Below, piece by piece: positions 1-64,000 of a stretch of DNA of 64,000 nucleotides; the first letter of the stretch is position 1, and the number at the start of each line of letters is the position of its first letter. The DNA is from Arthrobacter sp. PM3 (GTDB lineage Bacteria > Actinomycetota > Actinomycetes > Actinomycetales > Micrococcaceae). The stretch lies in the NCBI RefSeq assembly GCF_003352915.1, contig NZ_CP022314.1, positions 4,132,057-4,196,056 of the forward strand, in the 5' to 3' direction. The position numbers were made by a program, and so were the translations under genes. The notes beneath the pieces were generated by a model. That model was not told the origin of the DNA. It made no database searches and saw only the letters and a program-made list of their open reading frames with translations.

Positions 1-224
1 GAAAGGCCCTGCAACGCCTGCAGCACCAGCACCGACCCGATCACCGGCGCCGGAACCGAAGGCCGGCCCCTCCGCGACGGGAAGAGGTCCTCCATCATTG
101 AATCCGGAAACAACCGCCCCCGATGACTGGCCAGAAACGCGAAGACGCTGCCCGGAGCCAACAACTCCCCGGCCAGCGCCTCCACATCCAAATACCCGCG
201 TTGCGCGTCCTCGCGTCCCTGCAT
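1..224 (-). CDS. IS1182-family transposase, N-terminal part (runs off the window)
   Basis: The minus strand from an ATG at 224 reads MQGREDAQRGYLDVEALAGE followed by SVFAFLASHRGRLFPD and a VLVLQALQGL segment. I recognise this as the N-terminal DUF772-type region of IS1182-family DDE transposases, which cut and paste the insertion sequence. About 74 residues are present; the catalytic part lies beyond the left edge. No frameshift or stop is visible in this part, so the element may be intact. It faces away from the truncated TPR gene, so its 5' end is the end next to the host sequence. The family call rests on remembered sequence similarity only. Confidence 0.8.
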   Translation of the reverse strand, partial: MQGREDAQRGYLDVEALAGELLAPGSVFAFLASHRGRLFPDSMMEDLFPSRRGRPSVPAPVIGSVLVLQALQGL

Positions 225-300
225 AAGACCAGTCTTAACCACCAGGCCCACCAGTCCAGCGGACACGCCCGCCCCGCGACTAATTCAGCAGTCTCCTAGG
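1..300 (-). mobile_element. One end of an IS1182-family insertion sequence
   Basis: This covers the transposase N-terminus plus its upstream end. The end is inferred near 298–300, where the minus strand reads cctaggagactgctgaatta, the kind of sequence seen at IS1182-family ends. An inverted repeat, aagac/gtctt, at 225–236 sits just upstream of the transposase start codon. The TPR reading frame becomes open only at 284 and has clear TPR homology from about 302, which fits a junction near 300. The exact boundary and any target duplication cannot be set without the other end. Confidence 0.5.
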
Positions 301-1102
301 GCGGGACGTCCTTGCGCACCACGCCCGAATTCTGGGCACGGACCATCCGGATACGTTAGTCGCTCGCGCGAATCTGGCTACACATATCGGCGTCGCCGGT
401 CACCTCGACGAAGCGCTGCAACTCACAGCCGAGCTCGTCGAAGACAAAGTCAGAATTCTTGGACGCACTCATCCGGACACGCTCGCTAGCCGTGGAAACC
501 TTGCCAGCTTCCTATCGCGCGCCGACCGACACGAAGAGGCCATCACCGAACTCGGCACTCTCCATGAAGATTGCATGAGGATCCTCGGCAACGACCACCC
601 GCAAACGATGAGGACGCTCGAGAAGCTGATCCCATATATCGCGGTCGCCGGACCGGCTGGCGAAGCCTACACACTCGCCGAAAAACTCCTGGACGACCGC
701 TACTGGTTACTGGGGCGCGAGCACCCAGACACGCTGCGCAGCCAAGAGCTATTGGAAGCCCTCAGCGGCACTGAAAACCAGATGGAAGAATCAAAAATGG
801 AACACGTGATCGCAGAATTACTCGGATCGAACGCCGAAGTCGCCCGCGGCGCACTCCTGAGCATCGGCGCATACGAGGACGGTAGTTTCACTCCGGCCGA
901 CTTCGACCAGGTCACCTCATGGAAAAGCGGCAGCACCCGATTCACCATCATTTACTCCACCCAAGCGATGCTGCTCTTCGCCAACGACATCATGACCGGG
1001 GTTGCTCGTTATAGCCAGGAAGTTCTCGACGGGCGATTGACTGGACGGTTCGTTGCATTAACGGGCGAACGTCATCCGCTCTTCGCGGAAGGCATTCTCT
1101 GA
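301..1102 (+). pseudogene. 5'-truncated TPR (TPR_10/kinesin-light-chain type) protein
   Basis: The frame is open from 284 to the stop at 1100–1102, but there is no ATG or GTG before an internal ATG at 575. From 302 it reads tandem 42-residue units with the signatures ILGTDHPDTLVARANLA, ILGRTHPDTLASRGNLASFL, ILGNDHPQTM and LLGREHPDTLRSQELL. These are TPR_10-type repeats, common in actinobacterial NB-ARC/TPR proteins. The C-terminal 110 residues after the repeats are not recognised. The missing front and the IS end directly upstream indicate disruption by the IS1182-family element. The remaining ORF from 575 could still give a 175-residue product, but I consider the gene broken. Confidence 0.7.
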
Positions 1103-1373
1103 TCGTTTCCGGATCTCGACTCGTTGCGTTCGGTCTCCGGGCCCTACTCCCTTCCCGTGGCCCGTCGCTGATTCGGTCGAGAGGCGGCGATGGGCAGGAC
1201 TTTGTCGACACTTGAATGTTTCACCAAAGCATCAAGGACGGGAGTACGGCACCCAAAGCCTAGATCCACAAGTGCGCCCCGGGATAAACCAACCACGGCA
1301 GCGACTGCTTCAATCCGCTCTGTAGCCCAAACGCTCATGCCACCTGATCGAAGAAGACTGAAAAGAGACTTTT
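1103..1373. other. Intergenic stretch, no gene seen
   Basis: 271 bases between the TPR remnant and the next gene. Short overlapping ORFs on both strands have no recognisable product. I see no RNA gene or clear hairpin here. The base composition looks less GC-rich than the core part of the window. Confidence 0.5.
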
Positions 1374-2210
1374 ATGGAGAATTTGCAGGGACACAGCGAT
1401 CCCCGGACGGCACTGGTTAGCAAGCTGAACAGCTTGCACAAAGGGCTGCAGCGCGTGGAGGACCTCAAGCGGCAGAAGGTTGCGTGGGCAAGACCCGATC
1501 AACCTCTCGCGCCTCTCCCGGAAAAGTGGGGCGTCCTGGCTTTCCTGGTGTGGGCCGTGGTGCTGACGGTTGCATCCTTCACCGTCGCTCATCCAGTGAC
1601 CGACGTGATCCTCAAGGCCGTCCTCACACCGCTCATGCCCTTGGAATGGGCTGAGGCGAACGTCGGGACCGCCATCGTAATTATGCTCGCGATCCCCGTC
1701 ATACTCTCGGCTGGGTTGGCCCTGTTGATCACGGTGCTGCGAAACAAGCTGCTGCTCCCCTGGCAGTATTCCCGAACGGTTCGCTCCAATCAGGACCGTC
1801 AGGCGCACAACGAAGCCAACTCGCGCGAATTCTGGAAAAACTACGGCAGTTTGGCGGCGGCAGAAAGCGACCTCGCCGCCGAGGCCGGGACCTGGTACCC
1901 CCAGGCTTATCTCCACGAAGACGCTGTGGCCTTCTGTGCCCTTGCCGTGAAGAATCATCGGGCCAACGACATCACGGCCGCCATCAATCTCTACGAGGCC
2001 GAGCTGCAACACGCTGCGTTGCTGGATGAACAGGAGCGCACCCGGGCGCTCATGTTGTGGGACAGCATGGAGAACGCCGCAAACGCCCGCGCGACCACCG
2101 ACGCTATCCGCCAGGAAGGTGCCAGGACCCGAGCGGCTTACGATGCCAACGCTGCGCGGGTCAGCGAACAACTCAGGAAGCCTCAGACTGTGTATGTGAA
2201 GAAGCGCTAG
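1374..2210 (+). CDS. Unknown membrane protein with C-terminal helical region
   Basis: 278 residues starting at an ATG with a weak AAGAG purine stretch upstream. I do not recognise a family. Two hydrophobic helices are visible: about residues 53–72 (GVLAFLVWAVVLTVASFTV) and about 101–122 (AIVIMLAIPVILSAGLALLI). A charged N-terminus of 50 residues precedes them. The C-terminal half is soluble-looking, Ala/Glu/Arg-rich, probably coiled coil (YEAELQHAALLDEQERTRAL and EGARTRAAYDANAARVSEQL), ending VYVKKR. It lies alone in the accessory region. A longer ORF on the opposite strand (1335–3035) covers it but has biased low-complexity composition, so I take the plus-strand frame with its clear membrane segments as real. 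Confidence 0.6.
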   Translation: MENLQGHSDPRTALVSKLNSLHKGLQRVEDLKRQKVAWARPDQPLAPLPEKWGVLAFLVWAVVLTVASFTVAHPVTDVILKAVLTPLMPLEWAEANVGTAIVIMLAIPVILSAGLALLITVLRNKLLLPWQYSRTVRSNQDRQAHNEANSREFWKNYGSLAAAESDLAAEAGTWYPQAYLHEDAVAFCALAVKNHRANDITAAINLYEAELQHAALLDEQERTRALMLWDSMENAANARATTDAIRQEGARTRAAYDANAARVSEQLRKPQTVYVKKR

Positions 2211-2530
2211 TAAGCACCCCATGCCACCGCCCTGAGCGGACTGACGAGGAGCCCCGAAGGAGTTTGTGAAACCTGCTGCCCGCAAGTCGGAACTGAATTT
2301 CTCAGTCCAATTTCCTGGACGCAGTTCCGGCCGCCACGGTGTCCGATTTCGGCAGCTATACATCCAGCTTGGCTTTGTCCATTCTGATTTTGGTGACGAT
2401 GAACGGCACGCCGTTGAATGAGAATCCACACCAGACCGGGCCGCCGGCCGCGTCAGCGGACGGCCATCAGGAGTGCCTATGGACCGGGTGCGTGCCCGTC
2501 TTGTGGGGAGGGCCGTGGCAGGATGGGCCC
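2211..2530. other. Gene-free stretch before the helicase-associated-domain pseudogene
   Basis: 320 bases without a convincing gene. The sequence just before 2531 (gtgcctatggaccgggtgcg region) is in frame with short ORFs only. I see no strong hairpin or RNA gene. It probably holds the promoter region, now decayed, of the broken gene that follows. Confidence 0.4.
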
Positions 2531-3177
2531 ATGGACAGGCGGTTGCGGCGTGCCCCGGACGCCGAATGGGTGCTGATGTACCGGCTCGGACTGAGTCGGC
2601 AACGCATCGCTGCCCTCGTGCGTGCGGAAACCAAGACGGTCGGATACCACTTGGCCATTGCTCGCCGCCACGATCCGGGGCTTGAGACGGAGCACCTAGC
2701 TGCCGTACTGACCCCTCCCCTAAGGATCTTGCCCGTATGGACGACGTCCTTCTATGGGTCTCGGCGGAGGGCCGGCTGCCCGAAGAAGGGTCCACCGACC
2801 GGGCTGAAAGGTCGTTGGCGCGGTGGCTGTACCTGCGCCGCCGCGAAGCAGCCGCTGGCGCCCTGGATCCCGTGTACAGCGCCTGACTCTCCCAGGTGCC
2901 CGGGCGGTCGCAGAACCCGAGGGAAGCTGAGGACGAGGCCCGTTGGCATCGTCGGCTGTCCCAGCTCGTGGACTTCCGGCAGGAAGGCAATGACTGGGCC
3001 TGCCACCGGAACACCGACTCGGACCGTGAACACACCCTCGGAGTATGGACTCACACGCAGCGGTACAAACGCCGCCGTGGCGAACTGAACCCGGCGAAGA
3101 TCAAGCTCATGGACGATGCTGTTCCCGGATGGCGGACCGGCAGGACCCGGGGGCGTCACACCGGGGGTGATCGGTGA
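2531..3177 (+). pseudogene. Helicase-associated (HA) domain protein, broken by a frameshift and a stop
   Basis: From the ATG at 2531 frame 2 reads MDRRLRRAPDAEWVLMYRLG and then SRQRIAALVRAETKTVGYHL, an HTH-like N-terminus. Between about 2700 and 2737 the similarity moves to frame 1 (MDDVLLWVSAEGRLPEEGS). That frame has a TGA at 2884–2886 and then continues with WHRRLSQLVDFRQEGNDW and HTLGVWTHTQRYKRRRGELN, ending at 3177. The second part is a helicase-associated (PF03457-type) repeat as found in many Arthrobacter accessory genes of unknown role. One frameshift plus one nonsense codon make it a pseudogene unless they are sequencing errors. Confidence 0.7.
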
Positions 3178-3226
3178 GGTCAACAACGCCCTCCCCGCTT
3201 GGTGACAGTCCCGATGTAACTCCCCC

Positions 3227-3676
3227 GTGGCTCAAAGCAATCTCCACCGGCATGCAACCGACACCGAGGCAGCCCGGGCCCAAGGCTGGATCGAGACTAG
3301 CCGGCATCCCGACCGCCTGAAAGGCCGACGACATCCCACACGCGCCGGCGCCGGCGACCTGCGACAGTGGCCCCACTTTCCCACCACCAAATGGTTGCTG
3401 AGCTATCATCGGCGCAACGCCGTCGAATCCGTCAACGCCGAGATAAAAACCCATCGCGGCGATATCAAGCGAGGCTATACGCACGTGTTCGGACTGTCCA
3501 AGCACACCATACTCATGGCATTCGGATTCGCGGCGACAAACATCCACATCCTTCGCGACTGGCACTTCAACCGACACGAGCAAGATCCCTGGTCCACGCA
3601 GCTGAAGAACCGTGGGATTTCGGGATCGAGCCCCCGCAAACCCGGGCCCTTCGAAGAAAACGGCTCAGAGACCTGA
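3227..3676 (+). pseudogene. C-terminal remnant of a DDE-type transposase
   Basis: 149 codons from a GTG at 3227. The stretch WLLSYHRRNAVESVNAEIKT followed by GYTHVFGLSKHTILMAFGFAATNIHIL resembles the last part of DDE transposases, where an E-containing helix (here in AVESVNAEIK) is followed by a hydrophobic helix. The N-terminal 50 residues have no recognisable domain and the rest of a transposase (DD region) is absent. The family is not determined. It lies between the broken HA-domain gene and ssrA, in the decayed end of the accessory region. Confidence 0.5.
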
Positions 3677-3849
3677 CCAGAACCTGAAGACCACAAGCCA
3701 ACCCCAATAAGACTCGCGCCCTAGTAAACCACGATCGCCGACGGTGATTGAGGCAGGCTAGACCCGGCCGCTGAGCCTCCCAGCCGCACGCCCTACGACG
3801 ACGCGATGCGGCCCATTCCATCGCCACCGGGATGAACAGCGCCCAGACG

Positions 3850-3891
3850 CACAGAACTCCCCGCCGACCGAAGTCAGCGAGGAGTTCTGTG
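3850..3891 (-). terminator. Hairpin downstream of ssrA, probable terminator
   Basis: Perfect 11-bp arms, cacagaactcc (3850–3860) and ggagttctgtg (3881–3891), with a 20-base loop, start 36 bases past the ssrA 3' end in its direction of transcription. There is no T-tract after it, as is common for actinobacterial hairpin terminators. It could instead belong to the adjoining mobile region. Confidence 0.45.
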
Positions 3892-3926
3892 AACCCAATA
3901 CGGGGGGATATGTGAACTACCCTTTG

Positions 3927-4292
3927 TGGAGATGGGGGGAATTGAACCCCCGTCCGATGTCGTGTTGTCAGGGCTTCTCCGGGCGCAGTTTGCGTTGGAT
4001 TTTCTCGGCCCCAGCCATGCTGCAAACAGCTGGCTGATCCGGGCCCAGTCATCTAAGAGTCCCGTTTACCCCGATGACGAAGGTAAACAGCAGTGGCTAT
4101 CTAAATGACGCCAGGATCCGGGGCGACAGCAACCCCGGGCTGACGGACTGTCTTACTGCTTAGGCAGCGAGAGCGAAGTCAGTGCGTTTTGATTCGGCAC
4201 TTATTGGTTTGCAGACAGCGTTTACGAGATAATTCTGCATCCTCGGCCCGCTTCACCTGTCGCGACTAACATCGTCGAAACCGATCATCCCC
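3927..4292 (-). ncRNA. ssrA: tmRNA (transfer-messenger RNA)
   Basis: The minus strand begins GGGGATGATCGGTTTCGACG, the standard tmRNA 5' end, and finishes with a T-arm (GGGGGTTCAATTCCCCC) and the 3' acceptor strand CATCTCC plus discriminator A at 3927, pairing with 5' GGGGATG. CCA is not encoded: the next bases read CAA, so it must be added. The tag frame ends DFALAA then TAA; taking GCT as resume codon gives AVCKPISAESKRTDFALAA. The resume codon is inferred. With SmpB it rescues stalled ribosomes and marks the nascent peptide for proteolysis. Length 366 is normal. smpB lies directly upstream. The bases before the 5' end are AT-rich (gataaaaaaatac), fitting its own promoter. Confidence 0.95.
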
Positions 4293-4386
4293 GTATTTTT
4301 TTATCAAACCGCTGGGGAACCTTTCGGCTCTCTTCCCGGACTATCAATCATAACGCACTACCCGCCGGAATCATTCCCGGCTGCTG

Positions 4387-4857
4387 CTAGCGGCGGTTGC
4401 GCTCGCGCATGACGCGCTGGGCCTCGCGCTTGTCCTGCTGCTCGCGCAGGGTCTGGCGCTTGTCGTATTCCTTCTTACCGCGGGCGACGCCGATTTCCAC
4501 CTTGGCGCGGCCGTCCACGAAGTACAGCTGCAGGGGCACGATCGTGAACCCCGATTCGCGGATCTTGTGCGAGATCTTGGTCAGCTCCTCGCGGTGCAGC
4601 AGCAGCTTGCGGCGGCGGCGTGCGGCGTGGTTGGTCCAGCTCCCCTGGTTGTACTCGGGGATGTGGATGCCTTCCATCCAGAGCTCGTCATTGTAGAAGG
4701 TGCAGAAGCCGTCCACCATGGAGGCGTGGCCTTCGCGCAGGGACTTGACCTCGGTGCCCATCAGCGCGATGCCTGCTTCATACGTATCCAGGATGTGGTA
4801 GTCGTGCCGGGCCTTGCGGTTGGTGGCCACTACCTTACGGCCACTTTCTTTGGGCAC
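4387..4857 (-). CDS. smpB: SsrA-binding protein SmpB
   Basis: 156 residues. SmpB binds the tRNA-like end of tmRNA and delivers it to stalled ribosomes. Visible: the N-terminal VVATNRKARHDYHILDTYEA block, GTEVKSLREG, the central NHAARRRRKLLLHREEL and the basic C-terminal tail GKKEYDKRQTLREQQDKREA that enters the empty mRNA channel. I chose the GTG at 4857 because GAGGAG lies 8 bases upstream and homologues begin MPKESGRK; the frame stays open for 38 more codons of low-complexity Pro/Ser sequence that is probably untranslated. It precedes ssrA by 94 bases on the same strand, the usual functional pairing. Confidence 0.95.
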   Translation of the reverse strand: MPKESGRKVVATNRKARHDYHILDTYEAGIALMGTEVKSLREGHASMVDGFCTFYNDELWMEGIHIPEYNQGSWTNHAARRRRKLLLHREELTKISHKIRESGFTIVPLQLYFVDGRAKVEIGVARGKKEYDKRQTLREQQDKREAQRVMRERNRR

Positions 4858-4974
4858 GGTAGGACTCCTCGGTTGGGTCGGTGGTTCGCTCCGGCCGGGT
4901 GGTGCGGAGCCTTTCCAGTCTACGGCAGGGGCCGCCGCCACAGCGGATCGGCTGGCGGACGGCCCCGGCACGGA

Positions 4975-6378
4975 CTACAGCAGGGTCATCGGGTCCACGG
5001 CCCGGCCGTTGAGCCAGGTTTCGAAGTGCGAGTGGCAGCCCGTGGAGTTGCCGGTGGTTCCCGAGTAGGCGATCAGCTGTCCCTGGTTGACGTGCTGGCC
5101 CACCGAGACCACCACGGATGTGTTGTGGTAGTAGATGGTGGTCAGCGAGTTGCCCTGGACCACGCCGTGGGAAATCTTCACGTTGTTGCCGCCGCCGTCG
5201 TTGGCCCAGCCGGCCGAGAAGACGGTGCCGGCGGCTGCCGCATAGACCGGCGTGCCGCAGGCGGCGCCGAAGTCAATGCCGGTGTGCATGTAGCCGCCCT
5301 GGCCGTAGAAGTCGATGGTGCCCGGCGGCGTGGGCCGCCAGCCGAACCCGGACGTGATCGGAATGTTGCCCGGGAACGGGTGCTGCAGCCCGAAGGCCGA
5401 CGGCGATCCCTGGGCCGGGGGGACGTACGGCTGGACTGCCTGTCCCCTCGCGCGGGCCGCCGCAGCGGCGGCCTCGGCAATGCGCCGTTGCTCGGCTTCC
5501 CACGCCTCGCGCAGCTTCCGGTCGCGTTCGGCGATTTCGGCGGCGACGGCGTCCTGCCGGGCCTTGACCTGGGCGAGCTGGTTCTGGATGCCGGGCTTGG
5601 CGGCCTGGAGTTCGGCGTCGAGCCTGGTGGTGTCGGCGATCAGCTTGTCCACCGCGGCCTTCTTGGCGGCGGCTTCGTCCCGGGCGGCCTTTTCCCGCGC
5701 CAGCGCGGCGTCTGCTTTGGCCTTCAGGTCCGTGATTTCGGCCTCGACGGCGGCCAGCCGGGCCTGCGCGTTCACGTTGGTGGCGTTCTGCTGGGTGAGC
5801 TTGTCCATCGCGGCGTTCTGGCTGCGCAGCGCCTGGTCCGCGAGGTCGATCGTGTCCGTGAGGCTTCCGCCCTGGTTTGAGCCGAAGAACAGGGACAGGT
5901 TGGACGGGACGCCGCCGGACTTGTACGCCTGCGTGGCGATCTGCCCGATCAGCTTCCGGGTGTCCGCGATTTTCTGTTTGTCGGATTCAAGCTGCTGGGT
6001 GATCTTGGCCTTGTTCTGCTGGGCGAGGTCCACCCGGGCCGCCAGGGCCTCGACCTCCTGCACTGCTCCGGCGACGCGGCCCTGGGCGTCCGTGAGGGCC
6101 TGCTGGGCGCCGGGGAGCTGGCCCTGGTAGAGCACCAGGTCCGCCGCGGCCTGGGCGATCCGGCCATCGACGAATTCAAGGGAATGCTGGACCCTGGCGG
6201 CCTCGTCGCGGAGTGCGGCCTGCTGGTCCTCGAGGTCATCCGCGAACGCGGCCGGGCTCGAGGCACCCATGGTTCCGGCCAGGACCAGTGCCAGAGTGGC
6301 GCTGATCATCCGGCTGCGCCGTCCCACCAGCCGAAGCCGGAGGGACTGCCGGAGGGAGCGGCGGGCCATCGGTGTCAT
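4975..6378 (-). CDS. Secreted M23 peptidoglycan endopeptidase with coiled coil (EnvC/RipC-like, FtsEX partner)
   Basis: 467 residues. An Arg-rich N-terminus and a hydrophobic stretch (ISATLALVLAGTMGASSPAAF) form a signal peptide ending near residue 47. Residues about 50–320 are long Ala/Gln/Glu-rich coiled coil. The C-terminal ~110 residues are an M23 zinc peptidase with His365 and Asp369 (HTGIDF) and the HxH pair His449/His451. That second motif reads HSHFE where HLHFE is usual. It lies 26 bases after ftsX on the same strand, and FtsEX is known to activate coiled-coil M23 or NlpC/P60 hydrolases at the septum, so a division hydrolase is the likely role. Start: ATG at 6378 has AAGGGA at suitable spacing; an ATG two codons upstream (6384) is too close to it. 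Confidence 0.9.
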   Translation of the reverse strand: MTPMARRSLRQSLRLRLVGRRSRMISATLALVLAGTMGASSPAAFADDLEDQQAALRDEAARVQHSLEFVDGRIAQAAADLVLYQGQLPGAQQALTDAQGRVAGAVQEVEALAARVDLAQQNKAKITQQLESDKQKIADTRKLIGQIATQAYKSGGVPSNLSLFFGSNQGGSLTDTIDLADQALRSQNAAMDKLTQQNATNVNAQARLAAVEAEITDLKAKADAALAREKAARDEAAAKKAAVDKLIADTTRLDAELQAAKPGIQNQLAQVKARQDAVAAEIAERDRKLREAWEAEQRRIAEAAAAAARARGQAVQPYVPPAQGSPSAFGLQHPFPGNIPITSGFGWRPTPPGTIDFYGQGGYMHTGIDFGAACGTPVYAAAAGTVFSAGWANDGGGNNVKISHGVVQGNSLTTIYYHNTSVVVSVGQHVNQGQLIAYSGTTGNSTGCHSHFETWLNGRAVDPMTLL

Positions 6379-6404
6379 AAGCATTCCCTTTTCGTTGAGC
6401 ACAG

Positions 6405-7319
6405 CTAGACCCGCAAATACCGGCGGAGGGTCAGCAGAGAGGAAATTCCGGCCAGGACGACGCCCAGGCCGATGAGCGCAGGAGCCAGGAGCAGGGTCTG
6501 TCCGGGTGAGATGAACGCGGTGTCCGGGTACTGCTTGGACAGAACCTCGCCGAGGAAGAAGTGCGCCACGGCCCACAAGGTGCCGGAGGCCAGGGCCGCG
6601 CCGATTACCGCGGCGATGACGCCTTCGAGGATGAACGGCAGCTGGATGACCATCTTGGAGGCGCCCACCAGCCGCATGATGCCGGTTTCGCGGCGGCGGC
6701 TGAACGCGGAGAGCCGGATGGTCGTCGCAATGAGCAGGATGGCGCAGATGATCATGACGCCGGCGATGCTCACGGCCACGAGTGAAGCAGCGTTCATGGC
6801 GGAGAACAGCTTTTCCAGTAGCTGGCGCTGGTCGATCACGGTCTCGACGCCGGCCTGCGAGGAGAAGGTCTCACTGATGATCTCGTACTTCTGCGGGTCC
6901 TTCATGTTGATCCGGAAGGATGCCGGGAGCTGGTCCGGCGTCACCGAGTCGACGATCGGGGAATTGGAGAACTGTTCCTTGAAGTGTTTGTAGGCGTCTT
7001 CCTTGGACTCGTACTGGAAGTCGTTGACGTACTGGGCGACGGCGGGCGACTTCAGCAGCGCCCGCAGGTTGTCCTCCTGCTCCGGGGTGGCCGGGCCGGT
7101 GGCGCAGCCGGGCGCCGTCGAGCCGTCACTGCACAGGAAGATGGCGACCTGGACTTTGTCGTACCAGTAGCCCTTCATCTGGTTGATCTGCAACTGCAGC
7201 ATGCCGGCGGCGCCGACGAAGGTCAGGGACACGAAGGTCACCAGGATCACGGAGATCACCATGGACAGGTTGCGGCGCAGGCCGCTGCCGATTTCGCTCA
7301 GGATGAATGCAAGCCTCAT
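6405..7319 (-). CDS. ftsX: Cell division protein FtsX
   Basis: 304 residues, the permease-like membrane partner of FtsE. The N-terminal helix (about 21–42), a large extracytoplasmic loop (about 45–170) and three C-terminal helices (near 178–200, 222–246 and 276–298) match the FtsX topology. [19 protein letters not shown] between the helices is a typical FtsX segment. The outer loop would contact the secreted hydrolase encoded next. The start ATG overlaps the ftsE stop by 4 bases (ATGA), so the two are translationally coupled. Confidence 0.95.
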
Positions 7320-8134
7320 GCCGGGCCCTCCCCTGCGGTGCGCAGCTCGGCGCGGGCCTCGGCCCGCGCCTCTGCCCGGGGTGAGACGGCGGCCTGTTCG
7401 TCACGGCCGCTGGCGTCGCGGAGCCGGCGGGACTGTCCCACCACGGGAAGCATGGAGGTGTAGAGGGCCCTGGCTTCGTCGCGGATCACCACGCCGTTCT
7501 TGAGTTCCACCACCCGTTTGCGCATTTCGTTGACGATGTCGTCGTCGTGGGTGGCCATCACCACGGTGGTGCCGTTCTGGTTGATCTTATCCAGCACGCC
7601 CATGATGCCCATGGAGGTGGTGGGGTCCAGGTTTCCGGTGGGCTCGTCGGCCAGCAGGATGCCGGGCCGGTTCACGACGGCGCGGGCGATCGCCACGCGC
7701 TGCTGCTCGCCGCCGGAGAGTTCGTGCGGGAGGCGGTTTTCCTTGCCTTCCAGGCCGACGGTCTTCAGGACCTCGGGGACGGTGTCGCGGATGACGCTGC
7801 GGCTCTTGCCGATGACCTGCATGGCGAAGGCGACGTTGGCGAAGACGGTCTTCTGCGGCAGGAGGCGGAAGTCCTGGAACACGACGCCGATGCCGCGGCG
7901 CAGCCTCGGCACGCGCCAGCTGGAGATTTTGGCGACGTTCTGGCCGGCAACGTACACGGCGCCGGAGGAGGCGCGGTCTTCCTTGAGGACCAGGCGCAGG
8001 AAGGTCGACTTGCCCGAGCCGGAGGCCCCGACGAGGAAGGCGAATTCGCCACGGTCGATCTCAAGATTGATCGAATCCAGCGCCGGCCGCGCCTTCTGGT
8101 CATAGACCTTGGTGACATTTTCGAAACGGATCAT
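7316..8134 (-). CDS. ftsE: Cell division ATP-binding protein FtsE
   Basis: 272 residues, the cytoplasmic ATPase of the FtsEX complex. Walker [10 protein letters not shown] at residues 36–44, signature [14 protein letters not shown], and Walker [14 protein letters not shown] are all intact. The C-terminal ~45 residues are an extra Arg/Ala/Glu-rich tail ([13 protein letters not shown]) beyond the ABC domain. Start: ATG at 8134 begins the conserved [11 protein letters not shown]; the frame is open 19 codons further upstream, but that sequence is not conserved in character. ATP hydrolysis is expected to switch on the adjacent M23 hydrolase through FtsX. Confidence 0.95.
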
Positions 8135-8327
8135 GGCCCTTAGTACCCTGCAGGACAAGGCCGCGGGGACCCGGTTCTGCTGCCGGCGCAAGGGCTTTCG
8201 TGTGGGGGAAGTAGAGCTCCGGCCCCTCGACTATACGCACGGGGATCGGCGGATCGGACCGCACGCCGGGGTGTGTCGCGCGATTGTCAGGCACCTTTCA
8301 GCCGGGGCCGGCAGCCGCCGCGGCGGC

Positions 8328-9443
8328 CTACTTCTCCGCGTTGCGGTTGTCGGTGCGCCAGCGGATTCCGGCGTCGATGAAGTCGTCGATTTCGCCGTCG
8401 AACACCGCCGAGGTGTTGCCGACCTCATGCTCGGTGCGCAGGTCCTTGACCATTTGGTACGGGTTCAGGACGTAGGAGCGCATCTGGTCGCCCCAGGACG
8501 CCTTGACGTCACCGGCGAATGCCTTCTTCTCGGCGTCTTCCTGTTCCTTCTTCAGGAGCAGGAGCCGGGACTGCAGCACCCGCATGGCGGCCGCGCGGTT
8601 CTGCAGCTGCGATTTCTCGTTCTGCATGGACACCACGGTGCCGGTGGGGATGTGGGTCAGGCGCACGGCGGAGTCGGTGGTGTTGACCGACTGGCCGCCC
8701 GGGCCGGAGGACCGGAACACGTCCACTCGGATCTCGTTGTCCGGGATCTCGATGGAGTCCGTTGACTCGATCAGCGGGATCACTTCCACGGCGGCAAAGG
8801 AGGTCTGGCGGCGCCCCTGGTTGTCGAACGGGCTGATCCGGACCAGGCGGTGGGTGCCGGCCTCGACGCTGAGGGTGCCGAAGGCGTAGGGTGCCTTGAC
8901 TTCGAAGGTGGCGGACTTGAGCCCGGCCTCTTCGGCGTAGGAGGTGTCCATGATGGTGGTCGGGTAGCCGTGGCGTTCGGCCCAGCGCAGGTACATGCGC
9001 AGCAGCATTTCGGCGAAGTCCGCGGCGTCCACGCCGCCGGCGCCGGCCCGGATGGTCACCACGGCTTCACGTTCGTCGAATTCGCCGGACAGCAGCGTGA
9101 CGACTTCGAGTTCGTCCAGCGCCTTGCGGACGGACTCCAGTTCCGCGGCGGCCTCGCCCATGGAGTCGGCGTCGTCCTCGTCCTGGCCGAGCTCCACAAG
9201 GACCTCGAGGTCATCGATCCGCGCCGCCAGCTTGTTGAGCCGTTCGAGCTCGGACTGCTTGTGCGAGAGCTTCGAGGTGATGACCTGCGCCGCGGAGGGG
9301 TCGTCCCACAGATTGGGTTCGCCGGCCCGCTCGCTGAGTTCGGCGATGTCTTCCTTGAGCGCGTCAACGTTCGAGACGTTCTCGATGGACGCGTAGGTGG
9401 CCCGCAGCGCGCGGATTTCAGCGGGAAAATCAATGTTTGCCAT
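8328..9443 (-). CDS. prfB: Peptide chain release factor 2 (RF2)
   Basis: 371 residues. RF2 reads UGA and UAA stop codons and triggers peptide release. The stop-recognition tripeptide SPF (RISPFDNQG, near residue 204) and the catalytic GGQ ([10 protein letters not shown], near residue 249) are present. The N-terminal helical region is complete. The gene is a single uninterrupted frame, so the programmed +1 frameshift that controls RF2 in many bacteria is absent here. It lies 193 bases upstream of ftsE on the same strand, a conserved actinobacterial order. Confidence 0.96.
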
Positions 9444-9509
9444 GGTTTTTTAAGCCTACGCTATGTGTCCTAGCCCTACTCACCAGCCGCCCGGCTCCCC
9501 GCGCCGTTG

Positions 9510-9980
9510 TTAACGGGTGAGCCGGGACCTGGCGGTCGATGTCGCCTCGATCCGGATGCCGTCGGGGACCAGGAAGTTGACGACGGGCGGGTGGGCCGTG
9601 GCACTTAGGGCGACGACGGCGGTGGCCCCGTCCGGGCTGCCTGTGGCGGGTGCGACGGCCAGGCCGCTGAACCGGCTGAAGGCGCCGTTGCGCCCCAGAT
9701 AGTCGCCGACGGCGCTGCGCACCCGTGCTCCGCTCAGGACGGCGGACGGCGTGCCGCCGGCGGTGTCCAGCTGCCCGAGTGTGAAGCTGTCCGCCGCGGC
9801 CACCGAGGCACCGTCCGCCAGCGAAAGCAGCTTCTTGTGTTCAAGGTAGACGCTGGAGGCAGCCATCACCACGGTCGCGAGAAGGAGGGCAATGACTACG
9901 AAGCCGATGCTGAGCACCAGCACCTGGCCGTCGTCCGGGCGGCCGGCGCTTTGTTTTGCCGTGTGCGTGCGCCTGATCAC
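9510..9980 (-). CDS. TadG/Rv3654c-like pilus-locus protein
   Basis: 156 residues, GTG start. DDGQVLVLSIGFVVIALLLATVVMAAS is a TadE/TadG-type N-terminal membrane helix just after a short cytoplasmic leader, and the following EHKKLLSLADGASVAAAD is characteristic of TadG-like minor pseudopilins. It matches the class of short TadE/G-like proteins found at the end of actinobacterial tad operons. The remainder is an extracytoplasmic domain without a known activity. It overlaps the upstream tadE-like gene by 4 bases, and is the last gene of the operon, 66 bases before prfB. Confidence 0.75.
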   Translation of the reverse strand: MIRRTHTAKQSAGRPDDGQVLVLSIGFVVIALLLATVVMAASSVYLEHKKLLSLADGASVAAADSFTLGQLDTAGGTPSAVLSGARVRSAVGDYLGRNGAFSRFSGLAVAPATGSPDGATAVVALSATAHPPVVNFLVPDGIRIEATSTARSRLTR

Positions 9981-10420
9981 CGGAACCTGCCCACCAGCTG
10001 GGTTGCGGAGGCGCTGAGCTGGCTTGCGTTGAGGTGGAGCGCATCGTTGAACGGAACGAACGGCAGCGGAACCGTAAGGTGCACGGTGACCGTCACCGCG
10101 GAGCCGGGCGCCAGGCAGTCCGCCGGTTGGCAGCTCGTGTCGATGCGGGCGTTTCCCGCCGGCTGGCCGTAATCGGCGAGCGCCAACTGCACGGCTTGCT
10201 CGGCAGCGGCGCGCCCGCTGGCCGCGTCAGGCTGGGCGACATAGACCTTGGCCGCCTGGTCAGCGGCGCCGACCACAGCGAACGAGCCGCCCTGCACCTG
10301 GCCCACGGTGATGATGAAGTACACGAGCGGCACCATCAGCAGCAGGGACAGGAAGATGAACTCGACCACGGCACTGCCCTGCTCCTGCACGGGCATCCGT
10401 TCACGGCTGGATTGCGGCAT
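9977..10420 (-). CDS. TadE-like pilus assembly protein
   Basis: 147 residues. EQGSAVVEFIFLSLLLMVPLVYFIITV is a TadE-type helix: the G-x-A-x-V-E-F entry motif followed by about 20 hydrophobic residues. Next come an AADQAAKVYV segment and a β-rich outer domain with a Cys pair (STSCQPADC region, near residues 95–101). TadE-like proteins are minor pseudopilins needed for Flp pilus assembly. The start overlaps the preceding tadE-like gene by 20 bases and the stop overlaps the next by 4, so the three are coupled. An internal ATG (MPVQEQGS) would give a 9-residue shorter product. Confidence 0.8.
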   Translation of the reverse strand: MPQSSRERMPVQEQGSAVVEFIFLSLLLMVPLVYFIITVGQVQGGSFAVVGAADQAAKVYVAQPDAASGRAAAEQAVQLALADYGQPAGNARIDTSCQPADCLAPGSAVTVTVHLTVPLPFVPFNDALHLNASQLSASATQLVGRFR

Positions 10421-10820
10421 GGCCTTTCACCTCCAGGAGCGCTTGCGGACCGATGAAGCCGACCACCGGCAAGGGGGCACGGACTGTCACCTCCAGCGTG
10501 CGGATGCCCTGGTACGTCGTTTCCCGGGTTTCCACGTCCCGCGCGAACTCGGGGGTGAGCGCCGCCGTGATCAGCTGCACGGTCCGGTCCCTGGCGTCCG
10601 GGGAGCCGCGGTCTGCCAGCGTCCCGTACCGGGCGCCGGAGGCGGCGGCGTCGATGAGTGTGTTGCGGACGTGCTGGGCCAGGGCGAGCTGCACGATCGC
10701 CAGGAAGAACAGCATGAGCAACGCGCCGATCAGCACGAAGTCCACCACGGCAGCACCGCGCTCCGGTACCGGACAGGCCCGGGCCCTTCCCCTGTAGGCA
10801 GCGCCGCCGGGTACCCGCAC
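10401..10820 (-). CDS. TadE-like pilus assembly protein (second copy)
   Basis: 139 residues from a GTG 3 bases after the pilin candidate gene. ERGAAVVDFVLIGALLMLFFLAIVQLALAQ is again the TadE N-terminal helix, here with Asp instead of Glu after the two valines. The segment HVRNTLIDAAASGARYGTLAD follows, as in TadE proteins. The outer domain ends in VKGHAAIQP. Same operon as tadA, tadB and tadC. Two TadE-type proteins plus one TadG-type protein are usual for actinobacterial tad loci. Confidence 0.8.
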   Translation of the reverse strand: MRVPGGAAYRGRARACPVPERGAAVVDFVLIGALLMLFFLAIVQLALAQHVRNTLIDAAASGARYGTLADRGSPDARDRTVQLITAALTPEFARDVETRETTYQGIRTLEVTVRAPLPVVGFIGPQALLEVKGHAAIQP

Positions 10821-10823
10821 CGG

Positions 10824-11069
10824 TTACTGCCGGACCTTGTCCATAGCCTGGTTGAAGAGCCCCTCCAATGCCGGACCGGCCAGGGCCAGGAGGGCGGCCA
10901 CGAGGACGGCCGACATGAGCGTAATCATCACCCAGCCCGGGACGTCCCCGCGCTCGGGTTGGTCTGCTGGCGCCGCGGCGTTCCCCGGCCCCTGCTGCGA
11001 GGGTGCCGCCCACCAGGCCATGCTGAGCGTGCAGGCCACTAATGCCACCCGGGCTCCGAAGTTCTTCAC
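10824..11069 (-). CDS. Small Flp-like membrane protein, pilin candidate
   Basis: 81 residues from a GTG preceded by AAAGGGGACAC. An N-terminal signal-like segment (about 5–22) is followed by a Pro/Ala/Gln linker (about 25–42) and one strong hydrophobic helix, GWVMITLMSAVLVAALLALAG, near residues 45–66, ending in NQAMDKVRQ. Position between tadC and the tadE-like genes and the single helix near the C-terminus suggest the Flp-type major pilin or a pilin-like subunit. The classical prepilin cleavage motif (G followed by a conserved E at +5) is not evident, so the role is inferred from context. A 162-base spacer with 17-bp repeats separates it from tadC. Confidence 0.6.
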   Translation of the reverse strand: MKNFGARVALVACTLSMAWWAAPSQQGPGNAAAPADQPERGDVPGWVMITLMSAVLVAALLALAGPALEGLFNQAMDKVRQ

Positions 11070-11184
11070 TGTGTCCCCTTTTCCGGTTTGGTTAACTTCT
11101 TTTCTGGTTTGCGGTTTTCCTGACTTTCCCTGCGGCCAGTCGCTGACTGCCGGACGTTCTTCCTATCGTGTTCCATCGTCGTGT

Positions 11185-11235
11185 GGCTTTTCTTGGGTGC
11201 TGGCTCTTCCTGGGTCCTGGCTTTTCTTGGGTATT
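11185..11235. repeat. Three 17-bp tandem repeats at the end of tadC
   Basis: Units ggcttttcttgggtgct (11185–11201), ggctcttcctgggtcct (11202–11218) and ggcttttcttgggtatt (11219–11235) follow without gaps. The last overlaps the tadC stop codon (11234–11236). On the transcribed (minus) strand they read as A/C-rich AAGCCnAGnACCC-like units in the spacer before the pilin candidate gene. Function unknown. Confidence 0.85.
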
Positions 11236-12175
11236 AGAGTCCGAGACTGATGGCGGCCAATCCGGGGAACACGGCGAAGATGACCGTGAGCGGCAGTACC
11301 CCGAAGACAAGCGGCACCATCATCCCGATTTCCTTTTTGCCGGCGGACTCCATGAGCTCCCGTTTGGCTGTGTCCCGCACGTCCTGGGCCTGGGAGCGCA
11401 GGACGTCGGCGAGGGGCGTTCCGCGCTCGACGGCGACGATCATTCCGTCGACGAAACGGACCAGTGGCCCCTGGCCGGTCCTGGCCGAGAACTCCTGCAG
11501 GGCTTCCACGAGCGGCTTCCCGGCCCGGGTCTCGGCGAGCACGCGGCTGAATTCCTGCGAGAGCTCGCCGCGGGCGCTGCGGCAGACCCGGTCCAGCGCA
11601 CCGATGGCGCTTTCACCGGCGCCGACGGCGAGCGCCATGAGTTCGGCGATGCTGGGGAACTCCGCCATCATCCGCGCCTCCCGCGTCCTGATCCGTGCGC
11701 CCAGCAGGTAATCCCGGAGCAGGAAACCGCCGGCGGCGCTCCCCACGACGGCCACGACCGCGACGAACGGACTGAACCGGCCGGCGGCGCCGGCGAGCGC
11801 CACAACACCAATGCCAAGGACAAAGCCGCCGGCGGCCCACAGGAGTTGTTCGGCACGGAAATCGGCCGCTGTCTTGGCGCTGCCGGCGCGGGCCAGCCTG
11901 TGGTTGAGCGCCGTGACGCCAAGATTCATTCGTCCCAGGGACCTGACGCCGTCGCGAATTGCCGGACGCAGAATCCGTTCCAGAGGACCGAACGGCGTGA
12001 CGTTGTACGGGGCCGCGCGCAGGAGCCGTGACTCCAGGCTGTGTGTCCTCAATTGCGGTCCGATGCGTTCCACGAAGGTGGTCGGCCGCATGAAGGGAAG
12101 CCTCGCGATGAAGAGCCAAAGTCCGGCACCGAGGACTGTTCCGCACACTATGGCGCCGGCCAGCAGCCCCGTCAC
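11234..12175 (-). CDS. tadC: TadC-like inner-membrane protein (type II secretion F family)
   Basis: 313 residues. The T2SSF domain occupies about residues 165–290 (LMALAVGAGESAIGALDRVC, then FVDGMIVAVERGTPLADVLR), with membrane helices near the N-terminus (1–20), around 115–150 and at the C-terminus (VPLVFGVLPLTVIFAVFPGL). TadB/TadC form the membrane platform of the Flp pilus motor and are driven by TadA. The GTG start overlaps the tadB stop (GTGA). Confidence 0.85.
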   Translation of the reverse strand: MTGLLAGAIVCGTVLGAGLWLFIARLPFMRPTTFVERIGPQLRTHSLESRLLRAAPYNVTPFGPLERILRPAIRDGVRSLGRMNLGVTALNHRLARAGSAKTAADFRAEQLLWAAGGFVLGIGVVALAGAAGRFSPFVAVVAVVGSAAGGFLLRDYLLGARIRTREARMMAEFPSIAELMALAVGAGESAIGALDRVCRSARGELSQEFSRVLAETRAGKPLVEALQEFSARTGQGPLVRFVDGMIVAVERGTPLADVLRSQAQDVRDTAKRELMESAGKKEIGMMVPLVFGVLPLTVIFAVFPGLAAISLGL

Positions 12176-13026
12176 CGGAGCACCCGCTGCTCTTCCGGCA
12201 GCGCACCAATACGCAGCATGACGGAGTACGAAATCAGCGATACGGCAAGTCCGCCCAGCAGTACTGCGGCCCCGAGTGGCGTGTTGTAGGCCGCCACCGC
12301 TTCAGGACGGCTGGCCAGCAGCACCAGGACAATCCACGGGGCTGCGACAGCCAGCCGCGCGGCGTTCACGGTCCAGGACTGCCGGGCCTCCAGTTCGCTC
12401 CTGGTCCGGGCGCTCTCCCGCAGGAACTCGGCGAGCGTGCCCAGGAGCCGCCCGAGGTCCGAGCCGCCCACCTCGCGGGTCAGCCGGAGCGCCTCGACAA
12501 TGCGGTCCGCCACGGGATCGGCGAGGCGTTCCTTGAGCCGGGTGAGCGAGGGATCGAACCGCCCGCCCGAGCGGTAGTCGGCCCCGAAGTCCATAAACAC
12601 GTGGCGAAGCTCGATTGGGCCCTTCTCGCCCAGCTGGATCAGGGCCTCGGGCAGTGACAAGCCTGCCCTGATGGCTGACCGGAGGTGATCCACGACGTCG
12701 GGCCAGAGCTGACGGAGGACGGCCGTGCGCTTCCTGGCACGCCACCGGACAATCGCCATCGGCAGCCAGCCGCCAAACAGCCCAAAGCACGCCGAGATGG
12801 GCCAGGACCCCGTCACCGCGAAGAAGGCCAACGTTGTGAACACGCCGACCCCGAGGCAGGTGGCGAGCAGCCCGGCCGCGCTGACCTTTTCGACCCCTGC
12901 CGTCCGCAAGAGGTCCTCGAGCCGGCTGGTCCGGGGCCGGCGCCGGGAAGCCTCAGGCTCCTCCCATGCGGACCACCAGATCAGCAACAGTCCCGCCCCG
13001 CCCAGCACACCCAGAAGCGGCGCCAT
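12172..13026 (-). CDS. tadB: TadB-like inner-membrane protein (type II secretion F family)
   Basis: 284 residues. Two N-terminal helices (near 3–18 and 60–90) precede a T2SSF domain (WPDVVDHLRSAIRAGLSLPE through REVGGSDLGRLLGTLAEFLR), and two helices close the protein. Start: ATG at 13026, which overlaps the tadA stop by one base (TGATG); the frame is open for 164 more codons upstream, but that sequence is the antisense-like shadow of tadA. Acts with TadC as the pilus platform. Confidence 0.85.
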   Translation of the reverse strand: MAPLLGVLGGAGLLLIWWSAWEEPEASRRRPRTSRLEDLLRTAGVEKVSAAGLLATCLGVGVFTTLAFFAVTGSWPISACFGLFGGWLPMAIVRWRARKRTAVLRQLWPDVVDHLRSAIRAGLSLPEALIQLGEKGPIELRHVFMDFGADYRSGGRFDPSLTRLKERLADPVADRIVEALRLTREVGGSDLGRLLGTLAEFLRESARTRSELEARQSWTVNAARLAVAAPWIVLVLLASRPEAVAAYNTPLGAAVLLGGLAVSLISYSVMLRIGALPEEQRVLR

Positions 13027-14249
13027 CAACGTGGCTCCAGGAGGGCGGCGACGTCGTAGCCGGCGCGGGCGAATTTTTCCGCGGCGGGCATGGAGTTGGC
13101 CTTGGGCTGCAGCTGGCCGTCCGACATCGTGAAAACCATGGATGATTCGATGATCCCGTTTTCCACCCGGCGGCCCAGCGAGAGGATTTCCGTGACCTGC
13201 CGGCGCCCGCTGGCGAGTCGGCTGCAGTGGACCACAAGGTCTATGCAGGAGGCCACGGTGGGGACCACGAAAGCACTGGAAATGTTGTCGCCGGCGAGCA
13301 ATGGAAGCGTGCAGATCTTGGTGACCGCATCGTGCGCCGAGTTTGCATGGACAGTGCACATCCCGGGCATGCCACTGTTCAAAGCGATGAGCATGTCCAG
13401 GCTCTCGGCTTCCCGCACCTCCCCGACCACCAGGCGGTCGGGGCGCATGCGCAGTGCTTCTTTGACGAGCCGGCGCAGGGGAATCTCCCCCTGCCCCTCC
13501 AGATTCGGCTGCCGGCATTGAAGCCCCACCACATCGCGGAGCGGAAACTGCAGTTCGAAGATCTCCTCCACAGTGATGACCCGCTCCCTGGTGCCGATGC
13601 CGGCGGCCAGGCAGTTCAGCATGGTGGTCTTGCCGGCCTGGGTGGCGCCCGAGACCAGGATGTTGAGCCCGCTGGAGACGGCAGCGCCGAGAAATCTGGC
13701 TGCCTGCGGAGTCAGCGTGCCCAGCTCCACCAGGTGCTCGAGCCTGCTGGCCTTGACCACGAATTTGCGGATATTGATTGCCCAGTGCCGCCGGGTGACA
13801 TCCGGAATCACCACGTGGAGGCGCGACCCGTCCGGCAACGCGGCATCCACGAACGGGGAGGACATGTCCAGCCGCCGCCCGGAACTCTTCAGCATGCGCT
13901 CCACCAGGTCCCGGACCTGCTGGTCCGTCAGCGCAACGGACGTCAGTTCCGATTCGCCGTTGCGCGCCACATAGATCTCGTCGGGGGCATTGAGCCAGAT
14001 TTCCTCAATGCCAGGGTCGTCCAGAAGCGGCTGCAACGCACCGAAACCCGCCACGGCGTCGAACACAAACCGCCGGGCCGATTCCAGCGGCCCCAACGGA
14101 GGCAGCGGCGCGAGGAGCGCCCGTTCGTCGTAGTCGCTGATCGCCGCTTCGACCAGGCGCCGGACTTCCCCGGTCTGCCGGAGGGGGTCCAGTCCCTGCC
14201 TGCGGATCAGCTCGCGGACCTCGTCCTCGACAATGCGCACAGCCTCCAC
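13026..14249 (-). CDS. tadA: TadA/CpaF-type pilus assembly ATPase
   Basis: A secretion ATPase that powers Flp pilus assembly. Visible: Walker A GATQAGKTT, Asp box ITVEEIFELQF, Walker B RPDRLVVGEVRE and the His box MCTVHANSAHDA. The longest frame begins with a TTG at 14330 (434 codons). I prefer the GTG at 14249 (407 residues, starting V-E-A-V-R-I-V-E-D-E) because the stretch 14302–14330 looks like a promoter (TTGTCC, 17 bases, TAGGTT) and homologues start near this point. First gene of the tad operon: tadA, tadB, tadC, pilin candidate, two tadE-like genes and a tadG-like gene, coupled by overlaps. The genes for CpaB and CpaE lie 44 kb away. Confidence 0.85.
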   Translation of the reverse strand: MEAVRIVEDEVRELIRRQGLDPLRQTGEVRRLVEAAISDYDERALLAPLPPLGPLESARRFVFDAVAGFGALQPLLDDPGIEEIWLNAPDEIYVARNGESELTSVALTDQQVRDLVERMLKSSGRRLDMSSPFVDAALPDGSRLHVVIPDVTRRHWAINIRKFVVKASRLEHLVELGTLTPQAARFLGAAVSSGLNILVSGATQAGKTTMLNCLAAGIGTRERVITVEEIFELQFPLRDVVGLQCRQPNLEGQGEIPLRRLVKEALRMRPDRLVVGEVREAESLDMLIALNSGMPGMCTVHANSAHDAVTKICTLPLLAGDNISSAFVVPTVASCIDLVVHCSRLASGRRQVTEILSLGRRVENGIIESSMVFTMSDGQLQPKANSMPAAEKFARAGYDVAALLEPR

Positions 14250-14301
14250 GTCGCCCCCAAATTGACTGCCGCCTCCCTGCCGAGGCGATGAAAGTGGGTT
14301 A

Positions 14302-14330
14302 AACCTAAGCGTCGCCGACCGGCCGGACAA
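14302..14330 (-). promoter_or_regulatory. Putative tadA promoter
   Basis: On the minus strand TTGTCC (14330–14325) is followed after 17 bases by TAGGTT (14307–14302), a fair σ70-type pair, 53 bases before the GTG at 14249. The TTATCCACA motif at 14348–14356 is 17 bases further upstream. Inferred from sequence only. Confidence 0.45.
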
Positions 14331-14347
14331 GGGGTGCGGTGCAGCTA

Positions 14348-14356
14348 TGTGGATAA
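14348..14356 (-). promoter_or_regulatory. TTATCCACA motif upstream of tadA
   Basis: Perfect TTATCCACA in the direction of tadA, 99 bases before the GTG start. Twelve bases (ATGTGGATAACC on the plus strand, 14347–14358) are identical to the site before the FHA–FtsK gene at 44776–44787. See also 58726 and 59623. Confidence 0.55.
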
Positions 14357-14536
14357 CCTCCGGCCCCGGGGCATAACACCTTTCTCATCGGTCACAGCAG
14401 GCGCACTGGCCTCACGGAATTCAGCGGCTGCCGGACTGTCCGCCCGGCCGGCCGGGCTGCGCTTTTGAACCGGGCGCCGCGTGGCCCTACGATCGACGGG
14501 ACGCGTCTTCCCCTTCTGAAACGGTGCAGTGAACCC

Positions 14537-16165
14537 ATGAATCTTCCCTCGCGCGAAGCGCCCGACGCTCGCCCGACGAAGAGCCCGACGAAGATCTCCG
14601 CCCCCGTCCTGCGCTTCGGCGTGATCTTCCTGGTCCTGTCGCTGTTCAGCACACTGTGGAGCCTGGCCTCGCCCCTGATGTCGGTACCTGACGAACCGGC
14701 CCACACCATCAAGGCCGCCGCCGTGGCGCACGGGCAGTTCCTGGGCACCTCCGGCCAGACCCAGGGCGAAGAGCTGCAGGTAGTGGTGCCCAAATACATC
14801 GCCGAGACCAAGTCCCTGACCTGCTTTGCCTTCAAGGTCAGCGTCACCGCGGACTGCTCCCCCGGACTGAACGCCGCGGACATCGAGCCGGTGACGGCGG
14901 GCACGTCCGCCGGCAACTACAACCCGCTGTACTACCTTGTGGCGGGCCTGCCTTCCCGGGTCCTCAGCGGCGAACCGGCCATCTACGCCATGCGGATCCT
15001 CAGCGGCCTGCTCTGCTCCCTGTTCCTGGCCGCCGCACTGTTCGCCACAACGCAGTCCGCCCACCGGCGCTGGCCGGTGGTGGCCGCGGGGATCGCCGCC
15101 ACCCCCATGGTCCTCTACCTCTGCGGGTCAATTAACCCCAACGCCTTGGAGATCGTCACGACGTCCGCGGTGTTCGTCAACCTGTGCCTGGTCCTGGAAA
15201 ACGCGCGGGACCTGTCCCGGGTCCGGTTCAACATTGTTGTTGTGGGAATTTCGGCCGCGGTCCTGGCCAACACCCGCGCCCTGTCCCTGCTGTGGCTTGC
15301 CCTGGCGGTCCTCGCAGCCCTCCTCATGGTCCCGGCCCGGGATATCCTGCTCCTGGCGAAGGACAAGCTGGTCCTCGCCATGACGGGCCTGATGGTGCTC
15401 GCGGCAGCCGGCGGCCTCCTGTGGCTCCGGAACGCCAACACCCTGGCCAGCCTGCTGGGCACACCGGGCACCGTAACCCCCGAGCAGGCCTTCGGCACCA
15501 TGCTGGAGCGGACCTTCGACATCGCCGCCTCGTACGTTTCCCAGCTGGGATGGCTGGACACCAACGGCCCCACCGCCGTCTTTTACTGGTGGGCGTGCCT
15601 CACCGGCGCACTTATGGTCAGCGCCCTGTCTGTAGGGCAGTGGCGGCCGCGGCTGGGGTTCATCGTCCTGGCCGTCGCCGCCCTCATCATCCCACCGGTC
15701 CTCCAGGCCCAGGTCGTCACCGACCTCGGCTACATCTGGCAGGGCAGGTACCTTCTGCCCGTCATTGTGCCGATGCTTCTGGCCGCCGGACTGGCCCTGC
15801 GGTCCCAGACGTTCCCGGTAACCGCCTTCGCGAAGCGGGTCGCGGCCTGGGCCGCCGGGTTCACCGTGGCGGCCCACACAGCCGTGTTTGCGAACGCCCT
15901 GCGCCGCTATGGCGTCGGAATATCCACCGAAGCCAACTGGGGCAGCATGTTCGGCGCGGTGAAGTGGGAGCCGCCGCTGGGCTGGCTCCCGTTGACGCTG
16001 GCGTACCTGGCGGTGGCCACTCTGGCGTGTGCGCTCCTGCACCGGCACCTGTTCAGTGACACGCTCGGTGACGTGCACACTGACACGCGCCGTGGCGCGC
16101 TGAACGGAGCGGATTCCCCGGCCCCGGCACAGCCGCGCAGTGTGAGTTCGCCCGCGCTGGACTAG
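14537..16165 (+). CDS. DUF2142 multi-pass membrane protein
   Basis: 542 residues. DUF2142 proteins are polytopic membrane proteins found in surface polysaccharide loci and thought to be related to GT-C glycosyltransferases. Their exact reaction is not established. Visible: a first helix (about 27–48), the conserved VPDEPAHTIKAAAVAHGQF block directly after it, a large outer loop with YNPLYYLVAGLPS, then many helices through residue ~510. The C-terminus is a disordered cytoplasmic-looking tail. The start is the ATG at 14537; the frame is open 24 codons upstream. It is about 45% similar by eye to the protein at 17895–19547, a paralogue on the other side of gtrA and the PstS-like gene. It diverges from tadA. 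Confidence 0.85.
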   Translation: MNLPSREAPDARPTKSPTKISAPVLRFGVIFLVLSLFSTLWSLASPLMSVPDEPAHTIKAAAVAHGQFLGTSGQTQGEELQVVVPKYIAETKSLTCFAFKVSVTADCSPGLNAADIEPVTAGTSAGNYNPLYYLVAGLPSRVLSGEPAIYAMRILSGLLCSLFLAAALFATTQSAHRRWPVVAAGIAATPMVLYLCGSINPNALEIVTTSAVFVNLCLVLENARDLSRVRFNIVVVGISAAVLANTRALSLLWLALAVLAALLMVPARDILLLAKDKLVLAMTGLMVLAAAGGLLWLRNANTLASLLGTPGTVTPEQAFGTMLERTFDIAASYVSQLGWLDTNGPTAVFYWWACLTGALMVSALSVGQWRPRLGFIVLAVAALIIPPVLQAQVVTDLGYIWQGRYLLPVIVPMLLAAGLALRSQTFPVTAFAKRVAAWAAGFTVAAHTAVFANALRRYGVGISTEANWGSMFGAVKWEPPLGWLPLTLAYLAVATLACALLHRHLFSDTLGDVHTDTRRGALNGADSPAPAQPRSVSSPALD

Positions 16166-16248
16166 AATTGCCGGATGTCCCCGCGATTCACAACGCCCGG
16201 ACGCGTCAACGACGGTAGGCGGTATGTTCTGACAATGGCGATGGTCCA

Positions 16249-16725
16249 GTGAGCCTGGCTCGGCGTTTGGCGACCTCTCTGCGCGGCAGCTACCTGGCCA
16301 GGTTCCTCCTGGTGGGAGGGGCCTCCTTCGCGATCGACCTCGGGCTGCTCGCGCTCCTCCACGACGCGGCCCACGTGGACCTGTGGATTGCCACCCCGAT
16401 CGCGTTCCTCAGCAGCCTGGTCTTCAACTTCTTCCTCCAGCGGCGTTTCACGTTCCGCTCGGAGGCCCGGGCACCTGTCAGTTTCCTCAAGTACGGCACC
16501 CTGGTGGTGTTCAATGTCATCGCCACCGACGTGATCGTCAATCTCATCGCCGGCTCCGGCCAGTCCTACGCCCTCGGCAAGGTCATCGCGACCATCGCCA
16601 CCACCGTGTGGAACTTCCTGCTCTACAAACACTGGATCTTCAGGCCGGCCCCGGCGGAGGACGGCGACGGCGTTGACCTGGATGCCTCCGCGACCGCCGC
16701 CGGCGCGTCCCGCCGCGGGCACTAG
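16249..16725 (+). CDS. GtrA-family membrane protein
   Basis: 158 residues from a GTG. Four helices: near 16–36 (LARFLLVGGASFAIDLGLLA), 45–62 (ATPIAFLSSLVFNFFLQRRF), 80–98 and 108–128. The RFLLVGGxxFxxDLG entry and the NFFLQRRFTF motif are typical of GtrA. GtrA-like proteins act with GT2 enzymes on lipid-linked sugars (proposed flippase or accessory role). It sits between two DUF2142 genes, which fits glycan transfer outside the membrane. An ATG at 16235 is out of frame. Confidence 0.85.
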   Translation: MSLARRLATSLRGSYLARFLLVGGASFAIDLGLLALLHDAAHVDLWIATPIAFLSSLVFNFFLQRRFTFRSEARAPVSFLKYGTLVVFNVIATDVIVNLIAGSGQSYALGKVIATIATTVWNFLLYKHWIFRPAPAEDGDGVDLDASATAAGASRRGH

Positions 16726-16830
16726 CTGGGCCTTGGCTGGTGCTTCCCTGATAACCCCTCGACACCAAGGGACCGGCTAGGGTAATAAGGAACGGTTTCG
16801 GAGGAATTCCGGAACAGGAAGGGATTTTCT

Positions 16831-17898
16831 TTGCGCAATCGGTCCACGGGCGGAGCTCTCGCCTGCATTCTGCTGTTGGGAATCGGGGTGACCGGCTGCT
16901 CCGGCGGCGCTCCCGTCAGCGAAGTCAGGGGCTCGCTCACGGCGATCGGAACGCCTGTGCAGAAGGGACCCATCGAGGCCTGGAGCAACGCCTGGAGCAA
17001 GGACCTGACCGCCACATCGCTGAACTACTCCCCGGACGGGTCCGACGTCGGGCTCACGGCCCTGGCCACGCGCCAGGCCTACTTCGCGGCGCTGGACGCC
17101 CCGCTGACGCCCGAGCAGCAGAACCGGACGAAGGACGTGTGCGGGCCCGCCGGGGCTTTTTCCGTTCCGGTGTCCGTGACCTCGATCGGCGTCGCGCTCA
17201 ACAACCCCAGCCTGCGCAACGTCAAGCTGACCCGCGCGGTCCTGGCCGGGATCTTCTCCGGCACCATCACCCGCTGGGACGCTCCTGAAATCGCCGGCCT
17301 CAACCCGGATATCGCCCTTCCGTCCGACGACATCGCCCCCATCGTGGCCACGGAGCCCAGCGCGGAAACGGCCGCGGCCACCAAATACCTCAGCGCCGAC
17401 CCCGCCTGGACCACGGGGGCCGCGGACACCTGGCCGAAGATAAACAACGACAACGCCGTGACCGTCAAGAAGCACTCCGACCTCGCCGACAAAGTCGACA
17501 AGACCGCCGGGGGCATCGCCTTCATGGACCTGGGCTCGATCGGCACCCGCTTCGAGACCGCGCTGCTCTCCTTCGGCGGCAGCTACGTGCGCATGTCCAA
17601 GGACTCGGCCGCGGTCGCCGCGCAGGAAGGCAGCACCAAGACGCTGCCCACCGGGGTTGAGTTCACCCTGCCCGCCACCAGCGACCAGGGCTATGCCCTC
17701 GGCGTCGTCGGGTACCAGGCGTTCTGCCGCGAATACTCGAACCACCAGCTGAGCACGCTGGTGAAATCCTGGGGGCAATTCGTCCTCAGCCCCGACGGCC
17801 AGGTGTCCTCGAGCTACTTCGCCAATGTCGCCTCGCCCAGCGAAGAGGCCGTGCGGGAATCCAGGAATCTGATTGACACGATCGGGGACGCACAGTGA
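16831..17898 (+). CDS. PstS-like substrate-binding lipoprotein
   Basis: 355 residues from a TTG with AGGAAGGGA upstream. Signal peptide with lipobox (GIGVTGCSGG, Cys near 23), so anchored to the membrane outer face. The body has PstS-type segments: GSLTAIGT, the SVTSIGVALNNPSLRNVKL block, FSGTITRWDAPEIAGLNPDI (very like PstS I-F-x-G-x-I-x-x-W), and TAGGIAFMDLGSIG. No phosphate transporter genes adjoin. Instead the stop overlaps the start of the DUF2142 gene by 4 bases (GTGA), so it is coupled to a glycan-type membrane protein. Phosphate binding cannot be shown; residues that bind phosphate in PstS (for example a TGSG-like loop) are not obvious. Confidence 0.75.
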   Translation: MRNRSTGGALACILLLGIGVTGCSGGAPVSEVRGSLTAIGTPVQKGPIEAWSNAWSKDLTATSLNYSPDGSDVGLTALATRQAYFAALDAPLTPEQQNRTKDVCGPAGAFSVPVSVTSIGVALNNPSLRNVKLTRAVLAGIFSGTITRWDAPEIAGLNPDIALPSDDIAPIVATEPSAETAAATKYLSADPAWTTGAADTWPKINNDNAVTVKKHSDLADKVDKTAGGIAFMDLGSIGTRFETALLSFGGSYVRMSKDSAAVAAQEGSTKTLPTGVEFTLPATSDQGYALGVVGYQAFCREYSNHQLSTLVKSWGQFVLSPDGQVSSSYFANVASPSEEAVRESRNLIDTIGDAQ

Positions 17899-19547
17899 CC
17901 CACGCAACCGAGGCTGAACGCCCCTCACCGGCCGGCGCCGCACCCGGCACCCGGACCGGCAAGGCGCGGCGGTTCGCGCCGTCGCCGACCATCCGGGGCA
18001 GGCTGGGATTCTTCCTCCCGGTCTTCGGCCTGCTCTCCCTGCTCTTCACCCTGTGGATCCTGGCCACGCCGCTCATGGCCTATCCGGACGAGCCCTCGCA
18101 CACCATCAAGGCCGCCGCCGTCGCCCGCGGCCAGTTCTTCCCGGGGCCCGGCGAATCCTACGGCCACGGGGTCCACGTGCAGGTTCCGTCCTACATCGCC
18201 AACGTGCAGGCACAGATGTGCTTCCCCTTCCAGGTGACCAAGCCGGCAGGCTGCGCCCCGGCGATCCCCCTCGATGACAACGACCTCACCATCGGCGTGA
18301 CATCGGCCGGCCTCTACAACCCCTTCTACTACTGGCTTGTCGGCCTGCCCAGCCTCTTCATGTCGGGAGCCCCGGCGATCTTCGCGATGCGGATCGTCAG
18401 CGGCCTGCTCTCGGCAGCCTTCTACGCCGCCGGCTTCACGGCCCTGTCCAAGTTGCGCCACCCCAAGTGGCCGCTGGTCGCGGCCGCCATTTCGACCACG
18501 CCCATGGTCCTGTTCCTGGGCAGCGGCATCAATCCGAACTCGCTGGAAATCGCAGCGTCCATGGCGGCGTTCTGCGGTCTGGTGTCCGTGCTGGAGAACT
18601 CGCGGCATTTGAACCGGGCACGGGCGGGAATCCTGACCGTCGGCATTGCGGCGGCGACACTCGCCAACACCCGCAACGTGTCCCTGCTGTGGCTACTGTG
18701 CGGCGCCATCGTTGCCTGCCTGTTCTTCCGGCGCGCGGATGTCGTCGCGATCTTCAGGAACCGGCTGGTGCTGGCGGTGACGGCGCTGGCCACCGTGGGC
18801 ATCGTCCTGGGCGTGGCCTGGAACTTCCTCATGTTCAGGGCGCCGGCCTCTGCCGGCGAAGCCCCGGCCGGGATCTCCAACGTCAACGGCGAGGTCCGCC
18901 CGTACAACGCGTTCCTGACCATGATGGACAAGACCTTTGACTTCACCGGCCAGTACATCGGCGTCGCCGGGTGGCTGGATGCGCCGGTTCCCCAGGCCGT
19001 GCACATGTTCTGGAACATGCTGCTCATGGGACTCATGCTCACCGTGCTGCTGGTGCGGCCCTACCGGCTCCAGGCCGCGTTCTGGGTGGCCGTCGGCCTG
19101 CTGGCCGTGGTCCCGGCTGTGGTGCAGTCCGCGCTGATCAACATCACCGGGTTCATCTGGCAGGGCCGCTACAGCCTGCCGCTGTTCACGATCGCGGTCA
19201 TCTCGGCGGGGCTGGCCATGCGGTTCCGCCCGTTCGGGCGGCGGCCGCAAAGCCGGACCATCGCCCGGATCCTGCTGCTGGCCGGCTGTGTCGCGCACGC
19301 CTATGCCTTCGCCAATGTGCTCCGGCGCTACGTCGTGGGGCTCCAGGAAACGGCCAACTGGCAGACCATGTTCACCGTCCCGGGCTGGCAGCCGCCGCTG
19401 ACCTGGGAGGTGCTCACCCTGGCCTTCACCGCGGCGGTCCTGCTGTGTGCCGCGAAGCTGTTCAGCTACCTGTTCCCGGGCCATGCGCTGCTCCCGAAGC
19501 GGCCGCGGGTCGCCAGGCGGAAGCGTTCCGCAACCGTGCCGGCCTGA
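17895..19547 (+). CDS. DUF2142 multi-pass membrane protein (paralogue)
   Basis: 550 residues from a GTG overlapping the PstS-like gene (GTGA). Same architecture as the protein at 14537: first helix, then YPDEPSHTIKAAAVARGQFF, an outer loop with YNPFYYWLVGLPSLF, helix-rich core with the shared motif ANTRNVSLLWLL and FIWQGRYSLPL near the C-terminal part, and a basic C-terminal tail. It is followed by a strong bidirectional terminator. The pair and the lipoprotein between them form one small glycan-type operon with gtrA. Confidence 0.85.
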   Translation: MTHATEAERPSPAGAAPGTRTGKARRFAPSPTIRGRLGFFLPVFGLLSLLFTLWILATPLMAYPDEPSHTIKAAAVARGQFFPGPGESYGHGVHVQVPSYIANVQAQMCFPFQVTKPAGCAPAIPLDDNDLTIGVTSAGLYNPFYYWLVGLPSLFMSGAPAIFAMRIVSGLLSAAFYAAGFTALSKLRHPKWPLVAAAISTTPMVLFLGSGINPNSLEIAASMAAFCGLVSVLENSRHLNRARAGILTVGIAAATLANTRNVSLLWLLCGAIVACLFFRRADVVAIFRNRLVLAVTALATVGIVLGVAWNFLMFRAPASAGEAPAGISNVNGEVRPYNAFLTMMDKTFDFTGQYIGVAGWLDAPVPQAVHMFWNMLLMGLMLTVLLVRPYRLQAAFWVAVGLLAVVPAVVQSALINITGFIWQGRYSLPLFTIAVISAGLAMRFRPFGRRPQSRTIARILLLAGCVAHAYAFANVLRRYVVGLQETANWQTMFTVPGWQPPLTWEVLTLAFTAAVLLCAAKLFSYLFPGHALLPKRPRVARRKRSATVPA

Positions 19548-19559
19548 CCGCGGCCCACC

Positions 19560-19600
19560 AAAAAGACCCGTCCACGCGAAAGCGCGCGGACGGGTCTTTC
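19560..19600. terminator. Bidirectional terminator
   Basis: Arms aaagacccgtcc (19562–19573) and ggacgggtcttt (19588–19599) are perfect 12-bp complements, and the loop holds a further GCGC pairing. A-rich and T-rich flanks give U-tracts in both directions. It separates the convergent DUF2142 gene and rmlC-rmlD. Confidence 0.9.
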
Positions 19601-19628
19601 CATTGGCGGGCATCCCGCCGTTGCGGTG

Positions 19629-21053
19629 CTAGTGCCCGGAAATCCCGGCGCTCATGTACTCCTTGAGCCGGGCGGAGGACAGCGGCGGAATGAACCCGGC
19701 GGCCTTGATCTTGGCCAGGTCGAGGGCGCTGTTCAGCGGGCGCGGCGAGACGGCCTTGCCCTTGAAGTACTCTTCGGTGCTGACTCCGGTCACGGCGTCC
19801 CGCGGCTTGCCCGCGAGCTCGTAGACGTCAGCGGCGATCTCGGCCCAGGACTGCGGCTCGCCGTCGTTGCTGAGATTGTAGACGCCGTACCCGGCGCCGG
19901 ACTCCAGCAGGTGGGCGATGCCCGCGGCGATGTCCTCCGTGAAGCTCAGCCGCCCGATCTGGTCGTCGACGACGGACGGTTCGATGCCCCGCTGCGCCAG
20001 TGACGCCATGGTGCGGACAAAGTTGTTGCCCTCCCCGATCACCCAGCTGGTGCGCACGATGTAGTGCCGGGGCACCACTCTGACGACGGCGTCGCCCGCG
20101 GCTTTGGTCTGGCCATAGACACCCAGCGGGGCCACGGCCTCCGACTCGTCGTGCGCGGCGAGCGTTCCGTCGAACACATAGTCGGAGGAGATGTGCACCA
20201 GCGTGAGGTCGTGCTCGACGGCGGTGCGCGCCAGGTGTGCAACTGCCGTGACGTTCACCGCCCAGGCGGCGGCACGGCCTTCGGCCGTCTCGGCGGCATC
20301 CACCGCCGTGTACGCCGCGGCGTTGATGATCGCGGAGTAGTTCTTCCAGTTGCGTCCGGCGAAGGCGTCCTCGCTGCCGAGGTCAAACTCGTGCCGGCCG
20401 GCGAACTCGACGGACGCAACGCCGTCGTAGTGTTTCCGCAGCGCCTTGCCGAGCTGGCCGTCGGCGCCGACCACGAGGATCTTCTTCGGCGGCATCGGGA
20501 CCACGTCCGCCAGGCGCGGGTGCGCCTTGTCCTTGTCCGAGAGCTCGGCCTGCTCCAGCGGCACCGGCCAGGCGATGGCCGCGGTTTCGTCGGCAAGGTT
20601 CAGGAAGGTGTACTGGCCCTGCGCATCGGCGGACCAGTGGTCGTTGACGAGGTAGGTGTAGGCGGTGTTGTCCTCCAGCGTCTGGAAGGCGTTGCCCACT
20701 CCCCGCGGAATGAAGATGGCCTGGCTGGGGTCCATTTCGGCGGTGAAGACGGTGCCGAACGTGGGCCCCTCGCGCAGGTCCACCCAGGCGCCGAAAATCC
20801 GGCCGGTGGCCACGGAGATGAATTTGTCCCACGGTTCGGCGTGGATGCCGCGGGTGGTGCCGGCCGATTCGTTGAACGAAATGTTGTTCTGCACGGGCCG
20901 GAAGTCCGGCAGGCCGAGCGCCACCATCTTTTCCCGCTGCCAGTTCTCCTTGAACCAGCCACGGTTGTCACCGTGGACCGGAAGGTCATAGAGGACGACG
21001 CCGGGAATCGGGGTTTCGTGCGCGGTGAGCTTCTTCGAGAACTCGATCGACAT
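19629..21053 (-). CDS. Bifunctional dTDP-4-dehydrorhamnose 3,5-epimerase / reductase (RmlC–RmlD fusion)
   Basis: 474 residues. Residues about 1–185 are RmlC: GWFKENWQREKM, NNISFNESAGTTRGIHAEPW with the catalytic His in GIHAE, and FIPRGVGNAFQTLEDNTAYTY. Residues about 190–474 are RmlD, a Rossmann SDR: ILVVGADGQLGKAL, INAAAYTAVDAAE, HISSDYVFDG and the YxxxK pair in YGQTKAAGDAV. The two catalyse the last two steps to dTDP-L-rhamnose. They are usually separate proteins; fusion is known in some actinobacteria. rmlB is 3 bases upstream on the same strand, and rmlA is 11 kb away on the other strand. Confidence 0.93.
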   Translation of the reverse strand: MSIEFSKKLTAHETPIPGVVLYDLPVHGDNRGWFKENWQREKMVALGLPDFRPVQNNISFNESAGTTRGIHAEPWDKFISVATGRIFGAWVDLREGPTFGTVFTAEMDPSQAIFIPRGVGNAFQTLEDNTAYTYLVNDHWSADAQGQYTFLNLADETAAIAWPVPLEQAELSDKDKAHPRLADVVPMPPKKILVVGADGQLGKALRKHYDGVASVEFAGRHEFDLGSEDAFAGRNWKNYSAIINAAAYTAVDAAETAEGRAAAWAVNVTAVAHLARTAVEHDLTLVHISSDYVFDGTLAAHDESEAVAPLGVYGQTKAAGDAVVRVVPRHYIVRTSWVIGEGNNFVRTMASLAQRGIEPSVVDDQIGRLSFTEDIAAGIAHLLESGAGYGVYNLSNDGEPQSWAEIAADVYELAGKPRDAVTGVSTEEYFKGKAVSPRPLNSALDLAKIKAAGFIPPLSSARLKEYMSAGISGH

Positions 21054-21056
21054 TGG

Positions 21057-22064
<1,008 letters not shown>

Positions 22065-22206
22065 TTACCGGCTGCTGAAATTCTCCCCTTCCGGCGCCGG
22101 ACGCACCAGCGGCATCACTGGCCCCAGTGGTAACAATGAGGGCGATTGGTTACTCTTTACGCACATACGGGGGTGATTCTGGCCTCTGTCCAGATCCTCC
22201 GGAGTA

Positions 22207-23979
22207 ATGGTGACGACTATCAAAACCGACAAACTACGGACCGCCGCGGCACTCTGCCTTCCGTTCGCACTGGCGCTGACCTGGGCCACCCCTGCTTCCG
22301 CGGCACCGGCGCCCAGCCCCTCTCCCTCCGCCGCGACGGCGTCGGCGACCCCGGCCCCCACGGCGTCGGCAAGCCCCAAACCAACCGCGACGGCGACGAA
22401 GAGCCCGTCCGCGCCGGCGCCCGTGAAGTCCACGGCCACCGCGCCGGCGGCGCCGTCCTCCGCGGCCCCGGTGGCCACGGCGGAAGCCGCGTCCCCGCCG
22501 GAACAGGGCCAGGCGAGGATGGGCCGGGCCGGCTTGAACCCGGCGACGGCGTCTGCGGCGATGGCCAGGACGCAGCAGGTCCCCGTCACCCAGGCGACCG
22601 ACCCCTGGGTGGCCGAGCAGCCCATGGCCACCCGCGGCCAGCCGCTGGGCCTGGATGTCAGCTCCTGGCAGGGCAGTGTCAACTGGTCCTCTGTCAAGGC
22701 CAACGGCGCCCGCTTCGCCTACGTCAAGGCCACCGAGGGCACCAGCTACGTCAACGGCCAGTTCGGGCCCCAGTACACGGGCGCAAGTTCGGTCGGCCTG
22801 CTGCGCGGCGCCTACCACTTCGGCCGCCCGGACGTCTCCGGCGGCGCCGCCCAGGCCCAGTTCTTCGTCTCCAACGGTGGCGGCTGGTCCCCCGACGGCA
22901 TCACGATGCCGCCGGTCCTGGACATTGAGGACAACCCTTACGCTGGCCTCAACCGCTGCTACGGGAAGACGCCCGCACAGATGGCGACGTGGGTCCGGGA
23001 CTTCACCCAGACTGTGTACCGCCTGACCAACAAGCAGGCCATGATCTACACCAGCTACTACTTCTGGCGCGACTGCCTGGGCAACACGAGCGAGTTCAGC
23101 CAGACGAACCCGCTGTGGCTGGCGTCGTATTACACCAACGCTCCTGCTGTGCCCGGCGGCTGGCCCACCTACACGGTCTGGCAGTACGCCAACGCCTACG
23201 CCGACGCGTCCCAGACAGTCAAGGCCACGTTCCCCGGCGACCAGAACGTCTTCAACGGTTCCTCGGACCTGCTGCGCAAACTCGCGGCGACGCCTGACAC
23301 CTATCCGATCGGCCTCATTCCGGGCGCCACCCTGCTGAGCGGCAAGTGGGCCGGCAACGGCAAGTCCTACACCGGCTGGTTCAAGGACGGATTCTGGTGC
23401 CTGCAGATGCCCTCGGCCCCGCGCCGCTGCTTCGGGTTCGGGAACCCGGGCGACAAACCGGTCGTCGGCGACTGGAACGGCGACGGCACCGCCGGCATCG
23501 GAGTCTTCCGGAACGGCGTGTGGTGGCTTGCGGATGACGTCAACACCCGGGCCATCACGAAGGTCGTGGGCTTCGGCGTCGGATCCGATACCCCGATCGT
23601 GGGCGACTGGGACGGCGACGGCCGGGACGGGATCGGCATCTGGCGCAACTCCAGCTTCCAGGTCAGTTACAACATCAACAATCCGGTGGTCAACGAATAC
23701 ACCGGATTCGGCATCCCGTCCGATACGCCGATTCTCGGCGACTGGGACGGCGACGGCAAAACGAGCATCGGAGTCTGGCGCAACGGCGAATGGTGGCTGA
23801 GCAACCGGATCAAGTCCCCGGTGGTGTCCAACTTCATCGCCTTCGGGATCAGTACCGACCGCCCCGTCACGGGCGACTGGAACGGGGACCGGCTGACCAC
23901 CGTGGGCATTGTCCGGGGCAACAGCTGGCAGCTGACCAACAGCCTCACCAAGCGGACGGTGGATATCTCCTACTTCTAG
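22207..23979 (+). CDS. Secreted GH25 lysozyme with C-terminal VCBS/FG-GAP-type repeats
   Basis: 590 residues. Signal peptide ends near residue 33 (ATPASAAPA), then a Pro/Ala/Ser/Thr linker of about 70 residues. GH25 domain about residues 145–350: LDVSSWQGSVNW (first catalytic Asp), AYVKATEGTSYVN, GAYHFGRP and VLDIEDNPY (acidic pair). It would cut the β-1,4 bond between MurNAc and GlcNAc. After residue ~375 come four repeats of about 50 residues with the core GDWNGDGTAGIGVFR/GDWDGDGRDGIGIWR, VCBS/FG-GAP-like with Asp-rich loops that may bind calcium. The stop overlaps that of the convergent glycosyltransferase gene within the palindrome CTAG. A lysozyme within the rhamnan locus suggests wall remodelling during polymer attachment. 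Confidence 0.9.
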   Translation: MVTTIKTDKLRTAAALCLPFALALTWATPASAAPAPSPSPSAATASATPAPTASASPKPTATATKSPSAPAPVKSTATAPAAPSSAAPVATAEAASPPEQGQARMGRAGLNPATASAAMARTQQVPVTQATDPWVAEQPMATRGQPLGLDVSSWQGSVNWSSVKANGARFAYVKATEGTSYVNGQFGPQYTGASSVGLLRGAYHFGRPDVSGGAAQAQFFVSNGGGWSPDGITMPPVLDIEDNPYAGLNRCYGKTPAQMATWVRDFTQTVYRLTNKQAMIYTSYYFWRDCLGNTSEFSQTNPLWLASYYTNAPAVPGGWPTYTVWQYANAYADASQTVKATFPGDQNVFNGSSDLLRKLAATPDTYPIGLIPGATLLSGKWAGNGKSYTGWFKDGFWCLQMPSAPRRCFGFGNPGDKPVVGDWNGDGTAGIGVFRNGVWWLADDVNTRAITKVVGFGVGSDTPIVGDWDGDGRDGIGIWRNSSFQVSYNINNPVVNEYTGFGIPSDTPILGDWDGDGKTSIGVWRNGEWWLSNRIKSPVVSNFIAFGISTDRPVTGDWNGDRLTTVGIVRGNSWQLTNSLTKRTVDISYF

Positions 23980-24734
23980 GAACGCAGCCTTCGGCGGGCC
24001 TCGATCATGAGGCGCAGCAGGACCACCCGGGCCGCCAGGATGACGCGGAGGGAGCGCCACCCGCGGGGGGTCGCGTTGGACTCGTGCAGCCTCCGCAGCA
24101 GGGTCGAAGCGTCCAGGTGACGGATCGACCCTGCGGTGTTGCCGAGGATCGCGAGCCAGAGGTCGTGCGATTCGCGCAGGTACGCCGGGACCGGGGCGAA
24201 ACTGCCCAGGACTTCCCGGCGGAACGCCATGCCGCAGCCGTAGTAGGCGCGGTAGCCCACCAGGATGCCCCACAGGTTGGCGCGGTGGCGGCCGCTGTCG
24301 GCCGCCCGGAGCCGGGGAATCCGCGGACGATCGCCGCCGCCGAGCACATCGAAGTTGCTGGCCACGACGGCGTGCGTCCGCAGCGCCTCCAGCATGGTGT
24401 CCAGCCGGCCCTGGATCCAGACGTCGTCCTGGTCGGCCAGGAAGATCGCACCGCCGCGGCTGGCCTGCACTGCCTGCTCGAAGGAGCGCACGTAGCCCTG
24501 GTTGGCGGCGGCCCCGATCAGCCGGATCCTGGGATCATCGAGTTTGCGGATCCGCGCGACGGTGTCATCCGTGGACGCATCGTCCACGATCACGACCTCG
24601 TCGTCGGGGCCCAGCTGGGCCAGGATCGAGGCGAGCTGCTCCTCCACGAAGTCCGCGCCGTTGTACGTCGCCATGCAGATGCTGGCCCGGAGCGGAGCGC
24701 CGGGCAACCCGTTCAGATCGTTCATCTGCACCAT
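23976..24734 (-). CDS. GT2-family glycosyltransferase
   Basis: 252 residues from the ATG at 24734; the frame is open 10 codons further upstream and an alternative ATG lies at 24725. ASICMATYNGADFVEEQLAS, VVIVDDASTDDTVA and FLADQDDVWIQGRL (DxD-type motif) are standard GT-A GT2 features, of the rhamnosyltransferase-like group. No membrane helix. It adjoins rmlB, rmlC-rmlD and the flippase, so a rhamnosyl transfer to a lipid-linked chain is plausible. It lies divergent to the flippase gene. Confidence 0.85.
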   Translation of the reverse strand: MVQMNDLNGLPGAPLRASICMATYNGADFVEEQLASILAQLGPDDEVVIVDDASTDDTVARIRKLDDPRIRLIGAAANQGYVRSFEQAVQASRGGAIFLADQDDVWIQGRLDTMLEALRTHAVVASNFDVLGGGDRPRIPRLRAADSGRHRANLWGILVGYRAYYGCGMAFRREVLGSFAPVPAYLRESHDLWLAILGNTAGSIRHLDASTLLRRLHESNATPRGWRSLRVILAARVVLLRLMIEARRRLRS

Positions 24735-24812
24735 CCTAGGGGACCACGGACGGGGCCCGGGCATCCCGTAGGATCGAGGGACGATGTCTAAGAAACCAGG
24801 ATTCCGGCGCGA

Positions 24813-26048
24813 ATGAGAACCGTACTGCTGCGACTTTCAGGGTTCACCGTCCTGCCCCTGCTGTCCTTGATCACCCCCCTTTTGCTGTTGCCGGTCATCT
24901 CCGGCTTCGTCGGCGGCGAGGGAATCTCCAGTGTCATCTCCGGGCAGGCGATCGGCACCTTCGCCGCCACCGTCCTGATGTGGGGCTGGAACGTGGACGG
25001 GCCGGTCGCCGTCGCCCGGGCCAACGGCAGCGCCGAACGTGCCGCGGTCTACCTGCGCAGCATCCGGACCCGGCTGATCCTGTTGGTCCTGACCCTGCCC
25101 GCGGCCGGGGCTGCCGCCGCCTTAGTCGCCGTTCCCGCGTTCCGGTGGGAGGCCGCGGCCATGGCGTGGGCGGTCACCGTCGCCGGGATGTCGCCGTCGT
25201 GGTTCTGCATCGGGCTGGGACAGCCGCGGCTGCTGGCCGTCTACGACACCGTCCCCCGCTTTATCGCCACGGCCCTGGCGGTCCCGGTCCTGCTGGTCAG
25301 CCACCAGCTCTGGTACTACACAGCCCTGATCGCGGCCATGAGCATTGCCTCCCTGATCGTCTTTCACCGGACCTTCTCCCCGGGAGGAAAATGGTGGCCC
25401 CGCGATCTTCGCGGCGCGTTCCGCGAGCTCGGCGCCCAAGGCCGGACAGCAGGCATCAGCCTCGCCGGCAACGCCTATGCCTCCACCCCGGCCCCGATCG
25501 CAACGGCCACCACCGCGCCGGCGGCCTCGGGCAGCCTGGCCACGGCCGACACACTGTACCGGTTCGGGCTGTTCACCGTGGTGGCCCTCGGCAATGCGTT
25601 CCAGGGCTGGACCCTGGAACGCGGCGTGTCCGGCCGCAAGCGGAGGCAACTGGCCGCCATCTGGTCCCACATCGGACTGGGCGTGGCCGGCGCGGCGGTC
25701 CTGACGGCGGCCGGCCCGTTTGTCAGCAGCCTCCTCTTTGCCGGGCAGGCCCAGGCGACCACCGAGCTGTGCCTCTATTACGGGATCGCTTTCCTCTTCC
25801 TGAGCGCCAGCACCCCGTTTATCCGGAACCTGCTCATTCCGGCCGGCCAGCAGGGCCTCGTGCTGCGCTGGACGCTGATCTCGGCCGTGGTCGGCGTCGC
25901 GGCCATGATCTACGCCGGGTCCCTGGGCAGCGCCCCGGGCATCGCACTGGGCATGGCCCTGAGCGAAGCTATCCTGTTCGTGACCTTGCTGATCCCGGGG
26001 TCAAAGCTGCTCGCCAAAGAAAGCATGGAGCCCGTTGTCGCCGAATAA
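24813..26048 (+). CDS. Polysaccharide flippase (Wzx/MVF-like)
   Basis: 411 residues with about 10–12 hydrophobic helices and short loops. The N-terminal pattern (LLSLITPLLLLPVISGFVGG) and central GLFTVVALGNAFQGWTLER resemble oligosaccharide flippases of the polysaccharide biosynthesis family. It would move lipid-linked repeat units across the membrane. Its stop lies inside the next gene (14-base overlap), so it starts a plus-strand run of glycosyltransferase genes. The substrate is inferred from the rhamnose context. Confidence 0.8.
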   Translation: MRTVLLRLSGFTVLPLLSLITPLLLLPVISGFVGGEGISSVISGQAIGTFAATVLMWGWNVDGPVAVARANGSAERAAVYLRSIRTRLILLVLTLPAAGAAAALVAVPAFRWEAAAMAWAVTVAGMSPSWFCIGLGQPRLLAVYDTVPRFIATALAVPVLLVSHQLWYYTALIAAMSIASLIVFHRTFSPGGKWWPRDLRGAFRELGAQGRTAGISLAGNAYASTPAPIATATTAPAASGSLATADTLYRFGLFTVVALGNAFQGWTLERGVSGRKRRQLAAIWSHIGLGVAGAAVLTAAGPFVSSLLFAGQAQATTELCLYYGIAFLFLSASTPFIRNLLIPAGQQGLVLRWTLISAVVGVAAMIYAGSLGSAPGIALGMALSEAILFVTLLIPGSKLLAKESMEPVVAE

Positions 26049-26991
26049 TCCGACGCCGAATAGTCCGACGCCGAATCAGCCGTCCCCCGGCGTTGCCGCC
26101 GTCATCGCCGCGTACCGACCCGACCCGTCCCTGGCCGGCACCGTCCGCGCCCTCCGGGAGCAGGTGCAGCACATCGTTGTCGTGGACGACGGATCACCCG
26201 AGGGATCCGCATCCGTGCTGGCAGCTTTGGCGGACGCCGGCGCCACCGTGGTCCGCCAACCGGAAAACTCCGGGATCGCCGCCGCGCTGAATGCCGGCGT
26301 CGCGGAGGCGCGAGCCCGCTGGAACCCGGACTTCTTCCTCACCCTGGACCAGGACTCACGCCCCGCCGGCGACTACGTCCGGCGCGGCCTGGACACCTAC
26401 GCCAGCGCCACCGCCGCCGGACTGGGCGTGGGGTTCGTGACGGCCTCGTCCTACAGCGGACACCCCATCCCCGTGATGCACGCCGAGGGCCGGTTCGTTC
26501 ACGCCTTCGACCCGATGCAGTCCGGCTTCCTCATCCCCCGCTCCACGCTGGACCGGCTGGGACCGTTCGAGGAGGACCTGTTCATCGACGGCGTCGATTC
26601 CGAATTCACCATGCGCACCCGCACGGCAGGGCTCGCCGTCCTGGTCGGCGACGGTTGTGACATCGCCCACGACCTCGGCCGGCGTGAGCCCGGCCGGCTC
26701 TTCGGCCGGCCGGTGCGGGTCCTCGGCAGGGAAATTTCCTACAACTACCACTCGCCGAGCCGGGTGTACTACATCTGCCGGAACGGAACGGTGCTGACCC
26801 TGCGCTACTTGCGGAGGTCTCCGGGCTGGGTGTTCCGGCGCCTCGTGGAGGAGCTGAAGGCGCACATCCTGCGTTTCACGTTCAGCCCCGGCCGCAGCAA
26901 GCTCCTGCGCGCCGCTGCCGCGGGATTCAGGGACGCGCTGCGCGGCTCGACCGGCCGGATCCCGGCGGAACTGGAACAGCGCCTGCGCTGA
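26035..26991 (+). CDS. GT2-family glycosyltransferase (rhamnosyltransferase-like)
   Basis: 318 residues from a TTG at 26035, overlapping the flippase gene. GVAAVIAAYRPDPSLAGTVR, IVVVDDGSPEGSA, NSGIAAALNAGV and FLTLDQDSRP are typical of dTDP-rhamnosyl α-1,3-type GT2 enzymes; DLFIDGVDSEFTMRTRT carries the likely base. The N-terminus is encoded by 15-bp tandem repeats (NPTPNSPTPNQ), so the exact start is uncertain. Paralogue of the protein at 30262–31170. Confidence 0.85.
   Translation: MSPNNPTPNSPTPNQPSPGVAAVIAAYRPDPSLAGTVRALREQVQHIVVVDDGSPEGSASVLAALADAGATVVRQPENSGIAAALNAGVAEARARWNPDFFLTLDQDSRPAGDYVRRGLDTYASATAAGLGVGFVTASSYSGHPIPVMHAEGRFVHAFDPMQSGFLIPRSTLDRLGPFEEDLFIDGVDSEFTMRTRTAGLAVLVGDGCDIAHDLGRREPGRLFGRPVRVLGREISYNYHSPSRVYYICRNGTVLTLRYLRRSPGWVFRRLVEELKAHILRFTFSPGRSKLLRAAAAGFRDALRGSTGRIPAELEQRLR
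26041..26085. repeat. 15-bp tandem repeat over the flippase stop and transferase start
   Basis: Units ccgaataatccgacg, ccgaatagtccgacg and ccgaatcagccgtcc (26041–26085). The first carries the flippase stop (taa, 26046–26048). In the transferase frame they encode NNPTPNSPTPNQPS. Length change would keep frame. Confidence 0.8.
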
Positions 26992-27068
26992 AGGGGCCGC
27001 CGGCCGGCGCCGCCCGGGTCGCCGGCTCCGGCAAGGACCCTGCACGCAATTGATATAGTTTGGACGAT

Positions 27069-27818
27069 ATGGAACCCCTACCCTCCCCGCGCGTCTTGGT
27101 GATCATGCCTGCCTGGAATGAAGGCGCCGTTGTTGGCAACACCGTGCGGGAAGTCCTCCACACGAACGCCCGTTACGACGTGCTGGTCGTCAACGACGGT
27201 TCCACCGACTCGACCGCCGAGGCAGCAGCCGCAGCCGGCGCCACCGTCCTGAACCTGCCGTTCAACCTCGGCGTCGGCGGCGCCATGCGGGCGGGCTTCA
27301 AGTACGCCCAGCGCCTCGGCTACGTTCAGGTCATCCAGGTCGACTCGGACGGCCAGCACGATCCCCGGAACATCGACGAAGTCCTCGCCGGCCTGGAGCA
27401 CGCGGATATCTCGATCGGGGCCCGCTTCGCCGACCGCGGCGACTACAAGGTGACCGGCCCGCGGAAATGGGCCATGCAGTTGCTGGCCAGGGTCATTTCC
27501 GGCCTCGCCAAGACCCGCCTGACGGACGTGACCAGCGGCTTCCGGGCCGCCAACGGGCGCGCCATCGCGCAGTACCTCGACCACTATCCCGCCGAATACC
27601 TGGGCGACACCATTGACTCGCTCGTCGTGGCCATCCGCTCGGGTTGCACGGTCACGCAGGTGCCCGTGGAAATGCGGGCACGCCAGGGCGGCAAACCAAG
27701 CCACAACCCCGTCAAGGCCGCCATCTACCTCGGAAGGTCCGTGTTCGCCCTGCTCTTCGCCCTCACCCGGAAACCCACCCGACTGGCCGCCCGGGCCGCT
27801 GAACCCGCAGGAGCCTAG
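27069..27818 (+). CDS. GT2-family glycosyltransferase (polyprenyl-phosphate sugar synthase type)
   Basis: 249 residues from the ATG at 27069 (a TTG at 27060 is in frame). VLVIMPAWNEGAVVGNTVRE, VLVVNDGSTDSTAE, VIQVDSDGQHDPRNI and LTDVTSGFRAANGRAI match DPM1/DPG-type synthases, which load a sugar from a nucleotide donor onto a polyprenyl phosphate. The C-terminus has a basic amphipathic stretch but no clear helix pair. It is followed 2 bases later by a DUF2304 gene, a frequent partner of this type. Confidence 0.88.
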   Translation: MEPLPSPRVLVIMPAWNEGAVVGNTVREVLHTNARYDVLVVNDGSTDSTAEAAAAAGATVLNLPFNLGVGGAMRAGFKYAQRLGYVQVIQVDSDGQHDPRNIDEVLAGLEHADISIGARFADRGDYKVTGPRKWAMQLLARVISGLAKTRLTDVTSGFRAANGRAIAQYLDHYPAEYLGDTIDSLVVAIRSGCTVTQVPVEMRARQGGKPSHNPVKAAIYLGRSVFALLFALTRKPTRLAARAAEPAGA

Positions 27819-27820
27819 GG

Positions 27821-28237
27821 ATGGGAAATATCGCAGCATTCCTGCTGGCGCTTGCCATCGTGGCCCTGGTCATCGAGATGCTCCGGCGCAAGAAGCTCCG
27901 GGAGAAGTATGCCGTCCTTTGGCTGATCGTCGGCGTCGCCACCCTGGTCCTCGCCGCCTTCCCCCGGCTCTTGAACATCGTCGCCGAATACGTCGGCGTC
28001 CAGATACCCTCCAATCTGCTCTTCGCCATGAGCATCCTGATGCTGCTGGGCGTCTGCCTTCACCTGTCATGGGAAATTTCGGTCGTTGAAGACGAAACCA
28101 GGACCCTCGCCGAGGAGGTTGCCATCCTGCGCACCCAGCTCGAGTCCCTGGAGCAACACCGCCCGGGACCGGCTGCCCCGGCGGCCCCCGCCGGCACCCA
28201 CACCACCGAACGTCCCGTCGAAAGCTCGGATTCTTAA
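27821..28237 (+). CDS. DUF2304 small membrane protein
   Basis: 138 residues. Three hydrophobic helices (near 3–20, 33–52 and 66–83) with KLREKYAVLWLIVGVATLVL between, and ISVVEDETRTLAEEVAILRTQ, match DUF2304. Members commonly follow polyprenyl-phosphate glycosyltransferases; the role is unproven. A short Pro-rich tail ends the protein. It ends 1 base before the next transferase start. Confidence 0.85.
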   Translation: MGNIAAFLLALAIVALVIEMLRRKKLREKYAVLWLIVGVATLVLAAFPRLLNIVAEYVGVQIPSNLLFAMSILMLLGVCLHLSWEISVVEDETRTLAEEVAILRTQLESLEQHRPGPAAPAAPAGTHTTERPVESSDS

Positions 28238-28238
28238 G

Positions 28239-29126
28239 ATGCCCCTTGATATTTTCATTCCTTACTGGGGCGACCCCGGCTACATGAAGGAAACCGTCCG
28301 CAGTGTACTGGCCCAGGACAACGGCGACTGGCTCCTCACGGTGGTCGACGACGCCTACCCCGGCCGGGAGATCACCGATTTCATGGCCGGGATCGACGAC
28401 GAGCGCGTCCGCTACGTGCGCAAGGACACCAACGCCGGCATCACGGAGAACTACCGCACCTGCGTCGGGATGGCCAGCCAGGAGGTCATGGTCATCCTCG
28501 GCTGCGACGACGTCCTGCTGCCGAACTATGTCGACGTGGTCCTCGCCGCCCACCGGCGTTTCCCCGATGCGGCGATCATCCAGCCGGGCGTGCAGGTGAT
28601 CGACGAACAGAGCCAGGTCGTGGCCACGCTGGCCGACTCCGTCAAGCAGAAGATCGTCCGGCCCCGCGGCCGCGGCAAGCAGCTCATCGCGGGCGAGGCC
28701 ATCGCCAGCAACCTCATGCACGGGGACTGGCTGTACTGGCCGTCGTTGGCCTTCCGGACCGACAAGATCCGCGAAGTCGACTTCCGCGACGGATTCCCGA
28801 TCATCCAGGACCTCGCCCTCATCATGGACATGATCTACAAGGGCGACCAGTTGCTGATCGAACCCACGGTGTGCTTCCAGTACCGCCGCCATTCCAACAG
28901 CGCTTCTTCGACCAAGCTCGTCGACGGTTCCCGGTTCGCCGGCGAACGGGAGTATTTCGCCCTCTCCGCGGAGCAGGCGGATGCGCTCGGCTGGCGGCGG
29001 GCCAGGCGCGCGGCCAGGCTGCGGCTCACGTCCCGGGCGCACGCGCTCTCGCTGCTGCCCCGGGCCGTCCTGGACCGCAACTCCACAGCCGTCGGCGCCC
29101 TCGTGCGCCACTCCTTCGGCAAGTAA
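28239..29126 (+). CDS. GT2-family glycosyltransferase
   Basis: 295 residues from the ATG at 28239, directly after the DUF2304 stop. LDIFIPYWGDPGYMKETVRS, TVVDDAYPGREI, NAGITENYRTCVGMA and VILGCDDVLLPNYV (Asp pair in the DxD position) place it in the GT2 family. The C-terminal ~80 residues are Arg/Ala-rich and helical. Donor and acceptor cannot be told from sequence; the neighbours suggest assembly of the same cell-wall glycan. Confidence 0.82.
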   Translation: MPLDIFIPYWGDPGYMKETVRSVLAQDNGDWLLTVVDDAYPGREITDFMAGIDDERVRYVRKDTNAGITENYRTCVGMASQEVMVILGCDDVLLPNYVDVVLAAHRRFPDAAIIQPGVQVIDEQSQVVATLADSVKQKIVRPRGRGKQLIAGEAIASNLMHGDWLYWPSLAFRTDKIREVDFRDGFPIIQDLALIMDMIYKGDQLLIEPTVCFQYRRHSNSASSTKLVDGSRFAGEREYFALSAEQADALGWRRARRAARLRLTSRAHALSLLPRAVLDRNSTAVGALVRHSFGK

Positions 29127-29150
29127 ACGCCCCGCAACGAAAGGTCCGCT

Positions 29151-30245
29151 GTGACTCCTTCCGAAACTTCCGCACGCCCCGGCGGCACTGTCCTGGTGAC
29201 CGGCGGCGCCGGTTTCATCGGCTGCGCCATTTCGACCGCCCTAGCCGACGCTTTCGACCAGGTGGTCGTGGTGGACAGCCTTCACCCGCAGATCCACGCC
29301 ACGGGCGAACGTCCCGCGGAGCTGGACGCGCGGGCGGAACTGATCGTGGCCGACGTCGCCGAAGCCCGGACGTGGGACACGGTCCTCGCCCGGGTGACCC
29401 CCGACGTCGTGATCCACCTGGCGGCGGAGACCGGAACAGGCCAGTCGCTGGAGGAGTCGACCCGGCACACCCACGTCAACGTGGTCGGCACGTCCCAGCT
29501 TCTGGACGGCCTCAACCGCCACGGCAAGCTCCCGCGCAGGATCGTCCTGTCCTCGAGCCGCGCCGTGTATGGCGAGGGTGCCTGGAGCGACGCCAACGGC
29601 AACGCGTTCTACCCGGGCCAGCGCACCAGCGCCACCCTGGACCAGTCCCAGTGGGACTTCCCCGGCGCCACCCCGCTGCCGATGAAGGCCTCCGAGACCT
29701 TCCCGGCCCCCGTGAGCGTCTACGGCGCCACGAAACTGGCCCAGGAACACGTCCTGCAGGCCTGGGCGAAGTCCTACGGCGTGGAAACCGTCATCCTGCG
29801 ACTGCAGAACGTGTACGGTCCCGGCCAGTCACTGATCAACCCGTACACCGGCATCATGAGCCTGTTCTGCCGCATGGCGATGGGCGGCAAGTCCATTCCG
29901 CTGTACGAGGACGGCGAAGTCCGCCGTGACTTTGTCCTGATCGACGACGTCGCCTCCGCGATTGTTGCCGGCGCGGTCTCCCCCACGGTCCAGGGTGAGG
30001 CAATGGACATCGGCTCCGGTGAATTCCAGACCATCGGCACCGCCGCTGAGCTCATTGCCAAGCACTACAACGCCCCCGCCCCGCACGTCACCGGCCAGTA
30101 CCGGCAGGGCGACGTCCGGCACGCCTGGGCGGACATTACGGCGGCCAAGGAAGTCCTCGGCTGGACCCCGCAGTACAATCTCGCCCAGGGGATCAACCGC
30201 CTCGCCACCTGGATCGACGCCCAGCCCGACGTCCAGCCTGCCTGA
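29151..30245 (+). CDS. NAD-dependent sugar epimerase/dehydratase (GalE-like)
   Basis: 364 residues from a GTG with GAAAGG upstream. [20 protein letters not shown] is the NAD-binding loop, VVIHLAAETGTGQSL follows, SSSRAVYGEGAW carries the Ser region and SVYGATKLAQEHV the YxxxK pair. Long insertion between them (about residues 145–180) resembles dTDP-rhamnose 4-epimerase/UDP-sugar epimerases of actinobacterial polysaccharide loci. Substrate not determined; it may make a modified sugar for the neighbouring transferases. Confidence 0.82.
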   Translation: MTPSETSARPGGTVLVTGGAGFIGCAISTALADAFDQVVVVDSLHPQIHATGERPAELDARAELIVADVAEARTWDTVLARVTPDVVIHLAAETGTGQSLEESTRHTHVNVVGTSQLLDGLNRHGKLPRRIVLSSSRAVYGEGAWSDANGNAFYPGQRTSATLDQSQWDFPGATPLPMKASETFPAPVSVYGATKLAQEHVLQAWAKSYGVETVILRLQNVYGPGQSLINPYTGIMSLFCRMAMGGKSIPLYEDGEVRRDFVLIDDVASAIVAGAVSPTVQGEAMDIGSGEFQTIGTAAELIAKHYNAPAPHVTGQYRQGDVRHAWADITAAKEVLGWTPQYNLAQGINRLATWIDAQPDVQPA

Positions 30246-30261
30246 CCCGGAGCGACGCACC

Positions 30262-31170
30262 GTGCCCCGGACTGCCGCCGTTGTTTCCCTGTTCAACCCC
30301 GACGACGCCGTGCTGGCGAACGCCGCCGCGCTGCTGGCCCAGGTTGACTCGGTGGTGGTCGTCGACGACGGAAGCCCCGAAAACCCCGCCCGGGTTCTGG
30401 CCCGGCTGGAAGCCATGGGCTGCACGGTGGTGCGGCTCGCCGAGAACTCCGGTATCGCCGCCGCACTCAATGCGGGCATCACCGCGGCGCTCTCCGCGGA
30501 CACCACCGCCGCCGGCACGAAGCCCGACTACATCCTGACGATGGACCAGGACTCGCTCCTGGACCCCGGCTACGTCGACGCGCTGCTCGCGGCGGCGGCT
30601 GCCGCCGCGAAAGCCGGCGTCGACGTCGGCATGGTCGCCCCGGCGTCGGTCCGCGGCCTGCCGGTGCGCCGCGGGCCGGTCATTAACGGCATCCAGCTGG
30701 GCGGCGAACCCATCCAGTCGGGACTGCTGATTCCCGTGCCGGTGCTTGAACGGCTGGGCCTCTTCCAGGCCCCGCTGTTCATCGACGGCGTGGACAGCGA
30801 GTTCTACCTCCGCTGCGAAGCCGCCGGGCTCCGCACGGTGCTGGCACCGGAGGCGGCACTGAACCACGCCCTCGGCAGCCCGGCTGCGGCGAACGTTTTT
30901 GGCCGGGATGTGTCCGTCGGCGGCCGGCCGCTGACGGTCCGGACGGCCGCGGACTGGCGCTACTACTACCTGTTCCGGAACCGGATCCTGCTGGCCCGGC
31001 AATACGGCAGGCGCTTCCCGGCGTGGACGGCCAAGGGCTTCCTGGCCGACTACCGCCATCTGGCAATCGTCACCGTGCTCGCCCCCGGCCGCGGCATCCG
31101 CCTGGCCAACGCTTTCCGCGGGGTGGCCGACGGCGTTCGCGGTGTCTCGGGGCGGCGCGCACGCCGCTAG
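30262..31170 (+). CDS. GT2-family glycosyltransferase (rhamnosyltransferase-like paralogue)
   Basis: 302 residues from a GTG with GGAG upstream; the frame is open 100 codons further, but overlaps the epimerase gene. AAVVSLFNPDDAVLANAAAL, VVVVDDGSPENPARV, NSGIAAALNAGI, ILTMDQDSLLDPGY and PLFIDGVDSEFYLRCEA are nearly the same motifs as in the protein at 26035, so the two are duplicates that may add different linkages. An Ala-rich insert (residues ~110–118) is present. Confidence 0.85.
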   Translation: MPRTAAVVSLFNPDDAVLANAAALLAQVDSVVVVDDGSPENPARVLARLEAMGCTVVRLAENSGIAAALNAGITAALSADTTAAGTKPDYILTMDQDSLLDPGYVDALLAAAAAAAKAGVDVGMVAPASVRGLPVRRGPVINGIQLGGEPIQSGLLIPVPVLERLGLFQAPLFIDGVDSEFYLRCEAAGLRTVLAPEAALNHALGSPAAANVFGRDVSVGGRPLTVRTAADWRYYYLFRNRILLARQYGRRFPAWTAKGFLADYRHLAIVTVLAPGRGIRLANAFRGVADGVRGVSGRRARR

Positions 31171-31224
31171 TCAGCCGGCGCCGCTCAGCCTGCGCCGGTC
31201 AGCCTGGCGCTGGTCAGCCGGCGT
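31170..31224. repeat. Four imperfect ~15-bp repeats between convergent genes
   Basis: gtcagccggcgcc, gctcagcctgcgccg, gtcagcctggcgctg and gtcagccggcg follow each other from the stop of the transferase gene into the stop of the acyltransferase gene (31214–31216). The pattern is (G)TCAGCC(N)GCGC. It could pair with itself in either transcript. Confidence 0.65.
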
Positions 31225-32332
31225 TCCTGGCCCGCCGCATGACGGGACGCTCGACGAAGAACCAGCTCGCCGCCGCGATCGGGATGGTGCACAGGGTGGC
31301 CGCCACGGTGAACCACGCCACGCCCCAGTGGTACGCCCCAAAGACCGCCAGCAGCTGCTGGACCGGAAACGCGTAGATGTACGCGCCGTAGGAGATGTCG
31401 TGGCGGCCCACGATGGCCGGCTGGGGCAGCCAGGTGGAGATCCACAGCAGCCCGTAGGCAATGAACGGTGCGGCGAGCTGGCCGCCGAACCCGTCCACGA
31501 GGAAGATCGACGCTGCAGCGAGCACAATCGCCACCGGCCCGGCCACTTTGTGGATGCCGATCTTGTTACTGAGCACCTGCACCACGGCTCCGCCGAGGAA
31601 GTAGGGCACCAGTCGGGCGGCGAGTTCGAAGTCCAGGTTTGACTGCAGGAACGGTTTGAGGGTTTCAATGTTGGCCCACAGGACCACGCTGGCGACGAAC
31701 GCGGCGATGATCGGCCACGGCGACTTCCGGACCAGCGGGATGAACCCCATCACGGCTACCAGCAGGTAGCACATGAACTCGAAATACAGGGTCCAGAGCG
31801 AGCCGTTCCAGGCACCCGGATACGGCACGCCGGCGGGGGTTCCGGCAATGTCGTAGCTGACAATCCGCAGGGACAGGTTCGCGAAGATGGAATTCAACGG
31901 GGTCGTGGCCGTCTGGAGGAAGCCGTGCAGGGATCCGTGCTGGATCACGTAGGCAACCGGAGCGAAGGCGAAGGCCATGACGATCAGGCAGACGATGAAC
32001 GCCGGGAAGATCCGGGCAACACGGTGGACCAGATACCGGCCGATGCCGCTGCTGAACCGGCTCGCGGTAATCAGGTAGCCGCTGATGCCGAAGAACCCGG
32101 CCACCGCCCAGCCGCCCAGGTTTTCGCCGCGGAACCCCCAGCCGTTGCCGGCGCCGACAATGTGCCAGCTGTGCGCGAGCAGCACCATGAACGCAAGAAC
32201 GAGCCTGATGAGGTTCAAGCTGTTCTTCCGCGGGTCCAGCCGGGTCCCGACGCTGGGGGCCGGCTTTGCCTTGGGTGTCAGTACAGCTGCGCTCAAATCC
32301 TGATGTCCTTCGTCGCTCAAATCCTCGGTCAC
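31214..32332 (-). CDS. Acyltransferase 3 family membrane protein
   Basis: 372 residues from a GTG. About ten helices. [19 protein letters not shown] carries the family's conserved R and [16 protein letters not shown] is the second conserved block and [15 protein letters not shown] the third. Such enzymes O-acylate surface polysaccharides or lipid carriers, usually acetyl or succinyl. It is convergent with the glycosyltransferase operon and divergent from rmlA, so it is probably expressed with the rhamnan locus. Confidence 0.88.
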
Positions 32333-32449
32333 CTGTTAACCCGGGTCATCCAGTCCAGCCCCAATTCTACCTTGCACGGGCCCTTCGGCTTCCGGCTCCG
32401 GTGCCGGCTGGTTTGCTGTCACAGGCTCCCGTGCGGGAGGATTGGGCCC

Positions 32450-33319
32450 ATGCGTGGAATAATCCTGGCCGGCGGTACCGGCTCCCGGCTTCACCCGATC
32501 ACCCTCGGCATCAGCAAGCAGCTCGTTCCGGTCTACGACAAGCCGATGATCTACTACCCGTTGTCGACGCTGATCCTCGCAGGCATCCGTGACATCCTCA
32601 TCATCACCACGCCGCATGACGCGGAACAGTTCCAGCGCCTCCTGGGCGACGGTTCTCAGTTCGGCGTGAACCTCACTTACGTCCAGCAGCCCTCACCGGA
32701 CGGCCTGGCCCAGGCGTTCGTGCTGGGCGCGGAGCACATCGGCAACGAGACCGTGGCCCTGGTCCTGGGTGACAACATCTTCTACGGACAGGGCATGGGC
32801 ACGCAGCTGCGCCGGCACGCCGACATCGACGGCGGAGCCGTGTTCGGGTACTGGGTCCGGGACCCCAAAGCCTACGGTGTGGTGGAATTCGACGACGCCG
32901 GCAAGGCCCTCTCGCTCGAGGAAAAGCCCGCAAACCCGCGCAGCCACTACGCCGTGCCGGGCCTGTACTTCTACGACAACGACGTCATCGACATCGCCAA
33001 GAACCTCAAGCCCTCCCCCCGGGGTGAACTGGAAATCACCGACGTCAACCGCACCTACCTGGAACGCGGCAAACTACAGGTCGAGATCCTGCCGCGCGGG
33101 ACCGCCTGGCTGGACACCGGAACCTTCGATGACCTCAGCGACGCCTCCAACTTCATCCGCACGGTGGAGAACCGCCAGGGACTGAAGATCGGCGCGCCGG
33201 AGGAGATTTCCTGGCGGCTGGGCTTCCTGACCGACGACGAACTTCGCGAGCGTGCGGAGCCCCTGGTTAAGAGCGGCTACGGATCCTACCTGCTGGGACT
33301 GCTGGACCAGACCATCTGA
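32450..33319 (+). CDS. rmlA: Glucose-1-phosphate thymidylyltransferase RmlA
   Basis: 289 residues from the ATG at 32450, with GGGAGG nine bases upstream. [20 protein letters not shown] is the nucleotide loop, [19 protein letters not shown] and [12 protein letters not shown] the active-site segments, and [18 protein letters not shown] the C-terminal motif. It makes dTDP-glucose, the first step to dTDP-L-rhamnose, completed by RmlB and the RmlC–RmlD fusion 10–13 kb away. Confidence 0.96.
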
Positions 33320-33397
33320 CGTGCCCGCCTGTCCTGACGTCCCCGCCGCCCGCGGGGCGGCGCCTGCCGGCGCCCGCACTGCCCCGAAACTGAACCG

Positions 33398-35422
33398 TTG
33401 AGCTGGCCCGAGACGCTGCCGTACCTGCTGGCGGCTGTGCTGTTCCTGCTGCTCCCGGGTGCCCTGGTGACACTGAGCCTGGGCCTGCGGGGACTGTCCG
33501 CCGCCGCCCTGGCCGGTCCGGTGACCATTTCGATCGCGGCCGTGCTGGCAGTGCTCCTGCCGTTCATTTCCATCCCGTGGTCGGCGGGCGCAGTCATGGC
33601 CGGAGGCGCCCTGTTGTCCGCAGCGGTCCTCGGGTTTCGCCGCGCCCGCGAGGGCAGCGGCCTGTGGCGTTCCTTCACTGCCGTGCCGGGGGCCCACGAG
33701 CCTGGGGCACAGGAGCCGCGGAGGCGAAGCACGGCCTGGGTTGCCGCGGCTTTCGCCGCGGGTGCGGCCATGGTCCTTGTGGAGCTCGCCCTGGCCTTCG
33801 GCACGCCGGAGAGCTTTTCCCAGACCTTTGACAACGTCTTCCACTTGAACGGCGTCCGGTACATCCTGGACACGGGCAGCGCCTCGTCGCTGACGATGTC
33901 GAAGATGACCAGCGGCGACGCCGCACCGTACTTCTACCCCGCCGCGTGGCACGGGCTTGCCGCCGCCCTCATCCAACTGACGGGCCTGCCGATCCCGGCG
34001 GCCGTCAACATCCTGAACATGGCCGTGGCGGCGGTCGTGTGGCCGCTGGGCTGCATGATGCTGACCCGGACAGTCGCAGGTGACCGGCCCGTCGCCGTCG
34101 GCGCCGCCGGGATCCTCGCCGCCCTGTTCGCCCCGTTCCCGCTCCTGTTACTGGACTTCGGCGTCCTGTATCCGAACTTTCTCGCCATCAGCATGCTGCC
34201 AGCCGTCCTGGCCGCCATTGCGCTGCTGTTCCACGTGGCGCGGCAGCTGGAATGGCCGCCGCTGCCACGCTTCACGCTGCCGCTGGTGATCGTTCCGGGA
34301 CTTGCCCTGGCCCACCCGAACGGATTCATGTCCCTCTTGGTCCTCTCCGTTCCGATCATCCTGCAGGAATACTCCCGCTACCTGCGCGACAGCGCACACC
34401 GGGCCCGGCATCGCACGGCCTGGATCGCGGCAACCGCAGGCCTCGCAGCCGGTGCGGTGGCCCTGGTCGTACTGTGGACCGCCATCCGCCCGCCTGAAGA
34501 CGCCGCGTTCTGGGGCCCGGTGCAGACGCCGCGCGGTGCCGTGTTCGACATCCTCACCAACGGCGCCATCGACCGGCCCGCGGCGGTCGGCGTCAGCTTC
34601 CTGATGCTGCTCGGCCTCTTCGTCTGCTGGCGGCGCGGCGGCAGGACCTGGATGATCGCCGGATTCCTCATCATCGCCGTGCTGTATGTGGTCGTCTCCG
34701 GCACCATGAAGGGCGACCTGCGCAGCGCCCTGACCGGCATCTGGTACAACGACAGCAACCGGATCGCCGCTCTCCTGCCGCTGACAGTGCTGCCGTTCGC
34801 CGCCGTCGGCGTCGATTCGGCGGCCGCCTGGCTGCGGCGCGTGGGTGACCGGCGCGCCGCGGCGCGGCAGGCCCGGACCGGCGGCCCGCACGTGGCGCAG
34901 GGCTCGGGGATTGCCTACGCCGTCGTCTGCGGTGTCCTGGTTCTGGCCGTGGCCGCCTCGCAGGTGCCCTCGCTGCGGTACGCGATCGGCTCGGCCCGCA
35001 TAGCCTACCGGGAGTCGGACCATTCGCTGCTCATCACGGCGGACGAGCAGAAAGTCATTGACCAGCTGGACCGTATTGTTCCCGCGGACGCGGCCATTGC
35101 CGTGAACCCGTGGACGGGCGGGGCGCTGGCGTACGCCCTGGCCAACCGGGAGACCACCGCCAAGCACATCCTGACCGCCAACACGGCCGCCGTCGAGACC
35201 CTCAACCGGAGCCTCCGCGACGCCGACAGAGATCCCGCGGTATGCGCAGCCCTGCAGGAAACGAAAGTCCGGTACGTCCTGGACTTCGGCTCCAACGAGG
35301 TCCACTTCGGCGATCATCCGTTCCCCGGGCTGGAGCACCTGAACAACTCGCTCGCCGTCAGGCTGGTCCTGGCCGAAGGCGGCGCCCGGCTCTACGAAGT
35401 GACGGCCTGCCGCGGAACCTAG
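33398..35422 (+). CDS. DUF6541-type multi-pass membrane protein (GT-C-like)
   Basis: 674 residues from a TTG. At least twelve helices, beginning LPYLLAAVLFLLLPGALVTLSLG, with an outer domain after the second third and a soluble C-terminal domain (ADEQKVIDQLDRIVPADAAI). The first outer loop carries QTFDNVFHLNGVRYILDTGS, with an acidic Asp in the position used by GT-C glycosyltransferases. Role: possibly transfers sugars from polyprenyl carriers on the outer face. Function is inferred from topology and from position after rmlA. Confidence 0.7.
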   Translation: MSWPETLPYLLAAVLFLLLPGALVTLSLGLRGLSAAALAGPVTISIAAVLAVLLPFISIPWSAGAVMAGGALLSAAVLGFRRAREGSGLWRSFTAVPGAHEPGAQEPRRRSTAWVAAAFAAGAAMVLVELALAFGTPESFSQTFDNVFHLNGVRYILDTGSASSLTMSKMTSGDAAPYFYPAAWHGLAAALIQLTGLPIPAAVNILNMAVAAVVWPLGCMMLTRTVAGDRPVAVGAAGILAALFAPFPLLLLDFGVLYPNFLAISMLPAVLAAIALLFHVARQLEWPPLPRFTLPLVIVPGLALAHPNGFMSLLVLSVPIILQEYSRYLRDSAHRARHRTAWIAATAGLAAGAVALVVLWTAIRPPEDAAFWGPVQTPRGAVFDILTNGAIDRPAAVGVSFLMLLGLFVCWRRGGRTWMIAGFLIIAVLYVVVSGTMKGDLRSALTGIWYNDSNRIAALLPLTVLPFAAVGVDSAAAWLRRVGDRRAAARQARTGGPHVAQGSGIAYAVVCGVLVLAVAASQVPSLRYAIGSARIAYRESDHSLLITADEQKVIDQLDRIVPADAAIAVNPWTGGALAYALANRETTAKHILTANTAAVETLNRSLRDADRDPAVCAALQETKVRYVLDFGSNEVHFGDHPFPGLEHLNNSLAVRLVLAEGGARLYEVTACRGT

Positions 35423-35547
35423 GTGTGCTCGATCAAGGCCCGCGCATTTCCAGGGCTGGGACGTAGTCCATCGCCGCCAGAGTCACCCAGCTCCGGATGT
35501 CAGCCCGTGCTGTCTTAAATGTCAGTGCCCCCTGTCATGCTGTGGGT

Positions 35548-37146
35548 ATGGATCGCAGGGCGGCATTCAGTCGAGCGGGATCGAGTCGAGCGGGGTCGAG
35601 TCGAGCGGGGTGGAGCGCTGAGAGCGGGGAGGCCTTGGCGGCCGTCGGCGCGTCTGTTGCCGCGCTGGCTGCCCTTGCCGGCGGGGCCGGTGGCGCCGGC
35701 GCGGGCTGCGCTGATGTTGATGAGCCCGGTGGGGATCCGTTGCGGGATTTCGCGGATGGCTGCCTGGACGGGTTGGCGTTAGTGGCGCGGCTGGAGGCCG
35801 GGATGGCGGCGTTGAAGGTGCGCCTGGCCGCCGACTACGTGCAGGCCGCCGGGTACCTGGCCGGCCCGGCCGCGTCTCCGCAGGACGCGTCAGCGCGGGA
35901 GCTGGCCGTGGTCGCGGAGGTCGCGGGTGTCCTGACCGTGAGCGAACGCTCCGCCTCGGCGCTGCTCTCCGACGCGCTGGCATTGGTCTCGTCGTTGCCG
36001 TTGACGTTGGCGGCGTTGCAGGCCGGGGAGCTGTCCTGGCAACATGCCCGGATCATGGTCGATGAGGCGGCGAACCTGGACCGGGCCGGGGCGGCCGGGC
36101 TGGAGGGGCATTTTCTGGACCCCGCCGCGCCGGATCCGGCGCGGGGCTGCCCGGCCGGGGAGCTGGCCCCGGGCCGGTTCCGGGCCAAGGCGCGTGTGTG
36201 GCGGGAACGCCACCACCCGGACAGGACCGAGGCCCGCCACGCCACGGGGGTGGCGGAGCGGCGGGTGGAGTTCGTCCCGGACCGGGACGGCATGGCCTGG
36301 CTCTCGGCCCGGCTCCCGGCCGATACTGCCGCGGGGATCTGGGAACGGACCACCGCCGCGGCCCGGGCGCTGCAGGGCCCGGGCGAGTGCCGGACCCTGG
36401 CCCAGCTCCGCGCCGACGTCACCGCCACCTGGCTCCTCACCACCAACCTCCCGGGCACAGGCACCGGCGGTTCCGGCAGCACAAGTTCCGGCGCCGTCAT
36501 GGCCGGCGCGGGCGGGGGCGGGGGTGTGCCGTCGCCGCGGGCGCAGGTCCTGGTCACGGTCCCGGTGATGGCGCTGCTCGGGGCCACCGAGGAACCGGCC
36601 ATGCTGGACGGGTACGGGCCGATCCCGCCGTCAATGGCCCGCCGGCTGGTCGCCGACGGCGCCAATTCGTTCCACCGGGTCCTGGTCGACCCCCGCGACG
36701 GGGCGCCGCTGGAAATCGGGCGTACCAGTTACCGGGTCACGAAGGCGATGCGTCAGTGGCTGCGGCTGCGCGACGGCAAATGCCCGTTCCCGGGCTGTAA
36801 CAACCCGTCGCTGGATAACGAGGCCGACCACCTGCTGGCCTGGGCCGACGGCGGGACCACCGGGGTGGCGAATCTGGCCCAGCCCTGCCCGAAGCACCAC
36901 CGGCTCAAACACAACTCCACCTGGACACCCGCCGGCGCGAGCGGTGAGAGCCCGCCGGGCTGGACCTCACCGGCCGGACGCCACTACGCCAGCGAACACC
37001 CCGACTGGGAACCACCCCGCTGGCCCGAGCACTTCGTGCCGCCGGACCCCGGCCCGGACCCCGACGCCGCCCTGCCCCCGGACCCCTTCCCCGACTGGCA
37101 CCACTTCTTGCCCGGACACGAAGTCCTGGCCCCGGCCGTCGCGTAA
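35548..37146 (+). CDS. DUF222 / HNH endonuclease (13E12 repeat family)
   Basis: 532 residues from the ATG at 35548. DUF222 region about 70–370 and a C-terminal HNH domain: RDGKCPFPGCNNPSLDNEAD, HLLAWADGGTTGVANLAQPC, PKHHRLKHNSTW, with the Cys and His residues that bind zinc and the HNH active site. Members occur in many copies in actinobacterial genomes and are often linked to mobile repeats; a nuclease role is expected, biological role unclear. Low-complexity Gly/Ser insertion near residue 310. The N-terminus holds three 15-bp repeats (SRAGS). It sits between glycan genes without any link to them. Confidence 0.85.
   Translation: MDRRAAFSRAGSSRAGSSRAGWSAESGEALAAVGASVAALAALAGGAGGAGAGCADVDEPGGDPLRDFADGCLDGLALVARLEAGMAALKVRLAADYVQAAGYLAGPAASPQDASARELAVVAEVAGVLTVSERSASALLSDALALVSSLPLTLAALQAGELSWQHARIMVDEAANLDRAGAAGLEGHFLDPAAPDPARGCPAGELAPGRFRAKARVWRERHHPDRTEARHATGVAERRVEFVPDRDGMAWLSARLPADTAAGIWERTTAAARALQGPGECRTLAQLRADVTATWLLTTNLPGTGTGGSGSTSSGAVMAGAGGGGGVPSPRAQVLVTVPVMALLGATEEPAMLDGYGPIPPSMARRLVADGANSFHRVLVDPRDGAPLEIGRTSYRVTKAMRQWLRLRDGKCPFPGCNNPSLDNEADHLLAWADGGTTGVANLAQPCPKHHRLKHNSTWTPAGASGESPPGWTSPAGRHYASEHPDWEPPRWPEHFVPPDPGPDPDAALPPDPFPDWHHFLPGHEVLAPAVA
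35571..35615. repeat. 15-bp tandem repeat in the DUF222/HNH gene
   Basis: tcgagcgggatcgag, tcgagcggggtcgag and tcgagcggggtggag (35571–35615) encode repeats of S-R-A-G-S at residues ~8–23. Being a multiple of three, changes in copy number keep the reading frame. Confidence 0.85.
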
Positions 37147-37203
37147 TCAGTGGCGGCCGGGGTTGCCGCGCTTGATCCGCTCAACCTTCCAAACAGCCGC
37201 CGC

Positions 37204-37872
37204 CTAGCTGTGCCTGGCCAGTTCGGCGAGTTGCCCGGAGGCGTTCTCCGGCTCACCCACGTCCGCCGGAAGGGCAAGGGTCACCCGAAGGACCGACAAG
37301 CCGTCCACCGCTTCGAGGACGTACTCCGTGGTGCCGCTGAGCCGGTTCACCGAATACCAGGCGGCAGTCCCCACGCCAGGCACGGACACGGGCGCCATCA
37401 TCAGCCGGGGCAACCCGAGCTTGTCCAGTGCCGCCTGGTCCGGGACGGTGGTCCGGGCGATGATCAGGGCGTTGCCCGTATCCGGAGCCTGCCCGGCACC
37501 GACCGGGGCCAGCGCGAACGTGCAGACACGCTCTGCCACGCCATCCTTGGTGGAGGCCTGGACGTCGGCTTCCTGCACGCCCTCGGCCACGGGTCCCAGC
37601 AGCTGCTGGATCTCCTGCAGCGCCGGGCGGGCACAGTCCTCACGCGGCGCCGGCAGCACGGTGCGCCCGTCGTGGGTCAAGGGATCGCTCCCGGGGGCGA
37701 CGCCGGACGTCGCGGTCGGGGTGGGGGCGGGGGCTTCCGCGGTGGGAGCCGCAGTGGCGGCCGCCGATGGTGACGGGCCGGGCGCCGGGGCTGCCGTGCA
37801 GGCGCCCAGTGACAGGCCGGCCGCGAGGGCCAGGAGGCCGGTGAGGCCGAGCCGGCTAGTTGAAGATGTCAT
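37204..37872 (-). CDS. Lipoprotein of unknown function
   Basis: 222 residues. N-terminal signal with lipobox LSLGAC (Cys25), then a Pro/Ala/Thr-rich linker of about 40 residues and a globular domain of about 150 residues (CARPALQEIQQLLGPVAEGV, ERVCTFALAPVGAG). I do not recognise the domain. Two Cys (near 81 and 116) might form a disulfide outside. The start overlaps the end of the L,D-transpeptidase gene by 17 bases, so the two are likely expressed together and may both act at the wall. Confidence 0.75.
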   Translation of the reverse strand: MTSSTSRLGLTGLLALAAGLSLGACTAAPAPGPSPSAAATAAPTAEAPAPTPTATSGVAPGSDPLTHDGRTVLPAPREDCARPALQEIQQLLGPVAEGVQEADVQASTKDGVAERVCTFALAPVGAGQAPDTGNALIIARTTVPDQAALDKLGLPRLMMAPVSVPGVGTAAWYSVNRLSGTTEYVLEAVDGLSVLRVTLALPADVGEPENASGQLAELARHS

Positions 37873-39694
37873 ACGCCACTCCCATCACGAACCGGTCGCC
37901 GGAGTGCGCTGTTCTCAGGTACTGCAGGAGATCCCCGTCGTTGAGCGAGATGCAACCCCATGTTGGCAGGTTGTTGCCGTGCAGGAAAATCGCGAATCCG
38001 GCGTTCATTGTGATGGGCGCATCCGGGGGCCGGTTGTAGTTGATGACGACCCCCTGCCGGTAGTCATGGGACGGCCGGGTGGCGAAATACCACATGTTCT
38101 CATCCGGGAACACGTCCGCGCTCGATTCGAAGTACTTATTGTAGTTGGCGTTGAGCCGGCCGCCCCAGCGCGAATAGGGGTTGAGGGTGCGGTACGGCAA
38201 GGCCGTGCCGGGGTTGCCCAGGCCAAAGGCCTGGGTGACCGTGAAGGATCCTGTCGGAGAGAAGGCCTGCCACGTGGGTCCGGTCGCGACTCCGGGCGCC
38301 GCGAAGCCGGACTCACCGGCATGCCCCAGGGCGCCCCACTCCTTGGCGTAGCTGCCATCCGTCCGGCGGACGCAGGTGATGAAGGTGACGCCGGTGTCCC
38401 TGTATTCGTCGGCGATCGCGAAAGACACGCGCGGGGCGCCGGCGGTGCGGTACTTCACGGCCCCCGAGTTGAGGGCCGGGCAGTACGCGGCCGAGGTCAG
38501 CCGGTAGCGGACGCCGGTTCCCGGGAACCACTGAAGCCGGCCGTACTGGAAGGACTGGCTGCAGTACCCGCTGCGGTCGCACGCCTCCGCCGTGACGGGA
38601 TACCCGAGCGCACCGTCCTGGGCCTTGCGGGCCGCGTAGAACTGTCCGAGGCCGCCCCACACGGCCTGTGTCCCGGCGCCGGCGGCGTAGTAGATCCGGC
38701 CGCGCTGGAAGGCTTGGGAGCAGCCCCCGCCCCGCAGCCCGCATTTCTCCGCGCCGGTCGGGTAGCCGAGGTACCCGCCGCTGCCGCCCAGTGCCACGTA
38801 GCGGGCGTTGATGGCACCCCAGACCGGGAAGGTACCCGCGCCGGGGGCGAAGTACACGACGCCGCGCTGGAACTTCTGCGTGCAGGCCCCGCCGGGCAGC
38901 CCGCACTTTTCGGCTCCCAGCGGATAACCCAGATACCCCTTCAGACCGCCCTGGGCGTCGTAGGCGGCGCGGATGGCGCCCCGGACCGGATACGTTCCGG
39001 TGCCGATCACGTTGTAGAGGACGCCGCCCTGGAACGCCTGCCGGCACACCCGGGGCTCGCCTCCGCAGCTGGCATCCGCCACCGGGTAGGCAAGATAGCT
39101 TCGGACGCCGCCGGCGTTGCGCCACGCATTCAGCACGCCGCCGGAGAGCAGGTGGGCACCTGTGGCGTCGCTCCAGACGATGGATCCGTTCTTGAAGGCC
39201 TGCAGGCAGCCGCCGTCGGGCAGTCCGCACTGCTGCGCGGCAGTCGCAGGTCCCGCGGCGCCGTCGGCACCGCCAAGCCGCTCATATTCGATGCCGATCG
39301 CCCCGGGCACGCGGATGGCCGCCTCCGCAGCGGCCGGCGCGGGCGCCGCCTTGGCGGACGCCCCTGCGGACTGGGCGGCAGCCGGGGACGCACCGGCGGA
39401 CGGCGGGGTTGGTGACGGCGTCGGGGCCGGCGTCGGGGCCGGCGTCGGGGCCGGCGTCGCCGTCCGTGCGGGTGAGGCCGTTGGTTTTGGCGTGGATGTC
39501 CCTGCGGCAGTGCGCGACGGCGCGACGGCCGGTGTCGGCGTCGGCGTCGGTGACGCTATGGCCGGGGATGTCGTCGGGGCACCGGGCGGGGGCGCGGCTG
39601 TCTGCGCAAATGCTGTCTGGCCGAGGCCTGCCAGCACGGTGATGCTCACTGCCGCGATGGCCACGGCCCTGGTCACGATCCGCGCAGCTGTCAT
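37856..39694 (-). CDS. LGFP-repeat protein with C-terminal L,D-transpeptidase domain
   Basis: 612 residues. Signal peptide to about residue 30, Pro/Ala/Thr/Ser linker (TPAPTPAPTP) to about 130, then five LGFP-type repeats of ~50 residues (YLGYPLGAEKCGLPGGACTQ, with KFQRGVVYFAPGAGTFPVWG). These repeats bind the wall in corynebacterial proteins. The C-terminal part has HGNNLPTWGCISLNDGDLL, the H-x7–8-GC motif of the YkuD catalytic site (Cys near 580), so it may make 3-3 cross-links or anchor proteins in peptidoglycan. This binding-plus-catalysis layout is well suited to a mycolate-less actinobacterial wall. The stop overlaps the lipoprotein start. Confidence 0.87.
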   Translation of the reverse strand: MTAARIVTRAVAIAAVSITVLAGLGQTAFAQTAAPPPGAPTTSPAIASPTPTPTPAVAPSRTAAGTSTPKPTASPARTATPAPTPAPTPAPTPSPTPPSAGASPAAAQSAGASAKAAPAPAAAEAAIRVPGAIGIEYERLGGADGAAGPATAAQQCGLPDGGCLQAFKNGSIVWSDATGAHLLSGGVLNAWRNAGGVRSYLAYPVADASCGGEPRVCRQAFQGGVLYNVIGTGTYPVRGAIRAAYDAQGGLKGYLGYPLGAEKCGLPGGACTQKFQRGVVYFAPGAGTFPVWGAINARYVALGGSGGYLGYPTGAEKCGLRGGGCSQAFQRGRIYYAAGAGTQAVWGGLGQFYAARKAQDGALGYPVTAEACDRSGYCSQSFQYGRLQWFPGTGVRYRLTSAAYCPALNSGAVKYRTAGAPRVSFAIADEYRDTGVTFITCVRRTDGSYAKEWGALGHAGESGFAAPGVATGPTWQAFSPTGSFTVTQAFGLGNPGTALPYRTLNPYSRWGGRLNANYNKYFESSADVFPDENMWYFATRPSHDYRQGVVINYNRPPDAPITMNAGFAIFLHGNNLPTWGCISLNDGDLLQYLRTAHSGDRFVMGVAYDIFN

Positions 39695-39712
39695 TTTTGC
39701 CCCCCGGCATCC

Positions 39713-39742
39713 CCCGGTACGGGGCTGAGCCCCCGTACCGGG
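39713..39742 (-). terminator. Hairpin between the glf–wzt operon end and the L,D-transpeptidase gene
   Basis: Arms cccggtacgggg (39713–39724) and ccccgtaccggg (39731–39742), perfect over 12 bp, loop ctgagc. It lies 98 bases past the wzt-like stop and upstream of the L,D-transpeptidase start, so it probably ends the minus-strand glf operon. No T-tract. Confidence 0.6.
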
Positions 39743-39839
39743 CCCATCCTAGCGGACGGCGCGCCGGGAACCTCCCGGGCACGCCGCCGCCGGGCGCCGA
39801 CGACGCTACAGGGCTGGCGTCTACCGGGCGCGGGACCGG

Positions 39840-40592
39840 CTACAGGGCGAGCGAGCGGCGCCGGAGTTCGCCGACGACGTCGTGGACTTCCCCGTCCATG
39901 ACAATCTCGCCGTGTTCGAGCAGGACCCCGCGTTCACAGACGGTTGAGACAAGGTCCAGGTCATGGCTCACGACAAACAGGGTTTTGCCCATTTCCGAAA
40001 GTTCCTTGATCTTCGCGATGCACTTGCGCTGGAACGGCTCGTCGCCCACCGCGAGGATCTCGTCAATCAGGAAGACTTCCGGGTCGGTGTGCACGGCGAT
40101 GGAGAATGCCAGCCGCAGGTACATGCCGGAGGAGTAGAACTTCACCTCGGTGTCGATGAATTCACCGATTTCGGAGAACTCCACGATTGAGTCGAACTTC
40201 TCGTCGATCTGCTTTTCGGTCATGCCGAGGATGGCGCCGTTGAGGTAGACGTTGTCGCGGCCGCTGAGGTCATGGTGGAAGCCGGCGCCGACCTCGATGA
40301 GCCCGGCGACGCGCCCGCGGGTGCGCACGGTTCCGGCGTCGGGCTGCAGCACTCCTGAGATGAGCTTCAGGAGCGTTGACTTGCCCGATCCGTTCAGTCC
40401 CATGAGCGCCACCGTCTCGCCCTGCTTGACTTCGAGGGAGACATCTTTGAGGGCCAGGAATTTCTTCGACAGGTCCCCCTTGCGCCCCTTCACGAGCCAC
40501 ACGAGGGCTTCCTTCAGGGAACGGGTGTGGCGGAGCACGAACTGCTTGCGGATGTCGGTGCAGATGATGGCCACCTGGCCGTGCGGCGTCAT
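39840..40592 (-). CDS. Polysaccharide ABC exporter, ATP-binding protein (Wzt/TagH-like)
   Basis: 250 residues. Walker A GLNGSGKST, then RVAGLIEVGAGFHHDLSGRD and SSGMYLRLAFSIAVHTDPEVFLIDEILAVGD, the signature and Walker B of the Wzt/RfbE group (signature loop SSGM instead of LSGG). No C-terminal sugar-binding extension, so substrate choice may depend on other factors. It starts 1 base after the permease stop and ends the glf operon. Confidence 0.93.
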   Translation of the reverse strand: MTPHGQVAIICTDIRKQFVLRHTRSLKEALVWLVKGRKGDLSKKFLALKDVSLEVKQGETVALMGLNGSGKSTLLKLISGVLQPDAGTVRTRGRVAGLIEVGAGFHHDLSGRDNVYLNGAILGMTEKQIDEKFDSIVEFSEIGEFIDTEVKFYSSGMYLRLAFSIAVHTDPEVFLIDEILAVGDEPFQRKCIAKIKELSEMGKTLFVVSHDLDLVSTVCERGVLLEHGEIVMDGEVHDVVGELRRRSLAL

Positions 40593-40593
40593 G

Positions 40594-41463
40594 TCAGAGC
40601 TCCTGTGCGAAGTGGACGGCGAGCCGGCGGAACGTCAGCTGCCCGAGGAACAGCACGGCCGTCGTGATCAGCAGGGCGACGGGCAGCCACAGTGTCAGCA
40701 GCCCCGGGGGCGTGGCGTCGCTGACCAGCTGGTCCGGTTTGAGCGTCGGTTCCCAGAAGGACCAGTGGAAGACCTCGACGGCGACCGTCATCGGGTTCAA
40801 CTGGTAGATCCAGAACCAGTCGCCCAAAACCTTTTCGACCATCGTCCAGAGGTAGAGGACCGGGGAGGCCCAGGTGACGACCATGACGATCATGTCGACG
40901 ATGTTCTCGGAGTCCCGGAAATACACGTTCATGGCGCCGAACAGCAGGCCGAGGCCCGTGCCGAGGACGGCGACCATGAGGAAGACCAGGACCACCGCAG
41001 CCAGTTGCAGGAGCGTCGGCGCCCATCCGACCAGCAGACAGGCGCCGATCAGCACCACCAGCTGGGGCAGGAAGTGGGCCGCCGACACCCACACCGTGGC
41101 CACGGGGAAGAGTTCCCGCGGCAGGTAGATCTTCCGGATCAGGTCCCGGTTGTCCACGATCGAACGCGTGGCATTGGACAGCGCTTCCGTGAAGAAGTTC
41201 ACCAGGACAATGCCGGAGAACAGGTAGATGGCGTAGTTCGGTGTTCCATGCTGGAGGTTCAGGAAGATGCCCAGCGCCACGAAGTAGATCAGGAACTGCA
41301 CGAGCGGCTTCACGTAGGACCACAGCAGGCCCAGCACCGAGCCGCGGTAGCGCACCTTGATCTCCTTGCGCACCAGCAGCTTCAGGAGGAACCGGTCCCG
41401 GTAGACGTCCAGGAGACCGTGTCCGGAGCCGGGCTTGATCAGTTGGTCGGTTTGACCAGCCAT
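40594..41463 (-). CDS. Polysaccharide ABC exporter, permease (Wzm/TagG-like)
   Basis: 289 residues, six helices. FLLKLLVRKEIKVRYRGSVL, the amphipathic gate helix, and LGLLWSYVKPLVQFLIYFVA open the ABC-2 domain. It moves a completed lipid-linked glycan outwards with the ATPase encoded next. In galactan-making actinobacteria this pair (Wzm/Wzt, Rv3781/Rv3783 type) exports the galactan, and here it lies directly after the GlfT2-like gene. Confidence 0.93.
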   Translation of the reverse strand: MAGQTDQLIKPGSGHGLLDVYRDRFLLKLLVRKEIKVRYRGSVLGLLWSYVKPLVQFLIYFVALGIFLNLQHGTPNYAIYLFSGIVLVNFFTEALSNATRSIVDNRDLIRKIYLPRELFPVATVWVSAAHFLPQLVVLIGACLLVGWAPTLLQLAAVVLVFLMVAVLGTGLGLLFGAMNVYFRDSENIVDMIVMVVTWASPVLYLWTMVEKVLGDWFWIYQLNPMTVAVEVFHWSFWEPTLKPDQLVSDATPPGLLTLWLPVALLITTAVLFLGQLTFRRLAVHFAQEL

Positions 41464-44777
<3,314 letters not shown>

Positions 44778-44786
44778 TTATCCACA
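44778..44786 (+). promoter_or_regulatory. TTATCCACA motif upstream of the FHA–FtsK gene
   Basis: Perfect TTATCCACA in the direction of the FHA–FtsK gene, 96 bases before its ATG and 139 bases from the glf start on the other side. The 12 bases at 44776–44787 are identical to the tadA site. A possible −10 element, TACCGT, lies at 44826–44831, as far downstream of the motif as TAGGTT is at tadA. Confidence 0.55.
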
Positions 44787-44881
44787 TGGCCCAATCTTTC
44801 GGCCCCTTCCAGGCCGGCGCGTCCCTACCGTGGAATACGGACCGCCGCGCGGGAAAGGACGCCGGCAGAAAGGAGGCTCGG

Positions 44882-47800
44882 ATGATCTTCCACTGCACCC
44901 TCGCACCCTGCCCGCCCGGGCACGGTCCGGCCGGGCAGGCCTCCCCCGGGCCGGACGGCCGGCTCATTGAGCTGGCCGCCGAGGTGCCCGAGCCGTGCCC
45001 GGGCGCGGAGCTGGAAGCCGCCATTGCCCGGCGTTACGGTACCGGTCAACTGTTTGTCCGGGGTGCGCCCGTCGCGGCCATGATAGTGGGCACGGCTCCC
45101 CTGGTCCCGGGTTCCGTGCTGGTTGAGGGGCCGGCTTCCCGGTGCTCGTCGCGGGCCGGTCGGACTGGGCCTGCCGCGTTGCTGCTGGTCGTGCACAGCG
45201 GCCCCGGGGCGGGCACGGTTGTCGCGCTCGGCCGGGGCCGGTTCCGGATCGGCCGCAGCGGCACGGAGATCGCGATCCCGGACGCGGCCCTCTCCCGGGA
45301 ACATGCGCGCCTGGACGTGTCCGACGCAGACGTCACGATCGTGGACCTCGGCAGCGCCAACGGCACCTGCGTCGACGGCCGGAAAGTGCGGTCAGCACCG
45401 GTGACCACGGCGTCCTCGATCCGCTGCGGCGACTCCACCATGGCGCTCCGGCTGACGCCCCCGTTCGCGACGGATACTGCCCCGGACTGCCTGTCGCTGG
45501 CAGGGGGCAGCGTGGCCGAGCCGCTGGTCGTCCGCGGCACCGCAGCCGCAGGGAACAGGGCCGCCATCGCCCTCGCCGCGGCGCTGCCCTTGGTGGCCGG
45601 AATCGGCCTGGCGGTCCTGACCGGGACGTGGATGTTCCTGGCATTCACCGCAGTGTCCGCCGTCTCTGTCCTCGTTCCGGTGCTGTCGGGCCGCCGCCAG
45701 CGCCGGGAACTCAAGACGGCCGTGGCGGCGGCCGCCGTGCAGGACAGGGAACGACGCCGGCAGGCCGCCCCTTCCGTAGCGGACCTTGTCCTCGACGCCG
45801 TTGCCGCAGCGCCGGAGCCGGCTCGTGCAGCTGAGCGTGCATCTGCGCCACCACTCGTTGGACAGGCACCGGATGTCTGGCTGCGGCTGGGGCTGGCCGA
45901 CCAGCGGGCGAATGTCCGTCTGGAACCGCCTGTGTCCGGCTTCCGGCCGCCGCCGCTGGGCGCGGTCCCCCTGACGCTGGACCCGGCCCCGGCCGTGGCC
46001 TCCGTCCACGGTCCGGGGCCGGCCGTGGCCGGGCTCGTGCGGTCACTTATCCTGCAGCTGGCCGGCTATCCCCGCGCCGGGGACACGTGCCTGATCATCC
46101 ACGGCCCGGCCGGCACGCTGCCCCTGCCGGCGCGTTTCCTGCCCGGAGTCCGGCTATCGGCCGACGAGGCCGCAACGACGGCCCTCCTGGCTGCCGGACC
46201 CGCCGGCGGATACGGCCGGGGTGTCCTGATTCTCCGGGACACTCCGGACCGGGCAGGGGCTGCGGCCGGCGCGGATGGCGGCGCCGGGGCAACCATCCGG
46301 TCAGTGGCCACGGCCCACGGGTGGAGGGTGATTGATTGTTCGCCAGGGCAGTTTCCCGGGAAATCACCGGGGATCGTCCTGGGCCGGCGCAGTACCCTCA
46401 CGACGTCAGCCGGCCCGCCCATTGAGTTCGTACCGGATCTGGTCCCACCGGAGGTGTTCGACCGCTTTTGCCGCGGCTTCAAGGCCGCAGGGCGCACCCG
46501 GCCTGTTGCGCTGCCGCCCGTCCCGCAGGGGTGCACCCTGGCCGAGGTCCTCCCCCTCGCGGCCGCGGACATTGCCAGCCGCTGGTCGCGGGCCAGCGCC
46601 GCGGCCGCCCTGACGGTGCCGGTCGGGGCCGGGAGCGCAGGTGCCGTGCAGATCGACCTGCGGGCCGACGGCCCGCACTTCCTGATCGCCGGAACTACCG
46701 GGGCCGGGAAATCGGAGTTTCTGCGGACGTTTGCCGCGGCCATCGCGGCCAGCCACCCGCCGGAGCGCGTTAATCTGCTCTTCATCGACTTCAAAGGCGG
46801 CTCGGGCCTCGGTCCGTTGACCGGGCTGCCGCACTGCGTCGGTATGCTGACCGACCTGGGCGCTGCCGACGTCGGTCGCACCCTCGTCTCCCTGCGGGCC
46901 GAGGTGCGCCGCAGGGAGGAACTGCTGGCCCGGGCGGGTGCCCCGGATCTCGCAACGTATGAATCGTCATCGGCCAACGGCCCGGCCGTCCCCTATCTGG
47001 TGATCGTCGTCGACGAATTCAGGATCCTGGTCGACGACGCTCCCGGCGCCCTCACCGAGCTCATGCGGATCGCCGCCATCGGCCGGGCGCTCGGAATCCA
47101 CCTCGTCATGGCCACCCAGCGTCCGCAGGGTGCCCTTAATGCCGATATCAGGGCCAATGTCACGACCTCGGTCGCCCTCCGGGTCCAGTCCGCTTCCGAG
47201 TCCTTCGACGTCATGGGCTCCGGCCTGGCGGCCGCCATCCCCATCACACGTCCCGGCCGGGCGTTCCTGATCCGCGGCGCCCAAGCCCCGGAGGAGTTCC
47301 AAACGGCCACGCTGGCACCGCGGAGCGGTGGTCCGTCCGGCGGCGGAGTCACGATCCGCACGGCGGCGGAAGACCTCGCCCGGCCACAGCCGGAGGCCGG
47401 TGTTCGGTCCAACGGCTCGACCGGCGTCGCGTCCGGTCACGGCGTTCCTTCCGGCTTCGGCGGCTCCCCCGGCAGCTCTGCGCCTTCTCCCGTGCCGGAG
47501 GCGGCACAGGACGCTTCGTTCCTGGTGGACACCGTCGTGCGGTTGTGGCGGGCCGGGGGCGCCCGTCAGCCCCGCCGGCCGGTAGCGGATCCTCTGCCGA
47601 AGCTGCTGCCGTACCCGGGTCCCGGGCCTGCGGACCGGGCCGGGGTCCGGCTGGGCCGCGTCGACCTGCCGGAGATCCAACGCGTCGCGGAGCTGATCTG
47701 GAAGCCGGCCGGGCACGGCCATCTTGGCCTCGTCGGCGCCGAGGCCGTCAGGACTGACGCTGTCCTGGCCCTCACGGTCGATCAGCTGATGGCCGCAGGT

Positions 47801-49036
47801 GCCGAGTCGCACCTTTATGTGCTCGATGCCGCCGGCGCCTTCAGGACCGCCGCGGCGTCGCCCCGGGTCGGTGCGGTTGCCGGCCTGCCTGAACTCCGCA
47901 GGGCCGTCAGGGTGCTGCAGCGCGTCGCGCAGGAAGTCACGGCCCGGCTCAGCGTCCCGGCCGCCCGGCCCCGGCCCCGGCTGGTCCTGGTGCTCAGCGG
48001 TTGGGGGGCCTGGGTTTCGGCGTTCCGTGCCGGGCCGCTGGCCTGGGCCGAAGACCTCGTTCAGGACATTGTGCGGGACGGGCCGGGAGCGGGTGTCACT
48101 GCCGTCGTTTCGGGCGGACGCGAGCTCGTCACGTCACGCTTTTTTGCCGCCCTGCCCAACCGGATCTTTTTTCCCGCCGGGTCCACTGAAGAGGGCCGCC
48201 TCGCGTGGCCCCGGCTTCCGGCGCTGGAGACGCTTCCCGGCCGGGTCGCGGTGTTCGGGTCCTTTGTGCCGGCGTCCAGGGCCACGGCGGCGACCGGGGT
48301 GACAGCGGCGACCGGTCACGCAGCCCAACTGTACGAACCGCGCGATGCCGGCGGCCGGCTCCCCTCCGGCGGCGCAGTCTCAGAGCTGCCGTTTCGGATC
48401 GACGCGCTGCCGGTGTCCGTGACCGCGGGTGAGGTCCTGGCCCGGCGCGCCGCTTCCGGACCGGGCAGCGGGATTCCCCCGCCGTCCGCGCTGCTGATCG
48501 GGGTGGGCGGCGACGACCTCCGGCCTCAGGCCATCCGGCTGCCGTCCGGAGGTGTCCTGGCGGTCCTGGGCGGCCCGGGCTCCGGGAAGACGACGTTCCT
48601 CGCCGCGCTCCCGGCAATGAACCCCGGCATCGCGTGGCTCGCCCCTCCGTCAGGGACCGATCCCGGCCGGTACTGGTCAGGGCTCCACGCCGGCGCTCTC
48701 GCGGGGACCTTTGACCGGTCGGCGATAGCCCTGGCGGACGATGCTGACCTGCTCTCGCCTGAAGCCAACAGCAGCCTTGCGGCCCTGAACAGCCTGGGCT
48801 GGCGGGTGATCGTGACGGCCGATTTCGGTCCGGCCTTTGGGCACCGGGTCACCCTCGCCGCCGCCGCACGCAGCCAGGGCCGGGCGGTCCTGATTCGTCC
48901 CCGCGGCTTCATGGATGCCGAGGCCTTCGGAGTCCGGTTCGAGCCGGAGCAGAACCCGCCGCCGGGACGCGCCGTCGCCATTTCCGATGGCCGTGCGACA
49001 CCCGTCCAGCTCGCCACACACCGGGCCGTCCCGTAG
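44882..49036 (+). CDS. FHA-domain FtsK/SpoIIIE ATPase (EssC/EccC-like)
   Basis: 1384 residues from the ATG at 44882, with AAAGGAGG upstream. N-terminal domain, then FHA (about residues 115–180: FRIGRSGTEIAIPDAALSRE, HARLDVSDADVTIVDLGSAN), two helices (~230–270), and three ATPase-type domains. The first is intact: GTTGAGKSEF near 605 and VIVVDEFRILV near 705. The second is degenerate (GLVGAEAVRTDAV). The third has GGPGSGKTTF near 1228 and IALADDADLL. This matches EssC/EccC ATPases of type VII secretion, which move WXG100 proteins and bind phosphothreonine through FHA. No WXG100, EccB, EccD, EccE or mycosin gene lies in the window. Secretion is inferred; partners may be elsewhere. Confidence 0.87.
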   Translation: MIFHCTLAPCPPGHGPAGQASPGPDGRLIELAAEVPEPCPGAELEAAIARRYGTGQLFVRGAPVAAMIVGTAPLVPGSVLVEGPASRCSSRAGRTGPAALLLVVHSGPGAGTVVALGRGRFRIGRSGTEIAIPDAALSREHARLDVSDADVTIVDLGSANGTCVDGRKVRSAPVTTASSIRCGDSTMALRLTPPFATDTAPDCLSLAGGSVAEPLVVRGTAAAGNRAAIALAAALPLVAGIGLAVLTGTWMFLAFTAVSAVSVLVPVLSGRRQRRELKTAVAAAAVQDRERRRQAAPSVADLVLDAVAAAPEPARAAERASAPPLVGQAPDVWLRLGLADQRANVRLEPPVSGFRPPPLGAVPLTLDPAPAVASVHGPGPAVAGLVRSLILQLAGYPRAGDTCLIIHGPAGTLPLPARFLPGVRLSADEAATTALLAAGPAGGYGRGVLILRDTPDRAGAAAGADGGAGATIRSVATAHGWRVIDCSPGQFPGKSPGIVLGRRSTLTTSAGPPIEFVPDLVPPEVFDRFCRGFKAAGRTRPVALPPVPQGCTLAEVLPLAAADIASRWSRASAAAALTVPVGAGSAGAVQIDLRADGPHFLIAGTTGAGKSEFLRTFAAAIAASHPPERVNLLFIDFKGGSGLGPLTGLPHCVGMLTDLGAADVGRTLVSLRAEVRRREELLARAGAPDLATYESSSANGPAVPYLVIVVDEFRILVDDAPGALTELMRIAAIGRALGIHLVMATQRPQGALNADIRANVTTSVALRVQSASESFDVMGSGLAAAIPITRPGRAFLIRGAQAPEEFQTATLAPRSGGPSGGGVTIRTAAEDLARPQPEAGVRSNGSTGVASGHGVPSGFGGSPGSSAPSPVPEAAQDASFLVDTVVRLWRAGGARQPRRPVADPLPKLLPYPGPGPADRAGVRLGRVDLPEIQRVAELIWKPAGHGHLGLVGAEAVRTDAVLALTVDQLMAAGAESHLYVLDAAGAFRTAAASPRVGAVAGLPELRRAVRVLQRVAQEVTARLSVPAARPRPRLVLVLSGWGAWVSAFRAGPLAWAEDLVQDIVRDGPGAGVTAVVSGGRELVTSRFFAALPNRIFFPAGSTEEGRLAWPRLPALETLPGRVAVFGSFVPASRATAATGVTAATGHAAQLYEPRDAGGRLPSGGAVSELPFRIDALPVSVTAGEVLARRAASGPGSGIPPPSALLIGVGGDDLRPQAIRLPSGGVLAVLGGPGSGKTTFLAALPAMNPGIAWLAPPSGTDPGRYWSGLHAGALAGTFDRSAIALADDADLLSPEANSSLAALNSLGWRVIVTADFGPAFGHRVTLAAAARSQGRAVLIRPRGFMDAEAFGVRFEPEQNPPPGRAVAISDGRATPVQLATHRAVP

Positions 49037-49106
49037 CCCGGGCCGTTGCGAGGGAAGGGACCAAACGGAGCGAGCAAGTGGGCCCGGGAAGGGGCCGTGG
49101 ATCAGG

Positions 49107-49628
49107 CTACAGAGCCGGCGGAGCGCCGGCCGCCCGGGAGGCGAACGCGATGACCCGCTTGTCGAACAGAAGCACGATGGCGATCGCGGCCGGGACCAGC
49201 ATGGCCAGGCCGGCCAGCGGATACCCGCCGGTCAGGGTCGGGAACCCGATGGTCAGCACAAAGAGCTGGGTCACCAGGGCACCGGCCCGCGGCCAGCGGA
49301 ACCCCCGCATGAGGAAGCGTGCCACAGCGAAAAGCCATACGGAAAACGCCAGGAGCAGGATCAGCGTGAATACGGCACCCCAGAAGGAGAGCACCGGTGC
49401 CCCGGTCACGAGCTGGGAACCGTACCATACACCCGCCAGAAGCAGGGCCGTGGCCTCAAGCGCCACAACGGCGGCGATCACGACGACGGCCCGCGGCCGC
49501 ACGGCTGCCGAGGCAGGGTTTTCTGCCTGCCTCACCGCATCGTCGCGGGAACTTTCCTGCGAGTTCCCCGGGCTGCTTTCCGGGGAGTTTTCGCGGGGAT
49601 CTTCGGGATTCACAGGGGGCCTTGACAC
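49107..49628 (-). CDS. Unknown membrane protein, four helices
   Basis: 173 residues. N-terminal 45 residues are disordered and rich in Pro, Glu, Ser and Asn (ENSPESSPGNSQESS). Helices near 47–66, 78–103, 115–130 and 137–155. I do not recognise a family; such short polytopic proteins commonly lie beside whiB1 in actinobacteria. Convergent with the FHA–FtsK gene and divergent from whiB1. Confidence 0.7.
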   Translation of the reverse strand: MSRPPVNPEDPRENSPESSPGNSQESSRDDAVRQAENPASAAVRPRAVVVIAAVVALEATALLLAGVWYGSQLVTGAPVLSFWGAVFTLILLLAFSVWLFAVARFLMRGFRWPRAGALVTQLFVLTIGFPTLTGGYPLAGLAMLVPAAIAIVLLFDKRVIAFASRAAGAPPAL

Positions 49629-49775
49629 ACTGGCACACTACCGGACATAGTCGTCTAGTTGTGAGGACGCCGCCACTGAATGTGATGCATCGCTCACGGC
49701 CCCGAGGCATTTTGACCTCTATTACCCCTTGTTTACACAGCGTTAACATGACACGCTTAATCCAGATGACCGAGG

Positions 49776-49795
49776 GGGCCCCAATGGGCCCTTTT
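49776..49795 (+). promoter_or_regulatory. Attenuator-like hairpin in the whiB1 leader
   Basis: GGGCCC, loop CAAT, GGGCCC, then TTTTCTT: a 6-bp GC stem followed by a T-tract, 72 bases before the whiB1 ATG. No plus-strand gene lies upstream to be terminated, as the neighbouring gene is divergent, so it could attenuate whiB1. Confidence 0.45.
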
Positions 49796-49867
49796 CTTAT
49801 GAAGCCTCTAGTGAATAATTTCACAAAGGCATTTAACGAGTTCCCAGGAATGGAGTGACTGATCAGC

Positions 49868-50116
49868 ATGGATTGGCGTAATCGCGCAGCCTGCCTTGAC
49901 AAGGACCCGGAGCTTTTCTTCCCCGTTGGAAACACCGGCCCCGCCCTCCTGCAGATCGAGGAAGCGAAAAGCGTCTGCCGGCGCTGCCCCGTCGTGGACA
50001 CCTGCCTGCAATGGGCGCTGGAGTCCGGCCAGGACGCCGGCGTCTGGGGCGGCATGAGCGAGGACGAACGCCGCGCCCTGAAGCGCCGCGCAGCGCGCGC
50101 CCGGCGCGCTTCCTGA
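49868..50116 (+). CDS. whiB1: WhiB1-like iron-sulfur regulator
   Basis: 82 residues. Four cysteines at 9, 37, 40 and 46 (C-x27-C-x2-C-x5-C) bind a [4Fe-4S] cluster; MDWRNRAACLDKDPELFFPV and GVWGGMSEDERRALKRR are nearly the same as mycobacterial WhiB1, an NO-sensitive regulator that binds σA. The basic tail RRAARARRA binds DNA. GGAG lies upstream. It is next to pdtaS, as in mycobacteria, and is followed by a strong terminator. Confidence 0.95.
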   Translation: MDWRNRAACLDKDPELFFPVGNTGPALLQIEEAKSVCRRCPVVDTCLQWALESGQDAGVWGGMSEDERRALKRRAARARRAS

Positions 50117-50157
50117 TCCCGCGGCCGGAATTCCGGCACCACCGCATGAGCCGTCCA

Positions 50158-50197
50158 GCAATGGCCGCGGACCGACAGGTCCGCGGCCATTGCCCGT
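50158..50197. terminator. Terminator after whiB1
   Basis: Perfect 16-bp arms gcaatggccgcggacc (50158–50173) and ggtccgcggccattgc (50178–50193), loop gaca, then ccgtttt. It lies between the convergent whiB1 and pdtaS and may serve both. Confidence 0.9.
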
Positions 50198-50211
50198 TTT
50201 AGGACGGCCGC

Positions 50212-51681
50212 TTAGTGTTTGGCAAGGCTCAGGACAATCTGTACCGCGGTTCCCCCGCCGTCGCGTGCCTGCCAGTGGATTGTGCCGCCCAGCTCGCTCG
50301 TCACCAGGGTGCGGACGATCTGCAGGCCCAGTCCCTCGGTATACGGGGTATCCGGCAGCCCGACGCCGTCGTCCTCCACCCGCACGGTGAGAAGTTCTTC
50401 GCCGTCCTCGGTCTCGGAGCGGTCGGCCACGAGCCAGACAGTGCCGGTCCGCCCCTCCAGCCCGTGCTCCACCGCGTTGGTGACCAGTTCATTGATCACC
50501 AGGGCCAAGGGGGTGGCGAAGTCGCTGGGCAGTTCACCGAAGAACCCGGAGCGCTGCGTCTTGACTTGCTGCGAGGGAGAGGCGACCTCGGCCGAGAGGC
50601 GGAACTGACGGCCAATGAGTTCGTCAAAGTCGACGCTTTGGGTCAGGCCCTGGGACAGCGTCTCATGCACCAGGGCAATGGTTGCCACCCGCCGCATGGC
50701 CTGTTCGAGTCCTTGCTTGGCCTCGTCGCTGACCATCCGGCGGGACTGCATCCGCAGGAGGGCTGCAACCGTCTGCAGGTTGTTCTTCACCCGGTGGTGG
50801 ATCTCGCGAATGGTGGCGTCCTTGGTGACCAGTTCCATCTCCCGGCGGCGGAGCTCGGAGACGTCGCGGCACAGGACCAGTGCGCCGAACCGCTGCTGCT
50901 CGTCGCGCAGCGGGATGGCACGGAGGGAAAGGCTCACGCCGCGGGACTCGATTTCGCTGCGCCACGGCATGCGGCCCGTGACCACGAGCGGGAGCGTTTC
51001 ATCGACCATGCGCCGGTCCTTGAGCAGACCGGCGGTCACCTCGGCGAGGGACCGGCCCTCGAGGGACTCGCCGTCGCCGAGGCGCCGAAACGCGGAGACC
51101 CCGTTGGGGCTGGCGTACTGCACAATCCCCTCGGCGTCGAGCCGGATCAGTCCGTCGCCGACACGCGGCGCGCCCCGGCGCGAGCCGGTGGGCGAGGCGA
51201 AGTCCGGCCACAGGCCCAACGTCCCCATCCGCAGCAGGTCGTAGGCGCACTGCCGGTAGGTGAGCTCAAGCCGCGAGGGCATCCGCGAGCTGGACAGATC
51301 CATGTGTGAGGTCACGATCGCCAGGGTGCGGCCGTTACGGACCATCGGGACCGCCTCGACCCGCAGAGCCATGTCGCTGCTCCAGTTGGTCTCGTTGGAG
51401 CGCTCGATCGCGCGGCTCTCCCACGCTTTGTCGACCAGCGGCTGCAGGTCCGACCTGATCCCCTCCCCCACGAAGTCGGCGTGGAACACCGTGTGCGTGG
51501 TGGAGGGGCGGACGTGGGCGAGCGCCACGTAACCGAGCTCAGGATGCGGGAACCACAGGGCCAGGTCCGCGAACGCGAGGTCGGCGACCATCTGCCAGTC
51601 GCCGACCAGGAGGTGCAGCCACTCGGCATCCCCCGGGCCGAAATCAGCATGCTCCCTGATAGGGTCCGTAAAGATTGCCAC
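50212..51681 (-). CDS. pdtaS: Sensor histidine kinase PdtaS-like (GAF–PAS–HisKA_2–HATPase)
   Basis: 489 residues, cytosolic, no membrane helix. N-terminal GAF region (~1–145), PAS (~170–285), HisKA_2 (REIHHRVKNNLQTVAALLRM, phospho-His near 293) and HATPase_c (LALVINELVTNAVEHGLEGR, VEDDGVGLP and GLGLQIV). Same layout as PdtaS of mycobacteria, which signals to the antitermination regulator PdtaR in response to NO and copper; no pdtaR is in the window. It lies 35 bases after the NAD-glutamate dehydrogenase gene on the same strand and may be co-transcribed. Convergent with whiB1. Confidence 0.9.
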   Translation of the reverse strand: MAIFTDPIREHADFGPGDAEWLHLLVGDWQMVADLAFADLALWFPHPELGYVALAHVRPSTTHTVFHADFVGEGIRSDLQPLVDKAWESRAIERSNETNWSSDMALRVEAVPMVRNGRTLAIVTSHMDLSSSRMPSRLELTYRQCAYDLLRMGTLGLWPDFASPTGSRRGAPRVGDGLIRLDAEGIVQYASPNGVSAFRRLGDGESLEGRSLAEVTAGLLKDRRMVDETLPLVVTGRMPWRSEIESRGVSLSLRAIPLRDEQQRFGALVLCRDVSELRRREMELVTKDATIREIHHRVKNNLQTVAALLRMQSRRMVSDEAKQGLEQAMRRVATIALVHETLSQGLTQSVDFDELIGRQFRLSAEVASPSQQVKTQRSGFFGELPSDFATPLALVINELVTNAVEHGLEGRTGTVWLVADRSETEDGEELLTVRVEDDGVGLPDTPYTEGLGLQIVRTLVTSELGGTIHWQARDGGGTAVQIVLSLAKH

Positions 51682-51716
51682 AGCACCTCCATTTGCGACG
51701 CCGGGGACGGCAGCCC

Positions 51717-54700
51717 CTAGCGTCGGACGATTGACCTCAAGAGCCTCAATGCTACCGACAGTGAGGCCATGTCATCGGCCTCGAGGGCATTGACCTCGTC
51801 AAACATGGACTTCGCCCGGTCCAGTTGCTCGGCGTTTTGGCTTTCCCATGCCGCGAGCCGTTCCTCCGCGGGAGCCCCGGCCGGGGTGCTCTCCAGGACC
51901 GCCGTCGTCATGTCCGAGACGGTGGAGTAGAGGTCATCGCGCAGGGCCGCACGGGCCAGGGCCTGCCAGCGGTCCTCCCGCGGCAGCTTGGTGATGCGTT
52001 CCAGCAGCGAATCCACGTGGAAGCGGTTGAAGACCGTGTAGTACACGTGGGCGATCTCTGCCACCGGTTCCGGGCTGACATGGACGATCTTGGCGATGTC
52101 CAGGAGCACGAAGCTTTCGAACAGCTCCGCCCAGCGGTGCGCCAGGTCCTCGGGGAGGTCCCAGCTGCGCGCCTTCTGCAGCCACCCGGCCACGCGGTCA
52201 CGGTCTTCGCCGCGCAGGTAGTCCAGCAGCCGGGCCCGCATGGGGTCCATCAGCGGCTTGAATTCGGCCACGACGTCGGCGATGGGCCGGGACGCAGAGC
52301 CCTGGCCGAGGAGCCAGCGGACGGCGCGGTCCAGGAGCCGCCGGATGTCCAGGTGGACGGTGCTCCAGTGTTCGGTCGGGAACGACGCCGGCAGCTCGTT
52401 GAGCTCCGCGATCATGATGTCGAGTTCGTAGACTTCGCGGAGGGCCACGAACGCCTTGGCGACAGCCGCTTCCGTGGCCGACGTCTCCTCGATGGCACGG
52501 AACGCGAACGTGATGCCGCCGAGGTTAATCATGTCGTTGGCGACAACGGTCGCGATGATTTCGCGGCGCAGCGGGTGGGTGTCGAGTTCGGCGTCGAACC
52601 TCTCCCGCAGCTGCTGCGGGAAGTACTTCCGGAGAGTGGTGCGGAACCACGGGTCGTCGGCCAGGTCACTCTCGCGCAGCGCCGTGGCGAGTTCGATCTT
52701 GGCGTAGGCGGCCAGGACCGACAGTTCCGGGGATGTCAGGCCCTGGCCCTGTTCCAGCCGCTCGCGCAGTGTGGCCGTGGTGGGCAGCGCCTCGAGGTCA
52801 CGCTTGAGGTCCGCCGACTTCTCCAGCCAGTCCATGAGCCGTTCATAGCTGGGGCTCCACTCCGAGACCCGCATCCGGTCGTTGAGCAGCAGGATGTTCT
52901 GGTCGATGTTGTCCTCGAGCACCAGCCGGCCGACCTCGTCGGTCATCGAGGCCAGGAACGGGGCCCGCTCGGAGCGGTCCAGCTTGCCGGCCGCGACCAT
53001 CCGGTCCACGAAGATCTTGATGTTGACCTCGTGGTCGGAGCAGTCGACACCGGCCGAGTTGTCGATCGCGTCGGTATTGAGGATGACGCCCTGCAGGGCT
53101 GCCTCGATCCGTCCGCGCTGGGTCATCCCCAGGTTGCCGCCTTCGCCGACCACCTTGACCCGCAGGTCGCGGCCGTCGACACGGATGGAGTCGTTGGCTT
53201 TGTCGCCGACCTCGGCGTTGGTTTCCGTGCTCGCCTTGACGTAGGTGCCGATGCCGCCGTTGTAGAGCAGGTCCGCCGGGGCCAGGAGGATCGCCCGGAG
53301 CAGCTCCGGCGGGCTGAGCTCCGTGGTGCCGTCCGGGAGCCCGAGGGCCGAGCGGACCTGGGCGGACACGGGGATGACCTTGGCCTGCCGGGCAAAGACG
53401 CCGCCGCCTTCGCTGATGAGGTCCTTGTTGTAGTCGTCCCAGGAGGACCGGGGCAGCTCGAAGAGCCGCTGGCGCTCGGCGTAGGACGTTGCCTCGTCCG
53501 GGGCCGGATCCAGGAAGATGTGCCGGTGGTCGAACGCGGCCAGCAGGCGGATGTGCTTGGAGAGCAGCATGCCGTTGCCGAACACGTCCCCGGACATGTC
53601 GCCGACGCCCACCACGGTGAAGGGCTCCGACTGGGTGTCGAGATCCAGCTCGCTGAAGTGCCGCTTGACCGATTCCCAGGCGCCCCGGGCGGTGATGCCC
53701 ATGGCTTTGTGGTCGTAGCCGACCGAGCCGCCGGAGGCGAAGGCGTCGCCGAGCCAGAAGCCGTATTCGGCGGCCAGCCCGTTCGCGATGTCGGAGAAGG
53801 AGGCCGTGCCCTTGTCGGCCGCGACGACGAGGTAGGAGTCGTCGTCGTCATGGCGGACGACGTCGGCCGGCGGCCTGACGGTCTCGCCCTCGGGCGTCAC
53901 GATGAGGTTGTCGGTGATGTCCAGGAGGCCGCGGATGAACGTCTTGTAGCTTTCGATGCCTTCGGCCATCCAGGCGCTGCGGTCGCTCGCCGGGTCCGGG
54001 AGCTGCTTGGCGTAGAACCCGCCCTTGGCGCCGGTGGGGACGATGACGGCGTTCTTGACCGTCTGCGCCTTCACGAGCCCCAGGATTTCGGTGCGGAAGT
54101 CTTCGCGCCGGTCCGACCAGCGCAGTCCGCCGCGGGCCACCTTGCCAAAGCGCAGGTGCACGCCTTCAACCCGGGGCGAGTAGACCCAGATCTCGAACAT
54201 CGGCCGCGGGAACGGCAGGCCCTCGATGGCGGCCGGGCTGAGCTTGAAGCTGACGTGGGTCTTGTTCTGGAAGAAGTTGGTCCGCAGCGTGGCCCGGATC
54301 AGGTTGGCGAATGTGCGCAGGACGCGGTCGGCGTCGAGCGTGGCGACGTTTTCGATGGCGGCGTCCAGTTTGGCGCTGACTTCCTGCTGCATGAGCTCGC
54401 GTTCGGCGTCGCCCAGCGCCGGGTCGAAGCGTGCGGCGAACAGTCCGGTCAGGGCGCGGGTCACGTCCGGGTTGCCCAGCAGGGTGTCGGAGATGAACCC
54501 GAAGGAATTGGTGTTGCCCATTTGCCGCATGTACTTGGCGTAGGCGCGCAGCACCACCACCTGGCGCCAGTGCATGCCCTCCCGGAGCACCAGCCGGTCG
54601 AAGCTGTCGGACTCCACGGCACCGGTGACGGCGGCGCCGAACGACTCGGCGAGCAGCCGGCCGGTGGCCTGCGGGTCCACGCCGGCGGGGTACTTCAGGC

Positions 54701-56591
54701 CAAGATCGTAAAGGAAGAAGTCCCGGTGGTCCGCCGTCTCGATCTCGAACGGGCGTTCGTCGAGGACCTCCAGGCCGAGGTTGTGGAAGTACGGCAGGAT
54801 CTGGCTCAGGCTCTTCGGCTCCAGCATGTAGAGCTTGACGCGGGCGTCCTCCTCAAGGGTGGCTCCGGCGCCTTCCGGCAGGTACACGTGCACCCCGGGC
54901 TGCTCCTTGCCGGCTTCGCCGGCCCGTTCGGCCGCCGCACCGTACTTCTCGAAGCGGTTGATGTCCTCCAGGGCGTCTTCGATTTCGTAGTCCACCCGGT
55001 AGCCGGCCGGGAAGGCTTCAGCCCAGACGGCGGCCAGCTCCATGGCGCCGTCCGCCCTGGCACCGGCGCCTTCGGCCTCGGCCCGGGCGCGCAGGGTCTC
55101 GGAAATGCCTTCGCCCCAGGAGCGGGCGGCCCGGACCAGGCGCTTCTCCAGCTCGTCGCTGTTGACATTGCTGACGTCAGCGTCCTTGGGCAGCCGGATA
55201 CGGAAGAAGAGCCGGGCCAGCGCGGACTCCGTCATGCGTGCCTCGTAGTCGATGGACACGGCGTTGAAGGTCTCCCGCAGTTCCTGCTCGATGCGCAGGC
55301 GCACGTTGGTGGTGTAGCGGTCGCGCGGCAGGTAGACGACGGCGGACATGAACCGGCCGTAGATGTCCGGCCGGAGGAACAGCCGCGTGCGGCGGCGTTC
55401 CTGCAGCCGCTGGATACCGGTCGCGATCGCTGCCAGGTCCGGGATTTCGATCTGGAAAAGCTCGTCGCGCGGGTACGTCTCGAGGATGCCCAGCAGGTCC
55501 TTGCCGGAGTGCGAGTCCGGTGGGAAGCCGGCGTCGTCGAGCACGGCGGCGACCTTTTCACGGACTACGGGGATGTCCCGGACGGAGCCGGCGTAGGCGG
55601 TGGTGGCGAAGAGCCCGATGAAGCGGCGTTCGCCGTTGACGTTTCCGGCGGCGTCGAAGCTCTTGACGCCGATGTAGTCCAGGTACGCCGAGCGGTGCAC
55701 GGTGGAGCGCGAGTTGGCCTTCGTGATCACGAGTGCGCGCTTCTCGCGCGCCTTCTTCCGGCCGGCCTCGGTGAGGTGCTGGACCTGGCGGGCGTCCGCT
55801 CCGGCGCGGAGCAGGCCAAGACCGCTTTCCTCGCGCAGCTCCAGCACGTCCTCGCCGGATTCGTTCACGAGGTCGTATTCGCGGTAGCCCAGGAACGTGA
55901 AGTTGCCGTCGTCGAGCCAGCGGAGCAGGTCCTGCGCCTGCCGGAGCTCGGCGATCTGGGCACGGTTGGCCACGCGGTCCAGGTCCGCGGCAATTTCCAG
56001 GGCCTTGGTGCGCATCTTGGGCCAGTCTTCGACCGCGGCGCGTACGTCGCCGAGCACCCGGGAAATGCCCTTCACGAGTTCGGCGCGCTTCTGTTCGCCG
56101 ACGAGGTCGATTTCGACGGCGATCCAGGACTCCATGTGCGAGGCGTTGTCGCCCTGGGCGATCAGGTGGGAGAGGTTTGGCATCGCTGCCGTGTCGCCGC
56201 TGGAGATGCCCAGATGGGCGGGGACGCGCGCGACCTTGACGAGGTCGCCTGTTTCGCGGTTCCGGGTGACGACGAAGAGCGGGTGCATGACCAGGTGGAT
56301 GGGAGCGTTCTGGCGGACCAGTTCACCGTTGACGGAGTCGACGAGGAAGGGCATGTCGTCGGTGACGATGTAGAGGACGCTGCAGTCGGCTTCATCGCGG
56401 ACTTCGATGTTCGCGACACCCGGCAGCCGCGTGCCCGCGATCTGCCGGTGCGCCTCAGCCCTCGCCGTCAGGATTTCCTGCGGGTAGGCCGCGAAGTCCT
56501 CCTCTGCGAGGTGCTCGTAGTAATCCCCGAGGTAGCCCTCGCTGGTACCGATCGAAACGGGTTGATCCTCCACGCTGGACCCAGACGACAT
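51717..56591 (-). CDS. gdh: NAD-specific glutamate dehydrogenase (180-kDa class)
   Basis: 1624 residues, the size of the L-GDH180 class. It interconverts glutamate and 2-oxoglutarate with NAD. N-terminal regulatory (ACT/PAS-like) part, then the catalytic domain: GGLRWSDRREDFRTEILGLV, KNAVIVPTGAKGGFYAKQLP and later VVGVGDMSGDVFGNG (NAD-binding), and a long helical C-terminus. Start: ATG at 56591 with GGAGG upstream; an ATG 9 codons further lacks one. In actinobacteria this enzyme is inhibited by the FHA protein GarA/OdhI, though no such small protein is seen here. Lies between cpaE-like and pdtaS genes on one strand. Confidence 0.95.
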   Translation of the reverse strand: MSSGSSVEDQPVSIGTSEGYLGDYYEHLAEEDFAAYPQEILTARAEAHRQIAGTRLPGVANIEVRDEADCSVLYIVTDDMPFLVDSVNGELVRQNAPIHLVMHPLFVVTRNRETGDLVKVARVPAHLGISSGDTAAMPNLSHLIAQGDNASHMESWIAVEIDLVGEQKRAELVKGISRVLGDVRAAVEDWPKMRTKALEIAADLDRVANRAQIAELRQAQDLLRWLDDGNFTFLGYREYDLVNESGEDVLELREESGLGLLRAGADARQVQHLTEAGRKKAREKRALVITKANSRSTVHRSAYLDYIGVKSFDAAGNVNGERRFIGLFATTAYAGSVRDIPVVREKVAAVLDDAGFPPDSHSGKDLLGILETYPRDELFQIEIPDLAAIATGIQRLQERRRTRLFLRPDIYGRFMSAVVYLPRDRYTTNVRLRIEQELRETFNAVSIDYEARMTESALARLFFRIRLPKDADVSNVNSDELEKRLVRAARSWGEGISETLRARAEAEGAGARADGAMELAAVWAEAFPAGYRVDYEIEDALEDINRFEKYGAAAERAGEAGKEQPGVHVYLPEGAGATLEEDARVKLYMLEPKSLSQILPYFHNLGLEVLDERPFEIETADHRDFFLYDLGLKYPAGVDPQATGRLLAESFGAAVTGAVESDSFDRLVLREGMHWRQVVVLRAYAKYMRQMGNTNSFGFISDTLLGNPDVTRALTGLFAARFDPALGDAERELMQQEVSAKLDAAIENVATLDADRVLRTFANLIRATLRTNFFQNKTHVSFKLSPAAIEGLPFPRPMFEIWVYSPRVEGVHLRFGKVARGGLRWSDRREDFRTEILGLVKAQTVKNAVIVPTGAKGGFYAKQLPDPASDRSAWMAEGIESYKTFIRGLLDITDNLIVTPEGETVRPPADVVRHDDDDSYLVVAADKGTASFSDIANGLAAEYGFWLGDAFASGGSVGYDHKAMGITARGAWESVKRHFSELDLDTQSEPFTVVGVGDMSGDVFGNGMLLSKHIRLLAAFDHRHIFLDPAPDEATSYAERQRLFELPRSSWDDYNKDLISEGGGVFARQAKVIPVSAQVRSALGLPDGTTELSPPELLRAILLAPADLLYNGGIGTYVKASTETNAEVGDKANDSIRVDGRDLRVKVVGEGGNLGMTQRGRIEAALQGVILNTDAIDNSAGVDCSDHEVNIKIFVDRMVAAGKLDRSERAPFLASMTDEVGRLVLEDNIDQNILLLNDRMRVSEWSPSYERLMDWLEKSADLKRDLEALPTTATLRERLEQGQGLTSPELSVLAAYAKIELATALRESDLADDPWFRTTLRKYFPQQLRERFDAELDTHPLRREIIATVVANDMINLGGITFAFRAIEETSATEAAVAKAFVALREVYELDIMIAELNELPASFPTEHWSTVHLDIRRLLDRAVRWLLGQGSASRPIADVVAEFKPLMDPMRARLLDYLRGEDRDRVAGWLQKARSWDLPEDLAHRWAELFESFVLLDIAKIVHVSPEPVAEIAHVYYTVFNRFHVDSLLERITKLPREDRWQALARAALRDDLYSTVSDMTTAVLESTPAGAPAEERLAAWESQNAEQLDRAKSMFDEVNALEADDMASLSVALRLLRSIVRR

Positions 56592-56648
56592 CGAAACGCC
56601 TCCATTAAAGAAGTTCACAGCCGCCTCATTGCGGCCCTTACGATGACC

Positions 56649-57977
56649 CTAGCTCTTTGCCCGACGCTCTGCTGTGGAAGTAAAGACAAAGGATTTCTTC
56701 TTTTGCTGGGCAGGTGCACAAACGAGTTTGGCGATCGAGCGCCGCAACTCGGATTCCGGGGCGGATTCGAGCAGAAGCGCCCCGGAAAGCAGGGCGGCGT
56801 CACTCGCCGCGGGGTCCGACGGCAGGAACGCCGACAGCGGCGCGGCCGGCCCAAACCGCTCCCACGCGGCCCGGAGCTGCCGCTCCGGCGAGCGCCCCAC
56901 GGCGGCGGCCCTGACCTTGTTCAGGACCACCCGGGGCGCGGCCTGCGGGACGGCCGCCTGAAGCTCGGCCAGGCCGCGGACCAGCCTCGGGACCCCGACG
57001 GCGTCGGCCGCTCCGACCGCGAAGACGGTGTCCGCGAGTTCCAGGCTCCGCAGGGTCGCCGCGTTCCGGCGCGGCGCGCCCGCGTCGAAGTTGAGCTCTT
57101 CATCGGCTTCCAGGCAGAACCCGGTGTCCACCACGGTGACGTCCGCGATTTCGCGGGCCCGCCCCAGCACCCGGGTGAGTGCAGCCGCCCGCAGTTCCGT
57201 CCACCGGTCCGCCCGCGTGATCCCGGTGAGCACGCGAAAGGTCCCCGCCGTGGTCGCCACCGGGGTCGCGATCCTGCGCAGGGCCTCGGCATCGAGCAGT
57301 CCCTGGTCGGCCAAGCGGCAGGCCTGGGCAAGCCCGGCAGCCTCGTCCAGCAGCCCCAGCAGCGCCGCCACACTGGCTCCGTAGCTGTCGGCGTCGACCA
57401 ACAGCACGGACTGTCCTTCGACGGCCAGCTCTCCGGCGATGTTGGCAGCAACCAGGGTGCGGCCCGGCGCTCCGGCCGGACCCCAGACCGCAATGATGAG
57501 GCCCCGTCCGTCGGGCCCCGGGGTGCCGTCAGCGCCGTTCCCGGCGGTCCTGGCCGGGCTTACAGCGCCTGTGCCCGCTCCGGCAGCGCCGTTCCCTCCA
57601 GGCGGCAGGCCGCCGCCGCCGCTATTCCCGCCCGTCTGGGCCACCGCTGCGGCAATGCTCGCCGCAAGGGCGGCGGCCTCGATCTCCCGCGCTTCTGCGG
57701 CCGCGCCGATGGCCCGCAGCCGGGCGGCTTCTGCGGGATCGTCGGTCAGGGCAATGACCACGACGCCGACCGCGGACAATCGATCCACGAGTGAGGCCGT
57801 CAGCTCTTCGCTGCCGGCCGAAACGACGGCGGCCCGGGCCAGCCCGCTCTGGCAGGCCGCCAGCAGTTCGGCAAGTTCGCCGCATCGCCTGACCACCGAG
57901 ACGGGGCCGTGAAGCCGTTCCAGGCTGCCCACAAGATCGTCCCGGGAATCCCCCACCGTCACCACGGGGATGCTCAT
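56649..57977 (-). CDS. CpaE/TadZ-like ATPase (MinD/ParA fold) of the tad pilus
   Basis: 442 residues. N-terminal receiver-like domain (~1–115), Gly/Pro linker, then MinD-type domain: LIIAVWGPAGAPGRTLVAAN, SVLLVDADSYGASVAALLGL and VVDTGFCLEADEELNFDAG. The deviant Walker A (KGGVGKT in ParA/MinD) reads GPAGAPGRT: the signature Lys of the first position and the P-loop Lys are replaced, the latter by Arg. CpaE/TadZ places the pilus system. Start overlaps the cpaB-like stop (ATGA). 44 kb from tadA. Confidence 0.82.
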   Translation of the reverse strand: MSIPVVTVGDSRDDLVGSLERLHGPVSVVRRCGELAELLAACQSGLARAAVVSAGSEELTASLVDRLSAVGVVVIALTDDPAEAARLRAIGAAAEAREIEAAALAASIAAAVAQTGGNSGGGGLPPGGNGAAGAGTGAVSPARTAGNGADGTPGPDGRGLIIAVWGPAGAPGRTLVAANIAGELAVEGQSVLLVDADSYGASVAALLGLLDEAAGLAQACRLADQGLLDAEALRRIATPVATTAGTFRVLTGITRADRWTELRAAALTRVLGRAREIADVTVVDTGFCLEADEELNFDAGAPRRNAATLRSLELADTVFAVGAADAVGVPRLVRGLAELQAAVPQAAPRVVLNKVRAAAVGRSPERQLRAAWERFGPAAPLSAFLPSDPAASDAALLSGALLLESAPESELRRSIAKLVCAPAQQKKKSFVFTSTAERRAKS

Positions 57978-58618
57978 CTCGCGTCACCGCCCGGGTTCCA
58001 GACGACCGCGATCTTTGCCTTGTTGGCTTGCGCGCCCAGCAGTTTAGGCATCTGGGCGTCCGGGACGAGCACCATGACCACCGTGGAACGGGACGCCCCC
58101 AGCGCGGTGCTCGCGGGGGTGATCTCGGCAATTTCGGCGCCGGACAGGAGCAGGGTGGGCTCACTGAAGCCGTTCCGGGTGTCCGGTAGGGCCACCCAGA
58201 TATCCACCCGGGATCCGGCCGCAGCCTGGGCGGGCAGGTTCTCTTCGACCGTCACGGCAACCGGCTTGCGGTCCAGCCCGTCGGGCTGCCCGACGCTTTC
58301 GCGCGGCAGCAACTGGTCCTTGCCGATCCTTTGGACTGCTACGAGCCCGGCCTCCATCCCGGACGCCGGGGTCAGGTAGTACTGCTCGACCTCGCCGAGG
58401 CGCACCTTGACCCTGTGCAGCTTTTCCGCAGTGAGTGACTCGCCGACCGCAATCGGCTCGCGCGCCGCATAGGCTTCGGTGGTCTGGTCCGCGGCGCCGA
58501 CCAGGGCGACGACGCCCGCCACCGACGCCAGCACCAGCAGGATCCCGATCAGGAGCCGGGGGTCTTTCCACGACGGCTTCTTCAAACGGGCCCCGCCGGC
58601 TGCCGCGCCTACACTCAT
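57974..58618 (-). CDS. CpaB/RcpC-like SAF-domain pilus protein
   Basis: 214 residues from the ATG at 58618, with GGGGAG seven bases upstream; the longer frame to 58669 is less likely. One helix (LLIGILLVLASVAGVVALVG) then SAF domain: YAAREPIAVGESLTAEKLHR, EAGLVAVQRIGKDQLLPRES and VAVTVEENLPAQAAAGSRVD. CpaB proteins are needed for Flp pilus assembly. It leads the cpaB–cpaE–gdh–pdtaS run. A TTATCCACA motif lies 108 bases upstream. Confidence 0.85.
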   Translation of the reverse strand: MSVGAAAGGARLKKPSWKDPRLLIGILLVLASVAGVVALVGAADQTTEAYAAREPIAVGESLTAEKLHRVKVRLGEVEQYYLTPASGMEAGLVAVQRIGKDQLLPRESVGQPDGLDRKPVAVTVEENLPAQAAAGSRVDIWVALPDTRNGFSEPTLLLSGAEIAEITPASTALGASRSTVVMVLVPDAQMPKLLGAQANKAKIAVVWNPGGDAR

Positions 58619-58725
58619 GCGTCCGCTCCCCCTGTCGTTCGCCATCCGTCCCGGGGATGCCGCGCACACCTATTGTTGCGCCCCCGCGGTCGGGGCGGAA
58701 GATGCACGGACAAACACACGCAATC

Positions 58726-58734
58726 TGTGGATAA
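58726..58734 (-). promoter_or_regulatory. TTATCCACA motif upstream of cpaB
   Basis: Perfect TTATCCACA in the direction of the cpaB-like gene, 108 bases before its ATG. On the other side the excisionase-type regulator starts 38 bases away, so the site could affect both. Confidence 0.55.
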
Positions 58735-58771
58735 CGGCTTCAGCCGGCACCAACGGTGGCAAAATGAACAC

Positions 58772-58993
58772 ATGCCCCGATTCCTGACCCTCGCAGACGT
58801 AGCCGAACAGCTCCAGATCAACTCCCCGGCTGCCTACGCACTCGTTCGCAGCGGCGAGCTCAAGGCGATTCAAGTGGGCGGCCGCGGCCAGTGGCGGGTC
58901 GAGGAGAAGATGCTCGAGGAGTACATCCAGCAACGCTACGCCGAGGCCAGCCGCATGATCGAAGAGGCCAAGTCGAAGGCGGCCGGGAGCTGA
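58772..58993 (+). CDS. Small excisionase/BldC-like helix-turn-helix protein
   Basis: 73 residues. MPRFLTLADVAEQLQINSPA, then AYALVRSGELKAIQVGGRGQWRV, is a MerR-type winged HTH as in excisionases and BldC; the last 25 residues are helical (EEYIQQRYAEASRMIEEAKS). Such proteins bind direct repeats as head-to-tail oligomers. Not in a phage context here, so a chromosomal regulator is likely. It is divergent from cpaB-like and about 700 bases from a set of 10-bp phased repeats at 59682–59715. Start: ATG at 58772; no strong RBS. Confidence 0.85.
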   Translation: MPRFLTLADVAEQLQINSPAAYALVRSGELKAIQVGGRGQWRVEEKMLEEYIQQRYAEASRMIEEAKSKAAGS

Positions 58994-59005
58994 CCCGAGG
59001 CCCGG

Positions 59006-59572
59006 CTAGCCTGCCGGGCTAGCCGACCTGATGGCAGCCAGGGCGCCGAAGGGAATTGTCACCGTCGGCCGTCCGGCGGCCGGACGCCGGCTGTCGTCGT
59101 CACGGGCCACGGCCAGGTCGAGGAAGTCCCGGCCGACCGTTTCGATGACGCCGCGCTGCCCAGTGTCGTCCGGGCGGCGCGCGAGGACGACTGTCACGCG
59201 GGCCCGGTTCCGGGCCAGCCCGCGGAGGGCGCTGCCCAGGCCCAGCCGCTGACGTACTCTGGACGGTTCCGGGACGGCCAGCCGCGAAAGCCCTGCATAC
59301 TGCACGGCAGCGGCATAGGGAATGAGCACCTGGTGCGCCGGCTCATCGACCACCAGCGCCTCGCTGCCTACGTGGCTCAGCACGCCTTCGATTGCGGCTC
59401 CCGCGGCCAGGTGGACACGGATGCTCCGCCCCAAGGAGCCGCGGAGCCGGTCCGCAAGCTCCACGCCCGCCGAATCCACCAACGCGCGCTCCGCTATCTC
59501 GGCCTCAAGATCGAGCTGATGGCGCGCGGCCAGCTGTGCCTCCATGTCTTCGAACAGGGCATCCCAGCGCAT
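59006..59572 (-). CDS. Conserved actinobacterial protein of unknown function
   Basis: 188 residues from the ATG at 59572 (MRWDALFEDMEAQLAA); the frame is open for another 36 codons with unlikely composition. N-terminal acidic helix (DALFEDMEAQLAARHQLDLE, then AEIAERALVDSA), then a β-rich domain with RGSLGRSIRVHLAAGAAIEG and HVGSEALVVDEPAHQVLIPY. I recall such proteins in many actinobacteria next to secA but no function is known. The C-terminus ends near AIRSASPAG. Divergent from the LysM gene. Confidence 0.75.
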   Translation of the reverse strand: MRWDALFEDMEAQLAARHQLDLEAEIAERALVDSAGVELADRLRGSLGRSIRVHLAAGAAIEGVLSHVGSEALVVDEPAHQVLIPYAAAVQYAGLSRLAVPEPSRVRQRLGLGSALRGLARNRARVTVVLARRPDDTGQRGVIETVGRDFLDLAVARDDDSRRPAAGRPTVTIPFGALAAIRSASPAG

Positions 59573-59622
59573 GGCGCCAGCGTAGGCGGACCGCCCGCAC
59601 CGGTCAATCAGCGGGCGCCCGA

Positions 59623-59631
59623 CTATCCACA
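59623..59631 (+). promoter_or_regulatory. CTATCCACA motif (one mismatch) upstream of the LysM gene
   Basis: CTATCCACA in the direction of the LysM gene, 98 bases before its ATG, one base different from TTATCCACA at tadA, FHA–FtsK and cpaB, with similar distance and orientation. Confidence 0.45.
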
Positions 59632-59681
59632 GGCAGCCGTCCACTCTGGACAAAGACGCTAGAAGCGGTTCAGACTGCATT

Positions 59682-59715
59682 AAAAGATGTCAAACACTAT
59701 CAAACGGCATCAAAC
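59682..59715 (+). promoter_or_regulatory. Four A-tracts at 10-bp spacing, three within TCAAAC repeats
   Basis: aaaa at 59682, then caaac at 59691, 59701 and 59711, exactly 10 bases apart, each in (G/A)TCAAAC. Phased A-tracts bend DNA; direct repeats with about 10-bp period are also the target of BldC-type regulators. The run ends 14 bases before the LysM ATG. Confidence 0.6.
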
Positions 59716-59728
59716 TTGCTTGGGGTGA

Positions 59729-60571
59729 ATGGAGGCAGTGCTCATGGAACCGACAGCTGCAGGACATCCCCGGCCCGGGACCGGAGCCCGGGAAACGGTC
59801 CGGGCAGACTCGACCATGGCAGCCACAATCCTGCTGCTGGGCGTATTCCTCGCTGCGACGGGAGGCGCCCTCGTCGAGCGCTGGCACCTGGCCTCCGCCC
59901 GCCGGCAGTCGTTGTCCTTCGAGGACCAGTTGGGGATCGTGGCAAACACGGCCGGGCTGATCGTCATCACCTGGTGGATCATGTCCCTCGTCATCGCCAT
60001 TGCTGCGGCGCTGCTCGCGCGCTGCGGCAAGACCCGTGCGGCGGCCGCCACGGGAAAATTCAGTCCGGCCTTCATGCGGCGGCTGGTGCTCGCCGCCGTC
60101 GGCCTCCAATTGATGACTGCGCCGCTGGCCGACGCCGCCACCCCGCACGCCGCCACCGGGCCGGGGCAGCCCGCACCGGCAGCAGTGGCTGCGCCGGTGC
60201 CGGCGGAGGCGGCTGCGCCCATGGCCGTGCAGGTGTCCGAAATACCTGCGCCGACCCCGCCGCCCCGCGGTCCGTCCGCCCGGCCCGCCGTGGATCCGCG
60301 GTGGAGGCCGCTGCCGCCGACCGTGGATGCGGGTCCCCTGGCCGCGCGGCACATGCGCACCCAGGACATCCCCGGCGCCGGCCGCGAGGTCACCGTCCGG
60401 CCCGGTGATTCGCTGTGGAGTATCGCGGCGACGGTGCTGGGCCCGCTCGCCTCGGACGCCGATATCGCCAGGGAGTGGCCCCGGCTCTACGCGACGAACC
60501 GCGGGGTGATCGGGGACAATCCGCATCTCCTGCGGCCGGGGTTGCTCCTCACCCTCCCGCCGGACACCTGA
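59729..60571 (+). CDS. LysM-domain membrane-associated protein
   Basis: 280 residues from the ATG at 59729; an internal ATG at 59744 (MEPTAAG) is also possible. Two helices, near 30–48 (MAATILLLGVFLAATGGALV) and 72–95 (LIVITWWIMSLVIAIAAALL), a third hydrophobic stretch near 115, then Pro/Ala-rich linker and a C-terminal LysM (EVTVRPGDSLWSIAATVLGP ... NPHLLRPGLLLTLPPDT) at about 225–275. LysM binds peptidoglycan. The gene starts a plus-strand pair with the Rv3235-like gene. Confidence 0.85.
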   Translation: MEAVLMEPTAAGHPRPGTGARETVRADSTMAATILLLGVFLAATGGALVERWHLASARRQSLSFEDQLGIVANTAGLIVITWWIMSLVIAIAAALLARCGKTRAAAATGKFSPAFMRRLVLAAVGLQLMTAPLADAATPHAATGPGQPAPAAVAAPVPAEAAAPMAVQVSEIPAPTPPPRGPSARPAVDPRWRPLPPTVDAGPLAARHMRTQDIPGAGREVTVRPGDSLWSIAATVLGPLASDADIAREWPRLYATNRGVIGDNPHLLRPGLLLTLPPDT

Positions 60572-60675
60572 GGAGCCCTGGCCACGCCCGCGCTGCCACA
60601 GCACCGCAGATCAGCACACCCCGTCAGCACCAGCCGCAAGGTCATTCACGATCAGTCACCAGCAAAGGAACCGTC

Positions 60676-61158
60676 ATGAAGGCAGTCACCGGGGTCCGCG
60701 CAGCCGCGGCGACCCCCGTCCCGCCGGCCCCGGACCTCAGGGTCGTGTCCGGCACGGCAGCACCGGCCGCACGCCGGGCGGCGGGCCCTCCGCCCCTGCG
60801 CGTGGTGGACGAGGCCCGCGAAATCTGCGCGATTTCGCGCAGCACGGTGCAGGCGGCCATCGAGGTTCTGGCCGGGACGCGGCCCGCCCATCAGCTGTCC
60901 CGCCGGCTGGACCCGCGGTGCCTGGCGGCCCTGGAGCACCGCGCCGCACTGACCCGGCGGGTTGCCTCGGGCAGTTCACCCACGGCAGGCCGGCTGCACC
61001 GCAATCCGTCGGTCCGGTCCGTCCGGGCGTGCCGCGTATCGGATGACGTCTACGAGGCCAGCGCGGTGGTGGTCGAAGAGTCCAGGGTGCGGGCTGTCGC
61101 GTTGCGGCTGGAGCGCGGCACTGCAGCGTGGCGCGTGACCGTCCTGGAGATCGGCTGA
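60676..61158 (+). CDS. Rv3235-like conserved protein
   Basis: 160 residues from the ATG at 60676; the frame is open 87 codons upstream but overlaps the LysM gene. C-terminal domain NPSVRSVRACRVSDDVYEAS, AVVVEESRVRAVALRLERG and WRVTVLEIG is the Rv3235-type fold, conserved beside secA in actinobacteria. Function unknown. N-terminal part is Pro/Ala-rich. Confidence 0.75.
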   Translation: MKAVTGVRAAAATPVPPAPDLRVVSGTAAPAARRAAGPPPLRVVDEAREICAISRSTVQAAIEVLAGTRPAHQLSRRLDPRCLAALEHRAALTRRVASGSSPTAGRLHRNPSVRSVRACRVSDDVYEASAVVVEESRVRAVALRLERGTAAWRVTVLEIG

Positions 61159-61225
61159 CCGGCCCCGCCCGCGCCGGGCACAGCAACCGGCGGGAACCGT
61201 CACGGTGAAGCAGTCCCGCCGTCAC

Positions 61226-61283
61226 GACGGCGCGTACAGGACGGCGCGTTTGTGGACGGCGCGTACAGGACGGCGCGTTTGAG
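61226..61283. repeat. Two 29-bp tandem repeats before the secA terminator
   Basis: Copies at 61226–61254 and 61255–61283 differ in one or two bases at the end (tttgtg / tttgag). Each has two gacggcgcg half-units, so the sequence ggcgcgt occurs four times. In the spacer between convergent genes. Confidence 0.85.
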
Positions 61284-61294
61284 GAAAGGAGGTC

Positions 61295-61340
61295 CAACAA
61301 CAGGAGGACCGGAACACATGTTCCGGTCCTCCTGTTGTTG
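61295..61340. terminator. Very strong hairpin between Rv3235-like gene and secA
   Basis: Arms of 22 bases (61295–61316 and 61319–61340) pair perfectly with a 2-base centre. The outer part is CAACAACAGGAGG/CCTCCTGTTGTTG. It lies 10 bases beyond the secA stop in the direction of secA transcription and after the Rv3235-like gene, so it serves both. Confidence 0.9.
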
Positions 61341-61349
61341 TCTGGCAGC

Positions 61350-64000
61350 CTAGCGGCGCTTCTTCTTCGCCGTACGGCGGCCGATGTCCTGCGCCGCAGC
61401 CTTGGCCGGGTTCCCGGAGCGTCCGGCGTTCTTCGCCTCGATCCGGGTCTGGGCGGCGCCGTCTTCACCGGGGGCCGTGTACTGCAGCTGGGCGGGCTTC
61501 TCCGGGGCCTCCAGCCCGGCGGCGTGGATCTGCGGCTCGTGGTGCTCCGTGTGCTGGCCCGCGGCGTCCGCGACCACAACGTCCTCGGCCGGCGTCACCT
61601 CAACTTCGAGGTTGAACAGGAAGCCGACGCTTTCCTCGCGGATGGCCTCCATCATGGCCTGGAACATGAGGAAGCCTTCTCGCTGGTATTCCACCAGGGG
61701 GTCGCGCTGGGCCATGGCGCGCAGCCCGATGCCTTCCTTGAGGTAGTCCATCTCGTAGAGGTGTTCCTGCCACTTCCGTCCGATGACGGACAAGACCACC
61801 CGGCGCTCGAGTTCGCGCATGCTTTCGGAGCCGATTGCCTGCTCGCGTGCCTGGTAGACCAGCCGGGCATCGGAGAGGATCTCTTCCCGGAGGAACTCGA
61901 CCGTGATGCGGGACTTTCCGCCCGCCTCGTCAATGACGTCGCGCGGGGTGAAGCTGACCGGGTACAGGGTCTTGAGGTTGGTCCACAGGAGGTTGAAGTC
62001 CCAGTCATCGCCGGTGCCCTCGGCCGTGGCCTCGTTGATGAAGGCGTTGATGGTGTCTTCCAGGAAGTACTGGACCTTCTCGTGGAGGTCATCGCCTTCA
62101 AGGATGCGGCGCCGGTCGCCGTAGATGGCCTCGCGCTGGCGGTTCAGGACGTCGTCGTATTTCAGCACGTTTTTGCGCTGTTCGGCGTTGCGGCCTTCCA
62201 CCTGGCCTTGCGCGGAGGCGATGGCGCGCGAGACGAGCTTGGACTCGAGCGCGACGTCGTCCGGGACCGAGCTGTTCATGAGCCGCTCGGCCGCGCCGGA
62301 GTTGAACAGGCGCATCAGGTCATCGGTCAGGGACAGGTAGAACCGGGACTCGCCCGGGTCGCCCTGGCGTCCGGACCGGCCGCGGAGCTGGTTGTCGATG
62401 CGGCGCGACTCGTGCCGTTCGGTGCCGAGCACATAGAGCCCGCCCAGGTTGAGGACTTCCTCGTGTTCGTCCTTGACGGCCTGCTTGGCCGACTCCATGG
62501 CCTCGGGCCAGGCGGCCTCGTATTCCTCGGAGTTTTCCTCCGGGTCCAGTCCCCGCTTGGCGAGTTCGGCGACGGCGGTGAACTCGGCGTTGCCGCCGAG
62601 CATGATGTCGGTACCGCGGCCTGCCATGTTGGTCGCGACCGTGACGGCACCCTTGCGGCCCGCCTGGGCGACGATCGAAGCTTCCCGGGCATGGTTCTTG
62701 GCGTTCAGGACCTCGTGCCGGATGCCTTCCTTGGCCAGGAGGCGCGAGAGGTATTCGCTCTTCTCGACACTCGTGGTGCCGACCAGCACCGGCTGGCCTT
62801 TTTCGTGGCGTTCGGCGATGTCCCGGACCACGGCGTCGAACTTGACGGTCTCGTTCTTGTAGACGAGGTCTGCCTGGTCGATGCGCTGCATGTCGCGGTT
62901 GGTGGGAATCGCCACGACACCGAGCTTGTAGGTGCTCATGAATTCGGCGGCCTCGGTCTCGGCCGTACCGGTCATGCCCGCAAGCTTGTCGTACATGCGG
63001 AAGTAGTTCTGCAGCGTGACCGTGGCAAGCGTCTGGTTTTCGGCCTTGATCTCGACGCCTTCCTTGGCTTCGATGGCCTGGTGCATGCCCTCGTTGTAGC
63101 GGCGGCCGGCCAGGATGCGGCCGGTGTGCTCATCGACGATCAGCACCTCGCCGTCCAGGATGACGTAGTCCTTGTCCCGCTTGAATAGTTCCTTGGCCTT
63201 GATCGCGTTGTTCAGGAAGCCGATCAGCGGCGTGTTGGCGGACTCGTACAGGTTGTGGATACCGAGGTAATCCTCGATCTTTTCAATGCCGGACTCGAGG
63301 ACGCCGACCGTGCGCTTCTTCTCGTCAACCTCGTAGTCAATCTCGGGCTGCAGGCGGGTGACGACCTTGGCGAATTCGCTGTACCAGCGGTTGGTGTCGC
63401 CCTGGGCCGGCCCGGAGATGATCAGCGGGGTGCGGGCCTCGTCGATCAGGATCGAGTCCACTTCATCGACGATGGCGAAGTGGTGGCCGCGCTGGACGAG
63501 TTCCGAGCTGTCCCACGCCATGTTGTCGCGCAGGTAGTCGAAGCCGAATTCGTTGTTCGTGCCGTAGGTAATGTCCGCGGCGTACTGCTCTCGGCGCAGC
63601 GCCGGGTCCTGGTTGGACAGGATGCAGCCGCTGCTCAGCCCAAGGAAGCGGTACACCCGGCCCATGAGGTCGGACTGGTATTCGGCCAGGTAGTCGTTCA
63701 CCGTGACGACGTGGACGCCCTTGCCGGTGAGGGCGTTGAGGTAGGCCGGAGCAGTGGCCACCAGGGTCTTGCCTTCACCGGTCTTCATCTCGGCGATGTT
63801 GCCCAGGTGCAGGGCGGCGCCGCCCATGAGCTGGACGTCGAAGTGGCGCATGCCGAGGGTGCGGGAGGACGCTTCGCGGACGGCGGCGAAGGCCTCGGGC
63901 AGCAGGTCGTCCAGTTTCTCGCCGTCCTGGTGGCGGGCGCGCAGACGGTCGGTTTCTTCGCGGAGTTCAGCGTCCGTGAAAGTTTGGAAGGAGCTCTCCA
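61350..64000 (-). CDS. secA: Protein translocase ATPase SecA (5' end outside window)
   Basis: 883 codons visible, lacking only the first few dozen residues. Reads [20 protein letters not shown] from the right edge. Walker A in [10 protein letters not shown], the DEAD-type [36 protein letters not shown] and [12 protein letters not shown] (helicase motifs) are intact; the C-terminus ends AKKKRR without the zinc-binding cysteines. SecA drives secretion through SecYEG. Ends at a strong terminator. The housekeeping SecA1 type is likely, as the Rv3235-like neighbour matches the mycobacterial secA1 region. Confidence 0.96.

Follow-up and report, generated by a model that had tools for sequence, protein, structure and literature searches.

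Why should a nonamer identical to a DnaA box recur upstream of pilus genes and of an FtsK-type ATPase gene? The question is raised by a stretch of 64,000 nt (the window) from Arthrobacter sp. PM3 (GCF_003352915.1, NZ_CP022314.1, positions 4,132,057-4,196,056 of the forward strand). Exact copies of TTATCCACA occur three times in the window, each oriented toward its own gene: tadA, FHA-FtsK and cpaB. By chance, a mean of 0.03 copies is expected, and none of 100 dinucleotide shuffles contained three. The original prediction had placed the boxes 96-108 bases before the start codons, which is right within one base: the gap between box and start codon is 107 bases for tadA (GTG 14240), 95 for FHA-FtsK (ATG 44882) and 107 for cpaB (ATG 58618). 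The relevant features are as follows:

13026..14240, minus strand: tadA, T2SSE-family pilus ATPase, first gene of tad-1 (PF00437, E 1.6e-42)
14302..14307, minus strand: predicted -10 of tadA, TAGGTT, 40 nt past the box
14325..14330, minus strand: predicted -35 of tadA, TTGTCC, 17 nt past the box, similar in orthologues
14348..14356, minus strand: box TTATCCACA, tadA (tad-1) promoter
44778..44786, plus strand: box TTATCCACA, FHA-FtsK promoter
44826..44831, plus strand: predicted -10 of FHA-FtsK, TACCGT, 39 nt past the box
44882..49036, plus strand: FHA-FtsK/EssC-like ATPase with FHA and FtsK_SpoIIIE domains, homologue of Micrococcus luteus Mlut_07490
56649..57977, minus strand: cpaE/tadZ-like ATPase, downstream of cpaB (weak ParA/Ssd-type matches, below cut-off)
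57974..58618, minus strand: cpaB/rcpC-like gene, homologue of M. luteus Mlut_14650 (35% identity over 206 aa)
58672..58677, minus strand: predicted -10 of cpaB, AACAAT, about one helical turn farther from the box than in the other promoters
58726..58734, minus strand: box TTATCCACA, cpaB promoter, between cpaB and the HTH_17 gene
58772..58993, plus strand: HTH_17 (excisionase/BldC-like) protein, 73 aa, homologue of M. luteus Mlut_14660 (PF12728, E 1.1e-12)

The FHA-FtsK protein shares 44% identity over 232 aa with Mlut_07490. Its scores lie below the EssC and EccC cut-offs (TIGR03928, 234.5 bits vs 778.4; TIGR03924, 200.9 vs 509.15), and by sequence it is EssC-like only. No Pfam match was found for the cpaB/rcpC-like product. 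The HTH_17 protein is 53% identical to Mlut_14660, and its gene, divergent from cpaB, starts 37 bp from the cpaB box.

A fourth site, CTATCCACA at 59623, carries one mismatch and lies 97 bases before the ATG (59729) of a LysM-like gene. The original prediction roughly estimated 0.1 chance occurrences of such a perfect 9-mer in the window, and joined pilus, FHA-FtsK and LysM genes in one regulon. Sites with up to one mismatch number 7 in the window, compared with 2.94 expected, a count of 7 being obtained in 2 of 100 shuffles; the 59623 site, as one of these 7, is therefore unremarkable by itself. All 28 cpaB loci have the LysM-like gene in the corresponding position, and NTDTCCACA precedes it in none of 27 relatives. 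Because its site is mismatched and lacks conservation, the LysM gene was dropped from the set. The excess over chance thus stands for the three exact sites only, and the proposed regulon keeps both tad halves and the EssC-like FHA-FtsK gene.

In the whole genome, 26 exact TTATCCACA sites are found, compared with 5 of the reversed pattern. Eight of the 26 (L006 and L008-L014) are located around dnaB, dnaA and dnaN, at 1.370-1.454 Mb (genes assigned by Pfam). Proximity to oriC was considered as the cause of DnaA-type boxes in the window and rejected, as dnaA and dnaN are located at about 1.435 Mb and the window at 4.13-4.20 Mb.

Examination of same-genus relatives bore out the idea that the sites are kept upstream of the same genes. 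TTDTCCACA was found before tadA in 29 of 30 loci, before FHA-FtsK in 24 of 27 and before cpaB in 28 of 28. Upstream of comEA, NTDTCCACA was present in all 17 loci whose start was found by the search expression, and in 19 when all 20 stretches were considered; the region upstream of ssd/tad-2 carried the box in 23 of 29. One thousand permuted motifs gave means of 0.03-0.10 for tadA, cpaB, FHA-FtsK and comEA, and of 0.06-0.10 when only the first three genes are considered. The best permuted motifs were mostly shifted overlaps of the box; an exception, TTTAACCCD, occurs in 8 of 30 tadA regions and represents another conserved promoter sequence. A control with neighbour genes, too small to carry weight, showed the box at 0 of 27 and 0 of 26 starts.

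The location of the box within the promoter is also conserved. Using -10 search expressions picked for each gene after viewing the sequences, the distance from the box to the predicted -10 was 38-40 nt in 30 of 30 tadA promoters and in 23 of the 24 box-bearing FHA-FtsK promoters, and 47-50 nt in 27 of 28 cpaB promoters. In all 19 boxed comEA loci, a long reading frame begins 52-75 nt past the start of the box, and in 18 of them an ATG lies at 60-62 nt. After the 9-mer, an extended flank (TAG, TAC or TGG) is conserved at comEA, FtsK and ssd boxes. A view of TTATCC itself as a -35 element was abandoned once the 39-nt spacing became apparent.

The same layout is found before comEA-comEC, ssd/tad-2, yraN-comM-dprA, comF, rpsF-ssb, an ssb paralog, recA, a second RcpC/CpaB gene, and WXG100 and T7SS-signal-like genes. 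The presence of transformation genes among the box carriers had been missed in the first reading of the window. A promoter model trained only on tadA, FHA-FtsK and comEA promoters was used to scan 13 genomes, and matched the T7SS-signal-like operon in 13, rpsF-ssb in 12, the second RcpC gene in 11 and WXG100 in 10, with lower bounds of at least 5 for recA, at least 3 for yraN-comM and at least 2 for comF. E-values in the PM3 genome are modest for comF (0.0025) and yraN-comM (8.7e-4). Of 109 model-match loci, 16 had no homologue of the queries behind the box and were left unassigned, some of them being described by their best ORF. Certain assigned box-bearing genes have no known link to transformation (toxin-antitoxin, AbiEi-like, DUFs). 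When retrieved stretches were checked, 19 of 20 contained the box, and the exception (L240) was not a model match.

The box extends beyond the genus. Among 80 tadA loci of named genomes, 67 have the TTDTCCACA form and 5 the NTDTCCACA form; the figures are 16 and 2 for 19 other Micrococcaceae genera, and 11 and 2 for 22 tadA loci of other families, scanned on either strand and leaving out L367 and L370 (one partial, one a second weak match). Upstream of comEA in other genera, a clear NTDTCCACA was seen in 6 of 20 regions, M. luteus being within the 20. In M. luteus (G321), TTGTCCACA is found at both sides of the FtsK/tadA intergenic region and TTTTCCACA before cpaB, and the distance from box to -10 is 39 nt at tadA and cpaB. 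The comEA upstream region of M. luteus has no such box; its best sequence, TCATCCCCA, has two mismatches by eye.

In M. luteus, the homologues of tad-1, FtsK and cpaB are important for transformation: an FtsK G327E change lowers transformation at least 1000-fold, and a cpaB knockout 10^4-fold (PMC8467076). The coordinates of that paper match G321 only with a 91-base shift, according to our own reading. A re-reading of the cpaB and HTH mutations as lying in other elements was discarded: start codons and residues S27, S46 and R64 agree after the shift. Work on M. luteus transformation describes the same machinery as found here, namely tad clusters, comEA-comEC, CpaB, FtsK/SpoIIIE and HTH_17, with no shared promoter motif reported in the accessible parts of the three papers (PMC4322843, PMC8467076, PMC12849477). 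No match to the motif as a cis-element appeared in the literature searched, in agreement with the original prediction, which had called the regulon undescribed.

Since the same layout is found at com genes and the M. luteus homologues matter for transformation, the box is most likely a cis-element of natural transformation. On sequence grounds, TTDTCCACA, often followed by TAG, TAC or TGG, very probably serves in Micrococcaceae as the operator for a regulon of natural transformation (competence). The conservation, spacing and orientation of the sites and the nature of their target genes suggest a transcriptional role, with a layout that would favour activation. The 9-12 bp box, its centre lying near -56 relative to the transcription start, would be bound by a protein as one oriented unit; this protein would control RNA polymerase at a promoter 38-40 bp downstream, or one helical turn farther in cpaB. 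Many target genes look leaderless, with an ATG roughly 60 nt from where the box begins. The putative targets would provide a DNA-uptake pilus (tad-1, tad-2, CpaB/CpaE), an uptake channel (ComEA-ComEC, ComF), functions for processing and recombining DNA (YraN-ComM-DprA, SSB, an SSB paralog, RecA), and a T7SS-like set (EssC-like FHA-FtsK, WXG100, a T7SS-signal-like protein).

Competence regulons with a shared cis-element include those of the ComK box in Bacillus, the CIN/Com box of SigX in streptococci, and CRE-S of Sxy-CRP. As in those systems, one element joins pilus, ComEA-ComEC, ComF, DprA, SSB and RecA genes; however, the box is different here, and Tad pili and T7SS-like genes are included. 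The rpsF-ssb and recA members have a parallel in competent B. subtilis, where the SsbA and RecA proteins rise (logFC 4.14 and 4.17), as does the rpsF 5'UTR transcript (27.9) (PMC7317962). Partial outside support for joint induction comes from Rhodoluna lacicola, in which tad, comEC and dprA rise jointly in the dark; comEA is an exception, and co-expression of this type is absent in Aurantimicrobium (PMC8591293).

Which protein reads the box? The HTH_17/BldC-like protein encoded beside cpaB is, from its sequence and location, the most likely first candidate, and direct binding of the box by this protein has a chance somewhat short of even. Of 149 genomes from the order, 119 have a match at E<=1e-8, and in 12 of 26 loci from outside the genus an exact TTDTCCACA lies no more than 350 bp upstream. 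The protein also tracks tad-1: TadA (E<=1e-110) was detected in 17 of 18 chosen genomes with HTH_17 and in 4 of 20 listed without it (p 3e-6, uncorrected for kinship). Presence and absence did not discriminate decisively between HTH_17 and DnaA: of these four HTH-lacking genomes, one is fragmented (G091) and one is 62% complete (G115); the other two have genus mates with HTH matches near the E-value limit.

The AlphaFold2 model (73 aa, mean pLDDT 91) fits a MerR-like winged-HTH fold without coiled-coil or effector domain. Seven of the top nine Foldseek matches in PDB were BldC chains (TM-score by target 0.75-0.87) and Xis was also among the best, but the E-values are weak (0.009-0.04, none <=0.001); phmmer against PDB sequences returned nothing at E<=1. 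Streptomyces BldC shares with HTH_17 a small winged-HTH fold without a dimerisation domain, although here the gene lies beside cpaB, in a competence setting. Each BldC protomer reads a directional 9-bp site, AATTXXXX(C) (PMC5859096), a form that the box resembles. BldC, however, binds repeats of sites, and most promoters here have one box; in cpaB promoters, T-rich stretches are added after the box.

Genetic data from M. luteus are consistent with a role of HTH_17. In nearly all com up-mutants the homologue or its vicinity was altered, and R64W sufficed to restore the phenotype; on the other hand, 13-M89, one of the single mutations, did not alter the com promoter, and the authors state that binding to the comEA/EC promoter needs verification (PMC8467076). 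That the HTH_17 mutants are up-mutants suggests repression, while a box near -56 suggests activation, the opposite sign.

A second possibility, somewhat more doubtful, is that another transcription factor reads the box, for instance a two-component response regulator like M. luteus Mlut_14110. The response-regulator mutation 8-R34 lowers transformation at least 1000-fold, but 8-R34 by itself did not directly repress the comEA/EC promoter (PMC8467076).

The possibility that DnaA itself reads the box appears unlikely; on this view, transformation genes would be activated or held down through single DnaA boxes, coupling DNA uptake to the state of replication. The DnaA-box consensus is TTDTNCACA. 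The 9-mer TTATCCACA is a DnaA box, with the same freedom at position 3 (A, G or T) as boxes of the oriC region; the same 9-mer surrounds dnaA, dnaN and dnaB in the PM3 genome; and in M. luteus both the tad-1 boxes and most boxes near chromosome position 1 are TTGTCCACA. Because of this identity, some sites may serve replication control. Unlike DnaA boxes, the sites described here are single, oriented and phased to the -10, and bear the TAG/TAC/TGG flank at comEA, FtsK and ssd. The consensus fits the tadA, FtsK, cpaB and ssd sites, but only 1 of 17 comEA sites. Loss of T1 at comEA (18 of 19) is, however, weaker evidence against DnaA, as T1 is also missing in 8 of 27 oriC-region sites. A sharper difference is found at position 10: T is present there at all 66 sites of FtsK, comEA and ssd, and at 2 of 27 oriC-region sites of PM3 and M. 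luteus (G being dominant, 18 of 27), bearing in mind that these sequences are related and the trials are not independent. The tadA and cpaB sites provide no argument against DnaA because their flanks lack the T10 signature.

Finally, an origin by chance, or as common promoter sequence that no shared regulator reads, applies to the LysM-gene site but is highly improbable as a general explanation, already contradicted at three of four sites by 24-29 orthologues per gene with the box (vs 0.03-0.10 for permuted motifs), by fixed spacing and by the recovery of unlinked transformation genes.

A 2026 paper describes both the M. luteus competence regulon and the components that regulate it as currently unknown (PMC12849477). 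With a promoter element now defined and about a dozen target operons in view, it becomes possible to name the regulon, to pull down its regulator and to search genomes for competent species. The element also raises the question of why T7SS-like ATPase and WXG100 genes share a signal with DNA-uptake genes. A tentative speculation, based on the sequence evidence above, is that Actinomycetales possess a competence regulon of their own, read at a DnaA-box-like 9-mer by a small BldC/Xis-like protein instead of ComK, SigX or Sxy, and co-regulating a Tad pilus and a T7SS-like set, in which DNA uptake might include or need T7SS-like export. More broadly, the box provides a handle on what may switch on natural gene uptake in Arthrobacter-like bacteria, a large group.

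Three exact copies of a 9-mer, the box (TTDTCCACA, or NTDTCCACA when position 1 is left free), lie in the window where they had been described, each oriented toward its gene (tadA, FHA-FtsK and cpaB), and the chance expectation is 0.03. The site that the original prediction assigned to a LysM gene is present at its place; it has one mismatch, however, and this class is not rare (7 window sites with at most one mismatch, 2.94 expected). A fourth TTDTCCACA, intragenic, was taken as a chance occurrence:

44450-44458, minus strand, TTTTCCACA within the UDP-galactopyranose mutase gene (43452-44681)

The whole genome of strain PM3 (4.35 Mb, one contig) holds 26 exact sites, compared with 5 for the reversed pattern. 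Eight of the 26 cluster around dnaB, dnaA and dnaN, and two are intragenic according to a rough gene caller.

Each window gene was checked in same-genus genomes, drawn evenly. Conservation upstream of the same genes was borne out for three of them. All 30 tadA loci compared (61 genomes searched) carry a variant of the box (TTATCCACA in 21, TTTTCCACA in 4, TTGTCCACA in 4 and ATATCCACA in 1) at −114 to −119 relative to the aligned start, the cpaB box is kept in 28/28 loci, and the FHA-FtsK box in 24/27 orthologues (absent in L117, L127 and L131; L142 and L143 were left out as a different paralogue); the compared genomes are kin, and these counts are not independent trials. No cpaB match was found in G027, a 68% complete genome. 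Permuted motifs (1000 permutations) gave mean counts of 0.03–0.10 per gene set, and the top-scoring ones were mostly shifted overlaps of the box itself. The LysM gene, in contrast, is no box carrier: it stands at the same place in all 28 loci, yet the site is found in 0/27 relatives. One LysM stretch, L107, has ATTTCCACA at another spot.

The box also precedes comEA. The comEC gene was detected in 28/29 same-genus genomes, and NTDTCCACA was found upstream of comEA in 19 of the 20 genomes whose stretch was examined (L153 lacks it). Behind the box, a long frame starts 52–75 nt after the box start in all 19 stretches, with an ATG at 60–62 nt in 18/19 and a ComEA-type helix-hairpin-helix signature in 18/19 frames. 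In the subset whose start was caught by a sequence pattern, the box is present in 17/17 and T at position 1 in only 1, so comEA retains a box one base away from the best 9-mer. Position 1 differs from T in 18/19 comEA sites (L145–L164), and is nearly always T at tadA, cpaB, FtsK and ssd.

The distance from box end to −10 element is 38–40 nt in 30/30 tadA, 23/24 FHA-FtsK and 16/17 comEA promoters, and 47–50 nt, about one helical turn longer, in 27/28 cpaB promoters; all gene starts and −10 hexamers here are predicted, and the −10 expressions were defined gene by gene after looking at the sequences. Constant phase and orientation would fit a factor that contacts RNA polymerase near −56. Several genes have their start codon some 60 nt downstream of the point where the box begins, a layout that would imply leaderless mRNAs.

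On a wider scale, 80 loci from named genomes, the top-ranking 80 among 559 relatives of the Micrococcus luteus-type TadA, showed TTD boxes upstream of tadA in 67 cases, NTD in 5 and none in 8, and 6/6 Micrococcus loci in this sample carry the box. Single genomes from 19 further Micrococcaceae genera have TTD at tadA in 16 cases and NTD in 2; a clear NTDTCCACA box at comEA was found in only 6/20 other genera. Of 22 tadA loci scanned in further families of the order, 11 have TTDTCCACA and 2 more NTD (within 300 nt, TTD on either strand).

In M. luteus, TTGTCCACA faces both directions in the FtsK/tadA intergenic region, TTTTCCACA lies upstream of cpaB, and comEA has a degenerate match only. Counted by eye, the −10 stands 39 nt from the box at tadA (TATCTT) and cpaB (TACCCT), and is less clear at FtsK. 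At L316 (G321:1575103, same genome) TTGTCCACA is followed about 37 nt on by TAGCGTG, upstream of a transglycosylase-LysM gene (Pfam) that resembles the resuscitation-promoting factor Rpf. PMC8467076 reports that FtsK G327E cuts M. luteus transformation by a factor of at least 1000 and that knocking out cpaB cuts it 10^4-fold.

A sequence-only promoter model made from 40 promoters (20 FHA-FtsK, 13 comEA, 7 tadA) was scanned over 13 genomes of the genus, its E-values being only rough. Among the matches listed, 109 loci (30 + 19 + 60) were examined; L240, which is not a model match, was left out. Matches in the PM3 genome included:

L229, yraN-comM-dprA
L231, comF (31.3 bits, under the NCBIfam cut-off of 233.55)
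L226, rpsF-ssb
L227, WXG100 gene
L228, T7SS-signal-like protein and its operon (slightly under the Pfam cut-off, 26 vs 27)
L225, second RcpC/CpaB (RcpC2)
L230, DUF2461 gene
L232, M23-peptidase gene

Two more sites of this genome share the box-to-start layout, ssd/tad-2 (L003) and DUF4192 (L022); tested directly, the ssd/tad-2 box was found in 23/29. Within the 109 loci, where per-genome counts are lower bounds, the T7SS-signal-like operon lies behind the box in 13/13 genomes, rpsF in at least 12, RcpC2 in at least 11, WXG100 in at least 10 and comEA in at least 9; recA, M23 and a Phd-type antitoxin follow it in at least 5 each, yraN-comM and DUF2461 in at least 3, and comF and DUF4192 in at least 2. 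Sixteen loci have no gene assignment. The labels RecA, SSB paralogue, Phd, PIN and RecQ-like come from Pfam on one locus each.

An SSB paralogue behind the box in at least 3 genomes (L505, L528, L531) is divergent (36–37% to the housekeeping SSB), and is reminiscent of SsbB, the competence-specific SSB of Bacillus. Phd-type antitoxin genes (L492, L507, L508, L512; at least 5 genomes by homology) include one with a PIN-domain gene downstream (L507); the two would form a toxin-antitoxin pair that may be linked to competence. The box precedes a lipB-type gene (LplA-B_cat) in both PM3 (L021, with a divergent kinase-like gene identified by eye) and M. luteus (L315). AbiEi-like genes, some apparently leaderless, are found behind it in L005 (PM3), L292 (M. 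luteus), L491, L509 and L523; the label relies on weak sub-cut-off Pfam matches in L005 and L509 and was given by eye in the others.

Which protein might bind the box? Our leading, tentative candidate is HTH_17, a small protein whose gene adjoins the cpaB box. It has a match in 119/149 genomes of the order and goes with tad-1, the tadA cluster: TadA at E ≤ 1e-110 was found in 17/18 genomes with HTH_17 (chosen from the 119, about one per family) and in 4/20 without it (listed of 30), with a Fisher p of 3e-6 that ignores kinship. Its predicted structure resembles BldC and Xis, though every match has E > 0.001, and BldC protomers recognise directional 9-bp sites (PMC5859096, in part). In M. luteus, according to PMC8467076, almost all com up-mutants were altered at or close to cpaB or the HTH_17 gene, the HTH_17 change R64W by itself restored the up phenotype while 13-M89 by itself did not, the gene was refractory to deletion, and its product is a putative binder of the com promoter. 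That some other factor occupies the box is a lesser but serious possibility. DnaA is the least likely of the three: it would account for the 9-mer and for the freedom at position 3, but position 10, directly following the 9-mer, is T in 66/66 FtsK, comEA and ssd sites versus 2/27 oriC-region sites (PM3 and M. luteus; G in 18), in a search that preset positions 2 and 4–9. T at position 1 is absent in 8/27 oriC-region sites, and the T10 signature was not seen at the tadA and cpaB sites.

The regulon had been proposed as undescribed, and we found no account of it or of the motif in the portions seen of the open-licence literature, including PMC8467076, PMC12849477, PMC4322843 and PMC6667448. Excerpts of PMC8591293 report that tad genes, comEC and dprA, comEA excepted, go up in Rhodoluna lacicola in darkness, and that Aurantimicrobium photophilum has no such dark-response pattern.

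The T7SS-signal-like operons, the WXG100 genes and the window's own EssC-like FHA-FtsK gene have the box in common with DNA-uptake genes (examples of T7SS-signal-like or WXG100 loci: L227, L228, L200, L202, L205, L208, L217, L219, L480, L487, L500, L501, L517, L518, L525, L533, L538). PMC12849477, in the part consulted, calls the M. luteus competence regulon currently unknown. Read from sequence, the box would be bound and have a transcriptional role, and it most likely marks a natural-transformation, or competence, regulon.
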